Assembly (NCBI GenBank): GCA_019914995.1 | Contig: CM034138.1 | Span: 5,219,903 to 5,283,902, forward strand | Direction of reading: 5' to 3' | Source of the DNA: Acanthochlamys bracteata | Taxonomy: Eukaryota; Streptophyta; Magnoliopsida; Pandanales; Velloziaceae | DNA length: 64,000 nt | Shown: positions 1 to 64,000 of the stretch, in pieces | Layout of the letters: each line of letters starts with the position of its first letter | Position numbering within the stretch: position 1 is the stretch's first letter | The notes under the pieces: model-generated | Seen by the model: only the letters and a program-made list of their open reading frames with translations | The model's database searches: none | What the model was told of the DNA's origin: nothing | Position numbers and translations under genes: made by a program

Positions 1-802
1 TAATTAGTATTTTATTTATAAATTGTTTATTTACCGATTCTTTTACCAATCAATCACTACATTAGACTCTTTAGTCAACTTCTTTCTAAATTATTGTATA
101 ACTATTATTTTATGATTTAATATCACGTATTTGACTAATTATTTAAAAATTAGTTTTGTTTATCGCTTATACAGTAATTAGTTTAGTTTTATTGTACGAT
201 TTTGGATTGTTGCATACAACATTGTATAAATCGTACCTTTCCTACTAGGACTGAGTCCGTATGGACGATTTTGTACTTGGTAGGATTAATCCGATCTAAT
301 CCTTACATATTTGTATTATGTAGAAAGTTAAGAGTTAAAATGTTATGTAGTGCGTTAGAACCTCAATCCTGAAGTGAGTAGAAGACAATTTACCGCAGCA
401 TCATTGTATGAATATGCGCACTAAGGGTATACATCCATTCCTAATAATTTATTTGTATGTAGTTGGCTTCGTGCAACGAAGGACTTGTATCTTTTTAATA
501 TCCTACTATGTAATTTTGCTTTTTGAGTATGTATTTTGAGACATTAAAAGATATTGTTAGGCTACGTAAGGCCAAGAGTTCGTTTGTTAGAAAGATTGGT
601 GATTGATTTCGTTATTCTATGTTGGGTTTTTTCTCTTGATATCCTACATCATCATATATATGATGCTGTAAGTGAATTTTATATTGATGTTATTGAGTTT
701 TTCCTCTTGAATTTTAGTGGATTTTCCCCCTACACTTTTGAATATTTTGCCGCGTGTTGGTTTTTGTATTTGGGCTAGGTTTTGCTTAGGAGATATCACA
801 TC
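1..802. other. AT-rich intergenic DNA, no gene seen
   Basis: No convincing coding region. The 74-codon frame at 554-778 has the composition of random AT-rich DNA (F, L, I and Y rich) and matches no family I know. No transposon ends were recognised. Confidence 0.5.
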
Positions 803-950
803 GAAGAAATTAATCAAGATAAGACATTTGAAAAATCCGAGCCATACACTAGAAATCCAAATCTAAATTCAAGCTAATGGATTTAAAACTCTCTAGTATA
901 TTAATCTATTTCTTATATTATCTTTATTCAATATGAAATTAATCCACTCA
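803..950. repeat. Diverged repeat, copy 1 of 2
   Basis: This stretch aligns by eye with 1431-1594. Both start with GAAGAART, continue through an 'AACTCTCTARTATATTA' block, and end with ATATRAAATTAATC. The copies are diverged and differ by small indels, so the duplication is old. It resembles dispersed intergenic plant repeats, but I cannot assign a family. Confidence 0.45.
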
Positions 951-1212
951 TTTTTAAATCCTACAATCTCTCTCAAGAGTGAGTCACATATTATTTTTCT
1001 CACTAAGCACTTATTGTGCACGGAGTACGTCAATCGCTTACAGTCTCAACTATTTGGCTCCGAGCATCATTGCTTCAAACCAAGAGTTAGTTCTCAAAAT
1101 CCAATTTGTTCTAAACCCTCACTCGCTATGTGAAAACTGACTAGCCACGCTGCTCTACCCTACTAATTGCACTATAAATTAGAGTTCAATTTTCTCATCT
1201 ACACCGTTTTTG

Positions 1213-1284
1213 CGCAACAAAGATCCAAACATTAGAATTCAACTTGTTCGCAACAAGGATCCAACTATTGGAGTCCAACTTGTT
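1213..1284. repeat. 36-bp tandem repeat, two copies
   Basis: Two adjacent 36-bp units (1213-1248 and 1249-1284) both start CGCAACAARGATCCAA and end CAACTTGTT, with a few mismatches. It lies between the two diverged repeat copies at 803 and 1431. Confidence 0.8.
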
Positions 1285-1430
1285 ATAAATTCTTGCTCAT
1301 ATTATGTGAAAGTTTATGTAAAACACATTGCTTTTAACCTGCACAATTATTACCAGTAAGAACTATTATGTTAATTGAGTTCTCAGTTAAACCATTGGCT
1401 CTTATACTATTATTGAAACAGTACAACACT

Positions 1431-1594
1431 GAAGAAGTTACTTAAGATAAATCACATAAAGAGCCCTGCATGTATAATAGAAACAGCTCAATCTAACGCA
1501 GAAGTTTAAACTAATGAGTTTTGAACTCTCTAATATATTATCGCTCTTTTTAATTTTTATTTTATTTTTATTAAATATAAAATTAATCTACACA
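1431..1594. repeat. Diverged repeat, copy 2 of 2
   Basis: Second copy of the repeat at 803-950, in the same orientation. The best conserved parts are the central 'GAACTCTCTAATATATTA' region and the A/T-rich tail ending in AAAATTAATC. Confidence 0.45.
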
Positions 1595-2465
1595 CTATTG
1601 AATTCAATAAAATTCATTGTTAATTGCGGGATGCTGAAACAAACTATTAGACAAAGTTCATTCTTATCTTGACTTAAGCTCTTTGACTTTGACTTCGTCA
1701 TGAGGTGACAAGTATTTGACCAACTTATTTTTATTATTCATTTTTTTTACTTTGTTTGATTAGTATTACTGGCAAATCAGTTCCCAAAAATCGGTAGCAA
1801 AATTTTCTGAACTGTCGAAACAATCTGCATAGTGCACTTCCAGTTTACGGCAGCCTCTAATCTCTTGCCACGTCTACGATTTTATTTGTCTTCCGACTTA
1901 AGAACTTTTAAGAGGAAAATTCGGTGCGACTCGAGTCAACCGGCACCAACTGGTGCGTCCATATTATAATTTCTCAATCACAATCCTAATCGACTCACCA
2001 CTAGCAGGCATTCCAGATCATGACCCACCGCACGCTTCTTCTCCCCCTCGTACACACGTTCATTTTTGTGTCCAAGCAATAAGAAGGAAAACGTCAAACT
2101 GAATTTTCAATAGTGGAAGAAAACTGCGTAAGCAAATTTGTCTCTATATATTCCCTTTTTTAAAATTAGTACATTTGCTGTTTCTATGAAAGTTAAAAAT
2201 TAAACTACCCTAGAAAAAGTTAAAATTAAATTATCTTTGAGCCTATTTCATATGTCTGCTTTAATGTAATGAACTCCTCGGTAAATCAAATTGCGCGAGA
2301 CCATTTACAGTAAATTATTATCTTTTATATTTAATTGAGTCTAGGTATCCTTTAAAATTGTGTGATTTTATATATTCTCTAATTATTGTTATTTGCTATT
2401 CCGTTATCATTCTTTTATAAAAAAGAGGCTATTTTATGTTATTAATTCCTCTTGTATACAAACAT
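1595..2465. other. Intergenic DNA upstream of the DUF1645 gene
   Basis: No ORF or element recognised. It probably includes distal promoter sequence of the gene starting at 2958, but no particular element can be defended. Confidence 0.4.
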
Positions 2466-2477
2466 GCATATATAAAG
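2466..2477 (+). promoter_or_regulatory. Possible TATA element of the DUF1645 gene
   Basis: The sequence CATATATAAAGG is a good TATA-box match, overlapping a CATGCATA (RY-like) motif just upstream. It lies about 480 bp before the ATG at 2958, which would need a long leader or a leader intron. A closer TATA-less start inside the pyrimidine-rich stretch is equally possible. Confidence 0.25.
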
Positions 2478-2552
2478 GAGAGCTTTGTTAAGCAGAACTG
2501 CGAATGTAAACGCATAACTGGGCACTACACATGATGACATGACATGAATGGA

Positions 2553-2604
2553 AAACTAAAAAAAAAGTACAATAAATTAAACTAAAAAAGAAGATACAAT
2601 AATT
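2553..2604. repeat. 26-bp tandem repeat, two copies
   Basis: Two adjacent A-rich units of 26 bp (2553-2578 and 2579-2604) share AAACTAAAAAA, then ACAATAA and TT. It is probably a slippage product in the promoter region. Confidence 0.6.
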
Positions 2605-2744
2605 AAACTAGGCGCATAAAATTGTAACACGCTTTAGAACAGTATCCGAAAATGCAAAACAAATACCTAATATGATTTTATTGCCACCGGCGCATTCAGG
2701 TCTATCCTGCAAAAACCTCTAGGGAAAGTAGAACAAAAAGGAAC

Positions 2745-2957
2745 TACCCATCTACCATTCGGTTTCGCGTCTCTCAAGTTCTCCTTATCACTGGGTCCAC
2801 CTTCCCTCTTTCTTCCACTTTTATTAACGCCGCCTCGCTTCATTTTTTCCCTCCTCCTCCCAACCCTTCATCTTCCTTCCTCGTTCTTAAAAAATCATCA
2901 AAACCTTGTTCAAATCCATTATCCATACAGCTGAGCGTTAGCAAAATTTCAATTCTC
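2745..2957 (+). promoter_or_regulatory. Pyrimidine-rich 5' leader of the DUF1645 gene
   Basis: The stretch before the ATG changes from AT-rich to strongly C/T-rich on the plus strand (repeated CCTCCTCC, CTTCCTTCC and TCTTTC runs). This is typical of plant core promoters (Y patches) and 5' UTRs. No upstream ATG was noticed in the last 100 bp. The transcription start cannot be fixed from sequence alone. Confidence 0.5.
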
Positions 2958-3896
2958 ATGCATCAACACCAGCTGCAAGAGCAGCAACAGCAGCAGCTGG
3001 AATCGTACTCATCATCAGTTTCAGTAGCTTGTTCTGCTGCTGCTGTTGACGCGTCGTGCCCGAGATTTCGAGAAATCGGTTCGCCTCAGAAAATCTCCGC
3101 CGCAATTGATACTAATCCCCAACTCCATCAAACCGTCAAAAACGACGACGAAAATAATTCGTCTTCGGAATTCGAATTTTCTTTCGCCGTGCGTGATCCT
3201 GAAGATCAACTAGTAATCATAGATGCCGATGAAATCTTTCTTGATGGACGGATTAAACCTATATACCCTGTTTTCAACAGAGACCTTCTGTTGGTACCTG
3301 ATGAAGAAGAAACCGTTGTCGGAGAAGAAGAAGAGGAGAACAAGCCGCAGCAACCGCAGAGATTACCTCTGCATCGACTACTGTTAGAAGAGAGAGAAGC
3401 TTTAATGGTGAGATCGGGCTCTGTTTCGAGCTCGTCGGAGGCCGACGATCTTGACGGTGTTCCACCGGAGAGCTACTGCGTATGGGCACCACCACCTGCT
3501 GCTGATAGATTGTCCCGGAAAAGCAGATCGACGGGGTCATCTTTACGGTGGAGATTACGCGATCTCGTTGTCGGCAGGAGTCACAGCGACGGCAAGGAGA
3601 AGTTCGTTTTCTTCTCCGCCGATGCCGCCAACCAACACAATAGTTCCAAGAGAGAAACTATTACTGTTGATACTAATTCGAATTCGAAGAACTACAGTAA
3701 ATTAGAATTGAAGAGCTCGAAGAAGGAGATGAAAGAGAAGAAGGAAATCGACGTGGCTACGGCTGACCGGATTTTTTATTCGAAAGCCGAGAAAGGCGGT
3801 GGCGGTGCTCGGAAAAGTTACTTACCTTACAAGCCTGATCTAGTTGGGTTCTTAGCAAATATGAATGGGGTGAAACGTTCGCACCGTCCATTTTAG
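2958..3896 (+). CDS. DUF1645 family protein, intronless
   Basis: A 312-residue plant-specific protein of the DUF1645 family, the only intact gene I can defend in the window. The N-terminus is Q-rich (residues 5-14). The family signatures follow in order: EFEFSFAVRD at 71-80; ADEIFLDGRIKPIYPVFN at about 90-107; an acidic linker (about 115-128); YCVWAP at 173-178; a serine and basic segment with SLRWRLRDLVVGRSHSDGK at 195-213 running into FVFF; a lysine-rich region (250-263); and the C-terminal block RKSYLPYKPDLVGFLANMNG at 285-304 ending RSHRPF. One uninterrupted frame matches the usual single-exon structure and length of the family. The ATG at 2958 is the first in frame after the pyrimidine-rich leader. 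The molecular function is unknown. A rice member, OsSGL, is reported to affect stress tolerance and grain length, and basic segments are often taken as nuclear signals; a regulatory role here is inference. Frames on the opposite strand are shadows. Confidence 0.93.
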   Translation: MHQHQLQEQQQQQLESYSSSVSVACSAAAVDASCPRFREIGSPQKISAAIDTNPQLHQTVKNDDENNSSSEFEFSFAVRDPEDQLVIIDADEIFLDGRIKPIYPVFNRDLLLVPDEEETVVGEEEEENKPQQPQRLPLHRLLLEEREALMVRSGSVSSSSEADDLDGVPPESYCVWAPPPAADRLSRKSRSTGSSLRWRLRDLVVGRSHSDGKEKFVFFSADAANQHNSSKRETITVDTNSNSKNYSKLELKSSKKEMKEKKEIDVATADRIFYSKAEKGGGGARKSYLPYKPDLVGFLANMNGVKRSHRPF

Positions 3897-4668
3897 GGGG
3901 CCATTGAATTTTCATTTTTTCACTGCTTTCTCGTTTTTAGGTGATGGTGATGTTTCTTGCTTTGGTTGTGTAATTAATTACAAGTAAGTAGTGTTAATTA
4001 ATGGCAGTTGAGTGCGTTATTTTAGGTGCTTTATTTGTTTGGTGGGTGATAAAAGTGTGAATTTTTAATTTATATTTCTGTTTGATGTAAATTATTTTGT
4101 GTTTGGTAATGTAAGTAGGATTTAATGTTGTATGTATAGTTGCTTAGTTTAATATCACGATGTGCTACGATAGCAAAGAGTGCGAGTGCATGCTAATCAC
4201 AAGATTTTGTTTAATTAAGATATTTTGAATTAAGTTTTGATATGAAGTAATGAAGAGCTTACATAATCATTGACTTACTCGCCTGAATATTAGGTTTATG
4301 TTAACATACAGATTCACTATTTTGTAAAGCAAGAGGATTTGGTATTGTGGATGCTTTTACAGTGAAGAATGTTGGTTCTGTGCAAATAGCTTTGTTGTAA
4401 TGTTGTGATGTTTGCTTATTTGTGCAAGTTATCTTCATTTATTGCTAAGAAGGCAGATTTATTATAGCTTCAGGAGATGTTGGTTGTTTTAATTGAGAAA
4501 GTATATGTTCTGTCGTTTCAAGCATGGGGTTTGACATTTGGGAGGTATGGCTGACATAATATATAAGATACATAACAACTGAAGTTGACTTCATGAAAAT
4601 AAGAGAACTTGTATCTTAATAATACACATCCAATAGGAGCAATCATGAACAATATAAGTTGCGCTTAA
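3897..4668. other. 3' UTR and downstream intergenic DNA
   Basis: T-rich DNA after the stop codon with TTTGT/TGTAA-type sequences typical of plant 3' ends (about 4050-4140), but no clear polyadenylation signal can be singled out. No other feature is seen up to the MITE at 4669. Confidence 0.4.
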
Positions 4669-4928
4669 GGGGGCGTTTGGGATTACTTATGAAATGGAAC
4701 TTTTGTAAAATGAAAGGTATTTTTGTCCTTTTTGAAAAACGAGCTCTATTTTTTTTACTTCCAAAAAAATAATAAAAATATGTAATAAAAAGATCTCACT
4801 CAGTAGAATTTTTCTACACTTTCTAAATTTTTAAATAAATTTTTTATATACTTATAAAATATATATTGAAAAACGTGAAATGGAGAATTGAAAAGTAGGG
4901 TTGGGGATAAGCTGAACCAAACAGCCCC
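4669..4928. mobile_element. Tourist-like MITE (PIF/Harbinger type)
   Basis: A 260-bp AT-rich element with terminal inverted repeats GGGGGCGTTTGG (left) and CCAAACAGCCCC (right), flanked on both sides by TAA (4666-4668 and 4929-4931). A TAA/TTA target duplication with GGG...TTTGG ends is characteristic of Tourist-like MITEs mobilised by PIF/Harbinger transposases. It has no coding capacity. Confidence 0.82.
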
Positions 4929-4931
4929 TAA

Positions 4932-5574
4932 GTAGCTTGTAACAAAGGAATAGTGGGACTTCTTTTTATAAGTAGTTTGTAGAATAGGAAAGTAGGAGCA
5001 ATCAACGTCTATGCAGGGTCATTTGATCGAGCTGAAGTTGTGCGAAATTTTTTATTTTTGCGAAGGTTTTTTAAACAACGAGTTAGGGTGTGCTCCTTTT
5101 ATCTTCACAAAATTACTTCATTCTATTGAAAAATTAATTTCAACTTATTTTAAGCTGCACAAAAGAATACAAAGAATTACTTTTAACTCATTTTATAATA
5201 ACTCATGTTTGGCAAAACACCTCCTCCTCAATTCCTCAATTCGAGTCTCCTCACAATGACAACACACTATAAATTCATAGACTTCGTAAAGTCCCTCCGG
5301 CTGCAATGTGCAGCCTTCGCAAAGACCTAACAAAACCGCTAATCTAAACCTTGATAGCCAATTAGAGAACTCGCAAGTTCATTGCAACTTTCTCAAAAGG
5401 TACAAAGTGAATCGCGAATTTAGTACAAGTAATCTCTGTTACAATAATATCTAGCCATACATTGGAAGGCACGAGCGATTTCATACAAATGAAATAAGAC
5501 AACTAAGTACTTGAGTAGGCTCTCGATTTGAAGATATTCTCCTTGTGTGCAGCAATAGAGTATTTCTGTTTTTC
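4932..5574. other. Intergenic DNA, nothing recognised
   Basis: The 82-codon frame at 5011-5259 has no family resemblance and AT-rich random composition. No repeat ends were found. Confidence 0.4.
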
Positions 5575-5577
5575 TTA

Positions 5578-5816
5578 GGGCGTGTTTACCTTGTGGATGA
5601 AGTGAGTTTTTTTGAAACTCACTTCACCCAAATTAAAAAATCAAATAAAATATTAAAAATATTTAATAAAAAATAAAATTATTTATTAATAAAATATTTA
5701 TAGTAAGTATTAAAAAAATTTTATTAATAAAATAATTTTATTTAAATTTTTGTATATATTTTATGTTGGAAGTGAGTTTCAAAAAAACTCACTTTGGGGT
5801 GTTGGTAAACACGCCC
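5578..5816. mobile_element. Tourist-like MITE with palindromic subterminal arms
   Basis: A 239-bp element with perfect 13-bp inverted ends GGGCGTGTTTACC / GGTAAACACGCCC, flanked by TTA on both sides (5575-5577 and 5817-5819). Just inside each end lies a self-complementary arm, AGTGAGTTT...AAACTCACT. The arms are also inverted copies of each other, so the element can fold in more than one way. The intact TIRs and target duplication suggest a fairly recent insertion. The core is almost pure A/T. The element at 9888 belongs to the same family. Confidence 0.9.
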
Positions 5817-5819
5817 TTA

Positions 5820-7480
5820 GTGTAATTATCTTGCTATGGTCAATACTTCAATTATAGTGAAGTTTCTTCCTTCATCTCAGGCCCAAATCTGCACTAATGA
5901 ATAAACTTCCAACAGTTAGGGAGAATGCATGGCAATATCAAGAGAAACAGACTACCTTCACAAGTTCCAGCAATAGTGTTTCCTTCTCTGAAAATTCTTT
6001 TCTTGGCTAGTCATTGCCTAGGAAGACTTCCTTAGGGTCTCATGAACGTCTCCTCAAAGTTTGAAGTAAATCTGGCTTCCAATGAAGTTGCAAATTCATC
6101 TAACGGCTCTGAGTGTATTGTAGGTTTTCTACTGCCATGTCATCCAAATATTCTGCCAGATTTATGCAAATAACCAGTGATCTCTTTCCAAAGAAATAAT
6201 CCTCAGGATGTCCTCTACAGTTTACGTATAGAGATCTGATCAAAATTTGAGCGGATGGACAATATAAATATGATTGCTTGAATTAGATCCGTTAGAAGTT
6301 GTCTTCATGTTGGATTCGTTCATTTTTTGTAGATTTGCTAATTATTCTCTAATTGACCTTGCTAGTAAATATTCTAAATGTACTCATGATTGGTCTAACA
6401 TATCTAGAGTTACTTGCAACCAGTTGGCACGATCAAATAAACAAAAACTGGCTCGAGTATGAACATATATCATAGCTTTGCATTTTTTAGTAACTAGGTT
6501 TGTCCAAAAGGTTTGTCCAGCCTTGATTCTAATTCTTCTAAACTTCGTAAGTGGATATACTTGGCTTAGATTTAGACTGTAGATAGCATTTAATGTAAAC
6601 TTTCAGTAGAAAAAAATAAAATTTCAAAATATAACAAGAGCTGAGAAATATGAAGTTTGCAAATCTGATTAGTTCACTCGGCTGCGTCTAAGAACTGCAG
6701 GAGCAAACAGCGAACTTTTTCGGATTTTGTAAAATGTGATAGTCTAATGAATGCTTTCTGATGTTGACTATAACATTTTTAAGATGTCTGCTATCCATAT
6801 AAAAGTTTACCTGAGTAGAAACATATTGCATTTGCCATATACTATCTAGAGGCGCTGCTCAGAGTTTTCTTTGTGAGCAGCCAATTTCACGAAATTTGTC
6901 AGTATCTGATACTTGATAGAATCCCATCTTATTTTTGTGAGTATAGCATCTTTTAACTGAAATAAAAATCTACATTTGATGAGCTAGGTTGAAAAATATG
7001 AGCGTGCAAAGTTAGCTTCCCAATGGCTCGGATCCAATTTCTATGTGTTCAAAGCCTAATAATGATTCTCAAATATGTGTTATCATCAAAATATTAGAAT
7101 TTCGACAATCTATCATTTTTGGATAATGATAAAATGCTTAGAGAATTATTTATTAGCTTAGAGTAAGAACACGTCAAAGTCCATGTGTGCTTCCTAGTAG
7201 TAACAACTATAGTGATCTTCATATCTCAATAGCTTAATGTGCAACTATAGAAATATCATTATCATATTCAGTGACTAACAACATCCATATTTATTGTATG
7301 CTTAGAGTAAGAACAGCAAATTAATTTTCGATCAGGTAAAGATTAAAAGCATAACATTCACTCAGTAATACACAACATACTAAAATATTTAAAGCACAAA
7401 ATAAGTTGCTGCAAGCTAACTTCGAAAAGGCCACAATATAAGACTTAAAACAGAAATGCAACGATAAATTAAGCAAAATG
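5820..7480. other. Intergenic DNA, nothing recognised
   Basis: No ORF with coding character, no inverted-repeat element and no RNA gene was recognised in this 1.6 kb. Short frames such as 6274-6462 look random. Confidence 0.4.
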
Positions 7481-7625
7481 GAAAATTCAAGCATCTAGAA
7501 AACACAAAACAGAGTCGTGTAACTTTCTCACTCCTTTGAACCAGCTCCTTGATCCTTATATGCATTCCGCTAAATGTCTTTAGGCAGTGTCTCCAAGGGT
7601 ATAAAGTTTCAGGCAGCTTGGTTAT

Positions 7626-7868
7626 CTAATTCTTGAGATCCTTTAAGTGATCAAATGGTACCCATAGTATTTGTGATGATGCAGTTGCTGGTTCACTAGA
7701 CTGAGCTTGTTGTCCAGTGGGTATTTCTTGCTGAGCTGGTGGTCCTAGTTGCTGCTGGATTGCTGGTGCTTGTACAGAGTCCATAGAGTCATCTCCACAG
7801 AGTCTCTTGATGAACTTTGAATTCAATATAAATAAATTACTTTGCATTATGTCATTGTACTTGTCCAA
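7626..7868 (-). pseudogene. Exon-like Q/P-rich fragment, unidentified
   Basis: An 80-codon minus-strand frame. Residues 1-25 look like ordinary protein (NSKFIKRLCGDD at about 16-27), and 32-66 are rich in Q, P, A and S (QAPAIQQQLGPPAQQEIP). Codon-level composition is much less AT-biased than the surroundings, which is why I keep it. Upstream on the minus strand the frame continues a few codons to an AG at about 7880, so it could be a terminal exon with the TAA stop at 7626. A GC-richer leader-like segment lies upstream on the same strand at 8.74-9.16 kb. I do not recognise the family. It may be a gene remnant or part of a mobile element. Confidence 0.3.
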
Positions 7869-7879
7869 AGGTACACCTT

Positions 7880-8735
7880 TTAGTAGATTTTTGTGTCAAT
7901 GCTAGCACACGAAAAATGTTTGTTTCTATATTGGGCTATGCTCACTACATGTCAACACATGATGCTACGAAGGTTTGAAGGTAGGCACTCAATCAATCTC
8001 CATAGCACATAAGGATCAAAATGATGAGGTTAAAATTATCTATAAAAATTCTGTTGACTCTATCCTAATTTGCCACGTAAGTGCACAGTTATCGTATACC
8101 GTATAATAAATAGTAAGTTCAATCAAAGGGACTAAAGCTAACTCTAAGTCAAACTAATGTCACAAACTATGTAATAAATGGAATATGGTTTATCAAAATT
8201 CAAATATGTATGCAAATTAAAATCAAATTAACAAACAGCGGATTACTTTAAAAACAGATACGACAAAATAACTGAAATTTTAGAATCCAGCACTAGTGTT
8301 ATTTGCTTGATTCCTTAAACAAGTGTGATTTTTATTATTGACTATTGTGAAAATTTTGTACCTAATAATTTGATTCAGTCCTTAGGTCAGATTTCTCATT
8401 ATGATTCTAACTTTGATCCAGTTTACAATCATATAGCTATTAATTTAGTCTAACTTTGGTCCAGTTCAGAATTAAACTAGAGATGCATTAAGATCTAATA
8501 AAATCAGAAATCATATAATCATATTACTTTGATCTAGTAAACACTAATTATTTTGTTAATCCTAAAATCTAAGAATAAACACAATAATCAAAGAATTCAG
8601 ACACTAACTCGACATCTAATTTACAATTAACACAAACATTAACAACTCACAGTTTATTCAACAATCATTTATCACAACAGATTCAAAATCAAATCAATTT
8701 AAACTAGGTTTCATAGAATTTCAGTTTAGAGTTTC
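7880..8735. other. AT-rich DNA, possible intron of a minus-strand remnant
   Basis: No coding signal. On the minus strand this T-rich stretch lies between a GC-richer leader-like block (8.74-9.16 kb) and the exon-like fragment at 7626-7868, and has the look of intron sequence. This is inference only. Confidence 0.2.
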
Positions 8736-8739
8736 AATT

Positions 8740-9165
8740 TCTCATGCTATTACAGACAACAAAATTGATTGAAATAAAGATAAGAGAAGAGAAATCAAAT
8801 CTGGAGAATAGCAATGCTTGCAGTCCTCTCTGTTGCCGTTGTCTCTGTTCTCTGCGGCTCTACACACTAGCAGCGGCTCAAGCTCCCTCTCGATCTGTTG
8901 CAGTCCTCTCGATCTCTCTTGCTTTTAATACTCCTCCAATCTTTGAGTTTTTTGATGATATCATTCCAACTCAAAGACATAGACAAAGAAAGAATTCTAA
9001 TCCATCACGAAAAAAATTCCATGTAGAAATAATCGCTGATGAAATAAGCTCTCCTCCGAAAGTCTCAAAGAAAATCTAGTATAAGAAAAAGCTAAGAATC
9101 TATGTGGAGAAAATTTAGTGGAGAGGATTTCTTCTCAGCTGCAGTTTTTGCTCGCGAAGGAAGGG
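8740..9165 (-). other. GC-richer leader-like or exon-like segment
   Basis: This block is distinctly less AT-rich than its surroundings. Read on the minus strand it contains purine-rich GAGAGATCGAGAGG and CAGAGAACAGAGAC runs, like a plant 5' leader. Read on the plus strand it has an open frame of 111 codons (8744-9079) with a basic C-terminal half. Neither reading matches a family I know, so strand and nature are uncertain. Confidence 0.25.
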
Positions 9166-9884
9166 GAAAAGGGTATTTTGATTTTGGGGAGGGTCCAACT
9201 CAAAGACCCTCTGGAAACCATCCTTACTTTCCTATATCTGTAATTCTCTAACGGGTCCATTTGATGTGTGGAGCACATCTACAAATGCTTCCTTAATTGT
9301 AATGGGGCAAATCAAGAACTCTTTATTTTCTGCATTCGCAACTCATTATACTTGTATTTGTAGCTACTTTCTTGCTCGTTTCTCCAACTTGTTTTAATAA
9401 CCTAAAATTAACAAAACTTGAGACAAATCTGTTTATTATGATAAAGATTATGTTGAAAAGAGTTTTTGAATTCATATAATTATTTGTTTATCAAAACAAT
9501 CCTAAATTTAGATTTTGCTAATCCTCGAGCAAAACTAGTTTTTCATAAACCGTTCTCCTAGAACTCAAATTCTACGTAAACCTTAATCAACCACAAATTA
9601 AGGATATTCTAAGCGTAGTTTTCAAGTCAACTTCTTTTACAAACTCCCTTAACTGCATTATACAACAATTAAAATCAAATAATTCTCTCATTCAAAAAAC
9701 ATTTGCAACATACTAAAAGAATGTATAGAATCAAAGTCCATAAATTTGTTAAGAAATTATCTCTCACTGCTCGTACAATTTTTAGAGATTAAGAAAGTTA
9801 CTTCAAAAGTTGTAATCAATAAAGTCAAGCTTAGAAAGTTGTTAAAACACAAAGAAGTTCATAGCACTTTAAACTTTAAAACAA
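9166..9884. other. Intergenic DNA, nothing recognised
   Basis: AT-rich sequence without coding or repeat-end signals. The last ~20 bases before 9888 match the sequence just before 10676 and belong to the tandem duplication described there. Confidence 0.4.
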
Positions 9885-9887
9885 ATA

Positions 9888-10133
9888 GGACGTGTTTACT
9901 TTGTTTGGGTGAAGTAGAGTTTTTGAATGAAGTGGAGTTTTTAGGAGGTGAATTTAAAAAATAAAATTAAAAATTAAAAATATTTAATAAAAAATAAAAT
10001 TTTATATTAAATGTATAGTTATAGTAAGTTTTAAAAAAATTTATTAATAAAAAAATTATTTTAATTTTTGTATATATTTTATATTAAAAATGAGTTTAAA
10101 AAAGTTGAGTTTGGGATGTTGGTAAACACGCCC
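9888..10133. mobile_element. Tourist-like MITE, diverged relative of 5578-5816
   Basis: A 246-bp AT-rich element with ends GGACGTGTTTAC (left) and GGTAAACACGCCC (right). The core is shared with the 5578 element: the same GTATATATTTTAT segment, the GAGTTT...AAACTC subterminal remnants and a TGTTGGTAAACACGCCC end. It is flanked by ATA on both sides (9885-9887 and 10134-10136). The tandem copy at 10676 lacks it and shows the unoccupied site, which fixes both boundaries. The left end and arms have drifted more than in the 5578 copy, so it is older. Confidence 0.85.
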
Positions 10134-10134
10134 A

Positions 10135-10606
10135 TAAGATATACTTCAATATTGCCCTAATTTTGCACCTCTTTTAATTTTATTTAACTACTCTTTCTTT
10201 ACCTTCGCACTTTACAAAATATACACGAGCTTTTATTTTTTTTTCTCTTTCTTTACCATTTCACTTTCAAATGATTCTTTGATAACTTTGTATCTCAACT
10301 ATTCTTAAAAAATTGAAAACAAAATAACACAACATAAATAGAATACTAAAATCAATGCTAAACCTCGCATCGCATGATGATATATATAATCGCTTGTTAT
10401 AAATTATGAAATCAAATTCCTATATAAAATGTATTCAATTGCACTATATAGAATGGTAAAAGATTTTATCAACTTAATTATACACAATAGGATTTAAGAA
10501 ACGAACGTAGACTTAGAACAAGAAAATTAGACAAACAAACTCAATATTAATTCTAATCTCTAAAGATATGCTACAAAGAAGGTTTAAATTCATCATTAAA
10601 TGGAAT
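10135..10606. repeat. Tandem duplication, copy 1 (carries the MITE at its edge)
   Basis: Aligns along its length with 10676-11116, offset 541 bp. Both start TAAGRTATACT and share blocks such as ACTTTACAAARTATRCACG and ATTTTATCAACTTAATTATA. Both end in TTTAAATTCATCATTRAATGGAA. Homology extends ~20 bp to the left past the MITE inserted at 9888. Identity looks around 80-85% with many small indels. It is non-coding in all frames. Confidence 0.85.
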
Positions 10607-10675
10607 AAGGACTACAATTTGAAACATTTCACAAGTATTAGATATTATATCCCCCATATTTAACTTCAAAACGAA

Positions 10676-11116
10676 TAAGGTATACTCGAACATTGCCCTA
10701 TTTTGCGCCTATTTTATTTTTATTTAACTGATCTTTGTTTACTTTTGTACTTTACAAAGTATGCACGGACTTTTGTTTTCTATTTCTTTACCCTTTCACT
10801 TTCCAATGACTCTTTGATAACACTGTATCTCAAATATCCCTAAAAAATAAAAACAAAATAAGACAATATAAGGATTTTAAAAACTAAGATCAATGTTAAA
10901 CCTCGTATAAATTATGAAATCATATCTTCATAAAGTGTATTCAATAGCAACATTTAAAATGACAAAAAAGATTTTATCAACTTAATTATACACAACATGA
11001 TTTAAAAAAAGAAAGTAGACTTAGATAATAAGAAAATTAGATACACAAACTCAATATTGATTCTAATCTCAAAAGATATGCAACAAAGAAAGTTTAAATT
11101 CATCATTGAATGGAAG
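10676..11116. repeat. Tandem duplication, copy 2 (empty MITE site)
   Basis: Second copy of 10135-10606, separated by a 69-bp spacer. The sequence ACTTCAAAACGAATAAGGTATAC across 10663-10685 is continuous here, whereas in copy 1 the MITE interrupts it after the ATA. Confidence 0.85.
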
Positions 11117-11289
11117 GAGTATGATACACCTTAACATTAAACTACAAGAGAAACTAGGAAGATACTAGTAAAATTAAGTAAATAACTTATTTCCTTCATG
11201 CCCTTCTCTCCTACCTCTACACCTATTTATAAGTGTAGTGTTTATACATAAAAGCTATAATATGATTGGATTGAAAAGTTATGATTATC

Positions 11290-12710
11290 TTAGTTTATTG
11301 TAAAGACTTATGCCAATTAGATTGCGTAGTTTAATACATAAAGATGTACTAAATGTAATAAGTGAGCTCGACAATTTTTTTAGGATTTTGTGTTCAAAGG
11401 TGCTTATGCTGGATGCACTTGCTAAATTACAAGAGAATATTGTGTTGACCTTATGCATGTTGGAGATAACTTTTTCCTCCGACTTTTTTTATATTATGGT
11501 TCATGTAACTGTACACTTACCATACGAAGCAAAACTTGCAGATCCTATATAGTATCGGTAGATGTATCTCATTTAAAGATTAGTTATACATTCAGATTTA
11601 TCTTAAATAAAATATTTGTGAAGAATATATATTTTATGAATTGTTAACTATACAGCTTGATGTATTATATAGGACAATTGGTAGGTTTAATCAGTCTTTT
11701 GAAGTATGATAACATCTAGAGCAGAAAAAAAAATAGAGATATGGACGATATGACTTTAGGCTGTATTTCTGATTTCTAAAAAAGTTCGGTCGATCTGATT
11801 AGTAGAACATGATAATTTAGAACTATAAGATTTTTCAAATGCTGTTTAGTTTGTGCTCAATAACTATCATGAAGTGGATTAGTGGCAATTCTAAGCTTTC
11901 AATTAAGACATTTTTTAATTCTATATATTATTATGATGAATAATGAAATATGTGTAATAAGGAGCATGAAAATTTGATGCGAAAGAAGAATCCCTCAATT
12001 TATAAACTAAGTATAAAAAAATTTCTAGTTTGGTTATCACAAAAGATGATATCAATCGGTTCTCATTTTAGTAAATACAATTCCTACTATGATTGTATTG
12101 AAATAAATTTTATATTATTTTTTAGATAAGTATGCTCTACAATATGAATTTGAAAGGTGTTAGCGCAAAGATACATGTACTTGCAGGTGGGCCAGATTGT
12201 TGTGTGAGAAAATACCAAAAATTTATGATGAGAGTAAGTTTTAGATCCCCACTAGATTAGGTTTTTACAATTGATTAACTTACATATTGTTTTATAAAAA
12301 GTGTGTTAAGAAGATCGAAAGAGTCTCGAAATAGATAACTCGATCGTATCATAGAGGTAGTAAAAATATTGCAGCATTTCTCATCGTACGGTTAGTATGT
12401 CTAACATTTAGATATGTATGTCTAATCTTGTTCGTATTTATGTTATAAAATATATATAGAGTGAAGAGCCACTAGCAACATAAAAGATCGCATATCCAAA
12501 AGCAAATGGTAAAATCAAGTTCAAAAGAAATACGAGTAACTATGTATGTAAAATTTTATATGTCATTTATGTTTATTTGTATTATATTAGTCACAATAAT
12601 TTTATAAATTATAGGAAAGAATATCTCAATTGCTTGAAGAGTCATCACACAACGAATATTCGATTATACAAGAGGAAGTAATGCAAAATGTTTTATAATA
12701 TCAAGATATT
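11290..12710 (+). pseudogene. Decayed CACTA (En/Spm) transposase with DUF4218
   Basis: The frame at 11310-11552 encodes the DUF4218 domain that accompanies plant CACTA transposases: LDALAKLQENIVLTLCMLEI followed by IMVHVTVHLPYEAKLADPI, matching the family pattern 'LxxLQxxIVxTLCxLExxFPPxFFxIMVHLxVHLxxEAxLGGPV'. Past that stop, other frames still show the expected continuation QYR-MYLI-R (family 'QYRWMYPIERYLG'), separated by stops. Further on, at about 12330-12400, TRSYHRGSKNIAAFLI matches the 'H..GSKS.A..L' motif of the C-terminal transposase region. A basic and acidic tail follows near 12615-12700. Several stops and frame changes make it non-functional, and no CACTA terminal repeats were found. 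LTR sequence begins directly after it at 12714. Confidence 0.75.
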
Positions 12711-12713
12711 GCC

Positions 12714-14850
12714 GTGTCGGGACCTGACCTAAACCACCATGTAAAGAAAATAGCTCATCTAAAGTTAGCTAGTTTAAGCAACAGTTGGAGAGAGAAAACA
12801 TCAAACCTTGAACCTACAGTCACGGTCGGCGCTGGTCTAAACCCAGCCTAGATCAAATTAGAATTCGACCTAGCCCAGCAAGCCTATATAAAACTAAATT
12901 CAGCCCAATTCAAACTTTAAACATACTGAATATCAAAATTCGGCAAAACCTTCCCTATAAACTTATGGGGAAAGCTTAAAAGATTACCATAATAAAATAT
13001 CCAGTCTCAAAAATATCAACTCAAAGAAAATAAATAGGACCATCAAAGATCGTATACGCCACTATTAATAATTACAATGCTCAAATAATTGTACGCCAAA
13101 AACACATAGCTAAGTACAAATCTATCGGCACTTCAGAGCTGTCTATATGTAGAATGAAAATGTACTAGAAATGACTAAATCCCTTCCAGTCGCAGGCCTG
13201 AAGATCGATGCGCATCGACTACTCTCTGGCCCTTTCAAACTATCTGGGAAAAGGCTAAAGAAAAGAAAGAATAAGCCTAGGCTCAGTGAGATGAAAAACA
13301 GAATACACCGATTTAGATTAATAATGCATAACCTAATTATTTATTTCTATAATTCTACATGAAACAAAAATACAAACAAAGGATCATATCAATCCTACCA
13401 AGTTCTGAATCATCCCATACTGACTCAATCATTGGTAGGGAGATACGGTTATATGCAGTGCAACATGCAACATTGATTAAATAATACCATTAAGTTAATA
13501 AGCTTTAAAGGGAACTTATACCTTGAAAGTTTAATGATAAAGATAATCAATAAATAGTTACAAAGATAATTCAAATAGTAAATAAGAGTTCCATAAAGAA
13601 TATTAAAATCATAGGTTAAAAAGATAAGTAAAATAAATAAATAAATAAATAAATAGTTAGTAGGTAAACATTATAGTACTAATATCACTGAAAACATAAT
13701 AAACTGATAATCAATATACTTTACTAATAAAATAGTTTAACAAATCAAAATTCAAGATAAATTCCAATAGTCAGAGAGTCGGAATATCTAAATCTAAATC
13801 TAATAATCTAATATCTCACTAGCACTCGGTATCGCCCCCACATGCATAAGCCTATCTAATATTATAGCCATAGGTGGATAATTCATCCCACACCCACTAG
13901 GGTCCTCATCTCAACCTTTGACTTACTCACCTCCCTCCATGCAGCGAGAGTATCCAAACATAATGAACATACTTTCATATATACATACGTATACATATAA
14001 TATATCCAAACTTTGTAAAACTTTGCTCCAACTCGTAATGTTGTTATTCATAAATCATGTGCCATCCAAAGGAAAACATGATAATAACAAATCATAAATC
14101 ATCATAAATCTTAAAAATATCGTATATAAATATAATACTATCAACATAGATTCTAATAATTTAATACTATAAATCATATCATGTTTCAATAACAAACATG
14201 CAGAAGTGTATTATGCATCATGTTATATAGACCATATATGTAACGAAGGGGCAAGGTATGCCGGAGCGTCAAAAGAGATGTTACATGTACTAGAAAACTA
14301 AACTGTAATCTAGGAAGAAGAAAAGGCACGGTATCTATCACCTGATGTCCATGCTTTTCAGATATACGAGCTAACTCCAAATTGAACCACTTTGACTAAC
14401 ACTCTCAATCCAAATGAAAGTAGACAAACAATGCCAAAATCAACGTTGTAACCTATTGACGAGTTTGCCGATTATTAATACGAACATCTACGTTAAGATG
14501 GATTATCAAGTGCTTAACGATAAGTTCAAAGAGTACCCAACATACGTCACAAACTAACCTCGGCCATGGCCCACCTACTCATCGGATTCTAACTATCTAG
14601 GTTTCCGGCAAGAGGGAGATTCTAACTAGAGTGATACCGTAAAACTAAAATGAATGACGAACTGAAACAAATGCCGCGGCCAAATTTTCCAATCGACGGC
14701 AATAGCAAGAGGAAAGAAAAACAAGAAAAAATAATCTTAAACAAACCTGACCCATTAATTTGCTATCGCCATAATCTTGGGGTATTACAATACAACCTCG
14801 CTTTAAGAAAATCCGTTCCACCGTCTCATCGTTCCATAATCTTGGGGTAT
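12714..14850 (-). mobile_element. Fossil LTR, Ty3/gypsy chromovirus-like (Tekay/Del type)
   Basis: Read on the minus strand, this begins TGTAATACCCC and ends GGTCCCGACA, the start and end style of plant chromovirus (Tekay/Del-like) LTRs. At about 2.1 kb it is close in size to the plus-strand LTR at 17682-19676. The TGTAATACCCCAAGATTATGG start is present twice, 62 bp apart (ending at plus positions about 14788 and 14850), so the 5' boundary is ambiguous. No internal coding region follows and no matching target duplication was found, so it is a broken or solo LTR. Part of it recurs at 19930-20184. Age cannot be dated without a partner LTR; it looks old. Confidence 0.6.
13630..13656. repeat. (AAAT)n microsatellite
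   Basis: A run of about six AAATA/ATAA tetranucleotide units within the minus-strand LTR. Confidence 0.85.
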
Positions 14851-17681
14851 TACATTTCAAAGGAAGGAAAAGTAAAGAGGTATATTGTTCATCTTTCCAC
14901 AGTCTCATCATTCGGGGATTCACAACGATCTAAAATCCAAATATATGTTCTAAGAAGATCATGTAGCCTAATCAATTTCCATAATAGAGCATTTTAACAC
15001 AGCTCTACCTTCTTGAATATCGCAACACCATTCTGAACTGCTATAAACGACTTCCCGCATCAAGATTACGTGAAACCTAATGATAAATCAACAAAAGCCA
15101 AGCTACGAGTTCAGTCTTGCATCGATTTAGCATAATGTCTGAAGCAAGAGAACCACGAGGTACTAGAATCTATAATTTCATATTAATCATATCCTAGATG
15201 CTTACGTGAGGCAAATAACGGTAGGATACACGATCATACCAAAAGATCAATTTTCAACCCGCGAATTAGTTGCACCTTCATTTAAGTGAATTTACAAACA
15301 AATACTCAAATAATGAAGTAAATAACCCTCAAAGATTAATTAGTAAACCCAACGCTGATAAGTAATACCTAAAATTAGCTTTGGTTATATATCGTTGAAA
15401 TATAATAAAGCTTCAATAATAATCGTAAATCTTGCTACTGGTAGATGGTAAAACCCTACCTTTCGATGGCCATGCAAAAGTAATAAGAAATAACAAAAAT
15501 GCACATATCAATTGAAAAAGGACACTACGTTAATAATAACTGGAACAATTAACTTGAAAAGAATCTCGCTCTACAGAGCTAAAACTAGTTTAGCAAAATT
15601 TTCATGTTAAGTTCAACTTCGAGTAAAATTGGAAAGTAATAATCAGGTGATAATAACAACCACAATCAACTAATATAAATCCCTTTCCCTAAACTAAACA
15701 ACTATCTCATTGATTCAAACACCCTATAAGTTAACTACAAATCAGTGATACAATAATGGAACAATAACAACTAGTATCAAAGCAACAAAATTTCACTTTT
15801 CAAGTTAACCAAACTACCTTGGCTATCTAACATTTTAGGTTTGATCTTTAATTAAAATCGACGAGTAGCAATTCAAGTGCTACAACAACATGAACCGCAT
15901 CCAACTAATAATAGTCTAAGTCTACAAATTCGAACAACACCATAAATTTAAATCTAGGAATACAATGAGGAATACTTATCAGGTACTAAATATCAGCAAC
16001 AATAATCTCTTCAGCATCATCCTAAGTTATGCATGCAACACAACTTGATAGATAAAACTAACAAATGAAGTAATTTATTATTATTATTATTATTATTACA
16101 AGTTTTAGTTTTATTATTATTATTATTGAAAGGGTCATACACAACAATGAACCTATAAAGTAGCCACAATTATCGACGACATAACGGTTTATGAAGAACA
16201 AAGAACCTTGATATATGAAAAGGTTCAAAAAGAGTCATTGCTATAACTAAAAGAACCATCCATTATTAGTCAGTTAATCATATACGAGAACTTTATCTTA
16301 CCACCAAAAATCCAACCACTAGACATATGCTTGTTCTTTCAAAAATTTGCAATGAACGGTAGATAAATGAAAATTACATTTCAGTAAACCTAGCAATTGA
16401 CTCAAATTTCCATAGACGAATTTTAGACACATTAGATCACCTCTCAAAGAGTTGCATTTAATCAAAATATAAGAAAGAACAAAAATATAAATAGGTAGAC
16501 AAGAACTAATTCTATTAAAAGAAATAAGGCTAGCAACAAAAACTCAATATCAAATCCATAGAAGAAAGAGACTAGATGAAATGGAATAACAGTGCATCCG
16601 AAGAGCCACAATCTACTCATCCTTAGATCTCTAAATCTTTCTAGTCTAAATCTTTTCAAGTACTACTTAAACCATTTCTAGCTATTAATTGCAATGACAA
16701 AATGATCACCAAAACAACAAATGGAATAATTTAAAATATCTAATCAAAACAAATTAGCTGAAAGAACATACTTGCTAACAAGCTAAACACATTAGGCATA
16801 GCCTAGATAGAAAAACGTTCACTACAAAATATATATATTTTTCCTAATGTTAAATCAATTCTAATAGATTATCTTAACAACAAACACCTAAACCTAAATA
16901 AAATACGTAGATCTACAAACTATTCGGTTAGAAAAATGATAAGATCTACTGGAGTATACACCTACGCCGCAACATTGGAAAGAGATAATATGTAAATCTA
17001 AAACAACGAACATGTTACCAACACGGCTAACTATTTAGAATAGTTCAATAGCTAAACATAGAGGCCAAAAGGATTTATCATCAATATTAAAGATATCAAG
17101 AAACGAACATTAAAACAGACGACATCTAACTCAACTATTTCCTATACTGAATTTCAAAACATACGTATTACTAACCAGTAGCACAAACCTTTACTTCAAT
17201 ATGACAGACAAGAAAATAGAATAATCAAACTATTAAAGATTACCTGCTTAAGAATCAAAACGAAGAAATAACCCAATAGCATACTGCTCCTCAACATGTA
17301 GAGAGCACACTAGTTTTAGTAGAACATCTTACTATCTCTAAAATGTGATAATTGTTATTAAATAATAATATATATTGACATCATTAAGATTAAGCTACTA
17401 AGCAACATCAACAATCCAGAAGCTAAGCACAGAAACAACAATAAAAACAAGCAGACGCTTCATACTTGAAAGTGAACAATAAGCCTAAAAAGCATTAGAA
17501 AATATCTAGGTATAATTTGAGATAGAAATTCATCATACAAAATAAAAGATGTCACAAATGATCTATGCATCCAAAAAATAATATATATACTGGAAACTAC
17601 TATACACATTGCAGAATCCAAGGTAAATTTTAGCAGTACTATCAATTTAAAGCATAAGCAAAAGTTATACGGCTACTGCAT
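14851..17681. other. AT-rich DNA between two LTRs, no gene seen
   Basis: About 2.8 kb lying between oppositely oriented LTR sequences. No ORF with coding character, and no recognisable gag/pol motif in any frame I read. Frames such as 16462-16659 and 17460-17645 are hydrophobic AT-rich noise. It may be unrelated host DNA or badly eroded element sequence. Confidence 0.4.
16075..16129. repeat. Twin (TTA)n microsatellites
   Basis: Two runs of TTA triplets (about 16075-16098 and 16110-16128) separated by a 12-bp AAGTTTTAGT-like spacer. Confidence 0.9.
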
Positions 17682-19676
17682 TGTAACATCCAAATTGTTA
17701 GTGGGCCATACCCAAATAGCTTTTGAGTTAATACCCTCAACCACTTTTAATTTCCCTTCCCCTTCCTCTTTCATTTTTATTTTCCTTTTCACTTACCTCT
17801 TTCCCGAAGCCACCTTCTTGGTCTCCCTTCCAGCGCCCTTTTTCCCACATCAGGCGCCAATTTTTCTTCTTTCTCCTTGCGGCGTTCTTCCCCTCACCCT
17901 CCTTTTGCTTTTGTTACCTCAAATTTGCCAGATTTAATTTGATCTCCACCGAGTGAAAACCCTAAATATTGGTTGGATGTTTCGCCAGCAATTCAACGGT
18001 GATGACTTGCTAAGATCCTCTCCTTAACTTGTTATAGCTTTCCCCTCACTCAATTTTAATTAATTTAGGCTCCAGCGAGTGATTGCTTGATCGTTGATGC
18101 TTACTGTCGAATGGACAGTTCCGACTACCAGCGTCGATTTTCGGCCTTAGTGTCTTCCTTGTTGAGTTCGGCTAATGCTGTTGCATCCTCTTGTCTCTTG
18201 AAATCTCTATCCGACCGAACCCTAGTTCGTCCAAATTCGGCAAGCCAGCAGGCCCGACGGTCTAGGTGAGATTGAATGTCTCTTATGTCGGTTGAACTTC
18301 TCTTTGAACCTCTGACTAACACGTTTCACCTTAGGTGTCTACTGGAATCGAAAATCGGCGAGTTCGTCCGGGGTCAATTTCGAATCGGACTTGTTCGATT
18401 CGGTAAGCCTTCTTAGTCACTAGCCTTAGTACTAGCCGAGGCTTTGAATTATGAGTTATTGTTTGAAAATTGCTTTGGATTGCTTATTGCGTTTGCGTGG
18501 TTCCATATTGGTAATAGGATTAAAAGTGAAGTTTGTCTGACGATTTGAGTTGGTGATAGCCGTAGATATGAGGTTTTGTATAAGCGATGTTTTGTACAGA
18601 TCTTCAGGTGACATCCAGTATGACTTGCCACCTTCAATGCATAATATGATTGATCGTTCATGCCACAAAATGCTTGTGCATGTATAATTGTATAAGGTCA
18701 TAGTAGCGATGGAAATTATAATGGCATGCTAGAAACGAAGTAGGTTGTATGATTGATGAGAATACCATTCTTTCATGTTATAATCTAGAAGTTATAATGT
18801 GCAAGTACATGAGATCTATAGAATGTCTTGTATATATTGGATAGCATGTAAACTTGATATTGGTATTATGCTATTAAAGTGGCTTAAGTATTTTAACTCT
18901 GTATCAAGTTATGAGATATGCTAAGCTACTAGAAGCCTTGAATCTAACATATTAGCATGCTTAGACTGACATATATGCATAATAATCATAACACAAGTAT
19001 ATTAGTATATCACTAGTAAATGGCTTAGCATGCTTAACTAGTTTATAAGTGACTCGAATGATTTTGCAGACACGTGATAGAATTAAATTGCATGCATCAT
19101 TACGTATGCCATATGGGGTTATGCATTGAATACACTTTTCATTTGTAAAGCATGCTCATCAAGAATGGCAATTATTGTAATGATGATGCACGGTGATTTT
19201 AGAGTTGTTGCAGAGTAGAGCTGATAGAATGGGCGCTCGCGGATGTAGATCGGAGTGACGCGATGATGGTATGCTCTTGTATTTCAAACTTCTTAGTTGG
19301 CTCTGTAACTTCAACGGACTTGTGCGTTTATTTCAATGTGTATTATGCCGAGTTGCATTTACATTTATTGGTTTTCATACTAAAGGTCGTTAGCTTGTAA
19401 TAGTCCAGTGAGGTGTTTATTCCTTTTATTGGTGATTGAAGTTTGAAGATTGTATGGTACTTTGTGAGTAAATTGTTAATTTTGTTATAGCGGTTGAATT
19501 TGTAAAAGTTTTCCCTTAGATTTTTATAGGAGGTCTTGTAAAAAATTTTGAAAAATTATGTAGTTGTTATTTGTACTGATTTTTGGGTTAGGCTGACTGG
19601 ACTAGTCCGAGCTTGAGTTTAACTTGCGTTTTGGATTAGTCTAGTGCCAGTCAGGGTCCAGAGTTGGGTCCTGACA
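17682..19676 (+). mobile_element. Fossil LTR, Ty3/gypsy chromovirus-like, with PBS
   Basis: A 1995-bp candidate 5' LTR. It begins TGTAACATCC, ends GGGTCCTGACA, and is followed three bases later (19680-19693) by a primer-binding-like site complementary to the initiator-methionine tRNA 3' end, the usual primer of plant LTR retrotransposons. The first half contains C/T-rich leader-like DNA (17750-17930). Only about 120-240 bp of internal sequence remain before other repeats take over. No gag or pol is present, so the element is a broken fragment. The family call rests on the LTR ends, length and PBS only. Confidence 0.7.
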
Positions 19677-19679
19677 AAG

Positions 19680-19693
19680 TGGTATTAGAGCCA
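19680..19693 (+). other. Retrotransposon primer-binding-like site
   Basis: The sequence resembles the complement of the 3' end of tRNA-iMet (TGGTA..AGAGCC type) and sits immediately after the LTR end. This is what identifies 17682-19676 as a 5' LTR on the plus strand. Confidence 0.7.
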
Positions 19694-19817
19694 AGTTGGT
19701 CTTAAGAAGTTACAGAGCTCAATTGCATTGCATTCACACTCCCTGATTCCTTGCGATAACGTTGAAATGCATTCTCAAACACGAATGAGAATGTTAAAAT
19801 GCATATGCAATAGTCAT

Positions 19818-19916
19818 AAGGTTCTGTAACCTCTTAAGACCCGATCAGACTCTAATACCCGATCTTAAGACCGATCTTTAGACCCGATCAAAGGTTCTAT
19901 AACCTCTTAAGACCCC
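19818..19916. repeat. Short repeat cluster GACCCGATC / CCTCTTAAGACC
   Basis: The block AAGGTTCTRTAACCTCTTAAG occurs at 19818-19838 and again at 19891-19911. Between and around them are several RACCCGATC and GACCGATCTT units. It is a local tandem expansion within leftover element sequence. Confidence 0.6.
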
Positions 19917-19929
19917 AACCCTAAGGTAA

Positions 19930-20184
19930 TGACCGGCGATGGTCTAAACCAAGTCCAGATCAAATCCGAACTATGGCCTATCTCAGTAAGCCTATATAAA
20001 ACTAAATTTAACATGCTAACTATATAAATTTTGGCAAAACCTTTCCTATAAAGTTAAGTAGAAAGCGTAAAGGATTACCACAATAAAATATCAAATCTCA
20101 GAAAGATGCAACATTGAATAATTAAATAGTACAATTAAATTAATAAGCTTTAAAGGAAACTTATACCTTGAAAGCTTAATGATA
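19930..20184 (-). mobile_element. Truncated LTR fragment related to 12714-14850
   Basis: Matches two separate parts of the minus-strand LTR in the same orientation: 12826-13030 (GGTCTAAACC.., AGCCTATATAAAACTAAATT, GATTACCA) and 13480-13545 (TTAATAAGCTTTAAAG, CTTATACCTTGAAAG). The part between is missing. It is a broken fossil fragment lying beside the plus-strand LTR remnant. Confidence 0.65.
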
Positions 20185-20266
20185 GCACATGTTCTAGTAT
20201 ATTATATGATTTAATTTTATAAAACTTAAATACATAAAGATTTTAAAATAAGGACAATAGAAGTGA

Positions 20267-20385
20267 TCACACTGTCAAAAGCTCCTGCCCAGACGTCCCC
20301 GTCAACTTCAATTCTCCACGAGCTAAAACATTTAAAGCGTTTAGCAATAGTTTGTGTGGAATGTTGTTTAGGAAAAAATTATTTC
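20267..20385 (-). pseudogene. Possible terminal exon, unidentified
   Basis: On the minus strand a short frame ends at a TGA (20267-20269) with KLLLNALNVLARGELKLTG followed by TSGQELLTV. It is more protein-like than the surroundings, and a diverged counterpart (a conserved LNK..CKVLL string, with stops) occurs at about 22770-22830 in the next D segment. It could be the 3' end of the minus-strand gene from which the 20-60 kb region derives. I recognise no family, and the call rests on composition and paralog conservation only. Confidence 0.25.
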
Positions 20386-20559
20386 CAATAGAAGTTCACT
20401 TCTAGCAAATAATCAAGGAGACTTTGGAAGATTAAATGCTTGCTCTTCTCATAAACTAAATTTAGGTAAACATCTTATAAGCACATATCATGGATAAGGG
20501 TACATCCTTAGTGACAAGCGAAATACAGAAGTTAAAAGAATTTCTCAAAGAGCAATAAG

Positions 20560-21351
20560 CATAGTTGTCAGATCCGGACCGACCCGTCTAGGTCGACCCG
20601 GACGGTAAACCAGTTCGGGTTTGCAAAAATACTGTTTATGCAATCGATCCGTTCCGACCCGATTTGACCTACTTCAACCCGGTCGACCCGCCCATCTAGG
20701 TTAAACCGGGTTGAAAAATTTTTTAAAAATTAATTAAAAATTTTAAATTGATGATATATTCAAAAATAATTATTAATAGCCCTATGTTGAAAAATGATTA
20801 TATGTAGTTTAAATTTTGCATTTGGATGTAATAATACAAAAATATAATTGATTATATTTTATTTGTAAATATCAATTATTAGTGATTTTTAAATTTTTAT
20901 ATTGTAAAATATTTAGACTCAAATATATATACCTAAAAAAGTTAGTTATATCTCTCTTATGATTTATCAATTTTATGGCTTTATTTTTTTTAATCTCATA
21001 ATTTATTTAAATATTTCTCATTATAAATTTTAGTTGTTATTATTGTTGGTGGCGGCGGCAATGCCATGGTGGCAATACTTCAATTTTCGCCTTTATTATT
21101 ATTATTATTGTTGTTGTTGATAGTAATGCCATAATAAAAATACTCTAAGTTTTTATTATGATTACTGTTGCTATTATTATTGGTAATGACATTGGCAGTA
21201 GATTTCTTACTGTAATTATTGTTATTATTAGTTTAAAATATTTTAATATTATTGACCTGACGGTTCGACCGGTCGACCTAATGGATCAACCCGAGAACCG
21301 TGACCCAGACAGTTTTTCGGTTCGATGTCCGGTTCGGTTCTTACAACTATG
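20560..21351. mobile_element. Non-autonomous hAT-like element, CCGGACCGACC family
   Basis: A 792-bp element with 9-bp inverted ends CATAGTTGT / ACAACTATG that extend imperfectly inward (CAGATCCGGACCGACC against the inverted AAGAACCGAACCGGAC). Both sub-ends carry GC-rich CCGGTCGACC-type repeats and the core is AT-rich. It is flanked by 8-bp near-duplications GCAATAAG (20552-20559) and GCAGGAAG (21352-21359), the size expected for hAT. The paralogous D2 segment lacks it (around 22950-22985). It contains no transposase. The mismatched duplications point to an old insertion. Confidence 0.75.
21093..21118. repeat. (ATT)n(GTT)n microsatellite
   Basis: A TTA run passing into a TTG run inside the AT-rich core of the hAT-like element. 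Confidence 0.85.
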
Positions 21352-23644
21352 GCAGGAAGAATAGGTTGACGATGTTTACAAGTTCACCCAACGACAACCA
21401 ATCACAAAATAAATAGTTGGTTATATTCAGAAAATAAATGCTTTTAAGAACCAATAACTCAATTTGAGAGTGTAAAAAAGTTTTTAAAAAATTTAAATAT
21501 AATTGCATCAAGATGTGTGAAAACAAACATTGCTACAATATTAAAAGAAATTGTTTATGTAAAAGTAGAAGACTATATTCAGGAACATAAAAAGTATGGA
21601 TTAAGAGAAGCACTCATGACTTGCACAATTTTTAAATACCTTAGAAGATTCAAGACAACCTTCACCATGACATTCTTTATTGTTTTGATAGTTGAAATGA
21701 CTAAATTATGAAGGGAAATAATGATAACCATATGTTGTATGTAGCAGTCTGATGGTATACTACTACAACAAATTAAAAAAATGTGCAAATAAATACGACA
21801 AAACCTTTATGCTTTTGCAACAACATATTGAAAACGATACAAAATGAACGTTTTGATGAGACTATGGCTCCTTTTATTACTAGAGCTTCCAACTAAGATG
21901 CAACTTTCCCATTATGGAACTCGCCATATATCAAAATAACTTCGTAACTAAGTAGAAAATATATTTGTACAAAAATTCTGAACTCATTGCCTACAATATA
22001 CCAAATGGCTAATCATCTGAGAAAAAGAATCTGGTTATTAAATGAAAGGATGTACTTTAGGATTTCATATATTAACTATCATAATACCATTGATCTTCTG
22101 ACAAAATCTTCTAAAATAAACCAAATATAACTGATAATGGCTCAAGTAGGAGATGGATTTCAAGACAAAATCAAACATGATAATGAATTCTTTTTCAGTT
22201 TCTCTATCGGAGGAAAGAACTCACAAGCTTAAGAAAAGCTTATTAAAAATCCTCCTAAACTTAAAAGTCTTTGCTGCACACACATTCTTTCTTAATATCA
22301 AAATTATTACCCTCGATCAAACATAAGCATTAACGATAGGGTTTCTAGAAGCGAGCAAACTCAAAACTAAGGAAGAACACTCTAGCAAGCTGCTCTAGCT
22401 GTTCCATACCAATCAAACTAGTAAGTTAAGGAAAAACAAAAGAATACGAAGAAGCAAAAACTTATCTTAAAAAAATATAACTGCTCGATCGATTGCCTTC
22501 TTCAACATAGAAAAACTTACAATGCCTTGTACACGAGCCATAGGATAGTTATAGCTACAACTACTTCTTAAGAATTGTAGACAGCAGTCTATATTGTTGA
22601 GTTGGGTCCAGAACATGTCGTCTACTTAAAATAGAATTGTCAACATTGTCACTATTTTGCTTTATAATCAGCTTATTTACCGATGCAATCTGTTAATAGT
22701 ATAATAGCATAGTAACACATTATGATTATATAGTTCTCAGTACTCCAGCCTATACCACAGTTCTCCACAAGGTAAGACATTTCAAACTTATAGCAGAACT
22801 TTGCATGAAATTTTGTTTAGAATAAAACATTTCATATGACAACTAATCTTGAAACATAGAAGATTAAATGCTTTTGATAAACTAAAATCAGGTAAACATC
22901 TTATAAACGCAAATCATGGACAACGGTACATCCTTAGGGACAAAAGGAGTTAATAGGGCACCAAAAATAGGTTGACATTGTTTACAAGTTCACCCAACTA
23001 CAAACCAATCACGAAATTGACGCATGGCTAATTTCAGAAAATAAATAGCTTTTACGATTCAACTTAACTTAGTTTGAAAAAATAAAGAGATTTGTAAGTA
23101 GAACTGGCAGGATGAGCTAAAAGAGCATCCATATATAAGAAGAACTTTTGCTTATGCAAAAGTTGAAGACTGAATCTCAGAAACCAAAAGAATACAAATT
23201 AGACTCAAGAAACGAAAGTAAGAGAAGCACTCACGACTTGCACTAACTTTTCTTACACTAGAAGATTCTTCAACAACCTTATTTATCATTTTAATAGCTA
23301 AAATGATTAAATTATGAAGGGAAACAACAATAAGTCAGAATTGTCAAAAAATATACTAAGAGAATAAGTGAAACATGTGCAAACCAATATGACAAAGACC
23401 TTATGCGTTTATAATCATTTACCAAAACCTATACACAGTGAATATAGTCAACAAACAGACGACGATTTAAGCTCATATTAGGAATGTCGAACCAAAATAC
23501 AATTTTTACCGATATAAAAAATGCTATATCTAGTGAACCTTTTACCATTATGATATTTGAAAATGTAAATGGCTAATCACGTAAGAAAAAGAATCTGCTT
23601 ACTACAAACGTGTACCTCAATATTTCATACATTAACTTAATAGT

Positions 23645-23885
23645 TGTTTGAGAGTGCTTATTTCTTAAGTTAATAAATCTCTTATTACATTTCATATTTT
23701 TTAATAAATCTCTAATAGCATTCTATGAATTTATTTTAAAATTTTAAAATACAGAAAAATTTTACATTTTTATATTGTAGAATCTTATTATTGATTATTT
23801 TTAGGTAAATAAAGTAAAACTCATTTTTTTGAAATATGTTATAAATATTTTTTGTTTCAAATAATTCTATTTCATAAACACTCCC
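23645..23885. mobile_element. Possible eroded MITE
   Basis: An AT-rich 240-bp stretch interrupts D2 where the aligned D1 sequence continues. Its ends are weakly inverted (GAGAGTGCTTATTTC on the left; the inverted right end reads GGGAGTGTTTATGAAAT). No clear target duplication. The superfamily is undetermined. Confidence 0.35.
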
Positions 23886-24373
23886 TAAATGAGCCAAAAA
23901 TTCGACAAATTGGCTTAGGTAAAAGCAGATAACTTTCTAGATAAAGTCAAATAACAAAATGATCTTTTTCATTTTCTCTATAGGAAGAGAGGAAATCACC
24001 AGCCTAAGAAGAGCTTAATAGTATGTAAAAATTGCAATATCTTAGCTGCACATAAATCCACTGTGATTCCTAAAGAGTTTCCTAATATCGAGATGCATGC
24101 GACTCGAATTTTTCGGGTGAGAATTATTAACCTCAGTCAAAAGCATGAGTTACATATTTGTTTAAACCCTATGTTGATCTTCTTTTCAACTAAAACTAGC
24201 ACTTTAATGATAAAATATCATCCGAGAGATCATAAAACTTATATTATATGCAACAAAAGACCAAGGCAGGATACAACAAACAATAGATACCACTTAAGCA
24301 AAGAAATTTGGCCAGACTTCTGCAACATGTTTTACTTTTCATGTAGCATTCCTGCAAAATGCTAAGTGTTAAA

Positions 24374-24490
24374 TCATTCCTCAAGACATTCCTGGCAACG
24401 TTCCATGCTGTCTAAAATGTCCTCCACTGCAAACTTTGGTTTCTCCAAGAAAGGTGCATGCTGTAATTCAAGTAACAATACTTCCAACCT
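24374..24490 (-). pseudogene. Exon beta: terminal-exon-like block
   Basis: On the minus strand a pyrimidine-rich CACTTTCTAG acceptor is followed by an open block of 38 codons and a TGA stop: RLEVLLLELQHAPFLEKP, then KFAVEDILDSMERCQECLEE. The acidic, amphipathic composition suggests a short coiled-coil or helical tail. Degenerate copies recur throughout the A array, where the consensus reads LEV..TLGLQLAASIKELK..KNILDNKE, and in D3 (about 32840-32930, LELQLAALLRNSRHRVEKILDS). Here it has no internal stop, so this may be the original or best-preserved copy. I do not recognise the protein. Confidence 0.45.
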
Positions 24491-24597
24491 CTAGAAAGTG
24501 CGACTCTCCCTTCAAGTAGTAAGGCAAAATAATGTTAAGTCCTAAAAACAAAGGAAAAAAGAAAAAGAAAATAAGAAGCAAGCAGCACAATAACTTT

Positions 24598-24700
24598 GGC
24601 TCGCTCTTTCAATTCACTTATGTCTACTATCAAACTTAAGACTTGAGCAAGTTCTTGATCACAATCCTCTCTTACATGCTTGAACCCCAACAATCAGATG
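24598..24700 (-). pseudogene. Exon alpha: helical block, unidentified
   Basis: The minus-strand frame reads KHVREDCDQELAQVLSL followed by IVDISELKERAK, an amphipathic helix-like stretch. Counterparts are seen at about 33020-33090 (QVQSLAAGICELIEQIGSY) and in A units (LFVNSYVEIGELREQTGS). The conserved core is hydrophobic-x-x-(D/E)-I-x-E-L-(K/R)-E-(R/Q). It lies 5' of exon beta on the minus strand, the same order and spacing as in each A unit. Confidence 0.4.
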
Positions 24701-24999
24701 TATGGCTTCCTTCCTCGACTGTCATAATTACTGCAAATGCACGAAAAGGATTCTGTGATGAAGAGACATGGAATCCACACCAATGAACTCCGAGCATATT
24801 AATCTATACAAATTCGAGGAAGAAAATAGAAAGATGTGGATGCTACAAAGGAGAAACTAAAACCCACAAGTCAAATATGAAGGAGAAGCTTTTTAAGTAG
24901 GAGTTTATTAAAACATTATCTTAAAGGTTTCAAGAGTTATATTTAAGTATAGCCTCAAATTTCAGGCTATGTTCAAGACAGGATTCTCATAGTTTTAAT

Positions 25000-27900
25000 T
25001 TTTCACGTACGTTCGCTATCAACTAGCCAATACCCAAATGAGCTTCTTGCACACTGCTTGGATTTCAGCTTGAACATTGACATACCCAGCCTACATCGAA
25101 ACATATGCATAACAAAAAGGTTTTGACAAGCAAGAAACTTAACCGACATGAAATAGATGCCTGACAACCTGAATGTATTGAACAAATGATTGATCCTCTA
25201 GCAAGCACTCCATCCATTCACTTATGCTGAAACAAAGTGGAGACAAAGGAACTAAGCAACTTAAAAGAAACAAAAGAATTCAAAGTAAGGAACTTAACTA
25301 AGGAAGAACATAATTGCTTGATTGATTGTGTCCATTCAAAAAAGTTAACCCTCAATTAGTATAATATCAGCAAAAGCAAGCATGACTTCCTTTTTCCTAT
25401 GCTAGTTGGTGTATTTCAACATAGAATTAACCAGAAGGCTTGCACAAGCAAGCAACTTAACTGAAAAGAAAATGAATACTTATTGATTGAACTTATTGAA
25501 GAAATGTTGACCCTAGCACCAAACAGATGCTTGAATGACTGCTCAATACAATATAGAAAAGTTAAATAAGAAAGCATGCACTTTAAATTCTTGACCTGAG
25601 TTTATGCTGGTTGGATATAAACTAGTGTAACCTTATGAGTTGGCAAAATACCACACCCTGTTGAAATAAAAACTTTGAGAAGCAAGTTTTTGGTATTTAC
25701 TTCTAAATTAAGGAGTCTAATGTAGTAACACTAAGAACAATACACAATGATGGTGTGTTAAAATTTACTACTAATAGCAAATGACACAATGTGAGTCAAA
25801 CAAGACAGCCTTAGGAACTTCTTGCTAAAAACAACATTTGTTGTTTATATTGAATTTTAAATTAATTATGAACCTAGATAGCAAATTAACCAATTAAAAT
25901 GGCAATGTGCACCTTATAACCATCCAAAGCACCGGGCAAGTAGTACATGTATCAATATTTCAAATCTCTAGAAAGTGTGTATTTCTCTTCAAATAAAAAG
26001 AAAAACAATGCAAAGTAAGTCCTCGACAGAACAAAAGCATGAAAAACAATCGCACGGGAAGTAAAGTAAGAAAGTTAAGCAACAAATATTTAAGAGACTC
26101 GGACAACTAATGCCTGATAGCTTGCCTACGCAGAAGAAAGCTTAAGTTTCTTATGTCTGGAATGTTCTTGACTACATTCTTTGAGTTCCTCAACGGAAGA
26201 AGCAAGCTGTAATCCAAGTGTCATTATACAAAACCTCCAGAAAGTGCATCTTGCCCTTCAAGTATTAAGAAAAATCAATGCCAAGTAGGTCCACAATAGT
26301 AAAATAACACGCACTTCCGTTAACTTTTTCAACATAAGAGTTAACAAAAAGGTTTCCCAAGCAAGCAATTTAACTGAGAAGGAAGTAAATACTTTATTAA
26401 ATTGAACACATTGAACAAATATTGACCCACCAGCAAGGTAAGCTGAAATAGGGAGGAAGAATGGAGTTAAAAAAAGGGTACCCATCGAATTAAGTAGGTT
26501 AAGGAGAACGAAAGAATCTAGAGAAGCTAAAAACATACGAAAGGAGAACTACTTGACTGCTTGCCTACATCTGAAAACGGTAGCTCTCCAAGCAGACATG
26601 AAAATTGTCCTAATTGAAGCAAAGTAACAAAGTTAAGTAACAAAAAAATTTAAGAGACATGAACAACTTAAACAATTGTCAAACTAGTGCTTGACTGATT
26701 GACTAACCCGAAGAAAACTTGAGTTGCTTATTCTCTAGAATGATTTTGGCTACAGACCTTTAAGTTCCTTAATGGAAGCAGCAAGATCTAATCCAAGTCT
26801 GTTTAAAACCTCCAGAAAGTGAATCTTGCCCTTTAAGAATTAAGATAGAAGAATGCCAAGTAAGTTTACAACAAAAATAGCATGCAGTTCCTTAACTCAC
26901 CTTTTTCAACATAAGAGTTAACAAGAAAGGATATCACAGGCAAGCAATTTAACTGAGAAGGAAACAACTGCGTGCTTGATTGAACACAGAAGAAAATTGA
27001 CCCACTAGCAAGCACATCATCTATTCTTTTAAGCTGAAATGAGGAGGAAGAACGGAATTTAAAAAAAAAGGATACCAAAGCGAATTAAGCAAGTTAAGGA
27101 GAAGCGAAAGAATATAGAGGAGCAAGAAACTTGACTAAGGAGAACATGACTGTTTGATCGCTTGCCTACATCTACAAAGTTATCTATCGAACAAGCTTTT
27201 AATTCTTTCTTTTGACCGCAAACAAAGATGAAGACATTTATGAATAACAGTTGCAAGTGAAGCAATAATGTCAAGCAACAAAAGACTTAAGAGACTCAGA
27301 CAACTTAACAAATTGCCAAACTAATGCCGAATTGATCGATTACAACAAAGAAAGCTCGAGTTTTTACTGTAATCCAAATGTCACTGTTTCAAACCTCCAA
27401 AAAGTGCACCATATACTTCAAGCATTAACACAAAACAATGTCAATTAAGTCCGCAATAGTAAAGTAACAAGCACCAGGATAGCTTTTGGTTTGTTCCCTT
27501 AACTCACCTATTTCAACATAAGAGTTAACAAAAAGATTTCTACAAGCAAGCAACTTAACCGAGAAGGAAGAAATACTTCACTAATTGAAAACAATGAAGA
27601 AATATGACCCACCCGCAAGCACACCATCTAATCTTTTAAGCTGAAATGAGGAGGAAGACTGGAAGAAATAAAATCGATACCTAGCTTATTAAGCAAGTTA
27701 AGGAGAACGGAATGAATCTAGTGTTGCAAGAAACATAACTAAGGAGACAGGAGAACACAACTACTTAATTGCTTGTCTGCATCAAGAAAGCTAGCCCTCC
27801 AACGAGCTTTGATTCCTTCTTTTAAGCACAAACAAACATGAACACATGAAAAGCAATCACAAGTGAAGCAAAATAAGAAAGTTAAGCAGTAAAAGATGTA

Positions 27901-30470
27901 AGAGTCTCAGACAACTAATGCCTGAAAGATTTTCCGTCCCGAACAAAGCTTGAGTTCCTATTGTCTATAATGTTTTTGACTACATAATTTAAGTTCCTTG
28001 ATGGAAGCAGCAAGTTGTAATCCAAGGGTCATTGTTTCAAACCTCCAGAAAGAGCATCTTGTCTTTCAATTATTAAGACAAAACAATGCCAAGTAAGTTG
28101 ACAATACTAAAATAACAAGCACTTTCCTTATCTCACCTCTTTCAACATAAGAGTTAACAAAAAGGTTTCCTCAAGCAAGCAACTTAATTGAGAAGAACAA
28201 TACTTGATTCATTGAACACATTGAAGAAATATTGACCCACTAACGAGCACACATCTCTTCATTTATGCTGAAATGTGAGGAAAATGGAATAGAAAAATGT
28301 ATCCCTACCAATTTAAGCAAGTTAAGAAGAAGTAAAAGAATCTAGCAGAGCAACAAACTTAACTAAGGAGAACATTACTGCTGGGTTGCTTGCCTATATC
28401 TAGAAAGTTCGCCCTTAACCAGCTCTTGGTTCGTAAGATGAAGACATGAAAACTATCATAAAAGAAGTAAAGTAAGAAAGTTAAGCAATAGAAGATTTAA
28501 GAGATTCGGACAACTTAACAAACTACCAAACTAATGCTTGACTGGTCGCCTACCCGGAAGAAAGCTTAAGTTCCTTAATGGAAGCAGCAAGCTCTAATTT
28601 CAGTGCCATTGTTCTAAACCTCCACAAAGTGCATCTTGTCCTTCAAGTATTAAGACAAAACAATGTCAAGTAAGTCTGTAGTAGTAAAATAACAAGCACT
28701 TCGCTTAACTCACCTTTTTCAATATAATATATAACAAAAGGGTTTCCCTAAGCAAGCAACTTAACTGAAAAAGAACATATACTTGATTGTGAACACATTG
28801 AAGAAATATTGACCCACCCACGAGCACACCATCTATTCTTTGAGCTGAAATGAGGAGGAAGAATGGAATTAAGGAAAAACAGAAAAAGATTCCTAGCGAA
28901 TTAAGCAAGTTTAGGGAGAAGCGAAAGAATTTGGAGGAGGAAGAAACTTAACAAAGAAGAACATGACTTCTTGATCGCTTGTCTACATCTAAAAGTTAGC
29001 CCTCCAACTAGCTCTTGAATCCTTCTTTTGACCTCAAACAAAGATGAAGCTATGACAAACATTTTATTGCAAGTGAAGCAAACTAAGAAAATTAAGCAAC
29101 AAAGAATTAAGCAAGAAATTTAACTAAGGAGACAGGAGAACGTGACTGCTTATTGCTTGCCTATATCAAGAAAGCTAGCCCTCCAAATAGCTCCTGGTTC
29201 CTTCTTTTAAACTCAAACGAAGATGAACACATAATAAACAATCGCAAGGGGACAGGAGAACATGATTGCTTAATGCTTACCTATACCAAGAATCTAGCCC
29301 TCCAAACAGCTCCTGGTTCCTTCTTTTAAACTCAAACGAAGATGAACACATAATAAACAATTGCAAGTGATGCAAAGGAAGAAAGTTAAGCAATAAAAGA
29401 TTTAGAAGACTCTGACAACAATGCTTGACAGATTGCTTTCCTCGAAAGACCTTGAGCTCCTTATTGTCTAGAATGTTTTTTACTACATACCTTGAATTCT
29501 TTAATGGAAGCGGCAACCATAAAAGTCCAAGTGTCATTCTTTCAACCTCTAGAAGTGAAAATTGCCTTTCAAGTATTAAGACAAACAATGCCAAGTAAAC
29601 TCCACAATACTAAAATAAGAAGCACTTCTCTTAGCCACCTCCTTCAACATAAGAGTTAACAAAAAAGTTTCCGCTAGCAAGCAACTTAACTGACAAGGAA
29701 CTAATACTTGATTGATTGAACACATTGAAGACATATTGACCAACTGCGAACACAACATCTATTCTTGTAAGCTGAAATGAAAAGGAAGACTTGACGAAAG
29801 AAAATGGTACCCCTGTGAATTAAGAGAGCTAAGTAGAAGTGAAAGAATTTACAGGAGCAAGAAATTTAACTAAGGAGAACATGACTACTTGATCGTTTGC
29901 CTACATCTAGAAAGTTAGCCCTCCAGGCAGCTCTTGAATCCTTCTTTTGACTTCAAACAAAGATGAAGACATGAAAAACAATCGCAAGTGAAGCAAAGTA
30001 AGAAAGTTAAGCAACAAAAGATTTAACAGACTCAGACAACTTAACAAATTGCCAAACTAATGCTTGACTGATTGCCAATCCTGAAGAAAGCTGTAGAAAG
30101 TATTCCTTATTGTCTAGAATGTTTTTCACTACATCACTTGAATTCCGTAATCGAAGCAGCAAGCTGAAATCCAAGTGTCATTGTCACAAATTTCCAAAAA
30201 GTGCATCTTGTCTTCAAGTAATAAAACAAAATAATGTCAAGTAACAAGCAGTAGGATGACTTCCGATTTTGTTCTCTTAGTTCACGTATTTCAATATAAG
30301 AGTTAATGAAACGATATCCACAAGCAAGCAACTTAACTGAAAAGGAAACAAAATACTTATTTGATTGAACACATTGAAGAAATATTGATCCACAATACAA
30401 GAGTGTACTTGAGCACATAAAAAAAGTACAAGCATAAATTGTAGAAACAAAGTTAAAAAACTCAATCTTC
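25000..30470 (-). repeat. A array, block 1 (~300-bp monomers in dimers and trimers)
   Basis: About nine tandem A units. Landmark TTGACCCACCAGCAAGC-like sites at 25187, 25508, 26421, 26996, 27606, 28233, 28808, 29738 and 30386 are spaced 321, 913, 575, 610, 627, 575, 930 and 648 bp apart, i.e. near-multiples of ~305 bp. A typical unit holds, on the plus strand, a beta-exon relative (CTTATTGTCTAGAATGTTTTTGACTACATACC), an alpha relative (ATAAGAGTTAACAAAAAGG), the monomer core AAGCAAGCAACTTAACTGA, then two mini-exon blocks reading on the minus strand LKRIDGVLAGGSIFLQC and VKRRNQELLGGLTF. Open frames are all under ~110 codons, and conserved peptides fall in different frames. Identity between units looks about 80-90%. 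Confidence 0.85.
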
Positions 30471-30689
30471 ACATTCTCAAGACATGCACAACATTGTATC
30501 AACTTAGAAGCCTCTTCATATATCACTCAAACTGCATCATAGCTTACTTTATTGTGTTGTATAGCTGAAATAGTTTAGGTATTAAGGAAAACAATCAGGG
30601 CTACAGGTCGTCTCAACAGTATGATACTGAAAACACGGACAAGGGTATGGGTCCTTCGTGTTCTCAAACCCTCAAATCCTGTCTTAATT

Positions 30690-33480
30690 ATTATTTTCGA
30701 CCCTACACATTATCTTAAAGGGAAACTGAAAAGAAATGCAAACCAAAGATTGGTACCAGTTTTGACCTTGCTTGATAGTGGGCTGTGATCATGGTCATCA
30801 CCTTCTTAAGTACATAGGAAATCAATTGCATTAAATTCCAGCAACCTATAAGTGGTTCTAGCTTTAACCTGCATGCACATAACAGTTCATAGAATACCAT
30901 ATATTTCGAACTACATTATTTCTGTGCAGTTTATCCAACTCAAAATGCTTTTAATGTAAATAATGGAGCAGTGATGACTTTTTCTTATCTCCATAAAGCC
31001 TAGCAGATCAACTTTGTGCCTCGTGCTTCTGAATCAATGTATATATAAATAAGACTAAATGGCTAATTATGTAAGAAGAAGAATCTGGTTACTAAGATGG
31101 TTAATCAATGTATCTGACAAAGTCAATATACACATTAGCCAGAAGAATCTGGCTGATCGATCTTTCTGACAAAATCTTATAAATGAACCAAAATAGTTGA
31201 TAAATTCTTAAGTAAGAGCAAATGATTTTCTAGATAAACTCAAGCAGCAGAAGTAATACTATTCCATTCTCGATAGGATCAGAACAGCTCATTTGCTCAT
31301 TTTCTAGATAAACTTTTTAGAAACTTCAGAGTCTTAGCTGCACCTAAATTTCTTTGACGTCAAATATGTTCCCTAACATCAAGATGCATGGGACTTGAAT
31401 TTGGTTGGGAGAATTGTTGTCCTTAGTTAAAAGCCAAATACACATTCATTATCCTCTCCCGATAGTCTTGTCAACTAAAAATAACACCCTAATAATAAAA
31501 ATATAACAAGAAAAAGAAAAAATTCTACATGTTTGACTGTGTCTGAAGATTCGCCCTCATTTTCCGTGATCATGGTCATTACTTTTCTTGAGTATGTAAA
31601 CTCCTACTCAGTTGACATTCCAATCGTTAGGGGTCGGTCTTGATCTGCAATAACAAGATAATGCACAAAGTGGCATGGTTTTCAAACAAGTTGTGAAACA
31701 AAGCAACTATCAGGAAATACTAACAACTACAAAGCTACAAGCTTGAGGCAATGTGGTCATGGAATGAATGAAAGAATGTTAAAAGTAATATGACCAAAAA
31801 ACTGGTGCATTTGTAATCATGGTCACTACCATCTTGAGTATAAACGATCTTATGCCTTGTCTACCAGCCACCCGAATCATTCCAAATTACCTATGTACGT
31901 TTTATATGTATGATGAATACATACACATATATATATATGCGTAGGTAAGTACCATGTATTGTATGCAAAGAAGAATCCACCTATCCGTATGCACATATCA
32001 TATGAATGCATGCAGTAGATGTGTCTTAGTAGATTCTACAGTCTTAGATGCTTTTAATTGGCCATCATCTGTATTGCAAGTTATGTTGTCCATATCTCTT
32101 AAAATATGCCATTTAATATAACCAATCCAATAAAAGAAGAAGCTGAAAGCGAGAAAGAATCGACTTTAAATCTTAACCTGAGTTGTTATTGATTCTATAA
32201 AACTACAGTGTATCCTCATAAGTTGACTTTGAGTCATCGACAAAATTCTCAATATTACATTTATGTGTGGAGTCTACCTAGGTGTACGTGCCATTGTGTA
32301 TGTATATTTACGAGTGTGATGATGCATGCATGTAAACAACAATAATTAACATATACATATACACATGTTCACATGAATGCATGTACTAGGTAAGTGTAAG
32401 GACTATCCACAATTTCTAACGAATGCGATGGATGGTGCCCCTAAGGGAGACGGGCTCCAAAGGGGGACAGTGGTCATATCCCCACCATATATTTTAAGCT
32501 TTCTTTTGGTCATAAGCTCCCATGCAAACCTCAATTTACGTTGGGCTTACCACTATTTGCCACAAAGCAGCATAACTAAAATCTCATAGTTCAATCAACA
32601 GGAATATGCACTAGGTGCAAATAAAACCAACTAAGCCGGAATCAAATAAAGAGACATATATGAATAAGACACCAAGGAACGGCACAACATACGACACATC
32701 TCACTTATGCAAAGCGTTTGATCAGGCACAGACAGATAAATTTGACTGACTCGAACAATAGTTCATATTTTCATGTAGCATTCTTCCACCTTTTAACATA
32801 AACGTAGAAGTGTTAACTCAATACTCATCAACTTACTGTCTAGAATTTTTTCCACTCTATGCCTTGAGTTTCTCAATAATGCAGCAAGCTGCAATTCAAG
32901 TATTAGTATTTCAAACCACTAGCAATAGCATCTTTCCCTTCAAGTAATATGGCAAAATGATGATAAGTCCTTAATAGAAAATAATAAGAAGCAGCCGGGT
33001 AACTTCCTATTTGTTCTATTAATTCACATATTCCAGCTGCCAAACTTTGGACTTGAGTAGGTTGTCGATGACAATCCTTTTCTTAAATCATGAATTTTGG
33101 CTTCCTTACTTGGCTCTTCTATCTTCCCACAGCATCTTGTAGAAGAGACTGTCACAATAAGCAGACATACCACACACGCCGATGCACTTTCCAAGCTGTT
33201 AATCAGTAGAAATTTGGGAAGAAAATTTTGAAAGATGGGATTCTAGAGGTACAAAGGGAAACTACAAGCAAAAGGTCAAAATACGAAGAATAGGTTTTAC
33301 CTTAGGAGTTTGTTTTCAGCACTACCTCAAGGTTACAAGATTTAGACCACATTAAGTACAGCCAAAATATCAGGTCATGTTTCATACAAGATTCTTTTGG
33401 TTTGAATTTCTACCAATATGCTATAAAATCTGACTAGCTAACAGCCAAACGAGCATCTTACAAGCCACTTAGATTATAGA
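30690..33480 (-). repeat. D segment 3
   Basis: Aligns in order with D2 and D4: GTGATCATGGTCAT, TTTAACCTGCATGCACA, CAGTTTATCCAACTC, AATGGCTAATTATGTAAGAAG, TCTTAGCTGCACCTAAATT, CAAGATGCATGGGACTTGAAT, GAATGCATGTACTAGGTAAG, CACTTATGCAAAG, then relatives of exons beta and alpha (32840-33090). It is followed at 33490-34230 by sequence without a partner in the window outside the 6.87-kb duplicate. No intact ORF. Confidence 0.75.
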
Positions 33481-34229
33481 TTAAACACATAGATCAGCAA
33501 TTCTATCAAACTTTATAGACATATATAACGACGATCATTTATTCCGGTGACACTAACTGCGGTTATTTGGCACAAAATCCATTATCACATTTCCATTAAC
33601 TTCTGAAAATACCACATATAAAGATAGTATCATTCTAATGTCGCATAAAATTTTTTTGCAATGGTTGGCTCGCTATAATCCACACACATCTCAAACATAA
33701 TTTGTGGCAAACAATGAATAAGTCTTGAAATTTCTAAAGAGTTTCAAATTAAAAGGACATATCCCAAAAAAACATAATATTTGAAGAAAGCATACGCCTG
33801 TATCGACAACCGACAAGGTAACAAAAATACTGAAATATGATTTCAAATATAAAACAGGTTGACATATTAAAAGAATAAATGGCATAAAAAAACAGCATCT
33901 AGAACTTACATGAGCATCTGAGAACGTTCATAAGAACAACAAACCTTAGCACCTAAAAAGGATTAGAACCATTGGTTGCAAGAGTTAGATGCTGACACAA
34001 TGAGCAAAAGAATGTAGAAAGCAATGTGACAGAAACCGACAGTGTCAACTCAAAAGAAAATCCCCACCATATAACAACAAATCGTTAAACAGCAAAATTA
34101 ATTGGAGTAAAGTACGGAATATATTTGACTTTGAAAAGAATATGTACTTAAATTACAAAGACTAATTATACGAGTAGAAGCAATTCCATGAAACAATGTG
34201 CTTCAAGCTCCATATTCTAGATAGCAGAT

Positions 34230-35760
34230 TTCAAGATTCAAATTCACTAGATTCTGTCGTAATATTAGTTTCTATCCTAACTACGGACCTGTATTTTTGT
34301 GATCATGGACATTACCTTCTTTAGAGCACAGTGATCCACACTTTTACCTGCCAATTATTTAGTAATTGGTTCTAACCTTGATCTGCATGCACAAAGCAGT
34401 TCACCGAATACTATATTTTTTGAATTGCATTGTTTCTTTACAGTTTATCCAATTCAATGCTTTTCAATGTACAAAATGGAGCACCGAAGAGTTCTTTTTC
34501 AATCTCCTTAAAACCTAATAACTACTATAGGAATCAGGATGCTAAATCAAATAATATGCTTCCACTCATCTAAAATCAGATCTATATTAGACTAAATAGC
34601 TAATCACACAAGAATGGAACCAAGTGAAAGAATGTGCTTCATACATATTAACAGAAAGCTTATAATGGACCTCTTTGAAAAAAATCTTATAAGGTGAGCC
34701 AAATATACTGGACGACGTCTTAAGTAAGAGCAAACGGTTATCTAGATAAACTCAAACAGCTGAATCAATGCTTTCTCTATAGGATGTGAAGAATTCACCA
34801 GCCTAAAAGCTTTCCAGAAGCTTCAAGTGCTTAGGTGCCCATAAATTCCTCTTACTCCTAAAATGTTTCTTCCTAATACCAAAAATCATGGGGCTTAAAT
34901 GTACTCTGCACCCTCAGGTTTAAGCACGATGCACACTTTTGGCTAAACAATTACTGATCTTATTTTCAACTGAAACTAGAACTCTCAAATCAAAATAAAG
35001 CAAAACAAACATAATCTCATACCTGTTTGGACAATATTTAAGATTCTGCATTTCCTGTGACTATAGTCATTGCTTTTCTTAGGTATGACAAACCTGATGC
35101 CTCCTGTGTTCTGCATTTCCAATACTTAGGACTGCTCTTGATCAGGAATCTCAAAATAATGCACAAAGTAACCTTGCATTTCAAAAGTTAAGGAATTCAT
35201 AAAAAGAACATACAGTTGCAACCCCAACACTAACAACTGCAGGTTTTCCGTTAGGTCGACATTTTGATTTAACTATATTTATTAGCCAACGGACATACTG
35301 CAGTACATAAAAAATATCAAAAATAGAATTCTCAACGTTACTTTTATGTATATGTGGAGTCCATGTATAGTGTGTTGTATTGCTCATGCATATTTATATT
35401 TATGAACGAGTTCATGCATGCATGTAGATAAAATGAATTAACATATCCTTATACACATGCTCACATGAAGGCTTGTACTAGATAAGTCCAAGTACTATCA
35501 ACAATTTTTAAGCCTTCTTATAGACTTGCAAACCTCCATTTATGTTGGGCATACCACTTATTTGTCACGAGGCAACATAAATCAAGTCTCATCTTTTCAT
35601 CAACAGGAATATTTGTTAGGTATGAAAAATACACAAGAAACATAGAAATAGGTGATAATATACCAAGACACCAAGGGAGGATACAACATTGAGTACATCT
35701 CACTTATGCAAAAGGGTTTCAGCCAGCGCAGATACATAAATTTACCAAGCTACAGCAATG
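34230..35760 (-). repeat. D segment 4
   Basis: Diverged copy of D3, offset about 3.5 kb at the left (34290 against 30740) and about 3.0 kb at the right (35450 against 32390), so it lacks several hundred bases. It shares GTTCTAACCTTGATCTGCATGCACAAAGCAGTTCA-type blocks, CAGTTTATCCAAT, TGCATGCATGTAGATAAA and the CACTTATGCAAAAGG end. It passes directly into A-type repeats at about 35800. Confidence 0.75.
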
Positions 35761-35799
35761 CGATCCATAATTTCATATAGCATTCGTCCACCTGTTACC

Positions 35800-36919
35800 A
35801 TAAATGCCAAAAGCTTGAGTTCCTTATTGGCTAGAATGTTTTTGACTACATACCTTGAGTTTGTTATGGAAGTAACAGGCCGTAATTCAAGAATCATTAT
35901 CTCAAACCTCCAGAAACTGCATCTTGCCCTTCAAGTATTAAGACAGAACAAACAAGGGAATAAATACTTCATATTTGAACACAATGAAGAAATATTGACC
36001 CACCCACAAGCACATAATCTATTCTATTAAGTGACAATGAGGAGGAAGAATGGAAAAATGGAAAAGGAAAAAAAAAAAGAAAAGAAAGGTTACCCTAGTT
36101 GGTTAAGCAAGTTAAGGAGGAGTGAAAGAATGACTGCTTGATAAACACCTACATCTAGAAAGGTAACCCTCCAATCAGCTCTTGGTACCTTGTTTTGATA
36201 TCAAAACAAATCTGGAGACATGAAAAGCATCATAAGTGAAGCAAAGTAAGAAAAGTTAAGCAACAGAATATTTAAGAAATTCAGACAGCTTAACAAATTG
36301 CCACACTAATGTTTGAGTTCCTTGTGTCTAGAATGTTTTTTTTTGACTACATATCCGGCGTTCCTTAATGGAACCAACAAGCTGTATCCAAGAATCATTG
36401 TATGAAACATCCAGAAAAGTGCATTTGTCCTTCCAAGTTTTAAGACAAAACAATGCCAAATAAGTCTCCAATACTAAAATAACAAGTAGCATGGTGACTA
36501 CCTGGTTATTCCCTTAATTCACTTATCTAAACATAAGAGTTAACAAAAAAGGATTCCACAAGCAAGCAGCTTACTAAACAAAACGAAAAGAACTAGATTG
36601 ATTGAACACAACGAAGAAATATTAACCCACCACCAAGCATACCATCTATTCGTTTAAGCTGAAATGAGGAGGAAGAATGAAAAAAAAAAAAAGAAAAAGT
36701 ACAGCGACTTAAGCAAGTACAGAGAAGCAAAGGAATGGAGAGGAGCAAGAAACTTAACTAAGGAGAGCATGACCGCTTGATTGCTTGCCGACATCTACAA
36801 AGTAGCTCTCCTAAGCAGCTGTTGGTTCCTTGTTTTGACCTAAAACAAAAATAATGACATGAAAAAAATCATCAGCAAAGTAAGAAACCTAAGCATCAAA
36901 AGATTAAGAACTAGGACAA
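35800..36919 (-). repeat. A array, block 2
   Basis: About two A units with landmarks at 35996 (TTGACCCACCCACAAGC) and 36620 (TTAACCCACCACCAAGC), 624 bp apart. Each has the beta relative, alpha relative and two mini-exon cores in the standard order. A homopurine AAAAGG-type stretch at 36056-36090 is expanded in this block. It ends at the junction with the second 6.87-kb copy. Confidence 0.85.
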
Positions 36920-39900
36920 TTAACAAATTGCCAAACTAATGCTTGACTGATTGCCAATCCTGAAGAAAGCTGTAGAAAGTATTCCTTATTGTCTAGAATG
37001 TTTTTCACTACATCACTTGAATTCCGTAATCGAAGCAGCAAGCTGAAATCCAAGTGTCATTGTCACAAATTTCCAAAAAGTGCATCTTGTCTTCAAGTAA
37101 TAAAACAAAATAATGTCAAGTAACAAGCAGTAGGATGACTTCCGATTTTGTTCTCTTAGTTCACGTATTTCAATATAAGAGTTAATGAAACGATATCCAC
37201 AAGCAAGCAACTTAACTGAAAAGGAAACAAAATACTTATTTGATTGAACACATTGAAGAAATATTGATCCACAATACAAGAGTGTACTTGAGCACATAAA
37301 AAGTACAAGCATAAATTGTAGAAACAAAGTTAAAAAACTCAATCTTCACATTCTCAAGACATGCACAACATTGTATCAACTTAGAAGCCTCTTCATATAT
37401 CACTCAAACTGCATCATAGCTTACTTTATTGTGTTGTATAGCTGAAATAGTTTAGGTATTAAGGAAAACAATCAGGGCTACAGGTCGTCTCAACAGTATG
37501 ATACTGAAAACACGGACAAGGGTATGGGTCCTTCGTGTTCTCAAACCCTCAAATCCTGTCTTAATTATTATTTTCGACCCTACACATTATCTTAAAGGGA
37601 AACTGAAAAGAAATGCAAACCAAAGATTGGTACCAGTTTTGACCTTGCTTGATAGTGGGCTGTGATCATGGTCATCACCTTCTTAAGTACATAGGAAATC
37701 AATTGCATTAAATTCCAGCAACCTATAAGTGGTTCTAGCTTTAACCTGCATGCACATAACAGTTCATAGAATACCATATATTTCGAACTACATTATTTCT
37801 GTGCAGTTTATCCAACTCAAAATGCTTTTAATGTAAATAATGGAGCAGTGATGACTTTTTCTTATCTCCATAAAGCCTAGCAGATCAACTTTGTGCCTCG
37901 TGCTTCTGAATCAATGTATATATAAATAAGACTAAATGGCTAATTATGTAAGAAGAAGAATCTGGTTACTAAGATGGTTAATCAATGTATCTGACAAAGT
38001 CAATATACACATTAGCCAGAAGAATCTGGCTGATCGATCTTTCTGACAAAATCTTATAAATGAACCAAAATAGTTGATAAATTCTTAAGTAAGAGCAAAT
38101 GATTTTCTAGATAAACTCAAGCAGCAGAAGTAATACTATTCCATTCTCGATAGGATCAGAACAGCTCATTTGCTCATTTTCTAGATAAACTTTTTAGAAA
38201 CTTCAGAGTCTTAGCTGCACCTAAATTTCTTTGACGTCAAATATGTTCCCTAACATCAAGATGCATGGGACTTGAATTTGGTTGGGAGAATTGTTGTCCT
38301 TAGTTAAAAGCCAAATACACATTCATTATCCTCTCCCGATAGTCTTGTCAACTAAAAATAACACCCTAATAATAAAAATATAACAAGAAAAAGAAAAAAT
38401 TCTACATGTTTGACTGTGTCTGAAGATTCGCCCTCATTTTCCGTGATCATGGTCATTACTTTTCTTGAGTATGTAAACTCCTACTCAGTTGACATTCCAA
38501 TCGTTAGGGGGTCGGTCTTGATCTGCAATAACAAGATAATGCACAAAGTGGCATGGTTTTCAAACAAGTTGTGAAACAAAGCAACTATCAGGAAATACTA
38601 ACAACTACAAAGCTACAAGCTTGAGGCAATGTGGTCATGGAATGAATGAAAGAATGTTAAAAGTAATATGACCAAAAAACTGGTGCATTTGTAATCATGG
38701 TCACTACCATCTTGAGTATAAACGATCTTATGCCTTGTCTACCAGCCACCCGAATCATTCCAAATTACCTATGTACGTTTTATATGTATGATGAATACAT
38801 ACACATATATATGCACGTAGGTAAGTACCATGTGCGTATGCAAAGAAGAATCCACCTATCCGTATGCACATATCATATGAATGCATGCAGTAGATGTGTC
38901 TTAGTAGATTCTACAGTCTTAGATGCTTTTAATTGGCCATCATCTGTATTGCAAGTTATGTTGTCCATATCTCTTAAAATATGCCATTTAATATAACCAA
39001 TCCAATAAAAGAAGAAGCTGAAAGCGAGAAAGAATCGACTTTAAATCTTAACCTGAGTTGTTATTGATTCTATAAAACTACAGTGTATCCTCATAAGTTG
39101 ACTTTGAGTCATCGACAAAATTCTCAATATTACATTTATGTGTGGAGTCTACCTAGGTGTACGTGCCATTGTGTATGTATATTTACGAGTGTGATGATGC
39201 ATGCATGTAAACAACAATAATTAACATATACATATACACATGTTCACATGAATGCATGTACTAGGTAAGTGTAAGGACTATCCACAATTTCTAACGAATC
39301 GATGGATGGTGCCCCTAAGGGAGACGGGCTCCAAAGGGGGACAGTGGTCATATCCCCACCATATATTTTAAGCTTTCTTTTGGTCATAAGCTCCCATGCA
39401 AACCTCAATTTACGTTGGGCTTACCACTATTTGCCACAAAGCAGCATAACTAAAATCTCATAGTTCAATCAACAGGAATATGCACTAGGTGCAAATAAAA
39501 CCAACTAAGCGGAATCAAATAAAGAGACATATATGAATAAGACACCAAGGAACGGCACAACATACGACACATCTCACTTATGCAAAGCGTTTGATCAGGC
39601 ACAGACAGATAAATTTGACTGACTCGAACAATAGTTCATATTTTCATGTAGCATTCTTCCACCTTTTAACATAAACGTAGAAGTGTTAACTCAATACTCA
39701 TCAACTTACTGTCTAGAATTTTTTCCACTCTATGCCTTGAGTTTCTCAATAATGCAGCAAGCTGCAATTCAAGTATTAGTATTTCAAACCACTAGCAATA
39801 GCATCTTTCCCTTCAAGTAATATGGCAAAATGATGATAAGTCCTTAATAGAAAATAATAAGAAGCAGCCGGGTAACTTCCTATTTGTTCTATTAATTCAC

Positions 39901-42900
39901 ATATTCCAGCTGCCAAACTTTGGACTTGAGTAGGTTGTCGATGACAATCCTTTTCTTAAATCATGAATTTTGGCTTCCTTTTGGCTCTTCTATCTTCCCA
40001 CAGCATCTTGTAGAAGAGACTGTCACAATAAGCAGACATACCACACACATGATGCACTTTCCAAGCTGTTAATCAGTAGAAATTTGGGAAGAAAATTTTT
40101 GAAAGATGGGATTCTAGAGGTACAAAGGGAAACTACAAGCAAAAGGTCAAAATACGAAGAATAGGTTTTACCTTAGGAGTTTGTTTTCAGCACTACCTCA
40201 AGGTTACAAGATTTAGACCACATTAAGTACAGCCAAAATATCAGGTCATGTTTCATACAAGATTCTTTTGGTTTGAATTTCTACCAATATGCTATAAAAT
40301 CTGACTAGCTAACAGCCAAACGAGCATCTTACAAGCCACTTAGATTATAGATTAAACACATAGATCAGCAATTCTATCAAACTTTATAGACATATATAAC
40401 GACGATCATTTATTCCGGTGACACTAACTGCGGTTATTTGGCACAAAATCCACTATCACATTTCCATTAACTTCTGAAAATACCACATATAAAGATAGTA
40501 TCATTCTAATGTCGCATAAAATTTTTGCAATGGTTGGCTACGCTATAATCCACACATCTCAAACATAATTTGTGGCAAACAATGAATAAGTCTTGAAATT
40601 TCTAAAGAGTTTCAAATTAAAAGGACATATCCCAAAAAAACATAATATTTGAAGAAAGCATACGCCTGTATCGACAACCGACAAGGTAACAAAAATACTG
40701 AAATATGATTTCAAATATAAAACAGGTTGACATATTAAAAGAATAAATGGCATAAAAAAACAGCATCTAGAACTTACATGAGCATCTGAGAACGTTCATA
40801 AGAACAACAAACCTTAGCACCTAAAAGGATTAGAACCATTGGTTGCAAGAGTTAGATGCTGACACAATGAGCAAAAAAAGAATGTAGAAAGCAATGTGAC
40901 AGAAAACCGACAGTGTCAACTCAAAAGAAAATCCCCACCATATAACAACAAATCGTTAAACAGCAAAATTAATTGGAGTAAAGTACGGAATATATTTGAC
41001 TTTGAAAAGAATATGTACTTAAATTACAAAGACTAATTATACGAGTAGAAGCAATTCCATGAAACAATGTGCTTCAAGCTCCATATTCTAGATAGCAGAT
41101 TTCAAGATTCAAATTCACTAGATTCTGTCGTAATATTAGTTTCTATCCTAACTACGGACCTGTATTTTTGTGATCATGGACATTACCTTCTTTAGAGCAC
41201 AGTGATCCACACTTTTACCTGCCAATTATTTAGTAATTGGTTCTAACCTTGATCTGCATGCACAAAGCAGTTCACCGAATACTATATTTTTTGAATTGCA
41301 TTGTTTCTTTACAGTTTATCCAATTCCAATGCTTTTTCAATGTACAAAATGGAGCACCGAAGAGTTCTTTTTTCAATCTCCTTAAAACCTAATAACTACT
41401 ATAGGAATCAGGATGCTAAATCAAATAATATGCTTCCACTCATCTAAAATCAGATCTATATTAGACTAAATAGCTAATCACACAAGAATGGAACCAAGTG
41501 AAAGAATGTGCTTCATACATATTAACAGAAAGCTTATAATGGACCTCTTTGAAAAAAATCTTATAAGGTGAGCCAAATATACTGGACGACGTCTTAAGTA
41601 AGAGCAAACGGTTATCTAGATAAACTCAAACAGCTGAATCAATGCTTTCTCTATAGGATGTGAAGAATTCACCAGCCTAAAAGCTTTCCAGAAGCTTCAA
41701 GTGCTTAGGTGCCCATAAATTCCTCTTACTCCTAAAATGTTTCTTCCTAATACCAAAAATCATGGGGCTTAAATGTACTCTGCACCCTCAGGTTTAAGCA
41801 CGATGCACTTTTGGCTAAACAATTACTGATCTTATTTTCAACTGAAACTAGAACTCTCAAATCAAAATAAAGCAAAACAAACATAATCTCATACCTGTTT
41901 GGACAATATTTAAGATTCTGCATTTCCTGTGACTATAGTCATTGCTTTTCTTAGGTATGACAAACCTGATGCCTCCTGTGTTCTGCATTTCCAATACTTA
42001 GGACTGCTCTTGATCAGGAATCTCAAAATAATGCACAAAGTAACCTTGCATTTCAAAAGTTAAGGAATTCATAAAAAGAACATACAGTTGCAACCCCAAC
42101 ACTAACAACTGCAGGTTTTCCGTTAGGTCGACATTTTGATTTAACTATATTTATTAGCCAACGGACATACTGCAGTACGCCAAAAATATCAAAAATAGAA
42201 TTCTCAACGTTACTTTTATGTATATGTGGGAGTCCATGTATAGTGTGTTGTATTGCTCATGCATATTTATATTTATGAACGAGTTCATGCATGCATGTAG
42301 ATAAAATGAATTAACATATCCTTATACACATGCTCACATGAAGGCTTGTACTAGATAAGTCCAAGTACTATCAACAATTTTTTAAGCCTTCTTATAGACT
42401 TGCAAACCTCCATTTATGTTGGGCATACCACTTATTTGTCACGAGGCAACATAAATCAAGTCTCATCTTTTCATCAACAGGAATATTTGTTAGGTATGAA
42501 AAATACACAAGAAACATAGAAATAGGTGATAATATACCAGACACCAAGGGAGGATACAACATTGAGTACATCTCACTTATGCAAAAGGGTTTCAGCCAGC
42601 GCAGATACATAAATTTACCAAGCTACAGCAATGCGATCCATAATTTCATATAGCATTCGTCCACCTGTTACCATAAATGCCAAAAGCTTGAGTTCCTTAT
42701 TGGCTAGAATGTTTTTGACTACATACCTTGAGTTTGTTATGGAAGTAACAGGCCGTAATTCAAGAATCATTATCTCAAACCTCCAGAAACTGCATCTTGC
42801 CCTTCAAGTATTAAGACAGAACAAACAAGGGAATAAATACTTCATATTTGAACACAATGAAGAAATATTGACCCACCCACAAGCACATAATCTATTCTAT

Positions 42901-43785
42901 TAAGTGACAATGAGGAGGAAGAATGGAAAAATGGAAAAGGAAAAAAAAAAGAAAAGAAAGGTTACCCTAGTTGGTTAAGCAAGTTAAGGAGGAGTGAAAG
43001 AATGACTGCTTGATCGCTTACCTACATCTAGAAAGGTAACCCTCCAATCAGCTCTTGGTACCTTGTTTTGATATCAAAACAAATCTGGAGACATGAAAAG
43101 CATCGCAAGTGAAGCAAAGTAAGAAAAGTTAAGCAACAGAATATTTAAGAAATTCAGACAGCTTAACAAATTGCCACACTAATGTTTGAGTTCCTTGTGT
43201 CTAGAATGTTTTTGACTACATATCCGACGTTCCTTAATGGAACCAACAAGCTGTATCCAAGAATCATTGTATGAAACATCCAGAAAAGTGCATTTGTCCT
43301 TCCAAGTTTTAAGACAAAACAATGCCAAATAAGTCTCCAATACTAAAATAACAAGTAGCATGGTGACTACCTGGTTATTCCCTTAATTCACTTATCTAAA
43401 CATAAGAGTTAACAAAAAGGATTCCACAAGCAAGCAGCTTACTAAAAACGAAAGAACTAGATTGATTGAACACAACGAAGAAATATTAACCCACCACCAA
43501 GCATACCATCTACTCGTTTAAGCTGAAATGAGGAGGAAGAATGAAAAAAAAAGAAAAAGAAAAGTACCCCAGCGACTTAAGCAAGTACAGAGAAGCAAAG
43601 GAATGGAGAGGAGCAAGAAACTTAACTAAGGAGAGCATGACCGCTTGATTGCTTGCCGACATCTACAAAGTAGCTCTCCTAAGCAGCTGTTGGTTCCTTG
43701 TTTTGACCTAAAACAAAAATAATGACATGAAAAATCATCGCAAAGTAAGAAACCTAAGCATCAAAAGATTAAGAACTAGGACAAT
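36920..43785. repeat. 6.87-kb tandem duplication, copy 2
   Basis: Second copy of 30041-36919 (6866 against 6879 bp). It repeats D3 (about 37570-40350), D4 (about 41100-42640) and A block 2 (about 42690-43785). The seam at 36920 joins ...GGACAAT to TAACAAATTGCC, and the right edge at 43785 returns to ordinary A-unit sequence (CTGATTGCCTACCCTGAAG instead of CTGATTGCCAATCCTGAAG). This is what a single unequal crossover between two A monomers would give. Confidence 0.95.
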
Positions 43786-44830
43786 TAGCAATTGCCAAAC
43801 TAATGCTTGACTGATTGCCTACCCTGAAGAATACTTGAGTTCCTTATTGTCTAGAATGTTTTTTACTACATACCTTGATTTCCTAAATGGAAGTAGCAAG
43901 CTGTAATCCAAGAATAATTGTCTCAAACCTCTAGAAAGTGCATCTTACCCTTCACGTATTAAGACAAAAAATGCCAAGTGAGTCCGCAATAGCAAAATAG
44001 CAAGCAGCAAGATGACTTCATGTTTGTTCCCTTAATGAACCTATTTCAACATAAGAGTTAATAAAAAGGCTCCCACAAGAAAGAAACTTAAACTGAAAGG
44101 AAACAAATACTTGATTGATTGAACACCATGAAGAAATATTCACCTACCAGCAAGCACACCGTCTATTCTTTTAACTGAAATGAGAAAGAAGAATTGAAAC
44201 TAAGAAATAAACAAATCAGTACCCCAGCAAATTAAGCAAGTTAAGAGGAAGCAAAGAATCTAGAGAGCAGAGAAACGTAACTAAGGAGAACATGACCTCT
44301 TAATTGCTTGCCGACATCTAGAAAGTTAGCCCTTCAAGCAGGTCTTGGTTCCTTCTTTTGACCTCAAACAAAGATGAAGACCTGAAAAATAACGGCAAGT
44401 GAAGCAAAGTAAGGTTAAGCAGCAAAGTTTTAAGAGACAAGAACAACTTAATAAATGCCAAAATAATACTTGAGTGATTGCCTACCCCGAAGAAAGCTTG
44501 AGTTCCTTATTGTCTAAAATATTTTAACTACATAACTTGAGCTCCTAAATAGGAGCAGCTAGCTGTAATCTGAGAGTGTCATTGTTTGAAACCTTCAGAA
44601 AGTGCAACTTAGCCTTCAAATATTAGACAAAACAATGCTAAGTAAATCCCAAATAGTAAGATAATAAGCAGCAGGTGATGTCCTGTTTATTTCCTTAATT
44701 CACCTATTTCAACAAAAGAGTTATTGAAAGGATTCTACAAGAAAACAACTTAACTGAAAGGAAACAAATACTTGATTGATTGAAATTTGAAGAATATTCA
44801 CCCACCCAAGCAAGCACACTGTCAAGCTGA
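43786..44830 (-). repeat. A array, block 3
   Basis: Continuation of the A array after the 6.87-kb duplicate, with beta-like blocks near 43850 and 44510, alpha-like ATAAGAGTTAATAAAAAGG near 44050, and landmark sites at 44140 and 44800 (660 bp apart). The last unit breaks off at AGCACACTGTCAAGCTGAAT and joins B-type sequence. Confidence 0.8.
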
Positions 44831-45742
44831 ATATCGAACCCAAGTTTGGAAGATTGTGAGTTGAACCATACTATTCCGAATGGGAAGGAAATCTTATATG
44901 ATAGAGACTTAACATTAGCGAAAACAAAAAGGGAACAGAAAGCAAAAATATCGCATATGTAATGTGGCAGTAGAGCTATTTACCGACAATTATCTAGAGA
45001 ATTTACGTTACTCTAGTTTATTACATTTTAGGTAGAATTCATTCATCAATTTAAAACGACAAACAAATTTTAAGGCAAAAATTCGTGACCCTCCCACAAA
45101 ATAGGTAGATATCATCTTAGAGAGAAAACAGTGCTAGATTATAGAATGTTCTAACATGCCTAAATAATAGAATGTTCTAAAAGCTGTTATATTGGTTGTC
45201 TCAACTTTTGTGAACATTCGAGAACATTGTGACCTTGTAAGTTAACTAAGTCTTTCATAAGAATTTTCAGAAAGAATGGTTTAGAGAATAACGATGTACT
45301 CATCAAATCTTTTCCCTAGAGTTACTATCGCACTCACTCGAAACCATAAGCTATCTCTATAGAAAGCAGCTGCAGCTTCGAATTATTGTCTTAGAACATG
45401 TCAGACATGAAATTAAAGTTAGTACTAAGCATTTCTGAAAGCAAAACTGCATACATAACGTTCAGCAAAGGAAGCATCCAAATCAAACTACCAGAAGGAA
45501 ATGAAACATAATACATAAGTAGACAAGACATTCTTGGAACATTACAGAGATGAACCAAAATAGCAGAACATGAACTCCTAACTCTGACTTGTAACAGGCT
45601 TCCATCATTAAATGGCTGAAAACAGAAAACAAGATGCATAGTTAAAATTTCAGATCAGTTGAATTTACGTTACTCTAGTTTATTACATTTTAGGTAGAAT
45701 TCATTCATCAATTTAAAACGATAAACAAATTTTAAGGCAAAA
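44830..45742 (-). repeat. B-unit fragment embedded in the A array
   Basis: Matches the middle of a B unit (compare 46840-47640): ATCGAACCC, GGGAAGGAAATCTTATATGATAGAGACTTAAC, TAGAATGTTCTAACA, AAGCTATCTC...AGAAAGCAGCTGCAG and CTTGTAACAGGCTTCCATC. An 82-bp piece at 45000-45081 (ATTTACGTTACTCTAGTTTA...AAGGCAAAAA) is repeated at 45661-45742, where it is joined to an A unit. The minus-strand frame 45391-45639 (82 codons) is open but hydrophobic and not conserved as such in other B units. Confidence 0.8.
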
Positions 45743-46475
45743 AATTTTTGACTACATACCTTGAGTTTGTTATGGAAGTAACAGGCTATAATTCAAGAAT
45801 CATCATGTGAAACCTCCAGAAACTGCATCTTGCCCTTCAAGTATTAAGACAAAACAAACAAGGAAATAAAAAATTCATATTGAACCAATTGAAGAAATGT
45901 TGACCCACTCGCAAGCACATCATCTATTCTATTAAGGGAAAATGAGGAGGAAGAATGGAAAAAGAAAGAAAGGAAGAAAAAAAAGAAAAGGTTACCTAGC
46001 TGGTTAAGCAAGTTAAGGAGAAGCTAAAGAATGACTGCTTGATCGCTTACCTACATCTAGAAAGGTAACCCTCCAACTAGCACTTGGTACCTTCTTTTGA
46101 ACTCAAAGAAAGATGGAGACATGAAAATCAATCGCAAGTGAAGCAAAGTAAGAAAATTTAGCAACAGAATAATTAAGAGATTCAGACAGCTTAACAAATT
46201 GCCACACTAATGCTTGAGTTCCTTGTGTCTAGAATGTTTTTGACTACATACCCTAAGTTCCTCAATGGAAGTAGCAAGCTGTATCCAAGAATCATTGTAT
46301 CAAACATCCAGAAAAAAGTGCATCTTGTACTTCCAAGTTTTAAGACAAAACAATGCCAAATAAGTCTCCAATTCTAAAATAACAAGTTGCATGGTGACTT
46401 CCTGTTTGTTCCCTTAATTCACTTATTTCAACATAAGAGTTAAGAAAAAGGTTTCCACAAGAAAGCAAGTTACTT
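45743..46475 (-). repeat. Isolated A unit between B sequences
   Basis: A complete A unit most similar to the block starting at 42713 (and 35849): both share TTTTTGACTACATACCTTGA, TTGTTATGGAAGTAACAGGC and the AGAATCAT variant, which other A units lack. So it was copied from that position rather than drifting in place. It is followed by B-array monomers without a gap. Confidence 0.8.
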
Positions 46476-49400
46476 AACCAAGTAAGTGAATAGCTGCTTC
46501 ACTTATTAGGATTATTGTTCAAAAGTAGACCCTCCCACCAGCGCTCGGATGGTTCTTCTAACCTGAAATTAAAAAAAGATTAGATCCCCCTAAAGAGATG
46601 CTTAACAACACCATCCGTTTTTCTGATCATCCCGTCCAAGAAAAATAAAGAAGGAAGGATGCAACATAGAATAAATAGGAATCAAAATGTGTGTGACATA
46701 ATCAACGAGTTAAAGTGACAAAAGGATCACAATGAGCAATAATAATCAAAATAACAACACCTGAACTCCCGATTGTTCCATTTTGAGATTTCCAGGTAGC
46801 CAAAGGCAGAATCAAACCAATATTTACAATATCCAGAGTTGAAATATACTATTCTGAATGGGAAGGAAATCTTATATGATAGAGACTTAACACTAGCGAA
46901 AACAAAAAAGGAACAGAAGGCAAGATCCTATAAGTAATGCTGCAGTAGAGTTATTTGTCAAGAATTATTTAGAGATCTTACATTACTCTAGTTTACTATG
47001 TTTTTGGTATAATTCATCCATCTAAAACGACAAACAATTTTGAAGGCAAAAACTTGTCACCCTCCCAAAAAACAGGTAGATAGCATCTTAGAGAAAAAAC
47101 AGTACTAAATAACAGAATGTTCTAACATTTCTAAATAATATAATATTCTTACAGCTATTATATTGGTTGTCTCAACTTTTGTGAACGTTCAAGAACAGTG
47201 TGACCTTGTAAGTTAGATAAGTCTTCCATAAGAATCTTTCAGAAAGAATGGTTTAGGAAATAACGATGTACTCATCAAATCTTTTTCCTAGAGTTACTGT
47301 CGCATTCACTCGAAACCATAAGCTCTCTCGACAGAAAGCAGCTGCAGCCATGAATATATTGTCTTAAAACCATGTCATACATAAACCAAAGTTAGTACTA
47401 AGCATTTCTGAAAACAAAACTGCATACATAATGTGCAGCAAAGGAGCCATCCAAAACTTCCTATAACAAACTACCAAAACAAAATGAAACAAAATACATA
47501 AGCAGGCAAGTTCTCGAACATTACACATAAAGATGAACCAAAATAACAGTACATGAACTCTAACTCCTAACATAAAGATGAATCAAAGTTACTTGTAACA
47601 AGCTTCCATCTTTAAATGGCTGAAAACAGAAAAGAAATTCCAAGATGCCTAGTTCAAAAGTCAGATCAGTAGGAGAGGCCAACTAATCAGTGCAAAACAA
47701 ACTTCAGCAACATAAGCATCAAGAAAACGACTACAGAAAACAAGCACCTTACTACCCCATATAGAAGGTTAGAAAGTTAAGAAGAAGCAGAATGATACAG
47801 GAAGCTCGCAACCAAACGATCAAGGCAAGGGGCAGCCTAACTCATTCCGGCATTTAAGGCAAATTAATCCTTCAACCAAAACTTTTTAGTTCTTTTAACT
47901 TGAAACGAATAGAAAGATACGAAACAATATGAAACCAAGAGATACAGGCAACACAATCAATTCACAAAAGCATGCCCTTAACCACCATGTGAATAACTGC
48001 TTCACTTATTACCATCATTTTCAAAATTTATACCACCAGAGCTTGCATGGTTCTTATAACCTGATATTAACCAAAAAATTAGATCTCCCTAATGAGCAGA
48101 TTAATCACACCAGCTGTCCTTTAGATCATCAAGTCCTAGAAACCTAAGAGGAGAAGGAAGCAAAAAAGGATACATAGGAAATCAAATGTGTACAAGATAA
48201 TTAACGACTTAAAGTGACACAAGCAAAACAAAAAGAGACCGAAAGGCAAGATATCATAAGCAATGATGCACTAGAATTACTTTTCAAGAGTTTCTTAGAG
48301 AAATTACATTAGTCTAGTTTTGACTTATTAAGCATGATTCATCATTTAAAATGACAAACAAAATTTAAGACAAAAACTCATCACCCTCCAACAAAACAGG
48401 TAGATAGCATCATAGAAAAAAAACAGTACTAAATAAAAAGAAACGTTCTAACATTCGTAAATAATAGAATGTTCTAGCAATTACTATTTGGTTGTCTCAG
48501 CATTGCTCGAGCATCCAAGAATAGTATGACCTTATAAGTTAGCTAAGTCTTCAACAAGAATTTTTCTCAAAGAATGACTTAGGGAATAACGATCTACTAA
48601 TCAACTTTTTTTTCTAGAGTGACACTCGCATTCAATCGAAATAGTAAGCTATCTCCAGAGAAAGCAGTTGCAGCTGCGCATTTTCGTCTTAAAAACATGT
48701 CCGATATGAAATCGAAATTAGTGCTAAGCATTTATGAATACAAAAAAGCAAAAATAACATCCAGCAAAGGAAACATGCAACATTTCCAACAAAAAACTAC
48801 CAGAAAAGGAATGAACCATAAGAGATAACCAGACAAGACATTCTTTGAACATTACAGACAACGATGATCAAAATAATAGTTCATAAACTCCTAATTCCTA
48901 CCTGTTACTTGTAACTAACTTTCATATTTACATGGTCTAAAACAGAAAACATATTGCAAGATACATAGTTCAATCGGTCAGACCAACAGGAGAAACAAAT
49001 TAATTAGTGCATAACAAACCTAAGCAACTTAAGCATCAAGAAAAAGATTCCAGAAAACAGGCATATTCTACTTGGGTACTTGGATGCCTGGTTTATTAAC
49101 ACAATGTCCCTCCAAAAGGCGATCCGCTACATTAATAACCTGAAACATAGTGGAAGACAGGGAAAAATCATTAAGCATACTAAGTAAGTAGGAAGTTGCA
49201 GCAAAGATTCAGAGGATCAGAAAATTAAGAACAAGCAGAAAATTAAAAAGAAGCAGAAAATTAACAATGTCCCTCCAAAAGGCAAGGAAATGCTAACTCA
49301 TTGCGACATTGAAGAAAAGGAGAACCCCCAACCAAAACTCTTAGCTTTTTTAACCTGAAAGGAAGAGAAACATTCGAAAAAGTTCGCAATCAAGACATAC

Positions 49401-52400
49401 ATTCAGCACAAAGAATTCAGAGAAGCACCTAACATAACCAAGCAAGCGAATAACTGCTTCACTTATTACAATCAATGTTCGAAAGTAGACCTTGTCACCT
49501 GCGCTTGCGTGGTTCTTGCAACACGAAATTAAAGAAAAGATTAGACCTTCCTAATGAGAAGCTTAATCAAGCCAGCTGTTCGTTGGATGATCTGTCCTAG
49601 ATACCTAAAAGAGCAAGGATGCAATAGGGAACAAATAGCAAACCTGAATGCATATGAGATAATTAGCAACTTAAAGTGACAAAAGGATCACAATGAGTAC
49701 CAATAATCAAAATAACCATACCTGAACTCTCAAATGTTTAAATTTTGAGATTTAAAGGTAGAAAAAGGCAGAATATCGAACCCAACATTGCAAATTCTGA
49801 GTTGAAGTATAGTATTATGAATGGGAAGGAAATCTTATATGACAGAGAATTAACACAAGCAAAAACAAAAAAGGAACACAAGGCATGATATCATTTAAGC
49901 CGTAGAGTTGTTTGTCAAGAATTACGTAGAGAATTTACATTACTAGACTTTATGACGTTTTAGGTATAATTCGTCAATTTAAAAGGACAAGCAAATTTGA
50001 AGGCAAAAGCTCATCACTCTGCCACAAACTGTTAGCATCTTAAAAAATTAGTACTAAATAACAGAATGATCTAACATTCATAAATAACAGAATGTTCCAC
50101 CAGCTATTATATCGGTTTTTTCAACTTTTGCAAAAGTCCACTAAAAGTGTCACTTTTGGAGATTAGCTAAGTCTTCCATATAAAATTTTCGGAAAGAATT
50201 GTTTAGAGAATACCTATGTACTCATCAAATATTTTTCCTAGAGTTACTCTCGTATTCACTCGAAACAATAAGCTATCTCGACAGGAAGCAGCTGCGCACT
50301 TTAGTCTCAAAAGCATGTCAGATACGAAATCGGAGTTCGTAGTAGGCATTTAAGAATACAAAACAGCATAAATAACCTACAGCAAAGGAAACATGCAACA
50401 TTTCCAACAACAAACTACCAAAAAGGAAACGAAACATAAGAGCATAACCTGATCTTGGAACATTAAGGGCAAAGATGAATCAAAATAATTGTTCATGAAC
50501 TCCTAACTCCTACCTGTTACTTGTAACAAACTTCAATATTTACATGGCTTAAAATAGAAAACATATTGCAAGCAACATAGTTCAATCGGTCAGATCAGCA
50601 GGAGAAACTAATTAATCAATGCAAAATAAACATAAGCAACTTAAACATCAAGAAAAAGATTCCAAAAATAGGCATCTTACTACTCTGGTACTTGGATTCC
50701 TGGTTTATTAGCACAATATCCCTGCAACAGGTGATCCGCTACATTAATAACTCGAAACAAAGTGGAAGTTAGGAAAAAATCATTAGGCAAAAATACTAAG
50801 TAAGTAGGAAGTTGAGCAAAAATTCAGAGGAGCAGAAAACATAACTATTAAGTTGAATGGCAGCTTAACACAATTCGAGCATTGAAGACAACTTTGCCTT
50901 CCAACAGAAGTCTAAGCTTTTTTAGAGCTGAAACAAAGCAGGCAAAATAAAAACAATCAAACCCAAATAAACCTAGAAAATTAAGAAGAAGCAGAATGGT
51001 ACAGAGGAGCACGCAACTAAACTGTCAAGGCAAGAGGCTGCTAACTCATTACCTGCATTGGACAGAAGTTTAACCCCTAACCAAAACTCCTAGCGTTTTT
51101 AACCTGAAAGGAAGAGAAACATTTGAAAAAGTTCACAATCAAGACATACATTCAGCACAAAAAATTCAGAGAAGCACAAAACTTAACCACGCAAGCAAAT
51201 AACTGCTTCACTTATTACAATCAATGTTCGAAAGTATACCTTGTCACCATCATTGGCAAGGTTCTTGCAACACGAAATTAGATAAAAGATTAGACCTCTC
51301 TAATGAGAAGCTTAATCAAGCCAGCTGTTCGTTGGATGATCTGTCCTAGATACCTAAAAGAGCAAGGATGCAATAGGGAACAAATGACAAACCAGAATGT
51401 GTATGAGATAATTAGCAACTTAAAGGGACAAAAGGATCACAATAAGCACCAACAATCAAAATAATAATACCTGAACGCTCGATTGTTTAAATTTTGAGAT
51501 TTAAAGGTAGAAAATGGCAGAATACCGAACCCAACATTGCAAATTCTGAGTTGAAGTATAGTATAATGAATGAGAAGGAAATCTTATATGATAGAGAATT
51601 AACACAAGCAAAAACAAAAAGGGAACAGAAGGCAAGATATCGTATAAGCCGTAGAGTTGTTTGTCAAGAATTACGTAGAGAATTTACATTAATGGATTAT
51701 AACGTTTTAGTATAATTCGTCAATTTAAAACGAAAACAAAATTTCAAGGCAAAACGTCATCACCTTGCCACAAAACTGTTAGATAGCATTTCAAAAAAAA
51801 TAGTAGTAAATAAAAGAATGATCAAACATTCGTAAATAGTAAAATGTCCCACCAGCTATTATATCGGTTGTTTAAACTTTTGCAAAAGTCCAATAAAAGT
51901 GTGACTTTGTAGATTAACTAAGTCTTCCATATAAAATTTTCAGAAAGAATGGCTTGGGAATAACGATGTACTCATCAAATCCATTTCCTAGTGTCATTCT
52001 CGTATTCGTTCTAAACAATAAGCTATCTCGACAGAAAGCAGCTCCAACTGCGCACTTTAGCCTTAAAAGCATGTCAGATACGAAATCGGAGTTCGTAGTA
52101 AGCACTTATGAATACAAAACAGCAAAAACAAAGTACAGCAAAGGAAACATGCAACATTTCCCAACAAAAAACTACCAAAAAGGAAACGAAACATAAGACA
52201 TAACCAGACAAGACATTCTTGGAACATTACGGACGAAGATGACAAAATAATAGTTCATGTACTGCTAACTCCTACCTGTTACATCAAACAAACTTCCATC
52301 TCTACATGGTATAAAACAGAAAACATAGTTCAATCGGTGAGATCAGCAGGAGAAACTAATTAATCAGCGCAAAACAATTGTAAGCAACTTAAGCATCAAG

Positions 52401-52950
52401 AAAAAGATTCCAAAAGATAGGCATCTTACTACTTGGGTACTTGGATGCCTGGTTTATTAACACAATGTCCCTCCAACAGGAGATCCGCTACATTAATAAC
52501 ATGAAACAAAGTGGAAGTTAAGGAAAAATCATTAGGCAAACATACTAAGTAAGTAGGAAGTTGCAGTAAAGATTCAGAGGAGCAGAAAACATAACTATTA
52601 AGTTGAGTGCCAGCTTAATAGATCGCGAGCATTCATTGAAAACTTGGCCTTACAACCAGTTAAGTCTAACCATTTTTAGAGCTGAAACAAGTAGGCAAAA
52701 TAAAAGCAATCAAACCCGAGCAAACTTAGAAAATTAAGAAGAAGCAGAATGATAGAGAGGATCACGCAACTAAACTATCAAGGCAAAGGGCTGCTAACTA
52801 ATTACCTGCATTGAAGAGAAATTCAACCTCCAACAAAAACTCTTAGCTTTTTTAACCTGAAAAAGAAGAGAAACAGATGAAAAAGTTCGCAATGAAGACA
52901 TATATTCAGCACAAAGAATTCAGAGAAGCACCTAACTTAACCAAGTAAGC

Positions 52951-53498
52951 AAATAACTGCTTCACTTATTACAATCAATGTTCGAAAGTAGACCTTCTCA
53001 CCAGCCCTCGCATGGTTCCTGCAACACGATATTATGGAAAAGATTAGCCCCTCAAATGAGAAACTTAATCAAGCCAGCTGTTCGTTTGATGATCTGTCCT
53101 AGATACATAAAAGAGCAAGGATGCAATAGGAAACAAATAGCAAACCATAATGCGTATGAAATAATTAGCAAAATAAAGTGACAAAAGGATCACAATAAGC
53201 ATCAATAATCAAATAACAAAGCCAAAATAACTGCTTCACTTATTACAATCAATGTTCGAAAGTAGACCTTCTCACCAGCCCTCGCGTGGTTCCTGCAATA
53301 TGATATTATGGAAAAGATTAGACCCCCCAAATGAGAAGCTTAATCAAGCTAACTGTTCGTTCGATGATCTGTCCTAGATACATAAAAGAGTAAGGATGCA
53401 ATAGGAAACAAATAGCAAACCATAATGTGTATGAGATAATTAGCAAAATAAAGTGACAAAAGGATCACAATAAGCAACAATAATCAAATAACAAAGCC
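52951..53498. repeat. Recent 274-bp tandem duplication inside the B array
   Basis: 52951-53224 is repeated at 53225-53498 with only a handful of differences, much closer than B units are to each other. Each copy spans the AAATAACTGCTTCACTTATT core with its mini-exon and the TGTATGAGATAATTAGC/TGCGTATGAAATAATTAGC segment. It is one of the youngest local events in the array. Confidence 0.85.
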
Positions 53499-56400
53499 AG
53501 AACTACTGATCGTTTAAATTTTGAGATTTAAAGGTTGAAAATGGCAGAATATTGAACCCAACAGGGCATAATATTCGCTCTAAACAATAAGCTATCTCGA
53601 CAGAAAGCAACTCCAGCTGCGCACTTTAGCCTTAAAAGCATGTCAGATACGAAATCAGAGTTCGTAGTAAGCACTTATGAATACAAAACAGCAAAAACAA
53701 CGTACAGCAAAGGAAACATGCAAAATTTCCCAACAAAAAACTATCAAAAATGAAATGAAACATAAAACATAACCAGACAAGACATTCTTGGAAAGTTATG
53801 GACAAACATGAGAAAATAATAGTTCATGAACTGCTAACTCCTACCTGTTACTTATAACAAACTTCCATCTCTACATGGCATAAAACAGAAAACATAGTTC
53901 AATAGGTCAGATCAGCAAGAGAAACTAATTAATCAGTGAAAAACAAATTTGCGCAACTTAAGCATCAAGAAAAAGATTCCAGAAAATAGGCATCTTACTA
54001 CTTGGTACTTGGATGCCTGGTTTATTAGCACCTTGTCCCTCCAACAGCCATCCGCTACATTAATAACTTGAAACAAAGTGGATGTTAGGGAAAAATCATT
54101 AGGCAAACATACTAAATAGGAAGTTGCAGCAAAGATTCAGAGGAGCAGAAAACATAACTATTAAGTTGAGTGGCAGCTTAATAAATCGCGAGCATTGATT
54201 GACAACTTAGCCTTCCAACCAGAAGTCCAAACCTGCTTAGAGCTGAAACAAGCGGGCAAAACAAAAACAATCAGACCCAAGTAAACTTAGGAAATTAAGA
54301 AGCAGCAGAATGATAGAGAGGATCACGCAACTAAACTATCAAGGCAAAGGGCTACTAACTAATTGCCTGCATTGAAGAGAAGTTCAACTTCCAACCAAAA
54401 CTCTTAGCTTCTTTAACCTGCAAAAGAGAAACAGATGAAAAAGTTCGCAATCAAGACATACATTCAGCACAAAGAATTCAGAGAAGCACCTAGCTTAACC
54501 AAGCAAGCAAATAACTGCTTCACTTATTACAATCAATGTTCGAAAGTAGACCTTCTCACTAGCCCTCGAGTGGTTCCTGCAACACGATATTAGAGAAAAG
54601 ATTAGGCCTCCCTAATGAGAAGCTTAATCAAACCAGCTGTTCTTTGGATGATCTGTCCTAGATACCTAAAAGAGCAAGGATGCAATAGGGAAGAAATAGC
54701 ATACCTGAATGTGTATGAGATAATTAGCAACTTAAGGTGACAATAGGATCACAATGAGCACCAATAATCAAAATAACAAAGTCTGAACTCCCGATTGTTT
54801 AAATTTTGAGATTTAAAGGTAGAAAATGGCAGAATATCGAACCCAATATTCCAAATTCTGAGTTGAAGTATAGTATTACGAATGGGAAGGAAATCTTATA
54901 AGTTAGAGAACACAAGGCAAGATATCAGATAAGTTGTAGAGTTGTTTGTCAAGAATTACGTAGAGAATTTACATTACTAGACTTTATGACCTTTTAGGTA
55001 TAATTCGTCAATTTAAAACGACAACCAAATTTGAAGGCAAAAGCTCATCACCCTACCACAAACTGTTAGGTAGCATCTTTAAAAGAATAGTATTACATAA
55101 CAGAATGATCTAACATTCGTAAATAGTAGACATTCTTATAACATTACGGACCTAGTTGACAAAATAATAGTTCATCAACTGCTAACTCCTACCTGTTACT
55201 TCTAACAAGCTCCCATCTGTACATGGCATAAAACAGAAACATATTCCAAAATACATAGTTCAATCGGTCAGGTCAGCAGGAGAAACTAATTAATCAGTGA
55301 GAAACAAACTTAAGCAATTTAAGCATCAAGAAAAAGATTCCAGAGAATAGGCATCTTACTACTTGGTACTTGGATGCCTGGTTTATTAACACAACGTCCC
55401 TCCAATAGGCCACTCGCTACATTAATAACCTGAAACAAAGTGAAAGTTAGGGAAAAATCATTAGGCAAACATACTAGTTGGAAGTTGCATCAAAGATTCA
55501 GAGGAGCAGAAAACTTAACTACTAAGATGAGTGGGAGCTTAATAGATCGCGAGTGTTGAAGACAACTTGGCCTTACAACCAGAAGTCTAAACTTTTTTAG
55601 AGCTGAAACAAAGCAAGCAAATTAAAAACAATCAAACCCGAGTAAACTTAAAAATTTGAGAAAAAGCAGAATGATAGAGAGGAGCACGTAACTAAACTAT
55701 CAAGACAAGGGGCTGCTAACTCATTGCCTGCATTGAAGAGAAGGTGAACCCCCAACCAAAACTCATAGTCTTTTTAACCTGAAAAGGAAGAGAAACAGAT
55801 GAAAAAGTTCCCAATCTAGACATACATTCAGCACAAAGAATTCAGAGAAAAACCTAACTTAAGCAAGCGAGCAAATAACTGCTTCACTTATTACAATCAA
55901 TGTTCGAAAGTTGACCTTCTCAACAGCGCTCGCATTGTTCTTGCAACACAAAATTAGGGAAAAGATTAGACCTCCCTAATGAGAAGCTTAATCAAACCAG
56001 CTGTTCATTGGATGATCTGTCCTCGATACCTAAAAGAGCAAGGATGTAAAATGGAACAAATAGCAAACCAGAATGTTAATGAGATAATTAGCAGCTTAAA
56101 GTGACAAAAGGATCACAATGAGCACCAATAATCGAAATAACAATAACTGAACTCCCGATTGTTTAAATTTTGAGATTTAAAGGTAGAAAATGGCAGAATA
56201 TCGAACCCAACATTGAAAATTCTAAGTTGAAGTAGAGTATTACGATGGGAAGGAAATCTTATATGATAGAGACTTAACACAAGCACAAACAAAAAGGAAA
56301 CACGAGGCAAGATATCATATAAGCCGTAGGGTTCTTTTTCAAGAATTAGGGAGAGAATTTACATTACTAGACTATATGACCTTTTAGGTATAATTCGTCA

Positions 56401-58871
56401 ATTTAAAATGACAAACAAATATGAAGGCAAAAAGCTCATCACCCTGCCACAAAGCTTTTAGATATCATCTTAAAAAAAATAGTACTAAATAACAGAATGC
56501 TCTAACATTCGTAAATAGTAGATTTCCACCAGCTATTATATAAGTTATTTCAACTTTTGTAAAAGTGCAATAAAAATGTGACTTTGTAGATTAACTAAAT
56601 CTTCCATATAAAACTTTCATAAAGAATGGTTTAGGGAATAAGGAGGTACTCATCAAATCTTTTTCCTAGAGTTACTCTCGTATTCGCTAGAAACAATAAG
56701 CTATCTTGACAGAAAGCAGGTGCAGCTGTGCACTTTAGTCTTAAAAGCATGTCAGATATGAAATCGGAGTTCGTAGTAAGTATTTATGAATACAACACAG
56801 CATAAATAACATGCGGCAAAGGAAACATGCAACATTTTCAACATCAAACTACCAAAAAAGAAACGAAACATAAGAGCATAAGAAGACAAGAGATTCTTGG
56901 AACATTACGGACAAAGATGAATCAAAATAATAGTTCGTGAACTCCTAACTCCTACCTTGTACTTGTAACAAAGTTCCAAATTCATATGGCTTAAAACAAA
57001 AAACATATTGCAAGATGCATAGTTCAATCTGTTAGATCAGCAGGAGAAACTAATTAACAAGTGCAAAACAAACTTAAGCAACTTAAGAATCAAGAAAAAG
57101 ATTCCAGAAAATAGGCATCGTACTACATGGTACTTGGATACCTGGTTTATTAACGCAATGTCCCTCCAACAGGCGATCCGTTACATTAATAACCTGAAAC
57201 AAAGTGGAAGTTAGGGAAAAATCATTAGGCAAACATACTAAGTAAGTTGGAAGTTGCAGCAAAGATTCAGAGGAGCAGAAAACGTAACTATTGAGTTCAG
57301 TGGCAGCTTAATAGATCGCGAGCATTGAATGGCCTTCTAACCACAAGTCTAATCTTTTTTAGAGCTAAAACAAAGCCAACACAACAAAGACAATCAAACG
57401 CAAGAAAACTTAAAAAGTTAAGAAAAAGCAGAATGATAGAGAGGAGTACGCAACTAAACTATCAAGGCAAGGGGCTGTGTAACTCATTGCCTGCATTGAA
57501 GAAAAGGTAAACCTCCAACAAGAACTCTTTCGTTCTACTAACCTGAAAGGAAGAGAAAGAAATGAAAAAGTATGCAATCAACACATACATGCAGCACAAA
57601 GAATTCAGCGAAGAACCCAACTTAACTAAGCAAGCGAATAACTTCTTCACTTATTACCCAACTTAACCCATCTGTTCTTTCGGTGATCCTGCCCTAGAAA
57701 CCTGAAAGAGCAAGAATACAAAAGAGAATAAATAGCAAATCAAAATGTGTATGAGATAACTAACGACTTAAGTGACAAAAGGATCAAAATGAGCACCAAT
57801 TATCAAAATAAAATACCCAAACTTTCGATTGTTTCCATTTTGACATTTACAGGTAGAAAAAGGCAGGACATCGAACCAAATATTGCAAACTTCTGAGTTG
57901 AACAATACTATTCTAAATGGGAAGGAAATCTTATGTGATAGAGACTTAACACAAGCAAAAACAAAAAAGGGGCACAAGGCAAGATGTCATATAAGCCGTA
58001 GAGTTATTTGTCAAGAATTACTTATGGAATTTCCATCACTCGAGTTTATGACCTTTTAGGTATAATTCATAAGTTTAAAACGAAAAACAAATTTTAAGGC
58101 AAAAAACTCATCAAATCTTTTTCCGAGAGTTGCTCTAGTATTCCCTCGAAACAATAAGCTATCTCGAGAGAAAGCAGCTGTAGATACGCATTTTCATCTT
58201 CAAAGCATGTTAGATATGAAGTCGAAGTTAGTATTAAGCATTTCTGAATACAAAGCTGCATAAATAACATGCAGCAAAGGAAGCATACGAAATTTCCTAC
58301 AACAAACTACCAAAAAACAAATGAAACATAATAGCAGAAGCATACAAGACATTCTTAGAACATTACAGACAAACATGAATCAAAATAATAGTTCATGAAC
58401 TCCTACCTGTTACTTGGAACATACTTCCATCTTTAAATGGCTTGAAACAGAAAACTAATTGCAAGATACATAGTTCTACAGTCAGATCACCAGGAGAAGC
58501 TAATTAATCAGTGCAAAACAAACTTAAGCAAGTTAAGCATCGAGAAAAAGATTCCAAAAATAGGCACCATACTACTCCAGTACTTAGATGGCTGGTTTAT
58601 TAACACAATGACACTCCAACTGGCATTTTGCTCATTTAAAACCTAAAACAAAGTAGGAGATAGGGGATGAATCATTAAGTAAGAATAAGAAAGTTAGGAA
58701 GTTGCAGGTTAGATTCAAATGAGCAGAAACCTTAACTATTAAGTTGAGTGACAGCATAACAGATCGCGAGAATTGAAGACAAGTTCGCTTTCCAACCAGT
58801 AGACTAAACTTTCTTAGAGCTGAAACAAAGCAGGCACAAGAAAAATAATCAAACGCAAGCAAACTTAGAAA

Positions 58872-58890
58872 GTTAAGAAGAAGAAGAAGA
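58872..58890. repeat. (GAA)n microsatellite
   Basis: Five to six GAA/AAG triplets expanded in the monomer position that elsewhere reads AAGAAGAAGCAGAATG. This shows slippage within the monomer. Confidence 0.8.
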
Positions 58891-60447
58891 AGCCGAATGA
58901 TACAGAGGAGCACGCAGATAAACTATCACGACACGGGGCTTCATAACACATTGCCGGCATTGAAGAGAAGTTGACCCTCCAACCAAAACTCTTTAGTTTT
59001 CTTAAGCTTAAATGAAGAGAAATATACGAAACATTATGCAATCAAGACATACATACAGCACAAAGAATTCAGAGAAGCACGTAATTTAACCAAGCAAGCG
59101 AATAATGCATGTTAGACAAGAAACCGAAGTTAGCTTTATCAATACAAAACAGCATAGATAACATGCAGCAAAAGAAGCATCCAAAATTTACTACAACAAA
59201 CTACAAAACATCCTTGGAACATTTCATGAATTTCTAACTCCGACCAGCTATGTGAAACTAGCGTCCATCTTTAAATGGCTGAAAACAGAAGACAAATTGT
59301 AAGATCCCTAGTTCAACAATCAGATCAGCAGGAGAAGCTAATTAATGAGTGCAAGACAAGTTTCAGCAATTTAAGCATCAGCAAAAAGATTCCAAAAAAC
59401 AGGCACCTTAACTAGCCCGGTATTTAGATGGCTGATTTATTATCACATTGACCCTCCAACTGACAGTCTGCTGCTTTAGTAACCTAAAACAAGTGGGAGA
59501 TAGGAGAAAAGGTTACAGCAAGCAAACTAAGAAAGTAGCAAGTTACAGCAAAGATTCAGATGAGCAGGAAACTTAACTATCAAGGAGAGTGGCGGCTTAA
59601 TAAATCACGAACATTGGAGACAAGTTGGCCCTCCAATCAGAAGTCTAATCTTTCTTAGAGCTGAAACAAAGCATGTACAAGAAAAAGAATCACACGCAAG
59701 CAAACTCAGAAAGTTAAGTAGAAGCAGAATGATACAGACGAGCTCGCAAGGGGCAGAGTAACTCATTACCGGCATTGAAGGCAAATTGACCCTCCAACCA
59801 AAACTCTTCAGTTATTTTAACCTGAAACGAATAAAAGATATGAAACAGTATGCAAGCAAGACATACAGGCAGCCACAATGAATTCAGAAAAGCACATACC
59901 TTAACCAACCAAGCGAATAACTGCTTCACTTATTACCATTATTGTTCAAAATTAGACCTCATCACCAACGCTTGCATGATTCTTATAACCTGAAATTAGG
60001 CAAAACAAAACAAAAGATTAGATCCCCCTACTGAGAAGCTTAATCACACTAGCTGTTCTTCAGACCATCCAGTCCTAGAAACCTAGAAGAGGAAGGATGC
60101 AAAAGAGGATAAATAGGAAATCAAAATGTGTATTAGATAATTCACGACTTAAAGTGACAAAAGCGACAACAAAAAGAGAACATAAAGCAAGATATCATAT
60201 AAGTAATGTTGCACCTAAGATTTATTTATCAAGAATTTCTTAGAGTTATTATATTACTCTAGTTTATCACTTTTAGGCATGATGCATCAATTTAAACCGA
60301 CCAACAAATTTTAAGACAAAAACTCATCACCTTCCCACAAAACAGCTGAAGGCATCCTAAGAAAAAAGCAGTGCTAAATAACAGAGTGTTCTAACATGCC
60401 TAAGTAATAGAATGTTCTAACAGTTATTATATTGGTTGTCTCAACTA

Positions 60448-61415
60448 TAGCAATTGGTATTTAATTACTAAGCAATTGGTCATGATACAAAACCAAGTTA
60501 ACAACGACATCTAAAGGACACACCTAGGAACCTACTTACAAAAGTCTACCAGTTTGCATTTTTCATCACTAAGAACTTCCTTGCAAGAGTCCCATGCTAA
60601 ACATAACAACTGAATTCTGAGAAATCCTAGATAAATAGGCTAAGCAATACGTCACAAGCACTCATTTACAACTTCCAATTCATTTCCTTTGATTGAATAA
60701 ACCAATAAGAATATCACGGCAGAAGAACATTAGCCACATACACCATAAGCTATATTATCTTAACATATCATAAGCCTCCTGAAACAACTCAAACAGAATA
60801 TTGAAAAGGCAACTCCAAGAAAAAACAGGAAGCACGGGAGCACCAAAGCAACTTGACTATACACGTTAAAGCCAAAATGAAGCATCATTACTCTAGACTT
60901 TTATGTTAGGAATATAGATGCATATTGTGTTCAGTAAGGAAATAGTATTGCTGATATTTTTAGTACTCAACACTGAGATGGCAACTACTTCTGAATCACA
61001 GAAAACAGAAAATTTGTTAATCGAACAGAAATGCAAACTTTATAGCAGAAGCAGAGTAGATATACGACTGCAAAGGGGCAAATTCACCAGCTAAACTCCC
61101 CCAAAAGAAAGCAGTAAATCCAACTTCACAAGATAATATACCTTATTCTTTTAAATCTAATAAGAATTGAAACAACAACTGAAACCCATTCTTTCATGAT
61201 GAATATTATAAAGAAAATTCAAAACCCTAAATTTATCTATGAATTCCCAAACCGAAAAAGGCATATATCGCAACAAACACCTCCATAGAATAGGAATCGA
61301 TCTTTTTCATTCTTTCCGGTCGAATTGAATTAGAAAACAGAAAACGGCACGACGAAGAAAGAAACCGCAAGTAGAAGAAAAAAGAGAAACCGTAGGGAAG
61401 GAAACTACATTCCTT
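60448..61415. other. Single-copy AT-rich DNA flanking the array
   Basis: The monomer landmarks stop at CTCAACTA (about 60447), and the rest has no counterpart elsewhere in the window. On the minus strand a TTTTCTGTGATTCAG at about 60990-61004 would make a good splice acceptor, but I cannot define an exon. It could be the first intron region of the putative minus-strand transcript. Confidence 0.4.
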
Positions 61416-61534
61416 GAAAAGTTTTACTGCTTTCTTTATGAAGAACACGTTGTGGAAAGTGTTCCCCTTGTTCGAGAAAAGTTTACTTCTTTCTTTATGA
61501 AAAACAGGTTGTGGAAAGTGTTACCCTTGTTCGA
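61416..61534. repeat. 60-bp tandem duplication at the array's outer edge
   Basis: Units 61416-61475 and 61476-61534 share GAAAAGTTTAC, TTCTTTCTTTATGAARAACA and GGTTGTGGAAAGTGTT..CCCTTGTTCGA, with few mismatches. It lies next to the GC/CT-rich island. Confidence 0.9.
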
Positions 61535-61549
61535 ATTTGCGTGTTAGCG

Positions 61550-61805
61550 CGTGTGGAGAATCCCTCGTGCGTGTTCTCGAAATCAGTTGTCAAAAACTCC
61601 CGCCGCGCCGCCGCCGACTCCTCCTTCCGTCGCGCTCGCGGAGCTCTCTCTTCGTAAAATGACGAGAAGAGAAAGAATTTGGAGAGAGAATTCGTTGTTT
61701 TCTTGCAAAAACGAGGAGAGAGGGTTTTTCTTTTGGAGACAAGTTGTTTGCAAATTGGGAGAACTAGTTTTTCTTACGGGGAGAGAAAAACACGGTCGCA
61801 AAGTT
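61550..61805 (-). promoter_or_regulatory. GC/CT-rich island, candidate 5' end of a minus-strand gene
   Basis: This is the only strongly GC-rich spot in the right 40 kb (CGCCGCGCCGCCGCCGAC around 61601-61620). Read on the minus strand it starts with CT-rich leader-like runs (CTCTCTCCTC, TTCTCTCTCC, TTCTTTCTCTTCTCG) and then enters the GC-rich stretch, the usual order for a plant 5' UTR and first exon. A minus-strand frame (61583-61801) ends with SASATEGGVGGGAAG but has no convincing start. On the plus strand the frame 61551-61973 (140 codons) is basic and matches nothing I know. The minus-strand reading is preferred because all exon-like remnants at 20-60 kb lie on that strand. Confidence 0.4.
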
Positions 61806-61909
61806 CTGCATAGAAGTGAGAGGTTTTATACACTACATATTAAGATCTTGAGCACCGTTAGATTAGGTAGTCGATATCGTTCAGGTTCCCATCTACCGTT
61901 CTTTTTTTC

Positions 61910-62496
61910 AATTCAAATTAAAGAAACTTTGATTGTGGATACTCAAATAGTTATCTCATTATTTTTAAAATAAATATTTTATAAAAATAATAAACTAATA
62001 TTTTATTAAGTTAATTCTATATATTTAAAATTTTATAGTACATCAAATATATATTTTAAAAATATGGAACAATTTTTAATGTAAATATACTTATTCACAA
62101 AAAAGTAAAAAATATATTTACAAAATAAAACTCAAAACATTCTTTAATTAAATATAAAAAATTAGATAATTGTGTTTTTAACCTTATATTTCAAATAAAT
62201 CTTATCAATATGTATTATAACTATCCAAAATACCTTTAAAATATCTCAATTTTGTTTTCCCAATAATAGCTAGTTTTTTTTTCAAATCAGATTAAAGAAA
62301 CTTTGATTGTGGATATTTAAGTAGTTATCTCATTATTTTTAAAATAAATATTTTTTATAAATAAATATAAGAAAATAGATAATTGTGTTTTAAATCTATA
62401 TTTCAAAATAAATTTTACTGATATGTATAATAACTATCTTTTATCAAAATACCCTTAAAAATTTTTCTTTTTTTTTTCTCAATAACAGCTAGTTTT
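61910..62496. repeat. Diverged tandem duplication (374-bp offset)
   Basis: Unit 1 (61910-62280) and unit 2 (62281-62496) both start with CAAATYAGATTAAAGAAACTT-like sequence, share TTGATTGTGGATA and AGTTATCTCATTATTTTTAAAATAAATATTTT, and end in CAATAAYAGCTAGTTTT. Unit 2 lacks about 150 bp present in unit 1. It is non-coding and AT-rich, and may be two copies of an AT-rich MITE-like element. Confidence 0.75.
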
Positions 62497-63184
62497 CCGC
62501 CATGTTTCGATATGCATATGTGAAAAATTTTGATGAAATAATAGTTTATATTTCTGAAGGTCAACATCAAATCACATAAGACTTGGAAAGAAAAAATCTT
62601 CAAAAAGATGAAAAAAATAAGTAGCAAATGGAAAATTTCTGTTGAACCTCTCTATAATCACTTTTCGACCATCTCTTAAACATTCTTTGAACAATTTCCA
62701 TCTATTCTCGAGCCCTTTTCGAATAAAATATGAATATCTTTGAAAATAAGAAAAAGAAAATTTTGTCAACAGCTAGTTCTTAGAAACTATTTTCTCTCTT
62801 TTTGTAATAAATTTAAATATTTCGTAAAACAACAGCACAAACACTATGATATTTGATCTATTATTTTACCACCACATTTTGGTAAAACGATTTTGAATTT
62901 GGTTTTTACTTTACAAACTTGATTCACCCTTCTTGAGATTTTCTAGCAAGGACTAATAATACCTATAAAAGCTTGATCAATTGCAACACATTTAAAACTC
63001 TATCTTTCACAAGAAAATTATCTATCGTCAAATTCAGACTCCCATAAATAAAAGCTTATATGAAGTACTAAAAATGCTATAACTTAAACAAAAATTAAAG
63101 AGAGAGGAATAAATAATTTGAAGTAAATCTAAGTAAAATGCTTTTATAGATAAATTAATATATGTTAAGAGAACGTATAGGAGC
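62497..63184. other. Intergenic DNA, nothing recognised
   Basis: AT-rich, with no coding-like frame and no inverted-repeat ends that I could pair. Confidence 0.4.
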
Positions 63185-63512
63185 ACTCACCCTCCGATAT
63201 AGCAGCTGTGATATTTAAATCCAATATTCACCTTTAAATATGAAGAACTATAAGTTCAAATTATACTAATAAAATTTTATGTCAATCAGAATACGAATCG
63301 ACCTTTATTCTATCACTTGATCAAATGACAATAAAATAATAATATATATTTTAAAAGTTTTTCTTTCTGTTATCTTGATTAAATGACTGGATGGAAGTCG
63401 ATTTATGTTCTGATTGAGCTAAAATTTTATCAATATGTTAATTTATGATTCTTCATACTAACGGTAACGATTAAATTTAAAAATCATTCCGATCATAAAT
63501 CGGAAAAATAGT
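63185..63512. mobile_element. Fold-back MITE-like element
   Basis: Two ~150-bp arms form a long imperfect inverted repeat around a short T-rich loop near 63340-63365. The left arm has CCGATATA, TTTAAATCCAAT, ATGAAGAACTATAA, TAATAAAATTTTATG, TCAATCAGAATACGAATCGAC. The right arm, reversed, has CCGATTTA, TTTAAATTTAAT, ATGAAGAATCATAA, TGATAAAATTTTAGC, TCAATCAGAACATAAATCGAC. Ends and target duplication are not sharp. The structure fits an aged fold-back MITE, superfamily undetermined, and its transcript could form a long hairpin. Confidence 0.65.
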
Positions 63513-64000
63513 ATGCAGGACTATCCGAAAACTATTAGACCACTGTACTTACTGAGACTTGCAATAGAGACAAATTACTAGCATTTAGGATCTATTTGAA
63601 TAAAAAAGTAATATGAAAAATGAAGGAAGAGCGTAAGTAATACATAGTAGAGTAATATAATGAGAGAAAGAAATGACAAATCATTTAGTATACCTTATTT
63701 CAATATATTAGCAACATTAATGAAGGGAAAAAAGTTCTCCTTATTTGGTTAGAAAGTAAAGTGAGACCTAAATAACATGAACTTCTCTAAAAGATCTGAA
63801 AATGCCCCTTTTAGATTTTGGAAATAAGTGATTTGTCTCTTTAAATTTAAACTTGGAACAACTAACAAATTTTCATGTATAGCACTATATAAATAGAGTT
63901 GCTCTCTAAATAAATTACAACTAGTAAAGAGATTTCCGAACTTACATATCTAACAGACATAAAACCCAAGTTACAGACTACGAGAAATAAACAATTTCTA
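63513..64000. other. Intergenic DNA, nothing recognised
   Basis: AT-rich sequence to the end of the window. A vague inverted similarity between about 63590 and 63780 was not strong enough to call an element. Confidence 0.4.

What the first reader, a model, noticed from the sequence alone, without database searches (positions are those of the whole stretch)
25000..60447. One ~300-bp monomer family built into two different higher-order arrays
The A units (~0.6 kb) and B units (~1.3-1.8 kb) look unrelated at first, but their inter-core sequences align. AAGTTAAGGAGAAGCGAAAG..CTAGAGGAGCA..AACTTAACTAAG in A corresponds to AAGTTAAGAAGAAGCAGAAT..AGAGAGGAGCA..CAACTAAAC and AAGCACCTAACTTAACCAAGC in B. 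A-array landmark spacings (321, 575, 610, 627, 648, 913, 930 bp) are near-multiples of ~305 bp. This is a satellite-like hierarchy (monomer, higher-order unit, segment) made from what looks like intron-plus-exon sequence rather than from a typical satellite or transposon.
Basis: seen in the sequence. Interest (0 to 1): 0.8.

Follow-up and report, generated by a model that had tools for sequence, protein, structure and literature searches.

The report
Layered satellite repeat from one monomer
This stretch of a plant-like genome holds two repeat arrays built from the same short DNA unit of about 171 letters, copied at several levels; it looks like an ordinary kind of satellite DNA with an unusually readable history rather than a gene.

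Summary
The core of the finding holds. A and B repeats share one monomer family (window consensus A vs B: 65% identity over 378 columns, score 173 against a maximum of 54 in 300 shuffles). A profile finds 66 copies in the window, all on one strand, and none in six controls. A tree puts 143 of 146 monomers in five clades that follow position in the unit: A1, A2, B1, B2, B3. Corrections: monomer spacing is about 171 bp, not about 305. Only the monomer runs are shared: an A unit (~657 bp) is two monomers plus an unrelated ~220-bp filler; a B unit (~1.6-1.76 kb) is three monomers plus ~1.08 kb of filler. The intron-plus-exon reading has weak support. In this 195.5-Mb genome the family was found in restricted zones of a dozen contigs; nine tested sites lie nearer mid-contig and gag-rich zones than random points, and different sites amplified different units. 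Best reading: a low-copy, pericentromere-biased complex satellite made by stepwise duplication. No transcript, species name, related genome or repeat library was available.

The parts
25154..30393 (-). A-type array: monomer pairs alternating with a ~220-bp filler; first-of-pair spacings of five units 589-918 bp
   Evidence: nhmmer monomer hits; filler hits; spacings
30400..35800 (.). S segment: intervening sequence without full monomers; carries one filler copy (32832-33035) and blocks with relatives on C1, C6, C8, C12, C15, C16, C19
35815..37272 (-). A-type units, second block
37290..42650 (.). S segment, second copy (its first 4.4 kb are 99% identical to the first copy)
   Evidence: L013
42688..46574 (-). 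A-type units, third block, interleaved with the first B-like sequence from about 44.83 kb
29262..44140 (.). 8.1-kb tandem duplication: 29262-37265 against 36130-44140, 95.2% identity
46472..60443 (-). B-type array: units mostly of about 1.28-1.76 kb, each a run of three monomers between half monomers plus ~1.08 kb of filler
52951..53499 (.). 275-bp tandem doublet inside the B array, 95% matches
26967..27309 (-). Example A pair: two adjacent monomers (98.0 and 68.0 bits)
52441..52941 (-). Example B triplet: three adjacent monomers (83.9, 96.3, 93.4 bits)

Best explanation
A low-copy complex satellite, most likely noncoding. Shown: a ~171-bp monomer occurs in two kinds of composite unit, A (pair plus unrelated ~220-bp filler) and B (triplet plus ~1.08-kb filler), on one strand of this window; the units form arrays, and arrays were copied again as larger segments. 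Inferred: a short monomer run inside a longer low-copy sequence was duplicated with its neighbouring DNA by unequal exchange or replication-based copying, at different places with different boundaries, which fixed the A and B units; later exchange homogenised copies by position; segmental duplication carried blocks along C13 and to C17, where a B variant lacking about 138 bp expanded. Likely no sequence-specific function beyond being pericentromeric repeat DNA.
For: Shared monomer. Both units are runs of whole monomers flanked by cut monomers, with unrelated remainders. Five position clades; A1 and A2 each hold members from C12, C13, C15, C16 and C17, so the pair predates the spread. Regular arrays elsewhere: ~657 bp at C13 5.035 and 4.94 Mb, ~1618 bp on C17. 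Nearer units are more alike on C17 (30 units, Spearman -0.39) and C13b (17 units, -0.30). Of the C17 units listed, 5 span the whole query and most others break at query 953-1092. No tested frame is open in more than 132 of 292 monomer segments or 35 of 81 filler segments. None of 14 array frames searched has a Pfam family over its cut-off; no Rfam match reaches its gathering score. Nine sites lie nearer mid-contig (p 0.0007) and gag matches (p 0.0005) than random points.
Against: The third array tested (C13a, 12 units) shows no identity-distance trend (Spearman 0.07). Copia matches alone give p 0.033, with 0 of 7 near the C8 site, 0 of 3 near C19 and 1 of 9 near C12. True centromeres are unknown here. 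S blocks are recognisable at about 64-79% across contigs with exon-like edges, more than a plain neutral satellite needs to show. Some frames are open more often than in shuffled segments (35 of 81 vs 14-17; 132 of 292 vs 72-89), though related copies are not independent. Copy number found is low for a classic satellite.
Confidence: 0.68

Rival explanations
1. A long noncoding RNA gene family: T-rich monomers are intron, the A filler and S blocks contain exons, and repeated exon-intron modules arose by tandem duplication.
For: Minus strand is T-rich in monomers and B filler (T-A skew 0.34, 0.31, 0.22) while the A filler is balanced (0.02), an intron/exon-like contrast; splice-like signals in excess on the minus strand of the array; S blocks with donor-like edges recognisable on several contigs.
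Against: Monomer acceptor AG kept in 38 of 51 window copies and 0 of 13 on C332; donor column mostly GC or TC; exon-like part least conserved (0.668 vs 0.721 and 0.729); no minus-strand splice excess in the S segment (0 acceptors, 1 donor). No transcript data.
Confidence: 0.15
2. A satellite born from tandem repeats inside an LTR-retrotransposon or other mobile element, as described for Lathyrus (PMC7004042, abstract and section list seen).
For: Sites lie near gag-rich zones; tandem runs sit inside longer sequence shared between contigs.
Against: Matches found in restricted zones of 12 contigs (at most 40 candidates scored per search, so lower bounds), against 2487 first-look RVT_2 candidates genome-wide; no Pfam element protein in 14 array frames searched of 229 of 45 aa or more. 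LTRs were not searched and no repeat library was available.
Confidence: 0.12
3. Decayed tandem array of a protein-coding gene or exon.
For: Some short open frames repeat between copies, and some frames are open more often than in shuffled segments.
Against: Segment lengths fall in all three classes modulo three; the best frame is open in only 35 of 81 fillers and 132 of 292 monomer segments; no Pfam match over cut-off in 14 array frames. B filler and S were not frame-tested.
Confidence: 0.04

Closest known systems
Nucleosome-length plant centromeric/pericentromeric satellites
   Same: AT-rich, ~171-bp monomer, tandem, mid-contig sites; [quoted passage not shown]
   Different: Low copy, interrupted by fillers, A and B monomers only ~65% alike, no evidence of CENH3
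Higher-order repeats of alpha satellite
   Same: Blocks of diverged monomers amplified together (PMC8122249, passage seen), so clades follow position in the unit
   Different: Units contain long unrelated filler; two unit types from one monomer family; copies scattered on several contigs
Retrotransposon-derived satellites of Lathyrus sativus
   Same: Short tandem runs inside longer sequence, expanded mainly in primary constrictions (PMC7004042, abstract and section list seen)
   Different: No parent element identified here; restricted zones rather than genome-wide dispersal in the searches made

Membership tests
Satellite DNA with higher-order repeats | Tandem, same-orientation monomers of one family | tested here: met
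   66 window hits, one strand, 0 in five shuffled and one reversed window; the profile was trained partly on the window
Satellite DNA with higher-order repeats | Monomers cluster by position in the unit | tested here: met
   143 of 146 monomers in five position clades, support 0.97 or more; backbone weakly supported
Satellite DNA with higher-order repeats | Local homogenisation of neighbouring units | tested here: inconclusive
   Seen in 2 of 3 arrays tested
Satellite DNA with higher-order repeats | Noncoding | tested here: inconclusive
   Monomer and A filler keep no frame open; 14 of 229 array frames searched in Pfam; B filler and S not frame-tested; no transcripts
Centromeric satellite | Binds CENH3 / lies in the functional centromere | not testable with these tools
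   Only proximity to mid-contig and gag-rich zones
LTR-retrotransposon-derived satellite | Monomers inside an element with LTRs and element genes | tested here: inconclusive
   No such protein in 14 array frames searched; LTRs not searched; no repeat library
Spliced long noncoding RNA gene | Conserved splice sites and transcription | tested here: inconclusive
   Splice sites not conserved across monomers; transcription not testable
Known structured RNA | Rfam match over gathering score | tested here: not met
   3 matches at E up to 1, 24.7-27.2 bits against cut-offs of 85-86

The most novel reading that the evidence does not exclude
A pericentromere-confined noncoding RNA gene family, present in one restricted zone on each of at least nine contigs, whose intron-like tandem runs repeatedly seed new satellites: each site amplifies its own unit (A ~657 bp, B ~1618 bp, C19 ~1914 bp), giving a visible series of satellite births from a transcribed locus.
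Probability: 0.12. Interest if true: 0.65.

Novelty: new member of a known kind. Interest (0 to 1): 0.36.

Why it matters
How higher-order satellites begin is hard to see because mature arrays erase their history. Here intermediate stages sit side by side: a monomer pair in a little-repeated context (C15, C16), two composite unit types with different fillers, and arrays with different degrees of homogeneity on several contigs. If confirmed, it is a useful worked case; it is not a new kind of element.

Tried and rejected
Rejected: a ~305-bp monomer; A and B as wholly homologous units (remainders unrelated); conserved coding exons in monomer and A filler; known RNAs and tRNAs; C17 as simply the other haplotype of the window: window 1-24.4 kb has no match at E 1e-10 in the 110 kb of C17 read, and the DUF1645 gene region has its only other match on C14 at 75% and 72%. 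Led nowhere: RNA model R1 could not be used on the genome; paper searches for this family or species (listings seen), the mangrove guess behind being recall only. An earlier version of the position test with eight contigs and Copia alone gave p 0.011, and p 0.0025 for mid-contig; one search replaces it.

Full report
What is there. The window is C13:5219903-5283902 of an unnamed 195.5-Mb genome in 557 contigs. It looks plant-like: Copia-type RVT_2 and gag domains are abundant and a DUF1645 gene lies in the left flank; that DUF1645 is a plant family is recalled. Self-comparison at E 1e-8 shows only same-strand repeats over 26-60.4 kb, with an 8.1-kb tandem duplication at 95.2%. Tandem Repeats Finder, limited to 500-bp periods, reports only five short rows inside 25-61 kb, among them doublets of 119 and 275 bp; it does not see the long units.

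Are A and B one family? Consensus units were made from window copies (8 A, 7 B) and from regular arrays elsewhere (32 A, 30 B). Window A and B consensuses align at 65% over 378 columns with score 173; 300 dinucleotide shuffles gave mean 37.8 and maximum 54. The regular-array consensuses align more weakly: 72 against a maximum of 57 in 100 shuffles. The two halves of A align with each other (91 vs maximum 41; regular-array A 47 vs 44, marginal); the rotation with the best score was picked first and the shuffles do not allow for that.

The monomer. An iterated profile of 173 positions finds 66 copies in the window at E up to 0.01 (53 at E up to 1e-6; one weak hit, at 22410, lies outside the array), all on the minus strand, and none in five shuffled and one reversed window. 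The profile was trained partly on the window, so strand and spacing matter more than the count. Spacings under 250 bp (37 of 65) have median 171 bp. A units hold two whole monomers and B units three, each run flanked by cut monomers. The rest is filler: about 220 bp in A and 1082 bp in B; the remainders of A and B score 36 against a maximum of 44 in 200 shuffles. The A filler is itself a module: 20 hits in the window, some inside the S segments, with relatives on C8 and C12.

Tree. 146 monomers were used: all 51 window, 28 C12, 2 C15, 2 C16 and 3 C8 monomers that passed the length cut, and random draws of 24 of 134 from C17, 18 of 44 from C13a and 18 of 45 from C13b. 48 fall in A1, 46 in A2, 18 in B1, 15 in B2 and 16 in B3, with supports 0.97 or more; the three others are from C8. 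Deeper branches have weak support (0.29-0.76). A few members carry labels that do not fit or are ambiguous: one C12 first-of-pair in A2, the run of four at 28.9-29.4 kb, some single copies and some C17 pairs. A1 and A2 both include C12, C15, C16, C13 and C17, so the pair existed before those loci separated.

Elsewhere in the genome. Matches were found on C1, C6, C7, C8, C11, C12, C13, C15, C16, C17, C19 and the unplaced C332; each search scored at most 40 candidates, so this is a lower bound. The monomer itself was confirmed by profile on C8, C12, C13, C15, C16, C17 and C332, and not found in the stretches read from C1, C6, C19 or in 1 kb each of four other unplaced contigs. C7, C11 and part of C1 rest on weak or other-segment matches. 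C17 carries 46 B core matches, mostly 1.6 kb apart; of the units listed, 5 span the whole 1.4-kb query and most others lack about 138 bp of it. C19 repeats a 1914-bp unit made of other blocks of the family at 96.7%, with six places listed about 1.9 kb apart.

Position on contigs. For nine contigs with known length, one site each (C7, C11 and secondary sites left out), the mean distance from mid-contig is 0.10 of contig length (p 0.0007). The lists are the best 150 of 698 and 2487 candidates; 78 and 70 rows lie on the nine contigs. This suggests, but does not prove, a pericentromeric location.

Gene or not? Minus-strand splice-like signals in the array exceed shuffles, but copying one signal would give that, and the S segment shows no excess. 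Across monomers TTT (48 of 51 in the window) is kept better than AG (38 of 51), the donor column is mainly GC or TC, and the exon-like segment is the least conserved. The most often open frame is open in 132 of 292 monomer segments and 35 of 81 filler segments; that is more than in shuffled segments (72-89 and 14-17), but far from a kept frame. Twenty open frames, 14 of them in the array, gave one Pfam family over its cut-off, DUF1645 in the flank; one DUF418 match below cut-off is taken as chance. The S blocks shared between contigs remain the best reason to keep the RNA-gene rival.

Mechanism. Shown: shared monomers, position clades, nested duplications, an expanded B variant on C17. Inferred: unequal exchange or replication-based copying, and absence of function. 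Distance-dependent similarity was found in 2 of 3 arrays (C17, 30 units; C13b, 17 units) and not in C13a (12 units); unit pairs are not independent, so the p-values there are only indicative.

Known or new. Nucleosome-length monomers, higher-order units and expansion near constrictions are all described (PMC8122249, passages seen; PMC7004042, abstract and section list seen). What is less usual is the composite unit with unrelated filler and two unit types from one monomer family in one 35-kb stretch. I could not check whether this family is catalogued.

Noticed in passing
window 2676-3896 (+): DUF1645 gene (PF07816, 104 bits); its only other genome match is on C14 at 75% and 72%, perhaps from an old genome duplication.
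   Followed up: partly
window about 63209-63504: Palindrome-like repeat, about 69-77% identical to copies on many contigs in both orientations: MITE-like.
   Followed up: no
   Followed up: no
C17:3722559-3724754: The C17 copy of window 61.5-64.0 kb is followed directly by an inverted copy of window 59.2-61.5 kb, 89%.
   Followed up: partly
L042 (C19:3643301-3647300): A separate 1914-bp tandem unit made of other blocks of the same family, 96.7% between the two copies read, no monomer found in it.
   Followed up: partly
window about 30790, 31575 and 31815: Three copies in the S segment of a GATCATGGTCAT-like motif beside a donor-like edge (read by eye); similar stretches appear on C6, C8 and C16 relatives.
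   Followed up: partly
L033-L034 (C12:5207337-5215911): A-type array with a superperiod of about 3.88 kb, six A-type units: a further level of hierarchy.
   Followed up: no
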